DNA of 64,000 bases. Origin: Neckera pumila (Eukaryota > Streptophyta > Bryopsida > Hypnales > Neckeraceae). The translations under genes and the position numbers were made by a program. Positions 1 through 64,000 of this stretch are shown piece by piece. Every line of letters starts with the position of its first letter. Position 1 is the first letter of the stretch. The DNA is taken from positions 16,977,711-17,041,710 of the forward strand of contig OZ018413.1 of NCBI GenBank assembly GCA_963969595.1, written 5' to 3'. The notes below the pieces were generated by a model, which saw only the letters and a list, made by a program, of their open reading frames with translations, was not told the origin of the DNA and did not search any database.

Positions 1-99
1 TTGGTAGTTTGATGTCTGAAAATCTTAAAAGAATATCTGGTTCCCTTGATTTGCCAGTACTTGTTCCTCTCCCAATGGAATTTGTCCATGTGTTTCAAG

Positions 100-441
100 G
101 AAAAAAAACAAAAAAACTAAGTGTTTTTTAAAAACATTTTTCCTATATGTTCAACTCAATTTTTCATCATATAAAATTTAAGCAAGAATTTAAGCAAAGA
201 GCAAAAAGTTTAAGTTAAGAAGGTTCAAAGCCAAAAATGTAGTTCAACAAGGTGCAAAAATTTTTTTACTTCACTTTAAATGCAAATATCTTACAATCTA
301 CAAGGTCAAACTTTAGTCTAGTACCAGATCCTACGGTTATATATGCAAAAAAAACATTTATTTTTTATTTTTTGCTCTTTGCTACAGAATTGGCAGTTTT
401 GAGTCGTTTCTAATAGAATAAAGGCCTTGGGACTTTAGAGG
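100..441 (-). mobile_element. Truncated 920-bp-family TTAA element (fragment L)
   Basis: Matches the last third of the other 920-bp elements: it has the reverse complement of the subterminal box GTAACCGTAGGATC (around 321) and ends CTTTAGAGG, followed by ATAA where TTAA is expected. The other end is missing. It keeps an intact TTAA at 215-218, the position at which element I inserted in copy H. Confidence 0.7.
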
Positions 442-689
442 ATAATTGATATATAAACATCCATGTAAGACTATTGAAAACTTTACAAATTCAACCATCA
501 TGTACTGGTAAAGTAGTAAAATAGTGTAATGAACATCCATAAAAGACAATATTGAAAATTTACATATTATATTTTATAGTACAAGATTTTTAAAAATGCA
601 CTTCTACCAAAGCAATTAAATCTCAAATTTGTGTACCAGGAAGTAGTGCCTATAACTTACGACTTGTATCTTGCAAAAAAGAATTAGAT

Positions 690-960
690 GAAAATTAGTG
701 AGATAGCACGGTGGTGGTGGTGGTTAACTCGCCTTTGTCAGCCAAGATAGGGAGGTCAGAATAACCCTGGCTTTTGCCCTACGAGTTCACTGAATCCTCC
801 AACCTCAACTCCGAGGACATGGGCTACAAATTGGCCTTCTCCACAAGCAGCCTGCTGGCAATTCAAAGGGAACAGGGAGCACTTAGCTAGTCGAATTGCA
901 GGCAATCTAAGGGAAACATTTAAAGAATACAAAGCAATAGCTACACTATTGATAAGTCCA
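690..960 (+). mobile_element. Possible tRNA-derived SINE
   Basis: The stretch begins TAGCACGGTGG, followed by GGTGGTTAACTCGCC and, about 30 bases on, GGTCAGAATAACC, loosely matching polymerase III box A and box B. GC content is higher than its surroundings. No target duplication or poly-A tail could be fixed, so this is a weak call. Confidence 0.3.
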
Positions 961-1677
961 TGTCAAAAGAGGAACTTCAGCATACGCTAGACATGGGCTG
1001 AATCCAATTCCAATGTTTTTTCATAACGGACGCAATAACTGAAATATCAACATTAATGTAAGCATTACGCATCAAAAAGAATAACGCCTGATCCGGCGGA
1101 GATTCAGGAACAGTAGGAGTAATATGAAATGATAAAATATCAGGTTATCATAATACCTATTACCTGAGCACGCCGAGGATTAAAAGATGGGGAAATAATG
1201 AAGGTAGTTAGTCCAACCCAGGATACACCACCTACCAAGCATACTATATCACTTCTCGAACCTGGAAGGAAAAATTGCTCCATTAACCTGGGGTAAATGG
1301 TTGCCACAACAATGTAAATTTCTGTAAGAAGGGACACACACATCAAGTGGTGCCCCGTGTTTGTTGCCATTATTTTGAAGAATTAAGACTACGCTACAAC
1401 GCAAAAGTTGGAAGGGGCTTCTTCTTTGAGGCTACTATACAAATGCCACTGAACTTGACCCAGGAGCTGGCACCTCTCTTCAGGATTGCCCTTCGCCACC
1501 CTTCAATTTACTATAAACCCCAATTTGCAAGTCTACGTAAGCATCCACCTTCTCCAGTAGTTTGCTTCTGAGAATCGTTTTAGTCATCCCCTGCAATCAA
1601 CCAAATAATTTATATCATCTGTATAATATAAGTATTTATTCGACAACAATAAATTCTACACTTGGTTTTAGAAAAAA

Positions 1678-1974
1678 TTAACTAGTCAAAGGAGTCCCAA
1701 AGCCGTTTAACAGTATCCCCCTCACCTGAATTTTGTTCTCCCGATACTTCTTAATTTCCTTACGAGTGACAACTTCAGTCAGCTTGCTGCAAAACTTCTC
1801 CAAATCCTTATAATGTACCTGAAAGCAGAATCAGCAGTGTCGTTAACAGGTTCACAAAGAAACCAGACTAGGCTATAACTGACGTTGACATAAAATAAGC
1901 ACGGTGCAGAATCACAAAGAGCTTCAACTTACCACGTGCTTCATCTCAACCCGAGCACGGATCATGCCAGAAAC
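1678..1974 (-). other. C-terminal exons of the ASHH2-like protein, SRI-like helix
   Basis: The final two exons (1974-1933, 1818-1678) encode [14 protein letters not shown] and then [20 protein letters not shown] and a basic tail. The pattern resembles part of the SRI helical bundle with which SETD2/Set2 binds the phosphorylated RNA polymerase II C-terminal domain. This is a similarity by eye and low confidence. After NKIQ the frame reads 15 more codons to TAA at 1678-1680. The overlapping frame ends in a more protein-like [12 protein letters not shown] followed by TAG, so the true terminus is unsettled. Confidence 0.4.
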
Positions 1975-4900
1975 CTGTAAATAATCCATAAGAATAGAAA
2001 AGAATTAGAGATAGACTCACAGAGCTTCTCACACATGAACAGTGTCTTCACACAAATGAAAAGTTTCAAAGTAAGAAGAGTGCACGAATTCTCACATGGT
2101 GGTGGAAGCTTGAACACTCAGGAGTCTCCCAGCTCATCTCCCTCTGCCCTTTGCCTTCTGGATGAGAGTTTCTCCCTTGCGTGCCATCTGGATGAGAGTA
2201 AGCCCGTTGCGCAGACTCTCTACTGTCTGGCATACTACGGGAACGATTTACTACATTTGAATCATGTCCAGATACCCTTGTCCCATGTTCATCTCCGAGA
2301 GATCGCGGAGGAGCTTCTTTAATGTCTGGCATACTACGGGAACGATTTACTACATTTGAATCATGTCCAGATATCCTTGTCCCGTGTTCATCTCTGAGAG
2401 AACGCGGAGGAGCTTCTACTCTTGTCCCGTATTCATCTCTGTGAGAACGTGGAGGAGCTTCTGCTCTTGTCCCGTATTCATCTCTGTGAGAACGCGGAGG
2501 AGCTTCTACTCTTGTCCCGTGTTCATCTCTGTGAGAAACTGGAGGAGCTTCTACTCTTGGCCCGTCTTCATCTCTGAGAGAACGCGGAGGAGCTTCTACT
2601 CTTGTCCCGTGTTCATCTCTGTGAGAACGCGGAGGAGCTTCTACTCTTGTCCCGTGTTCATCCCTGTGAGAACGCGGAGGAGCTTCCACTCTTGTCCCGT
2701 GTTCTTCTCTGTGAGAACGTGGAGGAGCTTCTACTCTTGTCCCGCTCCTTGCAGAGCCAGGTGCAACCTCTCGGATCCCGCTGGAGATATTTTCTGATTT
2801 GCGACTACCCCGGAGGCTTGCAGGCGACATTCCTGGAACTGGAGGCTCTCCTGCCGCCTCTGATTCTCCGGGCTCAATACTTGCAGTTTTCACATGGCCA
2901 GTAAACCCATCCGACTGTCTGGGGCCATTATGACCCCAACTAGGTCGTACTGAAGGGGGAAGAGGTGGCGGTGGAGGTGCATACTGAGTCCCAGCATACA
3001 TAGGACCACCCATTGGGTGCATCAAAGGCCATTGCCCAGGAGGTACAGCATGCATGGATGGAGCAGGCTGTCCTCGATTGTATGCGAAAGGTACAGGATG
3101 CACAGCAACTGACTGCATTTGTAAGGGAACCTGCATAGGGTGCGGTCCAGCATAGGGTCTCTGAGAGACCGGAGGCAACTCATTACTATTGGGAACCCTC
3201 TGCACGCCCAAGTGCATGAGACCCGGAGGAATGGCTTGCCTTTGACCTGGTAATCCTACCGGTATGTGACCTGGTAATGCTTGATGATGTTTCAAGCCCC
3301 CAGGATAAACGGGTGGAAAGGTACCCGAAGGTCGTCCTGGTATTCCTGGTGGTGCCGGGGACATTGAAACTCTTAATGAGGGGTCAGAAGGAACTGACAC
3401 GGGTACTTGTTGCGATCCTGAAACTGCTGGAAGATGACGTACTGAGCCGTGCAGCGATGCTGCTGCCGCCGAACTAGGTATTCCGAAGGCCGCACTGGCT
3501 ACAGCAGCAGTTACAGTATCAGGAACCGTGTCCCAACGGCTGGGTCGTTTCCGTCTAGTAGCGGGAGGAGGGTTTGCCGCCTTCTCTTCCACTGCCCCTC
3601 CCTGCAAAGTGGGTGTCTGTTCTGCTGAATTACTAGCTGTTGAGCCCACTAGAGGAGACTCAATCACTAACGGTGAGGAATGAGTCACAGATGCCTGCTG
3701 CAAAGGTGACTTGACGAGCGGCCTTTCAATGTTTACGACTGGTTTATGTGGGCGTGGTGGAACGTACAGTTTCCTAAAGTCACGGGCCATTCTCTGAACC
3801 TGCATCATTAAGAACGAGGATCAATACAACACCAGAAAGAGAGCTCTCTTTCCATGTTCAGAGGAAAACTGTGCTGCAGTTTTGATTCCTAGTACAAGGG
3901 TCGTGCTGAAGGACTATTTCGTGGCAACATTCACATAATGCTCAAGCCCCTAGACACACAAGGTTCCTTACCATACTGAACACTTGTGATCGATGAGAGT
4001 GAGGAAAGGAACTGAAAAATAGCACAAATACTCCAGTTGGACTGAATAGTACCTCCGTATCATCATGCCTCGAAAGGTCAAAGAGCGTGTCGGAGAAGCT
4101 GCATATATATCAAAATTACGATCAGAGTACTGTCCAACATCTTCAATAGACACTGAACCCATAATTCAGACATCCCCAGGCTGAGAACCCAGACGATTGC
4201 AAAATGTTTTATGAAAGCAGGAGACAGCAAAAAATAATCAACCCAGCAAATAAACAACAATGTGATCTACCACTCTGTGCCCGATCGAGGGGGACTGTAA
4301 ATGTGTTCCACAGTCAAGACTCTGTTTTTTGCTAGATGATCCAAAACCTGTCGACAGGGAATTTATATATAAATCAGTAAGAGTATTCCCAGATCCTACG
4401 AAAGTAAGAAAAAAATTCAGAGAACAATCAATCTAAGATGAATTATACAAATTGACGCAAGTGCCTGATGAAATTGCAGCAACTAAATCTGAATTCTTAT
4501 TCAAGTGAAAAATAGATAACCAAAGTGTAGTTGAACACCTTTAACAGCTTGCGAAGGATAGGTCTCTTTTCAAAAGACTTCCGGAACTGCTTGAGCAAGT
4601 TGTGGAACATCTGTAAACCTGCAACTCCACCTCGTCATTAGCAATCCGAAATTAAACCGCCACAGTGCATAATCTGAGTTCGATCATAGAGCTCCAATTA
4701 ATAGATAGGATATGCTACTCCAGACCTAGCATGAACTTGCAAAGACAAAACCATTATATGAATCTGAAAATGAGAATGAATTCACAGAATAGAATTGCAA
4801 GAACTAACAGAACGGGAATTTGAACCCATACCATTCTTGTTCATGATGTCCTTCAGCAAACTCAACTTCTGAGTCTTGAGAAGCGCCTCCAAAAGCATCG

Positions 4901-7900
4901 ACAGGTCACGAGCACTGCAGCATTGAAAGACGCTTGAGAATTGTTCCTATTCTGCTCTCCATAGATTCCAATTGACGCGCAAACTCATTAACAAAAGCAT
5001 AGTAAATGACAACAAACCTGCAGGCGGCAGCCCCATTTACAGTGCCACCCGAGGCTGCTGTAAGCACCAATAGCTTTAGGTATTGTTTTGCAGCATCCTG
5101 CAACCACAAGTCTCCGTCATGTTAGGAGTTAGAAGAAGGTCCTGGAATGAGCACACTCCACGCAGTTTAATATTCAATTCTTCGTAGAACTTAACAGCAG
5201 ATGCACGGATGAAGAATTGATGTAGAGGACATCGAAGACTTACCCTTTTAAGTCCTCCAGACTCATATGTTAGTTCTCCCAATTTTCCTTCGACTGCAGA
5301 GCAAGAGCAGAACATTAAAAAAGAAAAACCATACAAGTCCGCAGGTTTGATTTAAATCACTCCAAGCCAACCTGCTCGAATATATAGCTCGTATATTTAG
5401 CTCGTGCATATCCATCTCCACAAAACAAATATCGACAAAATACTTTGGCATGCTTGTACACAGAAGCTCACTTGAGTGTAACACATGCTGCATACATAAC
5501 TGGCAGTAACAGGAAATCTTTAAGGAGACGATACCAATCGTCACTTCCTCAATAACATGATGTCACAAGCAAGGCATGAAGTAATCAAAGAAAAACATGA
5601 ACGTGATGAGGAATGTGGAAAGCCATCAGTATCCTACCATCGCTGTGGTATGTATTGCGGCTGCCAAAACGAGACCCAGTAAAAAGCTTCGACGGTGCTG
5701 GCACGTGGCTGCCTATTTTAGAACCTGCGGCAGTCTTCACTCGCCTCTTTCTCTTTGGCCTTTCCATGTCTTTAGCCGGTCCTGAGTAGAACTTGCGTTT
5801 GACACCTCCGAGTTTCTCATACCTGCTGTCACCGACTGCAATCATTCTTGCTTTTTTTACAGTCCCTTCCTTCAATTTGTCATCAAGTTCTTCATCGCTT
5901 TCTGCATGTAACATGATGGGCTCTGGGTCTTCCCCCTCATCACTATCAATATCCACAACGTTCTGTGGAGTGTCTGGATCCACACCAATAAAACCCCGGC
6001 ATTTATTCGCACCACACTCACACTTCTTGGCATCGGCGCCACCAACACGGACGAAGTTGTAATCAAAAGTGATCTCCTCTCCCTGTTAAACAACGATATG
6101 AAAAAGATGAGTCAATCGCCAAATACGTCAAGCGTCTTAAATGCTAACAAAACGACTGCTGTGATCACAAGCTCAAAACTTCACCAGAATCGTACAAAGA
6201 ACAGTGCAAGATGTACCTCTTTTAAGTCACGGATAGCAAAAAGCCCAATGCAGACTTCCCCATCCACCATCCACTACAATCAATCGCACCTCAAGTGAGA
6301 AAGACAGCACATCCAGTTAAGAAGATCCTCACTCGGTTTCATATATCACAAGCTACTGCCAACACCTGACCACTATACATCATAATAATGCGACTTGCCC
6401 ATAAACGACTGGTGGAATGGCAAAAGTTTGGCCTTACCAAGTGCTTTCCGACCCGTAAAGAATATACAACCAAGAAAAGCTTCTGGCTACTCTCGTGATT
6501 ACCAATGAAGAAATCTCCGGGAAAAGGGAACAAGGCATTAACGACAGTGACAGCACCATGTAATAGCAGTGTCACACCACTCAATAATACAACATGAACT
6601 TCGGTACCTTTTCCGTCTGACAGTTGGGTTCACAACTGTGATTGATGAAACGTCCCAAGTTGCCTTTGCTGCAAGCGTCAATAATCTGCAAGAACAATTC
6701 CTCTCATGCACTAATGAGTCTCAATTCAGACTCTGATGCAATAGTATGCATCCTCGGTGGGTCAAAAATCTCACATAGACTTTGAGTCCTCTTTTCTGAA
6801 CAGTTTAAACTAAATTTGGGACAACGCGACAAACACAACGACAGAGCTAATTTGACTTGAGACAACTGGGGTATAAGATATTAATAAAAAACTGGGCATA
6901 CTGCTGATAGTCTACATGTTTACAAAGACTGCTATTACATAAGAAGATAAAAAAATTACCTCATTAGCACTCAAAGTCATGAAATAAAAATGCTTTTGAG
7001 AACTCAAAGAATAATCCTTCTGCCTGTCTTCAAATGATGCCATGTCCAGCACCTGGAGGAAAAAAAAAATCAGGAGGTGTGCTTGAGCCCGGCCATGATA
7101 GCTCAACAGAAGTTGGCAATTAAGATCCAGTTAGTTGCACGACAAGACCCAAGTGGAAGGTACAGGCACAGATAGGACGTACCAAAATCAGAAACTCAAC
7201 AGGCTTTATCTCGATAACAATCCGGATCTACCTTATCTGGCACTTCAGCTAACGAAGTCCTTGGTAAAATGCAGACTAAGCGAAAAATTTAGAGAAAAAA
7301 CATACTTGCCCGAAGAAAAGACGTACCTCCCCAACATACTCTATGATAAATGAACCCCTTGGTATGTTCTCCAGAGCCCGAAGCCCATGACCTTTTTTCC
7401 CACATCGAAATAATTCCACATTTGCATAACACCGCTTTTGAAACTGCATCATATTACACGTCAAGTTTAATATAACAAACATTCTTTCCACCCAAAAGAT
7501 AGAATGCAGATTTTAAGCAAAAGCTATTGGGATGTCTCAATCTATAAGTACAAAGTCATTAAGAGATCCGAATGATCACCTGCTGATTTGTGCACAATGA
7601 TCCACAAGGACATTGTTGTGGCAAACACTCAACATTGAGCATTCGATTTAGGCAGTCATCACCGCAGCCCACTTCTCCGAGTTTAGGAGGAGCACATTGG
7701 CATACCATTGCCTGATAGAAAGTACAAAAGAAGGGCTTAATCAGCGCAAACACAGAAACCCGCATTCCTAGAAGTACATCATCTGTTCCACAGATAGACA
7801 AACAAATCCTGTAAATGAATTCATATTCAAACCCACCTCATCAGCATCCTGGTGTTTTTGACTGCGATGCTTGAAAATATTTCGCTTTATCAGCGTCCAC

Positions 7901-10900
7901 ACAGCTTGGCCATTCTCTGTCAGGGCTAAACAATCCATCTCAAATGTCCCATATATATGTATATACAATCCAAATCATTATGAAAGTAAAGACATCTGAA
8001 CTAAATTTATAAATCATAAGCCATTCAATAAAACATTTACAAAGGACCGTACAAGTGTGAACACTGGGTTTTGAAAACAAATTCTTTCATACCTTGTATA
8101 CCATTGTACAAAGGCCTAGAATCACAAGTTGCGTCAACATCGTCATCTTCATCACAGAAGGAACTTTCAGAGATTCCAAGCTCTCTGTTTATTTCTTCGT
8201 TGCTTTTCACCTGAGGGATAGAGCAGTCTGCAAATTTTTTGTTTGGATTCTCCTTACATGACCTGCCAAAAGCAATAAGCCCGTGCCCAACAATAGACTT
8301 ATCCAATCTGACACCAGGATACTGTTCTCAAGACCTTAGTGCACACGCTGACCGCTAACATCTACTGATATGACAAACTTCAAATATCACATACCAAGCA
8401 ATGAGCACATAGTATGTGCGAGGACCATGTCCACAACAATTGTCATGGAAACGGTCTGGTAGTTCACTTATAGACTAAAATTTAAACTCAAGTAGGCTTA
8501 CCCTACATCTGGGTCTTTAAAAGTGGGTCCCTTGCTTTTTGATTCATAACCCTCTCCTCCAAACTAGATCAATAAAGTCAAATCTTAGAGATCTATGGTT
8601 GTCCCAAAGGTGGTGGGGAGGATAGGGTTACGCCTCTAAAACCACCTTCCTTCTCTCAAAGACTGTGGGAAGGAAGGGATTATGTCCGATAACCGACTCG
8701 GGCCTAGAGGCCTTTGTCCGGTTATCTAATACAAACATGCTGTTCCTCTTTGGTTAGTAGTTATAAATCAAGTCAAAAGTCAAATCGTTAAAGATATGGG
8801 AAAGTTCAAAACCACTTTAATATCCAAAACCACTATTCAAAGCCCATGTGAATGGCCAGATCAATTTACAAACACTCCCCAACACCTACTTGCCATTTAA
8901 TGCCAAACAATAACCTTATCCTTCCTTCAAAGGACAGGATCCTGACCAATTCTGACCACCGAATGAACTCAAGCTACAAACAAAAACAAGTGGAAATGTC
9001 ATATTAATTACTCTAAATAGATTCCAGAGAGTCAGCAACTCGAACCCAGACTGGTTCCTGCATTCGTACAGCCCTAGATCCAATCTAAAACATTTGACCG
9101 CTCATTCACCACAATTCAGAAATAACACAGAAATCAGTCATAACTATGGCAGCAAGTTGTAATCAGCTCAGGAAAGCGGAAATAAAATTACCAGTAGGCA
9201 TTCGTTTCCCCTATCTTCTCAGCAAGATCCACCGGAATACTGCGCCATTTTCTACAGTCATCGCACTTAACCCATCCGGCTTTTGAGTTGATGCCAACAC
9301 TCTCATCCATCTTCTCACTGGTAGTATTAATATCACCCTCGGTAACACCACTTGAATCGTCTTCTCCACCAACGGCATGCCTTGAGAGACTTCGTCTAAC
9401 CTCTGGAAAAAAAATCGAAGCATTTGAAAGGGACCTATCGAATTAATAATAAATAAATAAAACTTTAAATACTTTAAGAAAAAAATCCATCTCAGTGATC
9501 ACACAGGTCAATAAAGAACGAGCAACCCACCAGCTTTGCTTTCAACCTTCAAGGCGCTTGGAACACTACCATCACGCACGCTTATCTCTTGATTGACTGA
9601 TTTAACTGAGTCAGATTTTCTGCCAAGCTGCAGAGGGTCTTCTCCTTCACCTGATAATATACAAAACCAACAATGACTTTAACCTCATCAACGCCAACTT
9701 CAGAAATTACCTGCCCCTTCACCTTCATGGCCTCCATTACCAGACTAACCATGTACAAGTCATCGAGCCCTTCAATCTTACCTCTGAATTCATTATTTAT
9801 ACTTTTCCGGTTGCTCTCATTTCAAATTGAAAAGACACTTCGAAAACCTATGCTTCAATCTATTTCATCATAAGCAACACATATTTCAGATAGCTTACGA
9901 GCACACGTGACTTAGTCGCAAATATGTTACCTGATCGCTGACTGGCAATTTCTGAAGTTGTTTGCAATATCGCCGTTCTCTCTATAACGATTGAAGACGC
10001 ATTTCGCTGGTCATCGTTTCCATTCACTAACACCTGGGAGCCGAGAGCGAACATACTACTTTTGAACGGAGACACCCTTGAAAATTTGGCCTCCGAACTG
10101 CTCCTACTTCCCACTTGATCATCATCTTCATGTGGCTTCTTAGAATGAATGGAAATCCCTTTCCTAGATTGCACGACAATAGTCTCTTCAACCAGCAATT
10201 CAGAGTTCGTAGCCATATGGACATCATTCAACGACGCCTCAGGTGCGAGTTTTGATACACCTGCAAACAGTATAAGAAAATCAAGCACCTTCGCAACGAC
10301 TGGCATGGACAGTGGCACAGTTTGCGAAGGAACAACAGAAACTTCTGCAGATTTACATTATTGCCATTTGACACCGCGCACGAACACAAAATCGGAAGTG
10401 GCAGGTCGAGCACTAGAAAAAGAAGACAAAATACAGGATAACCCCATTTTGAAGCTTACCACCTCCTGCGTTGTCACCAGACGTGGCCTTACAGCCTTTG
10501 TCTTCGCATGTAGCTGTAGTGTGCTCAACATCATCCCGAGAGGTCACAGAACTCGAGTCCTCCCCATCATTCCCATTCGATTTCGATCCGTCCTCCCCGT
10601 CCTCCCCACTTAATTTCGGTCCATCCTCCCCTACCTTCGAGGTACTATAACTACCTCTCGAAGCACCCTCCTCTTTGAGATCAGACTCCCCAGGTTCTGT
10701 CTCATGTCCGGTCAGGGTTTTGCAGGCTTGAAGAGTGATTTCACAGCTTGCTTGAACGATCGATAGGGTTACGAGTTTCTCATCAACGGATTTCTCTGGG
10801 CCTGTGCCTTCAATGCTTCCGTTGATGAGTCTGGTATGTTCTACACTATTCCCTTCTTTCGTCAGGTTAGCCTCAATTAAATCATCCACTTGGGTTTCAA

Positions 10901-11627
10901 TCTTTTCCTCAGTCTCTTTTTTAGAGGTACTCGGAACATCGTTGTGAATTGCATTCTCTTCTGGATGAAGGATCACAATATTTTGAAGATTTTCGAATAT
11001 GTTACTATCACAAAAATCTCCTCTTGAGTCCAAGAGGGGTCTGACAGTTCCAGTAACTTCTATATCGTCACAAGGGGAGTCATCCAAGACGTCACTGCCC
11101 TCCAGTTTCAAGACTTTGGCCGCATTCTCTTTCCCGTTATCATGTGGCAATGTCGGTTCCCCACAGATCGAGACGATACGTGCTAGAATACCATCGCCGT
11201 CTGGACTAGCTCCTAAATCTGCAAATTTTGTAGCCAGTTCCAGAGAAATAGACTCAACGATTACTTCTTTCTTCAGTTCCTCAACCGAATCTCCAATGCT
11301 TTGCACACTCTCAAGCACAGGAGCCTTCTTCCGCCTACCCCTTTTCCCGCTTCCTGACGATTGCTTACTAACAGGCGGATTCCCATCACCTGATCCTGTA
11401 GTTCCTAAAGCGTCCTTTCCCCTAAGACGGGAGCTTCGCCGTCTTCCGTCCTTCGGGCCAGGAATCTCAGATGCCGTTCCAAGGTCAGGAATTTCCTTCC
11501 TCAGATTCGATTCTAGCTGCTGTATATCCCCTGTCTCTGGCATAATCCCTTCCTGTAAATTTGCGAGACCCGACTCAGCCCGATTTTTCCTTCCGTCAGG
11601 GTCTGCATAATGTACAGTAGGAGCCAT
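1678..11627 (-). CDS. ASHH2: ASHH2/SDG8-type histone H3 lysine-36 methyltransferase (CW + AWS-SET-post-SET)
   Basis: Seen: 21 coding exons with GT-AG borders and continuous phase: 11627-10460, 10260-9931, 9650-9531, 9402-9192, 8262-8093, 7925-7837, 7711-7580, 7443-7327, 7052-6960, 6685-6608, 6273-6217, 6082-5638, 5293-5244, 5097-5018, 4914-4832, 4618-4539, 4347-4271, 4098-4053, 3799-2096, 1974-1933, 1818-1678 (5313 bp, about 1770 aa). An acidic, basic-patch N-terminus is followed by a CW finger (583-623), AWS (697-740), SET (741-865), post-SET (876-883), a helical segment, a Pro-rich stretch with a 15-aa repeat, and a short helical C-terminus. Start chosen: [12 protein letters not shown], whose ATG lies two bases after a good acceptor (TTTTTACACAG), implying a 5'UTR intron. 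Family knowledge: this CW-before-SET order marks plant ASHH2 (EFS), a nuclear H3K36 di/trimethylase tied to transcription elongation. The last exon is the least certain; its donor-like CAG/GTGAGG could instead splice onward. Orthology is inferred from domain order only. Confidence 0.92.
2384..2743 (-). repeat. In-frame coding minisatellite: eight 45-bp (15-aa) units
   Basis: Eight consecutive 45-bp units in the large exon 3799-2096 encode variants of [15 protein letters not shown] (residues about 1495-1614). The variable positions are HR/LR, D/E and H/Y/D near the unit end. They run on into a second-order duplication (about 2225-2383), where a 20-aa module [21 protein letters not shown] occurs twice, once followed by a shortened [11 protein letters not shown]. 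Because the unit is a multiple of three, copy number can change without breaking the frame. The stretch is rich in Arg, Pro, Glu and His and probably disordered. Confidence 0.95.
5638..7711 (-). other. ASHH2: AWS-SET-post-SET catalytic exons of the ASHH2-like gene
   Basis: Six exons encode the catalytic block. AWS: nine cysteines from MVCQCAPP through [27 protein letters not shown]: the cofactor-binding GHG (758-760), EYVGE (Y776), [12 protein letters not shown] (N825-H-S-C828) and EITFDYNF (859-865). Post-[13 protein letters not shown], in which the cysteines co-ordinate zinc with the SET cysteine. All expected catalytic and zinc residues are present, so an active enzyme is likely. Every exon border is GT-AG and the exons of 132, 117, 93, 78 and 57 bp are all in phase 0. 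Confidence 0.95.
8093..9402 (-). other. ASHH2: CW zinc-finger exons of the ASHH2-like gene
   Basis: The exon 9402-9192 encodes [15 protein letters not shown] and ends TACTG; the next exon (8262-8093) completes W610 and gives [13 protein letters not shown]. Together they supply the full CW signature: W583, C586, C589, W592, W610, C612 and C623. CW fingers read mono- to trimethylated H3K4; in ASHH2 the domain targets the enzyme to active chromatin. The intervening intron (8263-9191, 929 bp) is the longest coding intron of the gene. It holds a dispersed repeat around 8480-8740 also seen near 33190-33360. Confidence 0.93.
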
Positions 11628-13050
11628 ACCTGTGTAAAAAGTCACTTGTAGACCTAGCCCTCACAATCTGATATCGTCTTCCACTCAACCTCTGTATTCT
11701 TCTTCCCAGAGTGAAATGCGAGCTCTCCATCAACCCTCAAAGATACAACCAAGGGTGGTCCATGACTCATGGCAACTCAGAGTCAACTGTCGTCGCATCA
11801 AAAAAACGATTGCAACCTTTACTGCTTCAATGCACCCCTGCGCTCCACAACCTAGAGTTGTAAATCGGCTAATAACACGATAAGGAAACAATTGCTCGAT
11901 TTTCTTACAAAAGCATGTCTTATCAAGCTTTATTCATAAGCCGACCCCCATCTAACAAGTACGCTCTTCTCTTCGCGAAGGAATTCGAAAATGAAGTTTG
12001 GACCTAAAATGGAAAATTTTCAAAAAGCAACGCACTCACGATTGCTGCACTTCTTCGTAATCCTCCATCATCCCTACAATACTTGACAACCCCTGTCTGA
12101 TCGCTCTTTCTTTGCAATCGAACCCTTGCAGTCTACCACGTCAACTCTTCTCTTCGCGAAAATTTCGAACAAAGAGATTGGACCTAGAATCCGAAAACGA
12201 AGTTTGAACCTCACATCAGAATTACCCTAAATCCACCGCACGAACAACTGCTACACCCCTCCTTAATCCTCCATTATCCTCCACATTACACACGCACGCA
12301 AGTCTACCACAACTAGTCACGCACTCCAGCACCTTCTGACATTCCTAGAATGCAAATTTAATAATTAGGGTTTCAGAATCCGCGCAATAGACATTCTTTG
12401 GGCTCCTCCAGCCCACTGCCCCTTCGCAGCGCAACAAATTCCACACGCATAAAAAATAATGTAATAAAACTCGCACTCTCGCGCTCTCACTCTCTCCCCC
12501 TCGCTCCTCCCTCTCTTAATCTCCTACCGACACGCCAAAAGCACCCCGGCTCCCTCCATGCACGGGCGACCTTCCCAGGCAAACATCACAACATCACACA
12601 CTCTCCCCATCATCGACCTAAAACACTAGAATCCCAAACACCGCCACCCCAAAACACCCAAACACCCAAAACAGAAACCAAAACAAGAAGAAACCGCAGC
12701 GCGCCGCATCACGCACCTTGCATCATCATCCCCATGCGCGCTTCCTCGTTCTCTCAACGCCTGGGGCTCCCCGCAGCGGCTCCGGCTTCCGCGGCGCATC
12801 CTCACATCGGCCCCGGAGAAAACTGAATCAGATAGGCGGCACCCAACCAGCCCGTCAACGTGCATGAGAGAGACGCATGTGACGAACGCAGAGAGAGAGT
12901 CGGGGATGTGGAGGATATGGGAGGAATCCGTCCAGAACGAGTGCGTCGCTGCTGAGTTAAGTTACTGGCAGCGGCAGCAACAGCAGAAGAAGAGGAGCGA
13001 GCAGTAGCAGCAGCAAGCACCGCAGTTTATAGGCTAAGTGGAAGCTAAGC
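11628..13050 (-). promoter_or_regulatory. Leader intron and promoter region of the ASHH2-like gene
   Basis: A splice acceptor sits directly before the start codon, so at least one non-coding 5' exon lies upstream. From about 12.4 kb the base composition becomes GC-rich with CT/CAG-rich tracts (around 12.48-12.52 kb and 12.95-13.02 kb), typical of a plant transcription start region. Several open frames here on both strands look like chance frames in GC-rich DNA. No TATA box was assigned. Confidence 0.45.
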
Positions 13051-13320
13051 TATGGTGGCTATGGCGATGCCCGTGCAAGACGCTCCGTCCGTCCCCCACC
13101 CCAGCAAAGGTGGATGCAAAAAGCCCAATCAATCGCCGCTAAGGGAAAGCCAGTGCCGAACTCTGGCTTCGTTCGGAAGCACCGGCAGCCACTTGAATTC
13201 CTCTGCAACGACGCCTCCTTCCGACCTCACTGCCAGTCGTCTTTTCCGTTCTTCTCCGTCGCCGTCGTCGTCGCTGTCGTCGTCGTCGTCCTTGTCACTT
13301 CCTTGGTATTGGGCCTAAAT
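13050..13320. other. GC-rich segment with GTC microsatellite, coding status unknown
   Basis: Two overlapping plus-strand frames (13052-13318, 13114-13425) are open, but I recognise neither. They run into a (GTC)n microsatellite at about 13255-13290, which alone would create Ser- or Val-rich frames. It could be a divergent first exon or simply promoter DNA. Confidence 0.3.
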
Positions 13321-14439
13321 AGAATGTATGGGTTGGGCTACACTGATTTTTGCCTACGAGTGAAGGAGCAACTTAGCCTCACTAGAAAAAGATTAGGGTC
13401 ACCGCAAAAGAATTATTGTTTTTGAAATTAATACAAGAAATGTAACACTCCAATTTGCACTAATTGAAAACAGCGTGACCTTGGTAAATTAGTGTCATTA
13501 TAAAGACAAAGCAATTGTAGTGGTTGGTGTCATATCATTGTTAACCTAACATGGTGGAGGGGCCTTTTGCTTCCAAAGAAAGTAGAAGCCACCTAATTTT
13601 GAAAGTTCCAAAAAGATCCATTGTAGATTCCACCACCAACTCTATCAACTTCAGTGCCGAACACAGACAACATTTTCTTGATTTTGTCATAGGGTGAGGT
13701 GCCTTTTGCTTCCGCAGAAAGCGGAAGGCCCCCAATGCTTGAATGTTCCAAGAAAGATCCATTGTAGATTCCACCACCAATTCTATCAACTTCAGCGTCC
13801 AACAAGGACAACATTTTCTTGATTTTGCCGTGGGGTGGGGTGCCTTTTGCTTCTGCAGAAAGCAAAAGGCCCCCAATGCTTGAAAGTTCCAGAAAGATCC
13901 GTTGTAGATTCCACCACCAACTCTATCAACTTCAGCGCCCAACACGGACAATATTTTCTTGATTCTGTCATGGGATAGGGTGCCTTTTGCTTTCGCAGAA
14001 AGCGGAAGCCCCCCAACACTTGAAAGTTCTAGAAAAATCTGTTGTAGATTCCACCACCAATTCCATCAACTTCGGCGCCCAACATTGACAACATTTTCTT
14101 GACTTTGTTTTGTGTCTAGGCCAACTCACCAAACTTGTCCTTTAACATTGACAACCCAACAAAGAATTATCTCCAGCCTAGCCAATTTTATCTATACAAT
14201 TATAACTGAATTCCCCCTAGGTATCTAGGAGAAATTATCTACTAATTGGGGAGAGCATATTCAAGTGGTTAACAATGTTATGCTGAACGAAGGCTCATTT
14301 ATAAAGACCCATTAGGAAGTCAAGTGACTTGGCCACCGATTTTTATTGTCACTGGCTTTTCATTCTTACATGTTAAGTAACGTTCATAAATCAAGCTACT
14401 CTACAGAAGTATCTCTCAACTCTATTTGGTTTAGCATGT
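13290..14439 (+). repeat. Direct duplication, copy 1
   Basis: Starts CCTTGTCACTTCCTTGG and ends near TTTAGCATG; the same order of blocks recurs at 14448-16203. It contains four units of a 140-bp tandem array (next entry). It lacks the TTAA element carried by copy 2 and so shows the empty insertion site near 14176-14190. Confidence 0.8.
13555..14115 (+). repeat. Tandem array, four units of about 140 bp
   Basis: The block CCTTTTGCTT recurs at about 13563, 13702, 13843 and 13983, each followed by AAGTTCCAGAAAGATCC, TGTAGATTCCACCACCAA and CATTTTCTTGA. Degenerate units continue in copy 2 of the larger duplication (14740-14960). Minus-strand frames across the array are repeat artefacts. Confidence 0.9.
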
Positions 14440-14447
14440 ATCATTGT

Positions 14448-16203
14448 CCTTGTCACTTCCTTGGTTCATCATTAGATTGGGCCTAAATTCAACGAGGGGC
14501 TACTAAATACTCCATAGTATGTATGGGTAGGGCTACACTAGTTTTTGCCTACTAGTGAATGAGGAATTAGCCTCACTAGAAAAATTAGGGTCACTGCAAA
14601 AAAATTATTTTTGTGGAAATTGGTATAACATATGTAACATTTCAATCTGCACTAATTGAAAATTAGTGTGACCTTATTAAACTAGTGTCACTATAACGAC
14701 AAATCAATTGTAGTGTGTGGTTTCATATCATTGTTAACCAAGCCGGGAGGGCTTTTGATACTATAGAAAGCCAGAAGCCTCCCAACACGGAAAGTTCTAG
14801 AAAAATCTGTTATAGATTCCACCACTAGCTCCATCAACTTCAACGCGCATCCAACATTGAAAGTTCCCAAAAAAACCTATTGTAGATTCCACCATGGCTC
14901 TGGCAACTCCGGTGCCCAACATTGATAGCACTTTCTTGACTTTGTCGTGTGCTTGGATATGGGCCACCTCACCAAACATGTCTCAGTGCTAACAACCCAG
15001 CAAGGAATTATCCTTAACCCCTAAAGGATTGAGGCCCTTTTTCTGCCAAAAAATACTCAAAACTGCCATTTCTATAGCAAAAAGTAAAAAAAATTGAAAA
15101 ATCTTTTTTCTTCACATCTAACCGTAGGATCTTTCACCTAACTAGTATGAGAGTGTGTGGAAATAATATCAGAATTTTTGACCACACAAATTGCAAGATA
15201 TCTACGTTTAAAGTGAAAAAAAACAAGTTTTTCAACATAGTGCAGGACTAGATTTTTGGACTTTGAACATTTTTGATTTAAATTTTTGCACTACAAGGTT
15301 TTGAGCTTTAAATCTTTGTAGTAAATAATTGAGTTGAGAGTCTAGGAGAAAAAAATGAAAATTCAAAAAAACTTAATTATCATTCTTTAAAAAGTTGTTA
15401 AGTAGAAGTAGATACGAGATAGAAGGAAAGTCTAAAATATTCATATATTTTAGATGGAATTAAAATGCACAAATCCCAAAGGTGAGATTGTTCTAGCAAG
15501 TAATATAAACCATGTAAAAAAAAAAAAAAAAAAATTTGAAAAATTGCATTCGGAAATGCATCCTAGAAGTTATTTTTTTCAAGAAGATGCTCTAATTGCC
15601 CGAAAAACAAGAATGTCCATAACTTTCTCATAACAAATCCAAATGAAATGAATCAAAGCTTTCCAAATAGACAAAAATATAATCTATGAGAAAATATATA
15701 TAAAAAAAATTCAAATTTTTGTCCATTTTTTTTTGCTGCCTAGGCTGCCTGCCGTCCCCTATTTTGGTCTTATTTGGTCATAACTTTTTTTCCCGGGTAC
15801 TGATTGTAAAATAAATTATATTCACACAAAGCTTATTAGTTTTTCTATCTTCAAAAAAAGTTTCAAAAATCACAGCAAAATTTCAGCCCGTAGGTACCTG
15901 CCCAAAAGCGCATTTGTCCCCCAAATGGACAACAGTCCTTTAGGGGTTAATTCAGCCAATTTCATATGTGCAATTATAATTAGATTCCCTCTAGATATCT
16001 AATTTGGGATTATACCTGTAACTAGGGGAATAGATTCAGGTGGTTAACAATATTATATTGAATAAAGGGTCATTTATAAAGATCCATTAGGAAGTCAAGT
16101 GACTTGGCCACCGCTTTTTGTTGTCACTTACTTTTCATTTTTACATGTTCATGAATCAAGCTACCTTATAGAAGTATCTCTCAATTCTATTTTGCGTAGC
16201 ATG
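14448..16203 (+). repeat. Direct duplication, copy 2 (split by a TTAA element)
   Basis: Matches copy 1 block for block: the TGGGCCTAAAT start, GGGCTACACT, TTAGCCTCACTAGAAAAA, the degraded 140-bp units, GTGGTTAACAAT and CATTAGGAAGTCAAGTGACT. Removing the 929-bp element plus one TTAA leaves about 820 bp; the shortfall against copy 1 is fewer 140-bp units. Confidence 0.8.
15018..15946 (+). mobile_element. TTAA transposon, 920-bp family, copy A
   Basis: 929 bp between TTAA at 15014-15017 and 15947-15950. Ends CCCCTAAAGGATT and AGTCCTTTAGGGG form an inverted repeat (12 of 13). It carries the subterminal box TAACCGTAGGATC about 100 bp from the left end and GTAGGTACCTGCCC about 45 bp from the right end. 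No open frame of note, so non-autonomous. Confidence 0.93.
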
Positions 16204-17911
16204 GGCAAGGAAGTGTGGTAATATTTCACACAATAGAATATTTTTTGAAAAGTCATTTTTATAGATTCTTGCAAGGTATTTTCATAGGATCACTATCATA
16301 GCCTTGCTTGTGACTTGGCCAAATTCTGCACTATGAAGTTTAGCTTACTTCTCTTATACAATTGCTAAAAATCCAATTTATTAAATTAGGTTTCTAATAA
16401 CATCCATTTATTTATTGCTAAGTATGTGTTTACGGCACTTGAGTATAATTTTGAGGGGGGGCTAGTATATAATGTGTGTAGGATTACATTGATTTATCCT
16501 AATTACATTGACACCAGTTTATCAAAGTGATACTATGTATAAAATAATTGAATTATTGTAGGTTGAAATATACTACTCTGAGTAATTTCTTATAACATTA
16601 AATTTTGTAGTGACACCCTTTTGTTATGTGACACTAATCCTCTCCCCTAGTCACTAATAGAACAAATCAACGTTAGTAGTGACGAGCTTAGAATGAGTTT
16701 CATTTAGAATTGGTACTACTAAATAGTGTGGATAGGGCTAGTGGTAAAAGCTTAGAGTGAGATCAACTTAAAGGTAGGATTAAATTGGATACACCCCAAA
16801 TAATACCCTGTCTAAAACCACCATCATTACTCTATATACATCTCTAAAATCAATGAAATATATACTTATGCTAAAGAAATGATTCCAAAACTTCTACCAA
16901 AAAAAAGTTTGACCTTCAGTAACTTTTGCATACCATATCCAAATGTCGCGTTCTTGAGTGCCTTGAAACCAAGAAAATATGAAAATTTACCAATCTAATA
17001 ATAGTAATAATAATAATTAGGCACAATAGCAAAAATCGTCGGTTTAGGGGATACATACCCACCTTAGAGTAGTAAATAGTGTAGGTAGGGAGTATTGTAG
17101 AGGGTTAATTTATTAGGTCATATAAAGTAGTTCGCTTGAAAAGCGATCATGGCACAAAGGTACATTTTTCTTTCTTCAATGTATGAGCAATGTACATTTC
17201 AAAAGGTGGTTGCTCTCAGTGACCACTGTGTTTCAATTTCAAAAATTCATAACTAATTCCAGAATGGTCCAAACAACATGAAACGACTTGGGTTTGACGC
17301 CAAGTCCATTTTTCTTCCTACAAAAATTTATTGAAAATTGTTTCCAAGGACTGTTTAGCTTCCCCCCAAAACGCAGCAATCAGCTCTAAAATGGTCGCCC
17401 TAAGAGCAGCGGCTAATAAGTTTCCTTACTGTCCAAGTGATGTTGAATTCTTCAGTCCAGACCAGGGCTCTGACTGGCTCCCCAGCCCCCCTGGCTTCAA
17501 TGCCCTTAATAAATATAGTGTGGTTTGAATCCCTTTGGATTGGTACAGTACAGTACTCTTGATGGTATTCTGCCAATTGTTGTATGGAACTATGGATTGG
17601 GCCACTCACTACTTAAGTACAGTACTGTACATTCATCTAGCGCTCTGTCAAATCAGCCAGTCAGGGATTTTATATTCAATTTTCCAAGGTAATGTAAATA
17701 GTGTAGCTAAATAGTGTAGGCATATCCATGATGGACCCTCTTCTCAAATACGTCCCTATCTACATCTGTCCTATGTTTGAGGAACTGAAATGTAGAATGT
17801 AGGGGGTAATTGGGAAGTCAATCCATGATGGATTTGCATATTTCTTTTTTATTCATATGTATAGAAAGAGACTTGTAGGCCAAACAGTGTTTATTCATCC
17901 ATATTGTGGCA
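16204..17911. other. AT-rich intergenic DNA, no gene seen
   Basis: Contains degraded pieces related to the 13.3-16.2 kb duplication (for example around 16450-16760). A small plus-strand frame at 17331-17528 has no recognisable features. Confidence 0.5.
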
Positions 17912-20469
17912 ATTCCTAAAAGATCGTGAGTGCAGATTTTGAACATGGAATGAACAGAAACACATCTAAAATTCACCAAAATGTGTTTTTTCATCCATCA
18001 ATTCTGTTTGAGGATTCTTAGTATATTAGTTCTTTAACATTTGTATGATTAAGATTATGAAGATTTTGCTTTGCAAATATTCTATAATTCAAAAGGTATC
18101 GGGAGGTCTAGCCTCAAAATACAACTTTTGGGGGGAATGCTGTCACGTGAGCGTGGAGTGGCGAGCGGCGAGCAAGGAGCGGGAAATAGTGAGCGGTGAG
18201 CATTGATTTGGAACAAAAAAAGAAAAAAAGAGGATGAATTTGGATGAAAAAATAAATAAATCTGGATGAAAAAATAGGATGATGTTGGATGAAAAAAGTG
18301 GATGATATTGGTTGAAAAAATGGATGATGTTTGGATGAAAAATTTGGATGATGTTGGATTAAAATATTTGATGGTGCTAGATGAAAAAATGGATGAAGAT
18401 AGGATGAAAAATTAAAAAAAGATAAAATGAAAGTAGCAGATAAAAATAGGATGAAAAGTATGCGGTTTGGAACTTTTAGAAAAATAAATCAAAAGCCTAT
18501 AACCGTGTAAGACGGGTATCTAAAATTGTGGATTACATTTGGCCCACAAATTATAGATTTTACATTCAAATATCCATAAGGGACCTATAGCCGTAAACTC
18601 TGGAATGGTTTCATTCTAAAGTAGAAAAGTTAACAGCAACTACTGACGCACATGAACTGAACATAACAATTGCATAAGATGCTTCTCAACTACAGATATA
18701 AGAATAGAATAATAATGCACACAAGAAATACATAATTACCTTATAAGTGCTTGGTACAAGAAGAGTGGATAAAAAATCTTTAACTCCATGAATTGATAAC
18801 AACGCCAATGACGAATGCATTGTGCTTAATGACAAAGGACCCAATGAAGTCAAATCATTGGCAGGCTAGGAAGTTGTCGTGGTGTTGGTTCACTCTAAAT
18901 TTAACATTAAAACTTGTACTTCAATTTTTGGGTTCTATTTTGAGTCCTAAAAAATTGTAAACACTTGGATTATCATAGATAATTAAAATCAAAGTCATTG
19001 TCTGGCATAAGCTCATCATCTTGATAATCAATATGTATTTTCTCCACCAAATGGCATATTTATTTTATAATTACCATAGAACTAATAAACTCCATGTCCA
19101 TATGAGCACAATCTTACAATAGATGTGTTACTTTTTCTATTTTTGTGTCCTTTATACCACAACATCACACCATGGTGACATTCTGATCAAGAGGATAGGT
19201 AGTTTAGGAGTTCAAAGGTGGTAATTGATGAATACATCATATGGTTGGAAAAAATATATGATGATTATCACAAAAGTAGATTCTTGCAAGAAACACCGAA
19301 TTTATTTTGTCACAATGAAAGTGAGTCACTTGTCATCTTCTATAGATTTTGAAGAATAAATATGATGAATTTGAAATTTTTAATTGAAATAATCTAAATT
19401 AATGGTAATCAAATCCTTTATTTTTCAAACATTTTATACTCAAAAATTCATTTTGTCACACTTTGAATTTTCAGGTTCATTTGTACAAGGTGACCATACA
19501 AAATTAAAGATCTAGAGTTGAAATCTATATGGTGTATTTCTGCAATAGGGGGCATGTGCCTACAAAGGAGCATCTAAAAATATATTATTTTATGTCCTCC
19601 ATGCCCATGCAAATAGGGCTCGCTTGCACAAGCACTTTTGAACTTTGAAGAGGGTTTCAGCTTCATTTTTTTTATTAAATTTGATCACTATCAAGTCTTT
19701 CAGTGAAATGGCCAATTTTTAGATTTTTTGGTTCATAATATTCTATTTATAAATTTTTTTATACCTCATTGTATCTATGTTTTGTATCAATCTGTCATTT
19801 TTTTACATAGACTTGTAGTACTACATTTAGTTGTTGACTTTTCCAATCAACAATTTAGGATTGTTCTAACTTATAGTACTCCTAGAAATTTGTAGTATTG
19901 GATACTAGAAATGCAGTTTTTGCTAGAACGCTAGAAAAATTGAATGGTGTTCCTTGCAATATTTCAGGTGGTGTTTTTGGTGGTCCAAGCAAAATCTCTA
20001 ACAAAAACAAAATCTGATGTGAAGACTACAAATTGCGTCAAATGCAATGACATTTAACACAGATGCAACAAAAAAACTTCAAATATGGCATTTCCATCAT
20101 GCATAGGAAATGCTGCAGGAAAGGACTTTAGCTAGACTATGCTAAAAGTTGAGCTGTCCTCAGTGTGTTGTGCCTTGCCATCAGACTCTACAACATCATC
20201 ATCTATGAACTGTAGAATGCAAGGATATAATAAATAGGCACTAGAAGTTGGCTTTGGATTTAGGATGGCAAACCTGTATAAAGAGCTAACTTTACAAAAA
20301 ATCCTAGATTTGCAAAAAATCTATGGTCTTGCAACTATACCTACCATGAAGCAACAACCTGCTCTTGAAGGTTTAGGGATAAAAAAATTTTGAACTCATA
20401 GTGAAACCCACCCCTCCACTGTTGAATTGAACAAAATGAAAATAAATTTTGTATCAAGACTCAATAAGC

Positions 20470-21290
20470 CACCTTTAGGACCCCTCTCTCGAAGTCAAGA
20501 GTCCCTTTAGGAGGTCTTCCCTAATGCAACTCTTACAACCAAAGTCTGCAATCAAAACAAGTTGCCTAACAAAAATTGAAAAATAAAACAAGAGGATTTG
20601 GAGAAAGTTTGAAAAGTTTCATAAGGTCCTCCCTTGGAAACCCCTCTTGGTGGAGAGAGGCCCTACGGAGGGTCTTCCCCTATGCAACTATTGCGGCCAA
20701 AGTTTGCAATTAGAACAACCTACTTCAAGAGGCCCTATGGAGGTTCTTCCCCTATGCAACTATTGCGGCCAAAATCTGCAGTTGGAACAACCTACTTTGA
20801 AAAAAAATTGGAAAATAAAACAAGAAGATTTGGAGAAAGTTTGAAAAGTTTCATAAGGTCCTCCTTTGGAAACTCCTCTTGGTGCCGAGAGTCCTGATGG
20901 AAGGTCCTCCCCCATGCAACTATTCTGGCCAAAGTTTGTAATTAGAACAACCTACTTTGAAAAAAATTGGAAAATAAAACAAAAAGATTTGGAAAAAGTT
21001 TGAAAAGTTTCATAAGGTCCTCCTTTGGAAACTCCTCTTGGTGCCGAGAGTCCTGATGGAAGGTCCTCCCCCATGCAACTATTGCGGCCAATGTCCGCAA
21101 TTAGAACAACCTACTTTGAAAAAAAATTGGAAAATAAAACAATAGGATTTGGAGAAAGTTTGAAAAGTTCTTTAAGGTCCTCTCTTGGAAACCCCTCTCT
21201 ATGCAGAGAGGCCTTTGAAGGGTCCAAACCTAAGCAAAATCAACCCAATACCTTTGTCCATTTGAAGAACTTTACATACTTGGTCACCCT
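20470..21290 (+). repeat. Tandem array of about 160-bp units inside the 6.7-kb transposon
   Basis: Units begin AAGGTCCTCC at about 20623, 20854, 21013 and 21174 and share GCCGAGAGTCCTGATGGAAG, CAACTATTGCGGCCAAAG and AACAACCTACTTTGAAAAA. The spacing is 159-161 bp, except for one interval carrying an extra partial unit. Open frames here are repeat artefacts. Confidence 0.88.
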
Positions 21291-22935
21291 AGAAACTTCT
21301 ATCAGCCCCGAGAGCCCCTATGGAGTGTTCAAAGTATGGAAATCTCGAACATTATTTTTCCAAAAAATAAATTCAATTGTTTCTTTTTTCAAAAAAAAAA
21401 TTTTCTTCCATACTTGATCACTCTATAAACTTGTCTTGGCCCCGAGAGACCCTTTGAACTGTTCGAAGCATAGAAATCTCAAACATTATTTTTCAAAAAA
21501 AAATAAAAATAAAATTTTTTATTTTTTATTTTTTATTTTTTATATTTTTCCATTCTTAGTCACCCTAGAAACCTCTATCAGCCCTGAGAGACCCTTTGGA
21601 GTGTTTGAAAAATGGAATTCTCAAACCTTATATTTCAAAAAAAAATAAAAATAAAAATTTAATTTAATTTTTTTTTTTTTCATTTATTTTTCTATACTTG
21701 GTCACCCTAGAAACCTCTCTCGGCCGAGAGACCCTTTGCAAAATTTGAAAAATGGAATTCTCAAAACTTTCCGTTCCAAAAAAAAATTTGTATTTCTTTT
21801 TTCTATTTTTTTTCTATACTTGGTCACCTCTGAAAACCTCTTTCGGTACAGAGAGACCCTTTGAGATATTTGAAGCATGGAATTTTCAAAACTTTTCTTT
21901 CCAAAAAATAAATAATTTTTTTTTTCACCTTTTTTTTTCATACTTGGTCACCTCTAGAAACCTCTTTTGGGCTTTGTTCCAAAATTTGAGTTTTCAACTT
22001 TCTCATAGGCACTTAGGCAGGTGGATACTTCATGGCATCATCCAGCGTTCTTGCAACAATCAAGTTCAAAAGAATATCATTATGGAATTTATGCATAGTG
22101 AATTTGTTTGCTTTTGTCTGTTTGATTTGTTCTTTGTGAAAGCTATAATACGTGTTGTGGACTGTAGACACCCGTTGCACCTCACTAACAAAATATTGGA
22201 TTGTTTTTGTTCTTGGGATGGGCACAAGTGAGGACCACATCCTCTTGGAATAATGAAAATGACTTAGGAAAAGTCACTACTTCCACTTTTCTATATGATA
22301 TTTTAAATCTAAGTTCTTTGGATGTTTTGACACTTTGTGGTGTAAAGTTGAGCTTATACATAGGATTGTTATGGTTATCTTTATATTTCATAAATATTGT
22401 GATTTTTTTTTACTCTAGTCTAAAATATTACATGTTTGAAGGAAAAAAATAGGGTGATTTTTTAGAACCAAGTTTTAATAAGATATATTTCAAAGGCTTT
22501 TTTAGCACATATTTGCTTGGACCATATGAATGGCTCAAAAAAATATGATGTTTATGATTTTTAGTGACATTGTGATGATTGTAAGAAATCTCTACGCCTG
22601 ATGACAGAAAAGACTATATAGAATATCTGGATAAGAAAAAAATAAGACTATGAGGATCCTTCTCAAGAAGCTGTGTAAATGGATCCCACTCTTAGACATG
22701 AAAATAAATGACTCGTGATAATTAGAATAACGACCTCCAGAAGGAATGTTCCAGAAACAGTTATTTTCTTTCATACTTGGTCACCCCTAAAAGCCTCTCT
22801 CAACCCCCAAGAGACCCTTTCAGATGTTTGAAGCATGGAATTTTATTTATTTTTAAATAAAAAAAAAAATCTATTTTTTTTTTTTTTTCATATTTGGTCA
22901 CCCCTAGAGGATATTCTATTGTCCCTTGCCTACGG
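21270..22935 (+). repeat. Degenerate tandem array, TACTTGGTCACCCTAGAAACC units
   Basis: About seven units of 120-150 bp, each with CTTGGTCACC, GAGAGACCCTTT and a run of A/T: near 21277, 21412, 21555, 21697, 21817, 21940 and, after about 800 bp of unrelated sequence, 22775 and 22893. GAGAGCCC-type blocks link it to the preceding array, suggesting a shared origin. Confidence 0.8.
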
Positions 22936-25245
22936 AAGCTAGGTCAAGCAAAGGGTTCCAGAAACCCTTTTAGGAAGATTGAACCTTTATATATATAGAG
23001 AGAGAAATCCTTTTAAACTCATTAGTTTTGTAATTGGAACAAGATTAATTCCATTAGCTAAATCCTCTGCTAGACACATTTTTTTCATCTACTTAGTGTT
23101 GACTTCAAATTATAATGATCACCCTTCCTGCTATTAAATTGCTTGTATAGAAGTATAAATAGTGAAGACCTCTAATTTCAAGTTCACAAAGTCAAAGTGA
23201 CTTCAAGAACCATCTTATGCTTGTAAATAGATGACTCATTTAGTCATATATATAAATAAATAAATAACAATTGAATGAAGTACAAATTTTCAATGTCTTG
23301 TTCATAAGGATTAAAAGCAAACATGTCTATATTATGCTAAAATTTGAAATTAATCATCAATTTTCTCAAAGTTCAAAATAGGTTTCTTTTCTACAAAAGA
23401 GGATCTGTTTAGGTATTGTACTCATTAATAAAGTTGTAGTGAGATTGAAAAGGCTAGTATTAGCATTTTAATTTTACCACTAACATTACAAGCAAATATA
23501 TTTTCAGTGTACCCATATTATGCATATGGCTTTAGAATCAAGATTCCATCATCTTCTTCATTTGCTTGTACTATGCATTCATAAATCCTTGAAGGACGCC
23601 ACGGCCGTTTTCCGACTGATGATTGACTTTGAAACAATTTGCAGAACAAAAAAGAATTGTTTTTCATGCAATTTTTTCAATTGCCGCATGGAATTTATAG
23701 AGTGTCCACCATCTCTAACATGGTGATAAAGTAGCAAAGTGCATGCTTTATTTTCATCTTTTCTCCTCTCTACTATGACTATTTGAAGTACAGATATTCA
23801 TTCCCTCAAAATCTGCCTGATGTCTTTATTTGGTCCCCCTTGTTCAAATATGTTGTCAACTGCATGTATTAGCTATTAAATTAGATAAAGTACTTGAAAA
23901 TTCTATTTCAACACTTCATGGTCATAGAGAAGCAATGATCACGGTGACTAGCCCATCTTTTAAGTGTTAATATTGTGCTTATTTTCTAACAATAATCCCT
24001 AACCATCTGAAAGAAGAATATTTTGGTTTAGTATTGTGATAGTTTTATTTTTATGCCTGCACAATGGCTTTCAATGTGAACACTTGTAAATTTTCACAAT
24101 AATAGGTATAATTGAGATTTGATGTATTATGTCTTCAAAACCCTAACCCAAATTTCTCCATAGTGGCATAGTTGCATAATTATATATTTTTGTGGTCATA
24201 GGTCCCTTACTACCAAAGATTGAGACAAGTGGATGCAAGTCTTCAATTTTTCCTTTTTTTGTAAGATTCTATATTTACTATTCTAATTTGTCCTCCTTTT
24301 TGTTTTTCATTTTTTTCCCAAGTTTTCCTAATTTTTTTTTCTTTGTCCCATTTTTCCTTCCTTTCTTCATCCATTCTTTTCATCCATTTCCATTTTTTAT
24401 TCATCTACTTTCATCAATTTTTTAGATGTTTTCATCCAATTTTTCATATACTTTCATCCTCTTCCATTTTTTATTCATCTACTTTCATCAATTTTTCAGA
24501 TATTTTCATCCATTTTTATATATTTTCATCCTCTTCCACTTTTTTTTCATCCAAAAATTTCATCCTATTGATTATCTATTTTCATCAATATTTTCATCTA
24601 CTTTCATCTATTTTTGAGTTTTTCCATCCACTTTTTTATTTACATTCATCCATGTTTTCATCCTCCACTCTTTTTTCCATCCAAAATTTTCATCTAGTTC
24701 TTAATATACTTTAATCTATATTTTAATCCAAATTTTTGTCTATTTTTATCCTTATTTTCTTTCCATTTTCATTAAACTTTTCATTATTCCGTCCAAAATC
24801 TATGCTCCCCGCTCACCAATCCCCGCTCCCCACTCGCCGCTCGCCGCTCTAAGCTCATGTGCTAGCAACGCTCCAACTTTTTCAATTCAAAAAATGACCC
24901 TTCAAATAACTATTTGAATAAAAAAATCAAATAAAAAATCTTCAAAAATTACTATAATTAGAATTCAATATTTTGATCTTACAAGAAAAAAATCTTTTAG
25001 AAATCGTAAATATTTAATCTACAATTGATTTTAGAAGGAATTTCCAATTTCTGGCTTCAAATTTTATTGAAAAATATTGGTATGTATTTTTGTTGATCTA
25101 ACCTTATGGATGTGATCTATAATTAGCATTTTATAACTATTGTTTGAAAGTCATCATTAAAATATTCTTTGAAATTGCATTTTATAATATATCTTCACAA
25201 TTTTGGAAATTTGGACACCCTTCCGGTCCTTCCTTTAGGGATTAA

Positions 25246-26176
25246 CCCCTAAACTTCTAAGTTCTATGAATATGGTTTCATCGAAAATGCTCAAAAACTG
25301 CCATTTTTAGTACAAATACCAAATTTTTGAAAAAAAAAATTTTGACTCATGTAACCGTAGGATCTGGTAGTATGCTGACTTGAGAAAATGTGGTATAGAT
25401 TTCAAAAATTTCCACCACGTGGATTGCAAGATATCAGCATTCAATTCACTGAAATTATTTTCTTGGCCCTGAGAAAAACAAGGCAGCTGCACTTCACAAG
25501 CTCACTTTTCTATGAAAAAATGTCTAAAATGGTGGTGCTTCTTTGGATTCTTTATCCTAGACAAGTTGGCCACATGCTTGAAAATTTTCTCATCATTTGA
25601 AATTGTACAACATATAGGAAAAAAAATAGTAAGTAGATAATAGTAGAGAATGATTCAAAATACTAAATTGTTTAGAGTTTAATTAAGGAAAATTAAAAAT
25701 TGCCAATCCAAATGGTTGCAATGTTGCAATAAACAATCTACATCCTATGATTTTAGTTTTTTTCAAAAAATATTGAAAATTGAGTAAGATAAAGGTCTTC
25801 AAAGTTTATTTAGAGTAGAGAATTTATAACTGCCCGCAAACAAAAAAAACTCATAACTTTTGACTCATTGATCAAAATGGAATTATTCAAAGCTTTCTAT
25901 GTATATATAACTCTAGAAAATCAGTTTCACATTTTTGTTTATGAAAAAAGTGATTTTTAAAAATTTGCCTGGACTGCCCAGTTATAAAAAAAATAACATA
26001 TTAGGCCATAACTTTTGACTCATCTTTTCAAATGTCATGAAAATTAGTACATATGAAAGACATTCCTCATCCCCACCTTTGCTTAAAATTTGGGCCAAAA
26101 ATATAGAAATCTCCAGTCACACGTACTTGCCCAAAATTACCATGTAGCCAAAAAATGCATGCTGGTCCTTTGGAGG
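25246..26176 (+). mobile_element. TTAA transposon, 920-bp family, copy B
   Basis: 931 bp between TTAA at 25242-25245 and 26177-26180. Left end CCCCTAAACTT; the right end TCCTTTGGAGG is slightly decayed. Box GTAACCGTAGGATCT lies near 25351. It shares its left TTAA with the right end of copy C, so the two are directly abutted. Confidence 0.88.
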
Positions 26177-26180
26177 TTAA

Positions 26181-26340
26181 GTTTGTTTGTTTGTTTTGTT
26201 TGTTTGTATTGTTTTGTTTTGTTTTGTTTGTATTGTATTGTATTGTATTGTTTATTTGTTTGTATTGTTTTGTTTTGTTTGTTTGTATTGTATTGTATTG
26301 TTTATTTGTTTGTATTGTTTTGTTTGTTTGTTTTGTTCAT
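26181..26340 (+). repeat. TTTGTTTGTATTG microsatellite
   Basis: About 155 bp made of GTTTGTTT, TTTTG and TATTG units, starting right after the TTAA that ends copy B. It creates long Phe/Val/Cys-rich open frames (26090-26467, 26155-26409) that are not genes. Confidence 0.9.
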
Positions 26341-27733
26341 TATGGTGAGATCTCTTGGACCATGCATCTCCGAGTTTTGTTCTTGGTATTGTCGGAAAGC
26401 TCTCTATGAGGAGAGGTACACGGGCTTTGTTTCGTGTTGTTTGGACCTATGGCATGAAAGTCATTGAATTTTGAAGTTTTCATGAATTTGAAAATTAGAA
26501 AATTACTTTCATTTTTATTTCGACTGGCAATGGCATAGGAGACACTAGTAAACTTTAAAGAAAGGGTGATTCTCAGAGCTTTCATTCAAAATTACATAAA
26601 GTTTTGTATCCTTTTCTAATATTTGTATCATATTCCAAATTGTCGTTGCATGAAAATTTGCAATAGATATAGTATGGCTAATATGCCAACACAAGGTTTA
26701 TCCTATTAGTGCATGTGACACTTATTTACTATAGGCACATTATTTGTCAAATATTTATATAATACAATCTATAATATTATTGTATCTAGTATATAGATAG
26801 TATTACAAAATCATGACACCTTTTCATCCCAATAGATAGTCACACGCTTCTCCATTCATTTAATTTCTCTGCAACTCATAAAGATGTAGTAGGATAACTA
26901 ACCCTTGTGACCAATGCCTTAGATATTGTAGTAGGACTTGACTACATTATTGGCCTATTACTTAAAATATATATCTCCCGTTGTTTATATATGAAATAAT
27001 GTAATCAATCATTTAATTGCAATGAAAATACACATAATTATTTTAGAGAAGCTACTACTACAAAAAATGCATCTTTAAAGTCATAATTTTGTATGAGGCG
27101 CGCATCAACATTATTTGGCTTTGAGATACCACATCATGCATGTCTACGGTGTGGCTTCCATGTCCATCATATTTTAAAACAAATTCCAATGAATCACATA
27201 TCTTTTCATGATCTTCTTATCATCTTCTCCATCTCTCAAATTCAACCTAAATCAACTTCTTTTTCATAGCCATATATGTACCTAAATTAGGTGATTAAGC
27301 ACAATTATATATTTTTCAAAAATGTACCCAATCCAAATCCTAAATTTATGAGTGCATATCACTACAAAAAAAGAGGTGTTTTAAGTGAGCTTTTAAGTAT
27401 AGTCCTAGACACATGATTTTAAGTAATGACCTTTAAGGAGATTTTCAGCAAATTTTTATTTAAAACACATGCAATGATTGTTGATATTTATATAGTGTTG
27501 AATGTCGAGAAAAAAGTGTGGTACAACCTAATTTCACTATTTTGTATAAGCCGTATGTGTCTGATTGACAAGTGGGTCAGTCAGATAAGAATCATTTTTG
27601 TTAGAATTGCCTTGCTGTTCCTTACTTCCATTAGGAACACATTGATGCAGGTATTGATGGCAACAAATTGAATTGATATCCTCGATTAAGCTCTCTTGCA
27701 TCTTGGGCAAATCGATGGGAAAATTGAGTTCCC
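26341..27733. other. AT-rich intergenic DNA, no gene seen
   Basis: The only notable content is a block at 27430-27550 (with GTACAACCTAATTTCACTAT) that resembles 38010-38100. Confidence 0.5.
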
Positions 27734-27736
27734 TAA

Positions 27737-28085
27737 GAGCATCTCCTGTAGCCCTCCAAATAGCCAGGCCCCTTCAATCCAGATCCATCTAATGTAGAGG
27801 GAATGGCCACTTATGTCTCCAATAGTGCAACTCCCTAAAATATACTTTCAACCAATCACAAGTCATAGAACTTGCAAAAGCAATAAGTAAGCTATCATTT
27901 ATTATAACGACTTGTTAATCCCAAGAGAGTATATAGCGAATAGAGGGGTTAGTGGCCCCTTCAAATATGGCCTTATTTGAAGGGGAAAGTGAAAATATAC
28001 TGTGAAATACACTAGAATTGATTGCTTATAGTATCATCCAAAAATTAGAAGGGAGGGGTTCTTTGGAGGGGTGCAGGAGATGCTC
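27737..28085 (+). mobile_element. PIF/Harbinger-like MITE 1 (TAA target site)
   Basis: 349 bp with ends GAGCATCTCCTGTAGCCCTCC-like and its mirror GGAGGGGTGCAGGAGATGCTC, flanked by TAA at 27734-27736 and 28086-28088. No coding capacity. A TAA duplication with GAGCATCTCC ends is usual for plant Harbinger/Tourist-type MITEs; the superfamily is inferred from that. Confidence 0.85.
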
Positions 28086-28088
28086 TAA

Positions 28089-28421
28089 GAGCATCTCTTG
28101 CATCCCTCCGAAGAACCCCTCTACCTCTAATTTTTGGATGATAAGCAATCAATTCTAGTGTATTTTGCAATATATTTTTACTTTCACACACCAAATAATC
28201 CCTATTTGGTGCACACTTTTAAGGCCCCTCTCCTCTATATTTTTTCTTGGGATTAGCAATTGTCATAGCTTACTTATTGCTTTTGTAAGATCTGTAACTT
28301 GTAATTGGTTAGAAGTATATTTAGTGAATTGTACTGTTGGGGATTCAAGTGGCCATCCCCTTCAAATTAGACAGATCTCGATTGAAGGAACAATTTGGGT
28401 GGAGGGCTACAGGAGATGCTC
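28089..28421 (-). mobile_element. PIF/Harbinger-like MITE 2, opposite orientation, sharing a TAA
   Basis: 333 bp, the inverted copy of MITE 1: the internal block CAATAAGTAAGCTAT of MITE 1 appears reversed near 28265-28290. Its left TAA (28086-28088) is the right TAA of MITE 1 and its own right TAA is 28422-28424. The pair forms a 680-bp near-palindrome. Confidence 0.85.
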
Positions 28422-28451
28422 TAATCCAACAGGGAAGTTAGAGGTACCGTA

Positions 28452-29533
28452 GGTGTAGGGCAGCTTCGCCCACTGCCAAGGCGAATAATTAATTAATTTG
28501 AAAATTTAATGTTCGCCATCTCAAAAAGAAGTTTTTAGAAATTCAACTTTTTGGATAATTAAATAATTGTAATTTTGCCTTTCATCCAACTTTTAACCTA
28601 GGTTTTTCTACCCTAACACAATTCTTGCCCTCATGCATGAGTCTCTTGCACAACTTCTAAAGTCACTTAAAGTGTGTAAGGAATTGTGAACATAAGCTCT
28701 TTATACAAGTAGGATGGTAGGAGGTATAACAACCCATGTGGGATATGTAAATTAGGATTAGTAAGACCTCAACCACTCATAGTCAAGTGAAAAGTAGGAA
28801 TTGTGTTCAAAGTGGAATTTCAGACTTCATTTGGGCATAGTAGAATAATTTTTTTCAAAAAATTTTGAACTAATTTAATGTGAAAAATAAAGCCTAATTT
28901 CATCTCCAAAAATCCGTTTGAGATTTCAAACCTCCAATCAAAAATTATGGACAAAATTCATGGAGGGGTTGAAAAGGGCATTTTCTTTGACATTTTCAAA
29001 CACCCTCTCTAAATTTGCCAATAACTTTTGCTGGAGGCTCAAAATTACAAAAGGATTTTTGGAGATCAAAATTATCTTGATTTAGCAACTTTTATTAGTT
29101 CAAAGATTTTTGAAAAAAATTATTCAACTATGCCTAAATAAGGTCTGATGTTCTACATTGAACACAATTCCTGCGTTTTGACAATGAGTAGTCAAACACT
29201 CATCTTCAATTTGTCCCATATCCTTTGAGGATTCATAATGGACAATGGATTTCATTATAAAAATAAATTCTCCACCCTTCATTCTTATAGAATGTCATTG
29301 AGGTAATTCCTTCACATTAGCGTCATCAAAAAAATTCTTGATGGTAAATGGCACATGGACTTTGTGTGCACTTTGAAGTCTAAATTTATTTAATTTTTTG
29401 CTCATGGAATTTCTAAATATTTCGCCATTTCTTTCATCTAATTTTATTATTTTTCGCCAATTGTTCAACATAATTTCCAAAATATTTCACCATAGTTTTT
29501 TTGAATTATTTTTAGGCGAAGCTGCCCTACACC
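28452..29533. mobile_element. 1.08-kb TIR element with internal inverted repeats
   Basis: Termini GGTGTAGGGCAGCTTCGCC and GGCGAAGCTGCCCTACACC are perfect 19-bp inverted repeats, flanked by TA (28450-28451, 29534-29535). Inside, blocks at about 28780-28880 and 29085-29185 are also inverted (GGCATAGT / ACTATGCC with TTGTGTTCAA / TTGAACACAA). No coding frame. Confidence 0.85.
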
Positions 29534-30000
29534 TATGGTAATATTGAAAGTCTCTCTCTATTGATAGTGTTCAGAGCAAACTATAGAATTGGTTGTTCAC
29601 TGCGGAGTTTAGGCACCTTCCTTAATCAGTAAGCTAAACAATTTATCTGTGATGAAAGTGGAATGCAGTGACATGATTCTCAAAATTCATTCCAGGGAGA
29701 TGAACTTGATCAATGCAAGAATGTATTGATCTGAAGAAAATCGCTGACTGAGAACATGGGGCATGCATACAGCAGGGGCTGTCTGATCAAGCTCAAGGTA
29801 ATTAATTAATTAATTTCAGGTCCTCTCCGGCCTTCTCTTTTTCACGCTTTTGAATGGACCAAAAGCCACATGATCTTGGATAATTCACCTGGTACTTCGT
29901 ATTGAGCAGGAAAACAATTTCATATAACATGCATGTTGTGGGATTTAGTTATTTTGCTGAACTGGTATGTATCCGCATAGTTAGTGGTTGACACACCGTC

Positions 30001-30305
30001 TTCACAGTAGAGGAGTTTCGGGGGCCTTGGAAGACTGTTTTAGGCCTGTTCTCCAGTCTGCCCAGATTCAGGGAATGATGGTACGGGCGTGTCAAAAAAA
30101 AAATTCAAAATAAATAAATAAATGATTTTTTTTTTAATCAAAATATCATTTTAACAATTTTTTTTTTTTTTTTTTTTCAAAAATGACGCGGTGTTGTTTG
30201 GCTACGTCAGCCTGGCCATTTGGCAGCGTCCCAGCATTCTTGCAGAGTTCCCATAGTCCGGGAACTCGCAGTCTCTTAGGAGGCCCGAAACTCCTCTACT
30301 GTGAA
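30001..30305. mobile_element. 305-bp MITE with 22-bp inverted termini
   Basis: Begins TTCACAGTAGAGGAGTTTCG and ends with its mirror CGAAACTCCTCTACTGTGAA. The interior is GC-richer than the flanks and includes poly-A/T tracts (30100-30180). The target duplication could not be fixed, so no superfamily is assigned. Confidence 0.82.
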
Positions 30306-30563
30306 TTGTAGGATTTTTGGTGTCCCACTTAATGAAGTGAAGGTTCCAATTTTAGTTCATTTTTTTTTTTTGAAAACAAAACAAATAGAAATTCATTGCA
30401 AGAAAGTTCAAGTTGAATGTACTCTACCTTCAATTGGCAAATTTTGGACACCATGGAGGAATTTGTGTGAGTGGGGTAGCCAAGAACACATTTGGGGTTG
30501 TCATGGTACTGTAGTACTTAACTCAGCTGCCTCAACGTCATGGACCCTTTAGAGCAAGTGTAA

Positions 30564-30967
30564 GAGCATCTCGACTCCAACTCAACAAGTGGCTCAAACT
30601 AGGCAAATGGCCGTGCCCGGCCACAATGAGTGCCCCACGGCTTGCACGGCAAGGGCCCAAAAATGACTGGGCACGGCCAAATTTGAAGAGCACCCGGCCA
30701 AATGAAGAGTCTTGCTTGCAGCTCGGTATGAGTTATTTTATCTTTATTTCCAAGTTTTGAAAGACCTTATCATTTATTCCCCAAGTTTCGAAAGACCTTT
30801 TCATTAATGAATGTCTTTCCCAAGTAGGCATTCATGAGGTAGCACTTGGGGGCCGTGTAAACCCGGTTTCCCGTGTTCGTAACCCATGTTGCCATGGGAC
30901 ACATGGGCTGGACTTGGTCAGATGACACTCCAAGTGCTCCCTGGCCATGCCTGGAGTGGGGATGCTC
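30564..30967. mobile_element. PIF/Harbinger-like MITE 3 (TAA target site)
   Basis: 404 bp, TAA at 30561-30563 and 30968-30970, ends GAGCATCTCGACTCCA and GGAGTGGGGATGCTC. It shares the GAGCATC start with MITEs 1 and 2, but the interior differs and is GC-rich (GGCCGTGCCCGGCC). Confidence 0.75.
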
Positions 30968-31394
30968 TAATGGAGCAGGATGTGACCACATTCTAACTTC
31001 ATCTAAGTTATTGTTTAGAAAAACATGTGCTGCTGAACATTCAAATACAAAATATTTGAATCATTTAACCATATAGTACTGCACACTGTCGTACCCAGCT
31101 ATCAAGGTCAGCATTATACATAAAATAAAAATGAAGAATCTGTTGAATATTTTTGGAAATTATTTTCTGGTGGGAGATGGAAACAAATCAATTGATGATG
31201 CTGGAAATGCCTATAATGAGTCAAATGGTGAAATTCATTCAAGTTATTTGATGCCAAAAACTTAATAGTTAAATTTTTAATCAAGTATCACTTTCAAGCA
31301 CCATCAAATATCGAGATATTTTTTCTTGGTGATGTGATGGGCTTCAGTTTGTGAAGAGGGAGTCCATACAGTGAAGTTCATTGTTCTTTATTAA

Positions 31395-32313
31395 CCCCTA
31401 AAGTTTCATGACTGTGTAATCACAAAAACGCTCCAAAACTGCCATTTCTAATACAACTACCAAATTTTTGGAAAAAAATAATTTTTGACACATGTAACCG
31501 TAGGATCTTGTAGTATGATATTTTGAAAACATGCGATAAAAATTTCAGAAAATTCCACCATGTGGATCATAAGATATAAGCATTCAAAGTCTTGAAAACC
31601 ATTTTTACAATCCTGGGAAAAATCAAGCAGCTGCACTTTGCAAGCTCACTTTTCAATGAAAAAATGCTGATAAAGGTGGTGCTTCTTTGAATTCAGTTTC
31701 CTAAACAAGTTTTCTATATGCTTGAAATTTTTTATATCATTTGGAATTGTACAACATATAGGAAAAAAATAGTAAGTAGAAAGAAGTAGAAAATGATTCA
31801 AAATACTAAATTGTTAAAAATTTAATTATGGAGTTTAAAAATGCCAATCCCAATGGTTGTGATGTTGTAATAATCAATCTACATCCTATATTTTTTTTTT
31901 CCAAAAATATTGAATATTTAATTAAATAAACAACTTTAAAGTTTTTTTTAGAGTAGACAGTCCATAACTGCCCACAAACCAAAAACCCTCATAACTTTTG
32001 ACTCATTGATTGAAATGGAATGATTCTAAGCTTTTTAAGTATATATAAATGTAGATAACCAATTTTTTTTTTTAAATCCAAAAAAAATGATTTTTTCTGA
32101 TCTGCGCAAACTGCCCAGTTACAAAAAAAAGTAACATATTAGGTCACTACATTTTACTCGTATTTCGAAATGTCATGAAATTTGGTACACATGAAGATAT
32201 TCCTTGTCTCCACCTTCTATTAAAATTTCAGCCTCAAATATGGATATCTCTAGTCACATGTACTTGCCCAAAATTTCTATACGGCCAAAAAACGCATATT
32301 GGTCCTTTAGGGG
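31395..32313 (+). mobile_element. TTAA transposon, 920-bp family, copy D
   Basis: 919 bp between TTAA at 31391-31394 and 32314-32317. Ends CCCCTAAAGTTT and GGTCCTTTAGGGG. GTAACCGTAGGATCT lies near 31495, 100 bp in. One of the best preserved copies; no open frame. Confidence 0.93.
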
Positions 32314-32317
32314 TTAA

Positions 32318-35300
32318 TATGGGCAATTTCATTAAAATGGTGATGTTTTTTTAAAATAGCGTGAAAACAATTCAAAATGGCCATTCTGAATCCTAGATGG
32401 TTCATAACGGACGTTCTAAAATCTATATATGTCTTAGATGGTGAAAATGGCACACTGTCAAAGTGGCACTTGGAATACCACCATTTTATTGAAATTGTCC
32501 ATTAATCCTCAAGAATTGTGGCATTGACATCATCTTGGAGGCAACCATCATAACACAATTCATTCGAAGACTTTATCCTTCAACCAATCTAAAAAACTTG
32601 GACATTGAAAGACAAAAAATGAACTATTCATATTCTAGCCAAAAATAAGAATATTTGAATGGTGTACATCAAGTCATGTAGCAATCTTACTAACCTCCAC
32701 CGCCAAGAAGACAACCAATTAGCCCCCTATATTGGAACCAATAAACCTTTAATAATTAGAGCTTAGACTACATAACCAAAATTCCCTTAAAATGGCATGG
32801 AAGAAGAAGGGTGAATTGAAAGTGGACACTTTTATTAAATTGGCATGATCCAAGGTGCCAAAAATTTTGACGCACATGCACAAAGTTCTCAAAATCTAGG
32901 ACCGCTTGTTTACGTTGTTGGCTCTCTCCTTTGGATAGAGACTATGGCATCAACTCTCATCGACTCTCGTATTCTGAATTCAAATTTCCAAATCTTATTG
33001 ACAACCACATTCACACTGCACAACGTCGTTAGGATTTGATTGGAGTGGACAGAGCCTCACGATCCCAAAGTTCTTGTTTACTGAAACCAGACCTTGTGCG
33101 CATGGATCCGTTGAACTGGCCGTCTGTTAGACTCCAATTTATAACCGGTTGTTGAGTTTTCAACACTCACGTGGCACCATCCCATTGGCAACCCATCACC
33201 ATTGCCATTACAAGGTGTAACTCATAACCTCTCTCCTTTCAACTTGCTTCCTACACCCTTGGATCATGAAGATCAAAGGTTGTGATTGAAAAGTGAACAA
33301 CCGGTTATGTCCGATAACCTACTCGCCGCTACCGCGGCTCGTTGGTTATCTAATACATAAACGTACATGCACTTGCCATTGCTGCCATGCCACAAGCTCA
33401 TGTCCATCTCTACAGAATTGCAGGGATTAGAGTCTGAAGACCGGGGCCTCCAATTTGGAATCGGATGCAAAGTTCAAGCCTTTGTGAACATCCTGCACCC
33501 CTTCATTTCTCAATGAATTAATATCAGTAAAGAATACATACAAAATGGATTCCTTACGTAAGCCTTCAACTGAAGACCATATTTAAGCGGCTGAAGTCTG
33601 TAATTACTAAGGTAACAGGTTCAGAAATCGCCCATTCAAGAGCTGAAAGTGAATTTGGGGAGGTGAAACTTCTTGAAATAATTTTCAGCAAATTTTTCTT
33701 GAAAGACAAGAGGAATTAGCATCTAACCCAAGTCGTTTCATATTTTTTGGAGCTTTCTGGAGTTAGTTATGAAATTTTGAAGTTGAAGTGGCATAGGGCT
33801 CTAAAATCGCCCACTCCCTAAAATGTACACTATTTATACATTGTTGAAGGTTATGAAAAAGCAACATGTACAAGCAGTGTACATTGAGTAGGGTGGGCGA
33901 TTTTAGAGCCTGTGCAATTTTAGAGCCTGTTACCTTACTCTCTTGTGGCATCACATCTCAACAAGCCACCCACGTCAAAAAGAGAACAACCTATCCACTT
34001 AACCATCTCTGATTGTGTGCATTTGTCTGTTCGAATGAGTCTCATCCACGAACACGATAGTTTGTTCATAATTACATGATATTCATCCATGAAGGCAACA
34101 ATTACATGAGTTTTCATCCAGGGACAGAGATGGTTACGCCCTATAACCCTCTCGCCACATTCCGTTGGCTCGAAGGTTACCTAGTTTGTATCTACTGAAG
34201 GTAGAATATGTTTGTGAACAATCCTGGATCTATGGAATTGTTCTAACCAAGAGTCTTACTGTGACATTCGCAAGAGACCTCACCCCGACAAAGACCCCGC
34301 CACTTTCATTACCCACGTTAAGCAAGTGAACTACGTACTAGTGTGATAGATGCATATTACACTTGCACACATACATCACAAAAGAAATTTCTCAGTGACA
34401 CTACTAAGGTAGAAGCACCAGTAGTCGATCATTTAAGGAGCTTTGGAGCAGATTGTGCGCAGTATGAGGTAACAAAATTTTTTCCCATGTAGGAAGATAG
34501 GAAATATGGAGATTCCAAAATTTTCAGAATTTAATTCCCAAAATTAAAATTACAGTGAATTTTGGGAGCCAAAAAGTGCATTTTACTAGTAGACAATGTC
34601 TAGAGTCTTCCAGTTCCGATCGTCAAGGATGCTCACTACTTTGGGACATGTGTCATAACCATATTAGTCCCAACCTTGAAAAGGACAGAAAAACAACACT
34701 CAAGCTTGATTTCCAACCTAAGGTTGGAAAAAGCGCATCCTACAGGTTGGGTACTGGGCGTGGTAGACAACTGGTGCTTCTACCTTATTGCTACTATGAC
34801 ACAGAGACCATGCAAAAGTCTCACTCACAACTTGCAAGCCCTGCATTGTGTCGGACAGACTACAAACATTAGAGATCAATGATAACTAGCTTCTTGAAAA
34901 ACGGTTTAGTAATCTTCTTCATATGCTCCAAACTGTCAAGTTATAGAACAATGCATGTGGCCATTGTTCTCTTTCAACTTTAAAGTGACTTATTTAACGT
35001 CTTCAGGATCAATTGTGGAGTACGTTGTAACTTTTTTCTAGCTGTAGGTTTACGGCATCAACTTGCAAGCATGTATGAAATGACAGAGTTGTTGCTTTTC
35101 AATGTCTCGAGAGAAGTTGTGCAGCTTTCACAAAATTATCGACTTGAATTTCTTCCGGACAGGAATTTTAGGTCCTAGGTGATGATGCTGGAGACCTTCA
35201 GGTCCTGGATCTCAGTGTCTGGGAGTTGAATATCATCTTGAAAATAGTCCTCTAAAACAGCCTGCTACCTCCTGCAAGGGTAGTTATACAACTGCTTTGT

Positions 35301-36530
35301 AGTCTCAGCTACCTTCTGAAAATTGACATTGCTGAAATCACAGGTGAACTCCTCTGCTTCATAAGTGGAAAAATTATGTAGACGTTCCACAATTCAAGTA
35401 GACATTCCATGCTGATGTTGGAGAAGATGTTCTTTAACTCTGAAGCATGCCGACCTCCATATTTTGGATGATGAACAGAGGGCTTCAAGGCACTGTTTTG
35501 TGCAACTAACTTCTCATTCATTCAATGTAACTTCTCATTCATTCAATGTAATACTTGAATCTAGAAAAGACAACCTTCCTTAATGACCAAATTCTGGTAA
35601 ATGATATTTCTGCACAAAGATATAAGCAAAAATGCGCAAAAATTCAGAAAAGGATTGAGACGTTTAGGGGTTAAACTTGCATCAAATTCTGTTTTCAGAA
35701 TGCGATAGATTTGCTCTTCTTTACTTTCTTACAAATGGATATTGACAATAACATCATCAGACAACATGTTCACTTCACTAATGGTCCTACTGCAAATAAA
35801 AATGCACGAAAGCCTTGAGGCACTACAATAGAATGATGTTGTGTTATAATTTCTTGTTGTGGCAAGACTAGCTCAAATTATACTGTAAACACAACCGAAG
35901 AAGAAATTTTTTGCAGCTGTGCATGCACATATCAACAAGATGGACCTAATGAAACAAGCTATAGCTGCTTGGCAATGCATAATACATGTAAAATGGGTTT
36001 GCCATATGAAGTATAGGGAGGCACTGAATGTATTAAGCAAAAATCCCTCCATGAAACACGGTTTCACCAAGTCATGTATAATCATTCCTGTACTCTCTAC
36101 TTCTCCTTGTGAAGCTTGTTTTAGATCTGTAGCTATGTGAGGGTGGCTTTATTAATTGTTCCATGGTCAAGGTGTTCGCGAGTTATTTTCAGTCATCTCA
36201 ATATCAGTCAATTAGATAACTCCAATTAGAAGATTAAGTTTTGGGTAAGATATGATTTGGACAAGTATAACTAGGACTTTTATTTTAATAGACAGTTCTA
36301 GATTGAACCAATATTAGAATGCTAAAGGTAGAAAAGAAGTCCTAGTCTATCGTAAAGACTAATAGTCTACATGATAATCTTTATTATAAAAGACAGAGCT
36401 TGGAGGTGTTGAAAACTCTATTTGAAGATGAATCTCTCTCTATGGTCAATTGGTTTGAGCTCTTTGTAAAGCATTCTTGTTAATAGGTATATTTATGTGT
36501 TCTTAATTAAAGTTCATTGTAGGAAGTTTG
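32318..36530. other. 4.2 kb of gene-free intergenic DNA
   Basis: No frame shows family features. A dispersed block with TATGTCCGATAACC and GGTTATCTAATAC at 33300-33360 also occurs in the ASHH2 intron (8660-8740) and, decayed, at 34125-34190. A right end CGTTTAGGGG-TTAA of a TTAA element stands alone at 35661-35674, after about 60 bp related to the 231-bp family. Confidence 0.5.
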
Positions 36531-36532
36531 TA

Positions 36533-37305
36533 ACAATAAGCTTTTGTAGTCATGGGTTGTGTTGAGTGTGTCTCCTATGTTGTGTTGATAGGTTTATATA
36601 TATATTGCTCAAAATTTTTAAAGCTTTCATTGTCTTCTATCCTTAGTCTACGCTTTTAGAATGACGTTGAGGAATAGTACAGGTCATGCAAGACAAGAGG
36701 TTGTGGTGTTTAAGTTGATTGCCATTTAATTGTAAGAGTACCTATTGAAACATAAGTCAAGTAGGAGTGTTGTTAGCATCCTCTCGGAGAGCTTTAACTC
36801 TAGATTACCATACCAGGTTGACCACCTAATGCAAATGGTATTCCTTAGACTGAGAGCTATAAACCTCCATGAGGATAAGAGATGGCTGATCATAGATGTT
36901 GGCATCACTCCAAAGACTATAATAGATGTCAACATTTATGATCGGGCATCTTTTATCCTCTTGGAGGTCTGTTAGCTCTCTAAAGAATTATCATTTGTAT
37001 TAGGTAGTCAACATATCCTTAAGAATCCGGACACAAAGCTCTTTGAAAGGATGCTGACGACATCACTACCTGATAAATATTTTAATATGTACTCCCATAT
37101 CTGGATGGCATTGAGTCTAAATCCCATGACATCTTGTCTTGCAGGACCTACATTGTTCCTTGATGCCATTTTAAAAGTGTTGATTAAGGATAGAAGACAA
37201 CAAAAGCTTTAAAAATTTTAAACAATAAAATAGAAAACCTTCTCAATACAACACAGGAAACAAATGCGACACAATCCACGATTGCAAAGCAATCGGAAAG
37301 TGCAT
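36533..37305. mobile_element. Decayed foldback element, arms of about 120 bp
   Basis: The segment 36533-36655 (GTTGTGTTGA, TTTTTAAAGCTTTCATTG, TCTTCTATCCTTAGTC) recurs in reverse complement at about 37178-37305 with roughly three quarters identity. Smaller inverted blocks lie inside (AGCATCCTCTC / GGATGCTGA). No target duplication was recognised. The frame 36745-36975 inside it is not a known protein. Confidence 0.6.
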
Positions 37306-38930
37306 GCATTCGAATTTCCGTTTAAACTTCATTTGGAAAAGGAAAAGCTACAACTTGAATTAAGTACGGTTTCGATATGAAAGAATATATTTTAGTTTAA
37401 ATGTTTTTTCTCAAAATCATACTTAATTAAGTTGTATTTAATTAATGCATACAACTTAAATTAAGTATGGTTTTATGTATTAAGATCGGACGTGAGAAAG
37501 TTGACACTATCTAACCGAGATAGAAAGAGTGCAAAGATAATGTCGAAAGGTCATTTGCTTATAAATATGCCAATGCATTAGATGTTGAAGAAAATTGCTC
37601 CAATATCTAAACACCAAGGTTAGTGTGCTAGTCTCTAAGTTCTAGCTTGGATGGCTTGGATGGCTTAGCATTTGCAAAGCTGGATGAGCTTGACTTCACT
37701 AATGCCATCTTGCCACCTCATAGTAAATACCCAAAGTAAACCATCTACACCCAATACAAAGAGACTAAAATTTAATTCAGTTTCAATTGGCCAGTTTAAT
37801 TATTCATTTTGATTTGAGCAAAATCATTCAAATTAGACAAAATAGTGAAATTAGATTGCCTTGACAATTAGATTACCTTACATCAAAAAAGTTACTTTAC
37901 AAGCCATCAAAGTCAACAAATATTTCTAAAAATATTTCCATTTGTACACATGGAGGTTCATTAGTTCCAATTATAGCAATACCTAATTAAAAAGTAGTGC
38001 ATTCTTATGCAATATCTGAAAATATTTATATAGTGTCAAATGTCAAGAAATAATGTGGGGCAACCTAATTTCACTATTTTATGTACACCAAATAGAGCAA
38101 TTAGGTTGCCCCACACTAATTTCTCATATCTTACACTTTTACTGTTGTAAAAAAGATTTTCATCACTAATTATTGCAAAAAATACATATTTAAAAGGCCT
38201 TGTAACCATTACAAAGCTGCCAGAAAATAAATTAACAACCTTCAAGTTGTAAACCATGTGAAATTCAAGCATGGTCAACATATAGTCTGGGGCAACCTAA
38301 TTGCACTATTCAATGTAGTTACTTTGTCCAGTCAGAAGAAACGTCATCCTACCCAGTGAACCCACACAACTGCAAATAGTCAGGATAACTGGAAGACTAG
38401 AATTTCGGCCTTTTCTGACCTCAAGAATAGATGTTCGGCAACGGGAACTGTGCAGACGGATGAATAAAAACATCAACAACAGAGGAAGAACTACCGAACG
38501 AAAAGAATCTTCAAAGCTGAAAAGATTAGCACTTTAATTACAAGGACCTTAGGACTAGGATTGTAGTAGTTTGTACTAAGTCATTTGCATCTTTCCTTAC
38601 ACAATATTTTTCAAGCAATCCGGGGCTCCGGGCAGCAAATTGTTTGTAGCCAGGTATACCAAAGATTCAAGCAATCCAACAATTTCTGAAAAGATTTGAA
38701 TCTCCTGAACTGGCAATCTTGTAAGAGGGATTGGTTAGTTGCAAACTTGTAAAAGAAAGTTTTTGTTGTGCTTTGCGCATCATAAAAGATTGTTGGTTTC
38801 AATCTAGATTCTGCTTTGAAAGCCCAAATTCTAGTGCCAGCTTAGCTCCCAGCTTCTTGTGTAGCTCTAGCACTGGAAATCCCATGTGTGAAAAACAGAT
38901 AACTTAAGTTAGTCCAAGCACAATTTTAAC
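37306..38930. other. Intergenic DNA with small inverted repeat, no gene
   Basis: Contains GGGGCAACCTAATTTCAC (38053) and its inverse GCAATTAGGTTGCCCC (38099) around a short loop, and another copy near 38288. A related block lies at 27430-27550. Nothing else is supported. Confidence 0.5.
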
Positions 38931-38934
38931 CTAC

Positions 38935-39143
38935 CATCAACCCCGACCAAAATCTGCACAATGAACAGAGAGTTTTGAGGGGCTTCGCATTCATCCAAAC
39001 CAATGCTGAACTTTAAAAAAAAAAAACTTTCTGTATGATGAATTTGATGAAATTAAGGTAAATAATACTCCGTATATATTTATAAAAATATAAGCAAAAA
39101 TATGCAAAAATTCAAGAAAAGATTCCAGCACTAAAGGGTCAAA
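38935..39143 (-). mobile_element. Decayed 231-bp-family TTAA element (copy R2)
   Basis: Reverse-complement match to 63707-63937: shared GATGAATTTGATGAAATTAA, TATTTATAAAAATATAAGCA and AAATATGCAAAAATTC, with the end GCACTAAAGGGTCAAAAC. The exact ends are uncertain. Confidence 0.65.
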
Positions 39144-39538
39144 ACTAAATCTTTCCATGTTTCATGAAGGTATTATCTTTTAAAACTTAGAATTAGCAAT
39201 TAGCAAACTTTAGGTGAGAATGTACCTTTATGTAGCTACACACGACTGTAAGTGCGAGCTGGTCAAAGACTTTCTGAACACAACAGCAAAAGAGTACGGC
39301 AATAAAAAAGAACCAAGGACAGGCTGTTTGGCATCCGCGAATTGTCAACAATTGCTCTTGGCGATCTAGAATAGCGCACTACTTTTGAAAATAAGAACGA
39401 AAACCAAGCCAAGAATATCAATAATCTCTTCCTTGGTGTGCGTTGGCAAGAAAGCTATCGGTTCGGTACTGAATCCGTTGTCGTAAAATACAAAAAACAG
39501 ACTATATTTAAATTCATGAGTGGATCTTCAGCCTAACA

Positions 39539-42061
39539 TCACCTAGCCAAATGCAAAAGCTCTTCAGCATAGCCAAGCATCGCTGATTGCTGGTTTTCTT
39601 GATCGGAGAATGTTTGGCGACCTGCATCAATGATGCTGTCTACCACTGCACTGCTTTCTTCACCCAGAATCTCAACAAGCTCTTGTTGCGCCCATTTGGT
39701 CATCCATGCTGGTTTTGGACCTTCTCCTACACCGAAGCTTGAGCTTGCGTTTGGAAGGACTTTGCTAATCAGGATCACGATGAACTCCGCAATCTTCAAT
39801 CTGGTATGCAGTTGTCAGGAAGTTAAAACACGGATGGAGTTCAGGAATAAAAGCAAAATATCAACTACATCGTTTATTACCTAAACAAAATCACTTCAGG
39901 CAACCGCTTTATACCAGAGATGTATGTTTTAATTAGAAGCTTAGTTTGTAGACCCCTTCGACATGACTATGCCAATATGAAAATACAAAAAATTGAGTAA
40001 AAACGAGCCTAAGCAACTTGGTTACATCGCGACACTAAATACAACAAACAGCTACATTACGAGAGCCTCTGTCCCCACTGGCTCGCTTTTCGAGTAAGGT
40101 AGCTACTCAAACTTCCTAACGATAACTTCTGTCAATACAAAACCTCCTCCACTTCGGTCCAGAGTCAATAAAAAATAGAATAGACGGGGAAGCAGAGAGG
40201 AACATGCTACGGTGTTTTAAAGAAAAAAGCCCTAATAAACAATAATTCATTCACTCACAAAATGTCGTTATCCAAATGATTGTTTCTGAACATCTCAGCA
40301 ATTTTCCGCAGGCCATGCACCCGTTCAAACTCCTGTAACAGCATACACTTCATTGAGAAAAGCAAACATTGGAAAGCATCAAGCAACACAGGGTAATTTT
40401 CTATAATGTAATCCTGACTTCACTAGTCCTATGAAGCCTTCTAAGAAAATGCACCAGGAGACCCGAATCAATCAAAATTTGCCGTTTAATGAAGCTCATC
40501 CTGTTCTCCGGGGTAAAACAATAGACAGGCTTACCTTCTGGTTGGGTGGCGAATCTAGCATGACAGCAAGCAATCCATCCAAACAGACGCTCTGCACTGA
40601 TGGCCTTCCAGCTAAGAAGAAATCAATAAGTTCCTGCTTTCAATCAACATAGTAATGAGAAGGTGCATAGAAAAATGTGACTCTCTCAGCTTCTAGTAGA
40701 ATATTCTTTTACACTGAGGGACACTCTAACCAGAGAATACGCTTCATTAATGTAAAACAGTCAATTGAAATTTGGACTGTAAAGATTACCGAAACAGCTG
40801 AGTGCTCAGATGCAGTGGTTCGACAACCACTAGAAAGCAGACAGCACCCCTCCAACACACGAAGCGCAATAGCCACCTCCACCGTAGTAGGAGAATTCTC
40901 CATATCCAAACCGGCTTCAGCAGCCACAAGAGTGTCGAGGTTCTTGGCTACTCGCTTCCGTGGAGCCAGTGTGTAATCAAAGAGCACCGGAACAACTGAC
41001 AAAATTAACAAGGCAAGGCATTGATCATAGTTGAGCTTCCTATTATCTCCAAAATATCACATAGCACTGCAACGATGCATTTAAACCAAAACCGTCACCA
41101 GGTCCAGTTACCTTGACCAAGTACCTAAGGTTGCAAGCATCGCTGAGAAATTTGTTCTTCTCAGTACTCGGAGACGTGTAGGGTTTTAGAATACACTGTA
41201 AGCGAGGGGAACCTTATTACGATACCTAGATAAATATGACACACCAGACTCCTGCACAATGGGATCATATTGATTTTGAGAATGTAAAACACCTCAACAT
41301 CAGAACTCATCTCAATTTGAGGACATCAACTTTGAACCCTAATAACTTTTGCACATGGTATCCAAATAATGCATTTTCTGGGGCGTTGAAATCTTCTTTG
41401 TTTCGTTCACAATAACACTTAAAAACCTCAATCTTCAAAATAATATTATACATACTCAGAGCCATGATAGAATATCCGAACGGTCTCCCCAGAAGCAAAG
41501 ATGACTTACACGACAGAAGTTCCACCGGTGTCCTAAATTTATTCAAATTTTGCAACGAAAATAATTCCACAAAGCCCTAAACACCGACGCCAAACAAGCA
41601 AGCAAGCAAACAAAGAATAAGATACGGCATCGAAGAAAGAAAGAGAGAAAGAAGCACAAACCTTGAAGCTCTCGGTAGCTCTGGCTGTCCCGAAAAAGCT
41701 CCATAGCCTTCTCCGAGCTCGCGGTCGACTCCAAGAGCTTGGCAAGAGCATTCAATCCGCGCACTCGCACAAACGAAAACTCCGATCGCGCATCGTGCAG
41801 CCCGCGCTTAAGCGACCAAACGACTTCCCGGTACACGCGCTGATCCGAGAGCGCCATGACGAGCTCCATCACGGGCGATGACGCCAACAACGACGACGAC
41901 GACGACGACTGTTCCCGGCCCTCGTTGCCGCCGTCGCCTCCCGAAGCATTCTTCGACAAGGCCTGCTGCTGCTGTGAGAGCAGGTTCTGCGCCCATTTGG
42001 GTTGCCTCAAACTCATGGCCCCACGCTCGCCACTCTCCCCCATTCCGAGCCTGGGACTCAT
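39539..42061 (-). CDS. Armadillo-like protein related to the Cdc14 scaffold of the fission-yeast septation initiation network
   Basis: Five exons with GT-AG borders and continuous phase: 42061-41662, 40995-40790, 40633-40535, 40332-40259, 39800-39539; 1041 bp, 346 aa. Residues 1-133 carry PKWAQNLLSQQQQ, a Ser-rich linker and helical repeats. From about 165 comes the family-like run ALRVLEGCCLLSS..R..A, then SVQSVCLDGLLAVMLDSPPN, QKEFERVHGLRKIAEMF and NDILLKIAEFIVILI. This matches, from memory, the Cdc14/SIN domain (Pfam 'CDC14'), where the yeast protein holds the Sid1 kinase at the spindle pole. It is unrelated to Cdc14 phosphatase. Helices and ARM-like folding are inferred. An alternative start is Met16 (MSLRQPKWAQ), which keeps the domain. 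The 666-bp first intron is free of transposons. The function in plants is not shown by the sequence. Confidence 0.85.
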
Positions 42062-42508
42062 GCTCCCTTACCCAAAATCAAAGACGTCCTAATGCATTCA
42101 TCGAGCGTGGAACTCTGGCCTTGAAGATGCGGCTCACTCCAGTGACCTCCATTCGTCTTAATTCCATCGCCATTCGGAAGTGCCTTGACCTAGAATTTTA
42201 GTCATTGGAATTCAATGATATCAGCGTGTCGTCTCTGCAATGCGAAGGTGATGATCGTTTCGGATATCGTAGTAGCAAATGCTGAAGCTCACGAGGTAAG
42301 GCAGCTACGGCCACAGGGAAACTCGTCTCTCTCGCACCTCCAGTGACAGACGCCTGGAGACAGGGGACGCCTCGTTCACACCTCTTGCATTGAGAAGATC
42401 TCTGCTGTTCCGCGCCCACCAAAAAGGACGGAGCCTATGACCGCGTAAGGTATATGCACCTAAAAGAGACACTCTCCTAATTGTGGCACTTCTCTACACT
42501 GAAGAGGT
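42062..42508 (-). promoter_or_regulatory. Upstream region of the Cdc14-like gene
   Basis: GC-richer than the intergenic DNA further out and directly upstream of the start codon, so the 5'UTR and promoter most likely lie here. No defined element was recognised; the TTAA element E begins immediately beyond. Confidence 0.4.
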
Positions 42509-42512
42509 TTAA

Positions 42513-43998
42513 CCCCTAAAGGACCAGATTTTCGAAATTGTGAAGATCTATTATAAAATGCAACTTAGAAAAATATTTTAATAATGACTCTCAAACAATA
42601 GTTGTAAAATGCTATTTATAGATCACATCCATACGATTAAATCAACAAAAATACATACCAATATTTTTCAATAAAATTTGAAGCCAGAAATTGGAAATTC
42701 CTTCTAAAATCAATTATAGATTGAATATTTATGATTTTTAACCCCTAAAGGTCGAAGACTATGTTTTCACCAAAAATACTCCAAAATTGCCATTTTTGGT
42801 ATAAGTATCAAATTTTAGAAAAAAAACATTTTTGGACACATGTAACCATAGGGATCTTGTAGTAAACTTGTTTGAGAGTATATAGAAAAATTTCAGAATT
42901 TTCCACCATGTAGATTGCAAGATATTAGCATTTGAATTGACAAAAACACTTTTTTTGGCCCTGCAAAAAATCGGGCAACTGCACTTCACAAGGTCAAATT
43001 TAAATGAAAAATGTCCAAAATGGTGGTTACTCTTTGGATTCATTCTTCAAAGCAAGTTGGCTACATGCTTAAAAAATTTCAGATCATTTGAAATTGTACA
43101 ACATATAGGAAAAAAATATGTTGTAGAAAGAAGTAGAGAATGATTCAAAACACAAAATTGTTAAGAATTTAATTTTGGAATTGCAAAACGTCAATCCCAA
43201 CGGTTGTAATGTTGCAATAAACAATATGCATCCTATGCTTTTATTTTTTTCAAAAAATATTGCAAATTGAGTTAAATAAAGGACTTCAAAGTTTATTTTA
43301 GAGTAAGGAATCCATACCTGCCAGCAAACTAGAACACCTCATAATTTTCATCTCATAAATCAAATTGGAATAATTCAAAGCTTTGCACGTATATATAAAT
43401 CTGAAGAACCAATTTCAAATTTTTAATTTCTTAAAAAGTGACTTTTCAGAATTTTTTTGAGCTGCCCGCCGACCATTGAAAATGACATATCATCCAATAA
43501 CTTTTTAATCATGTAGTCAAAAGTTTTGAAAATTGTTGGGCCTTAAAGCTATTCCTCGAGCACATGTTTTGTGAAATTTACAAAGAATAAAAATAAAATT
43601 TCCATTTGTAGTAAGCTGCCCAAAATCGCTATGTTGCCAAAAAATGCCATTTGGTCCTTTAGGGGTTAAAAGATTTTTTTTTTCTATCAGTTCAAAATAT
43701 TGAGTTCTAATTGTAGTGATTTTTGAAGATTTTTATTTGATTTTTTTATTCATGTCATTTTCAAAGGGTCATTTTTTGAACTGAAAAAGTTACTTTTTGA
43801 GGCTAGACCTCTTGATACCTTTTGAATTATAGAATATTTGCAGAGCAAAATCTTCATAGTCAAAAACGTACAAATGTTAAAGAACTAATATAAGAATCTT
43901 CAAACAAAATTGATGGATGAAAAAATGCATTTTGGTGAGTTTAGGATGTGTTTCTGATCATTTATTGTTCAAAATCTGCACTCATGGTCCTTTAGGGG
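42513..43998 (+). mobile_element. TTAA transposon, 570-bp family, copy E (carrying F)
   Basis: TTAA at 42509-42512 and 43999-44002, ends CCCCTAAAGGACC and GGTCCTTTAGGGG, a perfect 13-bp inverted repeat. Without the nested element F and one TTAA it is 558 bp. The interior is the reference for copies C and G. No coding frame. Confidence 0.92.
42742..43665 (+). mobile_element. TTAA transposon, 920-bp family, copy F, nested in E
   Basis: 924 bp between TTAA at 42738-42741 and 43666-43669. Ends CCCCTAAAGGTC and GGTCCTTTAGGGG. The box reads GTAACCATAGGGATCT near 42841. The homologous position in copy C (CTAA near 25010) is uninterrupted, so the insertion boundaries are exact. Confidence 0.93.
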
Positions 43999-44002
43999 TT
44001 AA

Positions 44003-44860
44003 GGGGACCCGTACCAATTAATTGACATTTTACACTACATAAATATCTATCTTTGTTGTACATCAATAGTTATCGAAGTGTACATCATGATTCAAACATC
44101 TATAGTTTTCTAACATAAGTTCCTCTAATTTTTTGGTCCCCTTAATACCACCCCTATTCAGTGTACAGCTATCTAAATTTTAAGCTTGGATAATTGGACA
44201 CCTATAAATAAGTGTCACAATTAGAAATGTGTATCTATTAGATGCACATACCTTAGTCAAATTCAAAAGTCCCTTACTCTATATCCTCCATTTCATTGCT
44301 ATTTATGAGTGAATTTTTGGGGATTTTTTTTGAAGATGAAATCATATGTCTAATATTTGTCTTAAAATTTTCAAATTTTTTTGTGAAATTTTCAAATTAT
44401 TTAGAATAGATATACGTTATAGTGTAGAATATTTTAGTTTAAAGAAAATTTCCATGTCACTTCATATTTAGAAACATGATAAGTTATAGATCCCCAACTT
44501 CAAATTTCAATGAAATGCTTATTTTTAGGAATTTTCAAAATTTCCGAATCATCGACACTGTATTTTAGAAGCTTCAATTTGTTAGTTTTTGTGAAAAGCA
44601 AAAGAAATCATTCTGAATGCCAAAATCCAGGGAAAAATACTCAAATATTGAAATACACTATATAGTGTACCATTTATTTGATAACCTACCCCATATAAAT
44701 TTTTTTTTAAACTTAAAAGTCTTGAACATAAATCAATGATGTGGATACAGCATCGAGGAAGTTACACACAAAAATCAAATGAAAATTATGCATTCTTTAA
44801 TATGCACAAAGCTTGTTTGACCATCCACAAGATACAAAATGTCCTTGTTGTCCTTCTAGA
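44003..44860. other. AT-rich intergenic DNA, no gene seen
   Basis: No open frame or repeat boundary could be supported. Confidence 0.5.
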
Positions 44861-44945
44861 ATTACCCCACAAGGACTAAGGAGTAGTCCAAATTTTCAAA
44901 ATTGTGAAGATGTATTACATAATGCAACTTAGAATAATGATTTAG

Positions 44946-46490
44946 CCCTTGAAGTCTCATTGTTCCTTCGAGGGACAAAATGGGATATGGGTAGGCTCCT
45001 GTAGTCTCAATATTCATCATGATTTTTTGAAACTTTTTTGTAAAGATAGAAAAATACATTAGGTTTCAAGGAAATATAATTATTATTTCAACCGGTGCCT
45101 AAAAATAAAAATTATAGGCATTTTGTGCCATAACCTCCCCATATTAAAAAAATTAAACTAAAAACATTCTCATAGATTATAATTTTACCGGCATGGGAAA
45201 CTTTGATTCATTTCATTTGGATTTGTTATATGAAAGCTATGGACAATCTTAAAGCATCTTCTTGAAAAAACAAGTGAAAAATAAACTTGTAGGATTCATA
45301 TTTGAATTCAATTTTCACAATTTTCACAATTAAAAATTAAAAATTAAAAATTTCACAAGGATAAGATCTCTTGCTAGTACAATCTCACCATTGAGATTAG
45401 TGTGTTCCTATTCCATCTTAGAGCTATTAACAACTTAGATCTTCCTTCAATTTTGAACCTACTTCTACATAATTATTTTTAATGAATGAGAATTAATTAT
45501 TTTTAAAATTAAAAAATCCTAGATTATCAACTCAATTTTTCAACATAAAAAATTAGAAATTCAAAATCAGCAGTGCAAAAATTTAGCCAATTAACCCCTA
45601 AATGCTCGAGGCACCAAATTTTGGTGTTGACAATATTTTGAAGTTAAATAAAAACCTAACCAAGTTGCTATTTTTAGAATTTTTTTATTTTGAAAAATTC
45701 TTAAGTTTTTGAAGTCTAGTTATAGAGTCAAAAATCCGATTTTGAAAATGATTGATTATGATTTTTCTATTCAAGATTTTGTGCAAGGGTGTCCACTGCA
45801 ATCCTGGCTTTCCGTTAGTATTGAAGATTCTTGGAAATGAGCTTCAAATACACTAGATCTTGGAGAAAAAATCACCCTAGAAATTCATTTAAAAAAATTA
45901 TAGTGTAGATTTTGAGAAGCTGTAAATTGATAGGCATTATACACGGTAGGTCCTTTAACCTCATATTTTTTTGGTGACCAACTTTATAGATTTGGCATGT
46001 GAAAAGAGGGTTGAAAGACTTCCAGTCATTTTCCGCAGTTTTAACACCTTCATGTTCAAACATTATAATCTTTCAATTCATAAGTGATATTGTTGTGTTT
46101 TCTTATCCTATATGATCTCTAACATGTTTAGATTGAATTTGTACGGTTACAATCCAAAAAAATGATATCAAGTTTTTGTCTTTTTGTTCAGTTTAGAACA
46201 AACTCCTAGAAGCTCAAAAAAGGCCTTGGGCATTTAGGAATTAAGCCATGATTCAAAGCCAAAAATCTTGTCAAGCAAGGTGGAAAAAAAGAGTTCTTTG
46301 GTCACTTTCAATGCAAATATATTGCAATTTATGGGGTCAAAGTTTTTGACATGTCTTCCACACATACATGTATTAGCTAGAGTAAGACCCTACGGTTAGA
46401 TATGCAAAAAAACAAGTTTTAAATTTTTTTGCACTTTACAATAGAAATGGTAGTTTTCATAGATAGAATAAGGTCTTGGAACTTTACGGG
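44946..46490 (-). mobile_element. TTAA transposon, 920-bp family, copy H, nested in G
   Basis: Flanked by TTAG (44942-44945) and TTAA (46491-46494). Ends CCCTTGAAGTC and GACTTTACGGG-like. The reverse of the box GTAAC-CGTAGGGTC lies near 46386. Length 1545 bp including element I, 895 bp without it. Confidence 0.85.
45595..46240 (+). mobile_element. TTAA transposon, 650-bp family, copy I, nested in H
   Basis: 646 bp between TTAA at 45591-45594 and 46241-46244. Termini CCCCTAAATGCTCGAGGC and its inverse GCCTTGGGCATTTAGGAA are paired over about 18 bp. The interior is unlike the other families. Copies J and L keep an undisturbed TTAA at this position (47630-47633, 215-218). Confidence 0.85.
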
Positions 46491-46967
46491 TTAATAAAGA
46501 GTTTTAAACAAAAATTATAAAACATGATTTATAGATCATATCCAAAAAATTGCCTCTACTATTGCACTAACCATAATTATTAATTAAATTCAAAGCAAAA
46601 AGTTCAAAATTCAAAATTTATTTTAGTTTTGGTATTTTGTAATTTGTACATGAATATTTTTATCTGAGTTCAAAATTTTTAGCTTTAATTATGGTGATTT
46701 TTTTATTTTACTTATTCATTGAAGTCATTTTTGAAGAGTCATTTTTTGAATTGGAAAAGTTACTTTTGAGGTGAAACATACTAGTATACTTTGAATAATA
46801 GAATATCTACAAAATAAAGTCTTCAAAATCTATACAATAAAAACATTATTTCATATCTATTACAAGAATCTAAAAATGAAATTGAAATAGATGAAAAATC
46901 ACAATTTGGTGTGCTTGATATGTGTTTGCATTCACTCATTGTTTGAACTTGAATATCTAGACATTAA

Positions 46968-47887
46968 TCCCTAAAGGATCATTGTCGGTTCGGCAGACAT
47001 TTGGGATTTTGGGCAGGTACCTACTAGTTGAAATTTTGTCATGATTTTTTGAAATTTTTTGAAGATAGAAAAAGTGATAAGTTTTGTGGGAATATAATTT
47101 TTTTCACAATTGGTGCCCAGGGAAAAAAGTTATGACCAAATAAGCTCAAAACAGGGGACGGTTGGCAACAAAAAAAAAGGACAAAAATTTGAATATTTTT
47201 TTTAATATTTTTTTTTCTCATATATTATATTTTTATCTATTTGGAAAGTTTTGATTCATTTCATTTGGATTTGTTATGAGAAAGTTATGGACATTCTTGT
47301 TTTTTGGGCAGTTAGAGCATTTTTTTGAAAAAAATAACTTCTAGGATGCATTTCTGAATGCAATTTTTCAAATTTTTCAGATTTTTTTTTCCTTGGTTTA
47401 TATTACTTGATAGAACAATCTCACCATTGGGATTAGTGAATTTTAATTTCATATAAAATATATGAATATTTTAGATTTTCCTTCTATCTTGTAACTACTT
47501 CTACTTAACAATTTTTTAAAGAACAATAATTAAGTTTATTTTTATTTTTATTTTTTTTCCTAGACTCTCAATTCAATTCTCCACTACAAAGATTTAAAGC
47601 TTAAAACCCTGTAGTGCAAAAATTTTAAGTTAAAAATGTTCAAAGTCAGAAAATCTAGTCCCGCAATGTGTTGAAAATTTTGTTTTTTACAATTTAAATG
47701 CAGATATCTTGCAATCTGTGCAGTCAAAAATTCTGAAATTTTTTCCACACACTTCCAAACTAGTTAGGTGTAAGATATTACGATTAGATGTGAAAAAAAA
47801 ACATTTTTCAATTTTTTTAACTTTTTGCTATAGAAATGGCAGTTTTGAGTGTTTTTTAGCAGAAAAAGGGCCTCAATATTTTAGGGG
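46968..47887 (-). mobile_element. TTAA transposon, 920-bp family, copy J
   Basis: 920 bp between TTAA at 46964-46967 and 47888-47891, reversed relative to copy A. Starts TCCCTAAAGGATC, then GGGCAGGTACCTAC. Ends in AGGGCCTCAATATTTTAGGGG. Confidence 0.9.
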
Positions 47888-47891
47888 TTAA

Positions 47892-48155
47892 GGAGTCAAG
47901 CCTTAAGAGCATCTCCAATTAGTGGTTGAAGGTCATTGCGTTAAAACATCAAGTTAATTTTTAAGAGAATGTACATCTGCCTTCTCCCTGACAAAATGGT
48001 GTGGAATATTCCACACCATATTTAGCTAAAGAACATCTGTCAACTAACAATGACACCACATGACAGCATTGATGAGTTTTCGTGGATGCGGCCTCAAGGA
48101 GGGAAAGGCAACCTCTCTGAAGGCTAATGAATGTTATGTGTTCAAAGATATTAAC
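47892..48155. other. Short spacer, possible MITE end
   Basis: Begins with TTAAGAGCATCTCCAA at 47904, the start common to GAGCATC-type MITEs, but no matching right end was found before copy K. Confidence 0.35.
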
Positions 48156-49076
48156 CTCTGAAGTCCCAAGGCCATTTTTCTGTCAAAAACCACTCAAAAT
48201 TGCCATTTTGGCTGCGTTCACCCAAGAACACCAAAAGAAATATTTTTTTAGAATCTAACCGTAGGATCTTCTACTTCACTTGTCAAAGATCATGTGGTAA
48301 AATTTTCATGAAGTTTGATCGTATAGATTGGAAGATATTAGCATTCAAAGTTGAAAAAGAAAAAAATTGTGAACACTAACTTGCAATTTCAGATGACTTT
48401 GACCGCCATTTGTGGAAATATTTTGCACTATAGACTTTGATTTAAAAAAAATTTATGCTGAAGATGTAAGTTGAAATTCTACAAAAAAAAATTCAAAAGA
48501 AACACACTTGATTTTCATTCTTTAAAAAATTGTTAAGTAGAAGTAGGTCCAAGATTGAAAAAAAAACTAAATCATTAATAGCTCTTAGATGGGATTGCAA
48601 TACAATAATCCTAATGGTGAGATTGTTTTATCAAGCAAATACAACATTTTAAGAAAAAAAATTAAAAAATTGTGAAAATTGCATTCAGAAATGAATCCTA
48701 TAAGTTATTTTGTCAAAAAGATGCTTAGATTGCCCAAAAAACAAGATTGTCCATAACTTGCTCATTATTAGTCCAAATAAAATGAATCAAAGCTTCACAT
48801 GTAGACAAAAATATAAAATTTCATAGGAAAAAAAAACTAAAATTTATTTTGACTTTTTGCAAAAAAATTTGTGTTGCCCGCCAAGTTCAGTTTGAGGCTT
48901 TTTGTGGTATAACTTTTTTTCCTGGGCACCAATTGAAATAAAAATTATATTCCCATGAAGCTAATCAGTTTTTCTACATTATGGGAAATTTTCAAAAAAA
49001 TTCACTAAAAAATGAGCTCGTAGGTATCTGCTTGAAGTCTGATTTGTCTCCCAAGGGGACAATGAGACTTTAGGGG
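48156..49076 (+). mobile_element. TTAA transposon, 920-bp family, copy K
   Basis: 921 bp between TTAA at 48152-48155 and 49077-49080. Ends CCTCTGAAGTCCCAAGG and GAGACTTTAGGGG. TAACCGTAGGATCTT lies near 48258, 100 bp in. Confidence 0.9.
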
Positions 49077-49080
49077 TTAA

Positions 49081-50183
49081 CTCAAAGATATCTACTATAT
49101 TACCTCTTAAGAAACATTGCGTTCTTGTGAAATTTTGAAGATTGCATCTTGAAAGCTATAAGTACGCTACTTTTGAATTTTTTTGAACAAGCCTACACAT
49201 GAAATGTACATCCTTTAAGGATTAACTTCCAACCAATAGCAAGGTTGTTAGAGTGCAAAAGAAAGAATGATCTCCACCATAAGAGCATTGCCTTCATAGT
49301 ATACTCTATAGTTCAACAAAACAATGTCATTTTTTGGATTAAAAATGTGCAATCAATGCTTGGTACTTTCAAAAGATTCCGCATAGCAAAATTGGGATTT
49401 TTGCTAAGATTATATGAAATCTACAAAATACAATTTTTCCTTCTACAAATTGAGCTATAGTATAATAAATGATGAATATTCATTTGCTTTTGCACAACAT
49501 GAGGACAAGTGTAAGGTAGAAATGGGGGTCATTTTAGGTAGTGGATGGTTCCATTTATGGTGCTGTAGAGGTGACAACCTTACAAGTGGTCGATTTTGGG
49601 TACACCTTCTTTCATTTTAACTTCTTTTCATGACATGTTTTGATACTACTAATGTCATTTCTTAGTGTGCATCAAATGAATTTTGGCATCACTTTCATGA
49701 CACCTATAGCTTCCTACACTTTGCATCTTTGTAAACTTGTAACTAATTCACAATATTTCTAAAACGTGTAGAACCAATCACAATTTGATTCATAGTCCTT
49801 CACCAATATGCAAAAAATTGTTGTTCATTTTCTAGATCATATTGGTTCCGCCATTAGTGATAGAGCTTATTTGGACAATTTTAGGTGTAGTCACCTTACT
49901 GAAGTATTTTGCACATGCTCTTGGACCTTATACAATACATATGAAGTAACCCAAAAATGGTTATATAGAGCTTTATAAGTAACAAAACTACTTTCATATA
50001 ACATGATGAAGCAGATGGTCTGAAACCAGTCTTGCACTCATAGAATTTTTTATCACCATATTTGAATAGAAATGCTCATAAGGTATATATGTTTGCACTT
50101 GGTTTTAGGGGTGATGTTTGCAATGTGAATCTGATCCAAAAGTATGTTTAAATCCATTTCTAAGATCTTCAATTATAACAATC
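49081..50183. other. AT-rich intergenic DNA, no gene seen
   Basis: Short plus-strand frames at 49245-49460 and 49414-49620 show no family features. Confidence 0.5.
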
Positions 50184-50187
50184 TTAA

Positions 50188-50614
50188 CCCCTAAGTGGTT
50201 TCCAGGACACATTGTGTCCTCTGGATTCATATACGACCTCTATTCGCCAAATTCCACAAAGTATTGACCAAAAATGTAAACTACAAAATCGAAGGTGCAA
50301 TAGTCATTGATTTTCATATGTTTTTAGAAAAATATTGCAATGCTTGTTGTTGAAATAAGATGTTGTCGAACACGCAAAAGTGTGTATTTCTAGAGAAATA
50401 CGTGTACAAGAGATATAACTTCACAATATTTACAAAATTAGTAACATGTCCGATGTAACTAGAAAGTGTGTAGTTTGATAGAAGACTGCAATGCGCATTC
50501 AATAAAAAATAAATAAAAATTAAATGGATAGTAAACCATTCACATGCAAGGCTCTGTACATTGCACTTACCGTATGTACATATGCATTGAAAGACACCCC
50601 AAACCACTTAGGGG
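50188..50614. mobile_element. TTAA transposon, 427-bp family, copy M
   Basis: Between TTAA at 50184-50187 and 50615-50618. The ends CCCCTAAGTGGTTT and AAACCACTTAGGGG are a perfect 14-bp inverted repeat. The terminus diverges from the CCCCTAAAGG families after base seven, and the interior is unrelated. Confidence 0.92.
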
Positions 50615-50648
50615 TTAACACCAAGTGCAAACATAACTAAAGTTGTAA

Positions 50649-51147
50649 GACCATCTGCAATGCAATCACGGTACATGGCCCAGTATTGGTATAGCTAAAT
50701 TTTGAATGCTAAACAATTAGAATTTGAAAATTGTCTTATTAGAAGCGCATCAGAAAGAACATGGAGAAGGAACAAAAAAAAATTCAAACTAGACATTGGA
50801 CAAGTACTTCAAAAGCGAGGTACAAATCTGAAGTTATAGAGGTCTTAGCAAATCACGGTTACCAAAGCAACATTTGGCCATTGACCTTCTACATTTGATG
50901 ATTTTTAGAGGGTCAATGACCAAATGTTGCTTTGGTAACCGTGATTTGCTAAGACCTCTATAACTTCAGATTTGTACCTTGCTTTTGAAGTACTTGTCCA
51001 ATGTCTAGTTTGAATTTTTTTTGTTCCTTCTCCATGTTCTTTCCGTTGCGCTTCCAAGAAGACAATTTTCAAATTCTAATTGTCTAACATTCAAAAGTTA
51101 GCTATACCGATACTGGGCCATGTACCGTGACAGCATTGCAGATGATC
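50649..51147. mobile_element. 499-bp foldback MITE with near-perfect 236-bp arms (TAA target site)
   Basis: GACCATCTGCAATGC at the left and GCATTGCAGATGATC at the right, flanked by TAA (50646-50648, 51148-51150). Almost the whole element is palindromic, with a loop of roughly 24 bases near 50888-50911. Only a few mismatches separate the arms. The transcript would form one long hairpin. TAA suggests a Harbinger-type mobiliser. Confidence 0.93.
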
Positions 51148-51150
51148 TAA

Positions 51151-52718
51151 TAGCAAGATTACAGATTGAATTTTGAGCTGGGTGCATTCATTTATTTTAT
51201 ATTGTGCAAGCTGGAAAACATGATTTTCAAGAAGGAATGCATCATTAGAGAAATCCAGAAGGTTCAGTTCATCAGTTGTCAGTTTCTTTTGCTTGTAGGA
51301 ATTATCATTAGTTTCTAACAAATACGAAATCCAAGAATATTTTCAAAGGCGCCGCGGGCGGGCGGGCAAGTCACATCGATCTTGTTTTCAACTAGAGTAC
51401 TGTTAGTACATCCGTGTTTGCATGCACCGGAATGTACTTCCAACTTCCAATGTGAATTGTCAAAGAGCTTGGGAGCCACAAGTTCCACCAGTCCCTCGCA
51501 AATTGCCCCCAGAAGGATTCATCATTTCAATGAAAGAAGGGACACACACACACACACTCAGGTACTTACCTTAGATTGTCAACAGACTTATAGTTATTAT
51601 CTGACCTGAAGTTGAGAAAAATTAATACTACCACACCGAGATCATGGATTATTCCAGGATCAATATAAGATGATCAAATTGGAATAAAAGTCCAATAAAG
51701 TTGAACTTTGTCTCACCAGTTTAACTTCATTTGTGAGTGTTTGTTGGGTGTCTACTTATCAAAACCGACAGTAAATAATGGAATGAATTGTTGACAAGTA
51801 TCTAACATGAAAACTTGAGAGTTTGGCAACAAAAAATCAAGGTAATTGAAGAAGCATAAGCTTGATCACATGAGGGTCCTGACTAATTCTTGGATATGAG
51901 TCACATGGGCTACGCATTCAAGTGTTGGAGAGTACTTTCAATGGCAAGAAATTTGGGAACCGCTTCAGTCACATTTCACGTGTTTGATGCATGAAATCAC
52001 TTCAGGAAGTCTCACTGTCAGTGGAATTGCACTTGGCATGGCATGCATGGCCAACTGGGTGCCACGAGGGAGGGAGCTTCATTTCATATGGAGGTAGCCA
52101 GCTGCAAAATTCAACTACTCTCCGTGAAGGTCAGATTCGACATAAATTATGTCGTTTTTGTAAACATATTTTTTTTATAAAAGGGGAAAGAAAGAAAAAA
52201 AAATGCCACATGGCATGTAGTGATTGGTGCAATGTGATGTGGACTTGTCAAAATCTGACGTGGAAGTTCCATTTTGGAAATTCTCTATTGAATTTGACCT
52301 TCATGTATGGTAACAACAACATCATTTGAAGTGTACTATAGAGGGCCCTCCATTCTAGAATGTGAATATTTTTTGGGGTGTTGTATTAAATTTAATTTTT
52401 TAATAAATCTAACAAATGTGAAGATGACACAAAGTGTGTAAAGAAATTCAAGTACAAATTGACCCTTCAAATTTCCTAATTTTAGAATATTTACACATTA
52501 AGATACAAGTACGTTTTGTTAGTGATTAGCTATCATTATTTTAATCTTATCTCATTGGACCAATAAGATTATGGTTGATGCCACCAAATAGTCCTTAACC
52601 TTGGAAGGTAGTAACCAAAGCACTTCGATTATTGGACCAATAGGTACATTTTTTATTTCTATAACTAACTCGTGAAGTCATTGATCACACCCTTTAGATC
52701 CGCAAAGTTCTTACGGGA
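51151..52718. other. Intergenic DNA, no supported gene
   Basis: Contains a GC patch GGCGCCGCGGGCGGGCGGG (51348) and a short CA repeat (51540-51558). Frames at 51382-51609 and 51991-52329 have no recognisable features. Confidence 0.5.
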
Positions 52719-52722
52719 TTAA

Positions 52723-53322
52723 TCCCTAAAGGACCAAGTCACGGTTCAATGCATGCAAAAAACCCTCAAGTAACCTCAAGTAATTATGCATAAAGTCAAT
52801 TTGGGTTGGATGTTTGCAAAATTTTGCCATAAGGTATAAACATGTAATACACCCTTGGTGGGAATAAAAAATTTCTCTGATTGGGTATCCGGATCAAAAA
52901 TTATGTTGCCCTAAACTTTTGGATAGCTTGGATAGTTGTGGGCAACACATGCAAAATTCCTCCAATACTTTTGAAATTTGGTAGGTTTATAACTAATATG
53001 ATGTAGGATGCAACTTTAAGAACATATCAATGCGTAGTGTAAAAATCTCACTATAGGAGAAGTTAAATTCTGCTAGTCCAATTGGACAAGGCCAGAAAGA
53101 AAGTTTTCCTTCTAAATTCAAATATTACAATTTTTCAATTTGTGGACTTAAAGGTTCTGAAATGTTTTCTTCACATTTTCATAGTAATCTAGTACAAATT
53201 TGCATGGTTGAATTTTTTATAGAGTTAAAACTTTTTTTTTTTTTTTTTTTTTTTTGTCATTGCCCTAAAGAAAGCGCCAATTCTTGACAATTTTTGTCTA
53301 AAATGTGCCTTAGTCCTTTAGG
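52723..53322 (+). mobile_element. TTAA transposon, 600-bp family, copy N
   Basis: 600 bp between TTAA at 52719-52722 and 53323-53326. Ends TCCCTAAAGGACC and AGTCCTTTAGG. Includes a poly-T run (about 53231-53255). It retains an intact TTAA at 53016-53019, exactly where its relative O is interrupted. Confidence 0.88.
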
Positions 53323-53725
53323 TTAAGAGGGGTGCACATAGAAAGATTCACAAAACTGAATCTATAAAACTAAAAAATGAGGGTTTTCAAGAATTTCTTT
53401 TTCAAGAACTATATAACTATGGAACATTAGTCCAAAGCAAATGGAATTTAGCAAGAGTTGGTTGCCATTATTACTTGAAAATTTAAGAAAACACACTCTG
53501 GTTCCTTTTTCTAAGCGAATAGATGTGAATTAAGAGACAGATCATTCTTCACCTAATAGGTCCAAGGGAAGTACATTTGATCAAAAATATGTTGAATGTC
53601 CTAGAGAAGTCTAGACTCTTGCATAGAATGTCCAAGAGAAGTTAGAATTTATTTTGAATATGCTTGTAATTAGCACTTTAAAAATTCATTGTTTTTACCT
53701 ATAATGTACAAAATGCACATATTAA

Positions 53726-55222
53726 CCCCTAAAGGATTGAGGCACATTTTGGGCAAGAATTGTCAAAAACTATCATTTTTTAGGGCAGTGAGAAAAAAAT
53801 GAAAAAAAAAAGTTTAAAAAAAATTCAGATGGTCAAATTTATACTAGCCTATATAGAAATTTGTTGAAAAAATTTAAGAAACTTTGAGCACACAAACAAA
53901 ATTTAAAGATTAATTATAATGCTTGAAGTTAGAAGAAAAAGTTTTTTTTTCTAACCTTACTCGACAAAGTTAACAAACCTTAATAATTCTTGAAGTGAGA
54001 TTTTTGCACTACAGATGGATTTTTTAACCGCTAAAGGCCTAAGACCTTTTTTCTGCCAAAAAACACCCAAAACTGCCATTTGTTTTAGCAAAGAGTGAAA
54101 AAAAATTAAAACGTGTTTTTTTTGCACATCTAACTGTAGGATCTTACATCCAACTAGTATGAGAATGTGAGGAAAAAATTTCAGAATTTTTGACTGCACA
54201 GATTGCAAGATATCTACGTTTAAAGTGAAAAAAACAAATTTTTCAGCACATTGTGGGATTGGATTTTCTGACTTTGAACATTTTTAACTTAAAATTTTTA
54301 CACTTCAGAGTTTTGAGCTTTAAATGTTTATAGTGGAAAATTGAGATGACAATCTACCCAAAAAAAAAATTCAAAAAAAATTAATTTTCATTTATTGAAA
54401 AAATTGTTAAGTAGAAGTAGGTACGAGATAGAAGGAAAATCTAAAATATTCATATATTTTAGATGGAATTAAAATGCACTAATTCTAATGGTCAGATTGT
54501 TCTAGCAAGTAAACTTAACTATGCAAGAAAAAGAAATTTGAAAAATTTGAAAAATTGCATTCAGAAATGAATCCTACAAGTTATTTTTTTCAAAAAGATG
54601 CTCTAACTGCCCGAAAAACAAGAATGTCCATAGCTTTCTCATAACAAATCCAAATGAAATGGATCAAAGCTTTTTAGATAGACAAAAATATAATCTATGA
54701 GAAAAAAATACTAGAAAAAAAAAAAGGCGCAAATTTTTTTTACTACCCGCCATCCCCTGTTTTGAGCTTATTTGGTCATAAATTTTATTTCCGGGCACCG
54801 ATTGTGAAAAAAATTATATTCCCATGAAGCTAATCAGATTTTCTACCTCCAAAAAAGTTTCAAAAAATTAGGAGAAAATTTCAGCCCGTAGGTACCTACC
54901 CAAAAATGCATTTGTCCCCTGAAGGGACAACGGGCTTTTAGGGGTTAAGGCAGTTGTATCCTATATCATATTAGTTATATACCTACCAAATTTTAAAAGT
55001 AGAGGACAAGTTTTGCACATGTTGCTCGAAGCTACCTAAGCTGCCTGAAAAGTTCAGGTTAGTATAACTTTTGATCCAGGCACCCAATTGGACAGAAACT
55101 AATATTCCTGTTTAGGGATATGTGTTTACACCTTGTATCAAAATTTTGTGAACATTTGACCAGAATATACTTTGTGAGCACCCCCCCTGAGATTTCTTGC
55201 GTACGCTTAATCCTTTTAGAGG
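53726..55222 (-). mobile_element. TTAA transposon, 600-bp family, copy O (carrying P)
   Basis: TTAA at 53722-53725; the right end CCTTTTAGAGG is followed by ATAA (55223-55226). Outside the insert it matches copy N in reverse complement: GGCACATTTTGGGCAAGAAT, TCATATTAGTTATA and TGATCCAGGCACCCAATTGG-like blocks. Without P it is about 576 bp. Confidence 0.85.
54028..54944 (+). mobile_element. TTAA transposon, 920-bp family, copy P, nested in O
   Basis: 917 bp between TTAA at 54024-54027 and 54945-54948. Ends CCGCTAAAGGCC and GGGCTTTTAGGGG. TAACTGTAGGATCTT lies 100 bp in and GTAGGTACCTACCC about 50 bp from the right. Confidence 0.92.
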
Positions 55223-55268
55223 ATAATTTGATTACCTTTACCCAGATTTGTAACCTTGCCTGGAGAGA

Positions 55269-55600
55269 CATTGTGCTTGCCCTCATGGCTCAAAGGAATC
55301 CTTTTGTTTTATCATAAGTGTACTAAGGACAGACAAAACACTCTTAGACAAGACTTTAAGGACACCTGGTGCAAGAACAATGTGTACTTGCGGGCATGGC
55401 TCAGAGGAATCCTTTCGTTTTATCATAAGTGTACTAAGGACAGACAAAACACTCTTAGACAAGACTTTAAGGACACCTGGTGCAAGAACAATGTGTGCTT
55501 GCGGGCATGGCTCAGAGGAATCCTTTTGTTTTATCATAAGTGTACTAAGGACAGACAAAACACTCTTAGACAGGACTTGAAGGACACCTGATGCAAAAAC
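55269..55600 (+). repeat. Three tandem 111-bp units
   Basis: Units start at 55269, 55380 and 55491 with ATGTGTxCTTGCGGGCATGG and contain CCTTTTGTTTTATCATAAGT, ACTAAGGACAGACAAAACAC and GACACCTGGTGCAAGAACAA. As 111 is a multiple of three, open frames run through on both strands (37-aa repeats). I see no start context or family match to support a gene. Confidence 0.93.
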
Positions 55601-56159
55601 AATGTGTTCTGCTTTGGAACTTTCCACAGGCCCGAGTGGCATCTCTCTCAGTCTGCCTCCCAGACTGATCCAGCCGACCTAGAGAACCGGACTGATTGTT
55701 TTTTCCCGCTGGATTTTATTTTTTTTCCCTCTTAATTTAATGGTCACCGCTTTTTTCAAGAAAAACAAAAACACTTCGCTGGATACTTACTTTTGGTCAG
55801 TTTGTTGCTCAGTGTGTCAGACTTCAGTGTCAAGCCTTGCACCGTCTCCATGCATGCATTGCACATGCAATTGCCAAGCTAGCTCAAGCTTCAGAAGTAA
55901 GTTCATGGCACCAATTCAAAACTTGCCTGCAGAAGCAAGTGCATGGAGGAAGGATATCATAAGCTTACATGCGGCAGCAGCAGCAGTTTTACAGTTTCCA
56001 GTGAAGCTTCCCTTACAGCCCTGCCTTGCCTGACTCTTTAGTACGTACCAGCCTCCAGTTTCAGTGCAAATCTGACAACAGTACGTAGCTCCGTCGTCAA
56101 CTGGTATCATTAGAACCTGCGCCCTGTGCGCGCATTGTTGTAACTCACCAGACCGCACT
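55601..56159. other. Intergenic DNA, no supported gene
   Basis: Moderate GC with several short frames on both strands, none recognisable. Confidence 0.5.
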
Positions 56160-56735
56160 TTGGAAAGCTCCATCAGTCTAAGGTCCAATTATACGATGCA
56201 CAATGAACAAGACGAATGCACTGCAGGCTAGGTGCCCGGCCTGTGGGTTTAGACACATGGAACAAGAAGGGAGCACGTTTTCTTTGGTTCGAGACAAGTG
56301 GCTGAGACGGAGCAATCAACAGGCAACGTCCGCACTGGAAAATCATGTCTGCACATGCCCGTCGTTTCTTTCCATCCCATTGCCACAGCTTTCAGCAGAA
56401 ACTTGAAAACTGCAGAGACCCAAATGACGCGCGGCAAGCATTTTGTGTTAAGGAATCAGTTTGGAAGCTCTAATTAGTTAAGGTCCAATTTTTTATACGT
56501 TGCACAAAGAACAAGACGCGGACTGCAGGTGCCTGCGGGTACGTTTAGATACATTGGAACAAGAATGGACCGCGTTTTGAGACGGGGCAATCAACAGGCA
56601 ACATCCGCACTGGAAAAGCATGTCTGCACATGTTGTGGTTCCTTTTCCCCCGAGTGCCACAGCTTTCTGCAGAAACTTGAAAATGCGGACAGACAGTCAC
56701 AAACATTTGTGTTGAGGAATTTCAGAAAGCAGTTC
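56160..56735 (+). repeat. Direct duplication of about 260 bp
   Basis: Blocks at 56170-56460 and 56470-56735 share GGTCCAATT, GAACAAGACG, CATGGAACAAGAA / CATTGGAACAAGAA, GGCAATCAACAGGCAAC-like, TCCGCACTGGAAAA and TGCCACAGCTTTC. The frames in both copies (Cys/His-containing) differ in phase, so selection as coding sequence is not supported. Confidence 0.8.
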
Positions 56736-58530
56736 TGTGCAATTTGTAAATTGATGGAGGTGGGCGCGCGCGTGCGTGCATGCATGATGGGGAGTAACTG
56801 TGAAGATCGAAGTCTTACTTAACTCTCAATCCATGTGACAATACTGCTTTGCAGCTTTCTAACTGGTAGAGATGAAGAATGCACCTATGGTATTCATCCA
56901 TGAATCTGAAGTCTTTTGGTCTAACTAGCTTGGTGATAGGGTGGGATTCTTCTAGGGTAAATTGTGGAAGGATGCTAGCCTATGACCAAGGTAGTCATTC
57001 ACAAATGATCCAATTTATGGACCTTAATCCTATAAGCCTCCCGTGGATACTAAGTGTCCAATGGATGACAAAGAATCCTTCTGTATAGGACAAAAGTTGG
57101 CAACTATTTATCCTCATAATTTTGTTGTGAAAAAAGAAGATCTTCAACAGTAGTTTGACTTCCAATGAGTGCTTTTCCATTTGTTTAAGCTATTGATTCC
57201 CCACGGTATTGGAAAGGAGGATTTTGACGGAGACTAGCCCATCCTTACAACGGTAATTTTTAAAAGATGTGGCCCCCATAACCAAGGTAGTCACCAATAT
57301 TGTTTCGATTATTGGATTAATAGGTGTACTCTTTGTATTTACAGTGAACAATGAAATCATCCTTCAACCACTTTTCAACCTCAACATGCGTCTTTCAATA
57401 GAAGGACACCGGCCTATAACCAAGGTAGTCACTCAAAAATGGTTCAATTCATGGACCTCACTTGTTAGAATGCGATGACCTAAAAAGTGCCTAGTGCATG
57501 ATAGAGAACCCTTCTACAATAGAGCCTCCCTAATTCAATACTCTCTAATCCAATAATGTGTTGCCAGGAAGTATTGATTGTCAAGCCCACCTGAACTATA
57601 TGAACCACAAACAAACATCATGACCTTCCCTAATATAATGACCTCTCTAATGCAATGTGCCAGACCGGTCCAAGCTCTATTTCTTTAGAGAGGTTCCAGT
57701 CTAGTATGAGTGCTCATGGCTTCTTTAAGCAAATGACTCCCGCAGTACCCAAAAGGATGATTTCCACAGTGACCAGCCTGTCCTTCTTGGGTTTAACAGA
57801 ATTGCTTGTCCTTTCAGGCTCATGTAATGTTGGCGAAATCAGACAAAGCACATCTGCAAACCACATACAGTACAATTTGTAAAAGCACTTCCAGCAGAAA
57901 AATGCACACCCTCCGTCTCAAGTACTTAGTTGGAAAAAAGCACATGACTTCAACAAGACAGCAACACGATTGCTTGAATATAACTTAAGGACAAAATCAC
58001 AAAACAATGCAACACGAGAGGGAAGCCTGTTAGAGCTTCAATCGATAATCAAAAGCGAAAATCAAATTGCACTATTGAATGTGCGCCAGTCGCTTAGCAG
58101 TAGGCTTCTTTCGTATGACAATCCTTTACACTTCCTAAGTAGAGCTCTCCACTATAATAGCAAGCCTCAAGACATGTGTGAAATACGCAGCCACCTGTAA
58201 GACAGTATACAAGAACGATGAGATATGATGCATCCAAATTTCAATGAACATCCTAAACGCAAAACAATTGAAAGTAAGACTAAAATGCTGAAAAAAAGAG
58301 TGATTACAGCACACATGAATAGACGAAATTGTACAGGATAGCACCAGTAGCTTTGCTATAGGTCACTTTCATTTATATGTGTCATTACTTTACACTTCCT
58401 AAAGATGTCCGCCGCTGTGAATAAGACTCAAATATGTATCAGAGGCTATACAAGAAAGGCCAAAATTTCGAGATTCACAGCCGCCCATACGACTACCTAT
58501 ATACAAGAAACATATTTGTCTAAAGTAAAG
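56736..58530. other. Intergenic DNA 3' of the EXORDIUM-like gene
   Basis: Contains loosely repeated CCAAGGTAGTCA blocks (56990, 57283, 57423). At 57525-57560 the run GAGCCTCCCTAATTCAATAC looks like the end of a pogo/mariner-type element, but no opposite end was found. Confidence 0.4.
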
Positions 58531-59568
58531 CTAAGAAGGTGGAGCACATGTCCGAGAGACAGGGTCCCAGAGTGCAGGCAACAAAAACTTGCGTCCATTG
58601 TGACCTCCCACATTGTAACTAGCACCGGAAACAGGCTCCGTAAGCAATTTCCCAGCATGGCCAGGGTAGGCCCCTTCGCCATAGATCCCCGCACACGCCG
58701 TGGCAGCTTCCAGAGGCGCACCAGCGTCACCTTGGTACCATGCATTGATGTAGGGGTCCGTGGCAGTGCCGGCCAGCATGTTAGCAATGTTGATGACCAT
58801 CCCGTCCGCACCGATGTCACCATTAGGCGCCACTAGAGGCGAAGCTCCCAGGGGACCGAAATGAGGGAGAGCAAATGGCCATGCACACTTGCCAGGGCAT
58901 TGCGTCTCTGCGTTTCCTACCCAAGCATAAGGAAGCTGCTTCCCTTGGGAGAGGAGGAACGAGTGCGATGCGCAGGTGCTCATGCAGAAGCCGTCGACGC
59001 GCACATCGTCCGCTGTGAGCACAAGGTAGATCGCCTTGGAGTCCGCAGGGAAGGAGTTCACCGAATCGAGGACGAGGAACTCAATTTCCCACCGGGACAG
59101 CTTCGAGCCGAGTGTGTAGTCGATTTTCGGCATCTCCCCCGCCAATTTGACACTCGGTGCCACTCCCATATTGGCGAAATCCTTGTATGCGGCTGTCGTT
59201 TTCCACCAAGAGCGCACTGACGGCGCGACGGCGTCGGAGTCTTGGAAAGACTCAAAGAAATCCAAAATTGTCGACCGCTGGCCGCTGCTGAAGCTCCCGT
59301 ACCAGATGAGGTACACATTCAAGCTCGACGGGCCGGTTAGCAACGGCCCGCTGTGGTAACGTAAGTCAAAAGTCTCGCGCACCGATGCCGCGTCGTCGAC
59401 TCCCGTCTCAATCTCCGGAACGTCCAGAATGGAGAACATCGGGCTCTTAACAACACCATCGGGCTCAATTGGCGACTCGACAATAGAGAACAAAGGAGTA
59501 CTCCTCGCCGACACGGAGAAAACGAAGAACATCAAGAACGCCGCAACCAGCATGCTTGTAGCCGCCAT
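58531..59568 (-). CDS. EXORDIUM/PHOSPHATE-INDUCED 1-like secreted protein
   Basis: A single open frame of 345 aa, the usual intronless form and near the usual length (300-340) of this family. Residues 1-22 form a hydrophobic signal peptide. Family motifs in order: GPLLTG, LNVYLIWYGSFSSGQRS, SVRSWWKTT, an inner VLTADDVRVDGFCMSTCASH, CAWPFALPHFGP, APNGDIGADGMVINIANMLA, then EAATACAGIYGEGAYPG, GGHNGRKFLLPALWDP and a last cysteine. The start is the first ATG, followed directly by the signal peptide; the stop follows CAPPS. EXO-type proteins act in the apoplast and promote cell expansion and brassinosteroid- or phosphate-linked growth; the biochemical activity is unknown. The paired cysteines suggest disulfides. 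Position 59569-59900 upstream is the likely leader. No neighbour suggests an operon-like relation. Confidence 0.95.
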   Translation of the reverse strand: MAATSMLVAAFLMFFVFSVSARSTPLFSIVESPIEPDGVVKSPMFSILDVPEIETGVDDAASVRETFDLRYHSGPLLTGPSSLNVYLIWYGSFSSGQRSTILDFFESFQDSDAVAPSVRSWWKTTAAYKDFANMGVAPSVKLAGEMPKIDYTLGSKLSRWEIEFLVLDSVNSFPADSKAIYLVLTADDVRVDGFCMSTCASHSFLLSQGKQLPYAWVGNAETQCPGKCAWPFALPHFGPLGASPLVAPNGDIGADGMVINIANMLAGTATDPYINAWYQGDAGAPLEAATACAGIYGEGAYPGHAGKLLTEPVSGASYNVGGHNGRKFLLPALWDPVSRTCAPPS

Positions 59569-61215
59569 TCCAACAATTCAACACAACACAGCTACGTACT
59601 TACACACAATTTCCACCACGACAGTACTTTCTTGCAAAAACACAAAGAAATTTGCGCTTCCTCGTACGTCAACGTACAAACACTCGAAACAAAAAGGTGA
59701 TCCTCCCTCTCAAACGAACAAAATTCTTTTCTGGACCCCACGGGCGGCAGATCAATCAAGAATCACGACAAAAAGTCCTCTACAACCAAATTCTCTTCAC
59801 CAAACTAGAGAAATTCCACCAAATTCTTCTCCAACTTCAAAATTATCACACCACAATCAACACCAACACGCCACCACCTTCTTCAGCGCTGGCTAACTTC
59901 CACTAGAAAACACCTTCAGAATCCAAAATTCTGGCCTAAAGTCGCACTGGCCCACTCAAGCTTACGCAACACTCCACTCCTCGAGAGAATTTTCCAAGTC
60001 TACCATGAAATTCCCGGTCCAGCTACTGATCGAGCAGAGCTCATTGTGGCAAATGGCGAAAGAGGGGAAGGGCAATATAGGCTCCCCACAGGGACGGGGT
60101 AAGAAGCTAACGCGCTGACAGCAGCGACCGGGTCTACCGACCTAGCTGGGAAGTAGGTACCTGCCAACCAACCTCCAGGGAGGTACCTACCTACGAAGCT
60201 AAGGAGTAGCCAGCCTGTCATAGGATCTTTTGATAACACGTTTCCACTGACATGGAGCCACTCATTTCTTTGACGTCTTTAGGGCCTCTTTGTCAGCTTT
60301 TGGGTATTTTTACTCCTTTTATTTATTTATTTATTTATTTATTTATTCTCTTTTCTCTTCTTTTTTTCTTTTTCTTTTTTTTGGGGAATTGATGCTCTAA
60401 TTTATGCCGTTGCAAATACAGACGTTGGTACAACAGTACTTGACACTGATTTGCTTACAGAATTTCCTTCCTTAGGCTTATTGTTCTCGTGGGAGCTTGT
60501 TCCAGTCGGAGACAGGTTGTTGGGATTAGTGATTGGGAAACGTAAAAGGCGGGGGTTCCAAGAACACTAATCAGTCTGCATAATTATTTTTTACAGACAG
60601 TTGCCAGACATGATCAGGAATTTTCTAAATTCAGGTACGCTTAATAAAGGTTCAGTTAAGTACGAATAATAATGTGGATTACTTCGATTGATTTACAGAA
60701 TACAGACAGTGCAGGGATGAGGATGACAAATTTGATCAAACTGAATGATGGAGGATCTTGATACTCACTATAGAGTTCTTCCAATTTTGTAGATTTCATT
60801 AGAGGTAATCATATAGCGTGTTTAGGATACCATATAATGAGGGACCAGGAGTCGGAGTTTGAGAAAAATAGAGGACAAAATTTTTTGAAGCACCAAAACT
60901 AGGTGTGACTCAAATTTGACTGCGTATAGGCACAGTCACCAGTCCTTGCTACTCGTATTGGCAACCAAATTAGCTGGAATAAGGAGGGCCCCTTCCATTT
61001 GTTTATTTGTTGAGCCTTTTTTTTGTCTCTTTCTTTTTTGTTTTTTAGTTAGTTATCTCTTCATTGCCCAGCCTCCTAGCATAGCCGTTTTAAACTTATT
61101 GAAGGAAAAAGGAAAATTCATTAACCTCATCAAGTCAATGCTTGCATTCTCTAGCTACAAAAGAGGATGGGCATAGCATGCTAACCACTTGAATCCTGAA
61201 CCCCCATCTTGAGGT
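59569..61215. other. Upstream region of the EXORDIUM-like gene and intergenic DNA
   Basis: The first 400 bp are GC-richer and probably hold leader and promoter. An ATTT microsatellite lies at about 60318-60350. An imperfect inverted repeat, AAGTAGGTACCTGCC / GGGAGGTACCTACC, lies at 60150-60195. No second gene is supported. Confidence 0.45.
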
Positions 61216-61219
61216 ATAA

Positions 61220-62128
61220 TCCCTAAAGAACCAACGTGCGTTTTTTGTCCGTATAGAATTTTTGGGCAGGTACATACAACTAGAGATTTCCATATTTTTG
61301 GCTGAAATTTTAATAGAAGGTGGGGGCAAGGAATATCTTTCATATGCACCAAATTTCATGACATTTGGAAATACGAGTCAAAAGTTATGGCCTAATATGT
61401 TACTTTTTTTCATAACTGGGCAGTCCGGGCAGATAAGAAAAGATCACTTTTTTTGAAAACAAAAATTTGAAATTGGTTTTCTAGAGTTATATATAGGTAA
61501 AAAGCTTAAAATCATCCCATTGTGATCAATGAGTCAAAAGTTATGAAGATTTTAAGTTTGCGGGCAGTTATAGATTCTCTACTCTAAAATAAACTTTGAA
61601 GTCCTTTATCTTACTCAATTTTCAATATTTTTTGAAAAAAATAAAATCCTAGGATGTAGATTCTTTATTACACAACATTTCCACCATTGGAATTAGCATT
61701 CTTCAATACTATAATTAAATTCTTGACAATTTTGTATATTAAATCATTCTCTACTACTATCTAGTTGCTAATTTTTTCCTATATGTTGTACAATTCCAAA
61801 TGAAGTGAAAATTTTCAAGCATGTAGCCAATTTGTCTAGGAAAAAGAATCCAAAGAAGCACCATCACTTTGGAAATTTTTTCATTGAAAAGTGAGCTTGT
61901 GAAGTGCTGCTGCCCTGTTTTCTGCAGGGCCAAAAAAATGGTTTCAGTGAATTTGAATGCATATATCTTGCAATCCATGCGATGGAAATTCCTGAAATTT
62001 TTATCATATGTTCTCAAGTCACCATACTACAAGATCCTACAGTTACATGTGTAAAAAAAAAGGTACTTCTACTAAAAATGGCAGTTTTTGAGCGTTTCGG
62101 TGAGAACATAATCATGGAACTTTAGGGG
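61220..62128 (-). mobile_element. TTAA transposon, 920-bp family, copy Q
   Basis: 909 bp, reversed relative to copy D, flanked by ATAA (61216-61219) and TTAG (62129-62132), both one base from TTAA. Ends TCCCTAAAGAACC and GAACTTTAGGGG. The box appears as AGATCCTACAGTTACATG near 62031. Confidence 0.88.
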
Positions 62129-62132
62129 TTAG

Positions 62133-63702
62133 TTCACTCGTAGATACCTTGGGAGAGAGCTCAGTTATAATCACATAGATGTGACTGGTCGCATTGACAT
62201 CAATTGTTTCATAAATTTAATTGCACATATGAGCTAGCCCATCCCCCACCACTCAAAGTCAAAAGCATGGCAGACTATTATAATTAATGGTAAGATGTAA
62301 GAATGGCAGTTTCGATATTGAGGGTTCTTGCATTGGGGGGGAGCAAACAAGACCCCTCTAACGTTGGTTAACAATGTTATGGAATTTGGTGTTGTATTTC
62401 TTTTGTACTATTCTTAGTTAAACCTTCCTCTAACACCCCTAGTACAAATTTGGGAGAACTTTGCGATTAATTCTATTGTAGTAAAAAATCTATAGAATAT
62501 TTGGAAATCTATGGCACATTTGTTCTTTTTTCTTAGCTTCAATGTAATTGTTGGTCTTGTAAGATTGAGCATTAATACATCTTTAATGGGACTTTCTATA
62601 ATTACACTTCAATATACGGTTTCATCCACACTTCCCATTTTTTAGCAGATCCAAGCTCATTTACTATATATGTCAAGTAAATTTATAGCTAATGGTCTAA
62701 TTACAATTCATAAAACGTCTTATTTAGAATGTTGGACATAAATCCATTATATGCATAATCATGTAAAAGAATCCAACTAAGTATAGTATTAGAAAGTGAT
62801 TTGAAAGGTTGATACAATGAAAAATAGAAAGTACTTGTTTTTATATTAAGCAATCATTCTTTTCTAGATGAAACACAACTAAAATTTAACAAATATCTTT
62901 ATCTAGCTACAATCTTTCTAAAGCAATATAGGCAAAATAGAATTGCTTAAATAATTTCATAACAATTTTGATAAAAATTGTTAAAAATACGAGATAGTAT
63001 CATATAACTTCACTAGAATTATTTACTATAAATAAACTTTTGGAGCAACCATATAAAAAATAAAATATCAATAAAAAATGACTAGATTTGGGTCAAGCCT
63101 AGCTCTCTTTGTTGTCCAACAATCTCTAGCATATTCTCAAAAACTACCATATGCCTTGGCTATTTTATTTAGAAGAGAGAAGCAATTAGAGTATCGTTAA
63201 AAAGTAAATTTGGTTGTTTTTTGTACAGCAATTGGGAGGCATGACATCCATCATTTAACTCCCACAAGATACTCACATGTCATTTGATGACATGGGCCAA
63301 AATTTTCATAGATGTTTTAACCCTCATAGATATGGTGGAGACCATGTATTCAAATTTGTATTTTATTCTTAGAATACAAATTATATACTATAATATGGCA
63401 AAAAATGTATTATTGGATTGAAAATTCAACAACTAACATCTTTCATTTAGGGGTCATTTTAATTTCTAAACCTTGCCATGTTCAAATATTGCATTGAACA
63501 TATAGAATAAGTATGTGGTTATTTTGCAATTTTCAAACATTTAGAAGGTGCAATAATTATCTAAAATTAGAAGTGTTGATGTCATTGGATTTGGCTCATC
63601 ATGAATATAAACTTTTATTAGTGTTGTATACATCAATTTATGCATCTTGTGTATCTAATACAAAAATGTAATGTTGCAATCCAAATTGGGCTTCTCAAAC
63701 CT
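62133..63702. other. AT-rich intergenic DNA, no gene seen
   Basis: No open frame of note and no boundary that I could support. Confidence 0.5.
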
Positions 63703-63706
63703 TTAA

Positions 63707-63937
63707 TCCTTTAGCACCTAAATCATTTTTTGAATTTTTACATGTTTTTGCTTACCTCTTTATAAATATACATTATTTACCTCAATTTCATCAAATTCAT
63801 CATACAAAATTTGTGGTTTCTAAAAAGTCAAGCATTGATTTGGATGAATGAAATGTTTTGTGGTAAAAAAATAACTATTTAGAACCTTTCTATTCATTGT
63901 TAAAAAATAGAATGCTGGAGCGCTAAGGGATCAAGGG
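63707..63937 (+). mobile_element. TTAA transposon, 231-bp family, copy R1
   Basis: 231 bp between TTAA at 63703-63706 and 63938-63941. Ends TCCTTTAGCACC and GCGCTAAGGGATCAAGGG are weakly inverted. Related copies lie at 38935-39143 and, as a fragment, 35600-35670. Confidence 0.65.
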
Positions 63938-64000
63938 TTAAAGAATCACTCACTTTTTTTGCAGAGAGAGGGATGCATAATATTGTATAACCAGATAATG

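Follow-up and report, generated by a model that had tools for sequence, protein, structure and literature searches.

The piggyBac family is known chiefly from insects. piggyBat has a bat as its host, and piggyBac, which comes from an insect, is a widely used gene-delivery tool. The termini of piggyBac (IFP2) start with CCC and those of the superfamily with CCY. MITEs derived from piggyBac are known in animals, such as Xenopus. Duplication of TTAA also occurs in Kolobok and Sola3 elements. We know of no description of a land-plant piggyBac expansion of the size reported here; listings of the literature cannot establish absence.

In the sections of PMC8151067 consulted, piggyBac is an element of 2,475 bp with a transposase of 594 aa, which integrates at TTAA, duplicates TTAA, has the catalytic residues 268, 346 and 447, and leaves no footprint. 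A repeat table for Ceratopteris richardii has a “PiggyBac” row with 1,230 hits and 122,417 bp (PMC6890710), so that, going by this table, the label does occur in plants. In the available text of a moss paper the term found is piggybacking rather than the transposon (PMC10619864). The outline and a term search of PMC8969392 gave none of the terms sought, and an excerpt of PMC4455052 lists superfamilies without TTAA.

Here we describe the TTAA-bounded elements in a stretch of 64,000 bases of a land-plant genome (C6:16977711-17041710, hereafter the window) and their relatives in the 339,505,838 bases (18 contigs) of the genome surveyed.

TTAA-bounded elements in the window

The 12-mer TTAACCCCTAAA had 15 exact copies in the window, compared with 0.01 expected (100 shuffles). 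By self-comparison of the window and profile searches we resolved 14 elements with both ends, some with mutated tips, plus fragments of further copies (Table 1). This agrees with the original prediction of at least 14 elements. A candidate last member near 63317-63941 was left out of our count, as its ends matched poorly. The series was said to start at 15018; it begins further left, with the fragment at 111-445. Together, elements and fragments covered 12,663 bases (19.8% of the window). A dominance of the intergenic DNA, as first proposed, was thus found only locally, between 42509 and 55227 (42.5-55.2 kb), where the coverage was 63%.

By length, the elements grouped at 435, 566, about 600, 654 and about 930 bp. 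Four of the five classes predicted were recovered in this way. No element of the fifth class, ~231 bp, was found in the window; what had been taken for it is most probably the portion of C1 to the left of the inserted B3 (42509-42741). All window families had a tip close to CCCCTAA. Among 24 seed ends, chosen as near matches to CCCCTAAAGG, 20 started with CCC or CCT, three with TCC and one with CCG.

No transposase was found in a six-frame Pfam scan of positions 13000-60599, with stops read through, as expected from the claim that the window copies are non-autonomous. Phi_1, detected in the same scan, served as a built-in control; the Phi_1/EXORDIUM gene lies at 58531-59568. Matches below the cut-off to DUF4998, DUF1836 and zf_C2HC_14 (E 0.24, 0.24 and 0.028) were taken as chance. 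The window also had a SETD2-matching fragment of about 35 residues (E 2e-5).

Table 1 Elements and fragments in the window, and long elements from other parts of the genome.
Feature	Position	Strand	Length	Remarks
Fragment	111..445	-		with A 5' end
A1	15014..15950	+	937 bp incl. both TTAA	non-autonomous; inverted ends agree in 17/18 bases, TTAA included
C4	17914..18131	-		C fragment
C2	24862..25245	-		5' part of C element; uninterrupted paralog at B3 site
B1	25242..26180	+	939 bp	begins at C2 terminal TTAA
B2	31391..32317	+	927 bp	
Orphan end	35661..35674	-		TTAACCCCTAAACG; no partner within 3 kb upstream
C1	42509..44002	+	566 bp	split by B3; TTAACCCCTAAAGGACCA at both ends, as in autonomous L046
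B3	42738..43669	+	932 bp	nested in C1
C3	44862..46963	+		C element, degenerate, interrupted by A5; outer boundaries approximate
A5	44942..46494	-		A-type, interrupted by E; lies in C3, with TTAG in place of one TTAA copy
E	45591..46244	+	654 bp	within A5; tip CCCCTAAATGC
A2	46964..47891	-	928 bp	identity to A1 87.6%
A4	48151..49080	+	930 bp	
D1	50184..50618	+	435 bp	perfect inverted ends TTAACCCCTAAGTGGTTT; subterminal palindrome resembling that of autonomous L042
G1	52719..53327	-	609 bp	A-like; looks like an internal-deletion derivative
G2	53722..55227	+	about 581 bp + nested A3	right tip degenerate
A3	54024..54948	+	925 bp	sits in G2 at TTAA present once in paralog G1
B4	61216..62132	-	about 917 bp	flank TTAA mutated to CTAA and ATAA (read inwards)
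L039			5,634 bp	ends TTAACCCCTAAAGTCCCA
L040			5,631 bp	ends TTAACCCCTAAAGTCCCA
L041, L042			5,371 bp each	ends TTAACCCCTTGRGGACT
L044			6,827 bp	ends agree in 11/14 bases
L046			7,300 bp	TTAACCCCTAAAGGACCA at both ends

Identity was 69-88% within A (A1-A4) and 73-84% within B, and the within-family divergence of the window copies was 12-31%. The interiors had been called unrelated, but not all of them are. A and B aligned over the whole ~930 bp (nhmmer), though they were very divergent. G held A positions 7-289 and 709-861, that is, parts of the two ends of A, and therefore looks like an internal-deletion derivative.

We compared the families with ten further 10-kb genome stretches, selected for holding ends. 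Relatives of A, B and E recurred there; for C1 and D1 there was no match. A form of 585-586 bp similar to G, consisting of A positions 1-213 or 1-210 plus 560-931, was present twice (L010 and L016). Of 23 full-length A/B copies from the window and the ten stretches, 21 measured 913-943 bp, and the others 781 and 970 bp. As A1-A4 and B1-B4 had 12-30 stops in every frame, coding does not explain this constant length.

Target site and census of ends

Three nested insertions could be compared with paralogous empty sites in the window. When a single TTAA was counted, the joined flanks of B3 in C1 aligned to C2, which reads TTAG, and those of A5 in C3 to C1, which reads TTAA. The joined flanks of A3 in G2 aligned in the same manner to G1, with TTAA and 3-base gaps on either side. 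The insertion of E in A5 was ambiguous by a few bases and was left out of the count. A1 lies in a tandem duplication, the other copy of which is gap-free at the site but reads CCAG. The TTAA is a duplicated target outside the element, as had been proposed, and two of the three empty sites still have it intact. Because TTAA is palindromic, the empty sites alone cannot separate its duplication from that of the inner TA.

Genome-wide counts made this distinction. There were 18,843 exact TTAACCCCTAAAGG ends and two matches to a reversed-pattern control. Ends with a first base other than T (VTAACCCCTAAAGG) numbered 729; the outermost T was thus retained in 96.3% of 19,572 ends, indicating a duplication of TTAA rather than of TA. 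For the second position, a local profile of homology-anchored ends from the window and the ten stretches was used in place of the pattern TVAACCCCTAAAGG. This profile had 67 ends, with four further ends lacking a recognizable core left out, and was biased toward TTAA, as the ten stretches were picked for exact ends. TTAA was intact in 57 of the 67, and T, T, A and A were each retained in 63, 64, 65 and 65. The decay was thus about equal across all four bases, and did not have the pattern of a 3-base TWA duplication as in PIF/Harbinger. TTAA is a near-obligate flank genome-wide.

Several percent of the genome, roughly near 30 Mb, may consist of dwarf copies alone; this value scales the 8 exact 14-base ends per 12.7 kb of element in the window to 18,843 ends and presumes an equal share of exact ends across the genome. 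For an internal 22-mer of family A, neither viral_contigs nor genome_contigs gave a match.

Transposase copies in the genome

The piggyBac transposase domain (PF13843, DDE_Tnp_1_7) was found in at least 116 copies genome-wide, with a best E of 4.6e-80. These are the 116 matches scored out of 872 first-look candidates, all above the cut-off; 35 of them were without internal stops, and 81 had internal stops. PF13843 was found in none of 14 control genomes. In the same genome, DYW_deaminase had 120 matches; these and the Phi_1/EXORDIUM gene of the window indicate that the host is a land plant.

Three transposases (L039, L042 and L046), in stop-to-stop open frames of 844-999 aa, had PF13843 as sole Pfam match. 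They matched the solved structures of piggyBac (6x67) and piggyBat (9c0f) with E 2e-23 to 3e-35, and the catalytic D268, D346 and D447 were aligned in all three. Aspartates aligned to 6x67 positions 268, 346, 447 and 450 were present in all 20 copies read. For the cysteine-rich C-terminus, the tail of L042 aligned with that of piggyBat only at noise level.

Judged from substitution ratios, the transposase is under purifying selection between lineages. The L024/L028 pair, with one stop in each copy, had dN 0.064 and dS 0.86 (dN/dS 0.074), and L019/L031 had a dN/dS of 0.073 with dS saturated. In the youngest pairs dN/dS was 0.36-1.06, on few changes. Pairs with L020, L021, L023, L027, L034 and L036 were left out.

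Recent movement of the long elements is likely from the similarity between copies. L041 and L042 were 98.9% identical, and the match stopped at the element, signifying separate insertions; on the left it ran 8 bases further, where both adjoin the tip of another element. Other groups of transposase copies were 97.6-99.1% identical over the sequence compared.

Long elements and their link to the dwarfs

From the at least 116 transposase copies, we read eight stretches of 8.9-10 kb around PF13843 matches. Both ends were assigned in six, giving elements of 5.4-7.3 kb (Table 1), and all assigned ends started with CCC. L043 and L045 yielded no such pair of ends within the 8.9-10 kb read. The autonomous ends were of at least four types: CCCCTAAAGGACCA, CCCCTAAAGTCCCA, CCCCTTGRGGACT and CCCTTAAACGCCCA/CCCCTAAGCGCTCA.

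The closest link to the window was between L046 and C1, which had all 18 terminal bases in common at both ends, TTAA included. The TTAACCCCTAAAGGACCA terminus is exactly that of C1, and TTAACCCCTAAAGTCCCA is close to that of A4. With transposase-bearing elements ending in TTAACCCCTAAAGGACCA and TTAACCCCTAAAGTCCCA, and the PF13843 copies recovered by the genome search that had been suggested, the assignment to a piggyBac-type superfamily was borne out. The dwarfs are short, carry no transposase frame and have ends in common with an autonomous element, as MITEs do.

The similarity extended beyond the tips to a different degree in each family. A4 was 74% identical to L046 over positions 1-195 and 87% in its final 38 bp; compared with L040, its 5' positions 1-284 were 71.5% and its 3' 38 bp 86.8% identical. 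A TTGTCC-N7-GGACAA palindrome followed the 18 terminal bases at one end of A1 and of L039/L046. B matched autonomous elements over the 5' 200 bp and at the tip. Both ends of the 930-bp elements are matched by autonomous elements, which suggests that A and B were derived by internal deletion from a relative of L039/L046. D1 and L042 had in common a palindrome near GAGGACACAATGTGTCCTC and 79% identity over 38 bp; D1 weakly resembled the CCCCTTGRGGACT rather than the CCCCTAAAGGACCA type, and was perhaps derived from an element of the L042 kind. With the autonomous copies examined, C1 had essentially only the 18-bp termini in common, E only the tips and D1 only short stretches.

Discussion

Duplication of TTAA by itself does not separate superfamilies, and the elements could on that ground be Kolobok or Sola3 instead of piggyBac. 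We consider this extremely improbable, as the transposase encoded by elements with these termini has the PF13843 domain and aligns with the solved proteins of piggyBac and piggyBat. This refutes Kolobok and Sola3 for the CCCCTAAAGG/GT-ended elements, unless the elements with a transposase are passengers. No more credible are elements that duplicate TA or three bases (Tc1/mariner, PIF/Harbinger) and merely prefer TTAA. The empty sites alone are compatible with a TA duplication inside TTAA, and both altered flank bases of B4 are the outermost ones, but genome-wide the outermost T was kept in 18,843 of 19,572 ends, so that NTAN insertions amount to at most 729, judged by the first base. The four bases decayed about alike in the 67-end profile, and the linked transposase is that of piggyBac.

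With the superfamily settled in this manner, the number and age of the mobilizing families remain to be weighed. The original prediction had a single transposase mobilizing all elements, and the tip near CCCCTAA common to all families is in line with it. This is probably wrong: at least four autonomous end types coexist, and D1 resembles L042, if weakly, while A and B match L039/L046. One autonomous family for every small family in the window is therefore unlikely, and several autonomous families probably share the mobilization. It is also unlikely that the transposases are mostly dead relics or domesticated genes, and that the dwarfs spread long ago from a lost source. The divergence of the window copies within families and the internal stops in 81 of the 116 listed transposase matches point in that direction; against it stand the 35 listed matches without internal stop and the full-length copies that are almost identical and flanked by TTAA on both sides.

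The cysteine-rich tail apart, the defining features compared here are those of piggyBac. We are confident that the window elements belong to the piggyBac superfamily as miniature, non-autonomous members; their transposase was probably provided in trans by autonomous copies. The main small families would have arisen by internal deletion from longer elements with a DDD piggyBac transposase. Copies elsewhere in the genome would supply this enzyme, which would recognize the terminal CCCCTAA... repeats and excise the element, presumably seamlessly; insertion at a new TTAA would then duplicate the four bases. Which autonomous family mobilizes which small family is likewise an inference.

A broader reading is plausible, and we offer it tentatively: piggyBac could be a major and recently mobile DNA-transposon superfamily in this genome, with several autonomous families moving in parallel, tens of thousands of dwarfs, a dominant dwarf lineage held near 930 bp, and an apparent mutual avoidance of end TTAAs. 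This length is kept in subfamilies that have diverged strongly, as though movement depended on length or on internal sequence.

Native, apparently recent piggyBac families of a land plant would be a source of transposases adapted to plants, and their host would allow the study of how plants silence such elements. Annotation pipelines limited to the usual plant superfamilies could leave these elements unlabeled.

This is a known kind of element, and the surprise is in the land-plant host and the scale. The “PiggyBac” row of Ceratopteris averages about 100 bp a hit and makes up 0.00% of the assembly, in a passage that contains neither termini nor a transposase (PMC6890710). Like piggyBac (IFP2, from Trichoplusia ni), the present elements target and duplicate TTAA, and their DDD transposase aligns over the catalytic domain (6x67, E 9e-26 to 3e-35). 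The long elements, of 5.4-7.3 kb and with open frames of 844-999 aa, exceed the dimensions given for piggyBac in the part of PMC8151067 cited above. The subterminal feature here is the TTGTCC...GGACAA palindrome at one end, whereas piggyBac has 19-bp repeats. Among solved structures, piggyBat (PDB 9c0f) matched the L042 transposase best (E 2.4e-30). With the piggyBac MITEs of animals, the dwarfs share their short length, the lack of coding sequence, the TTAA and the termini in common with autonomous copies; they differ from them in the land-plant host, in the ~930 bp kept over deep divergence, and in the very high copy number.

Junctions between elements

Junctions of two exact element ends, CCTTTAGGGGTTAACCCCTAAAGG, were rare: an exact-pattern count found only 11 in the whole genome. 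From the 18,843 exact ends among ~2.15 million genomic TTAA sites, the latter extrapolated from 406 TTAA counted in the window, we roughly expected 41–82. The deficit suggests that existing exact ends may be avoided as insertion sites, or that such junctions may be lost. In contrast, several long transposase-bearing elements, and B1 of the non-autonomous family B, directly adjoined another element whose ends are inexact, with that element's terminal TTAA common to both.

Features mapped in the window and elsewhere in the genome
Feature	Position	Remark
Insertion at another element's terminal TTAA	L041:1890	neighbor ends inexact, TTAA shared
Same	L042:1856	same
Same	L044:2722	same
Same	window 25242 (B1)	same
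Putative fragment of a further repeat	window 35620-35674	ends resemble degenerate TTAA-CC tips, judged partly by eye
Same	window 38988-39143	same
Same	window 63702-63850	same
DYW-type PPR genes, example cluster	C8:23.76-23.88 Mb	near contig end
Same	C9:23.70-23.74 Mb	same
Same	C5:28.38-28.45 Mb	same

Family A and other features

Among ten compared stretches, a 585–586-bp deletion form of family A was found at two places (L010:8477-9062 and L016:7560-8144), apparently a separate dwarf family. The copy A1 splits one copy of a tandem duplication (window 13319-16203), inside which lies a ~140-bp repeat array. A 45-bp minisatellite of ~8 copies (window 2217-2744) lies within a 580-aa open frame, close to a SETD2-like methyltransferase fragment. 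Several DYW-type PPR genes whose open frames are long lie in clusters near contig ends.

The terminal repeat of most element termini contained CCCTAAA. This is also the common plant telomere heptamer, a match that is probably coincidental.
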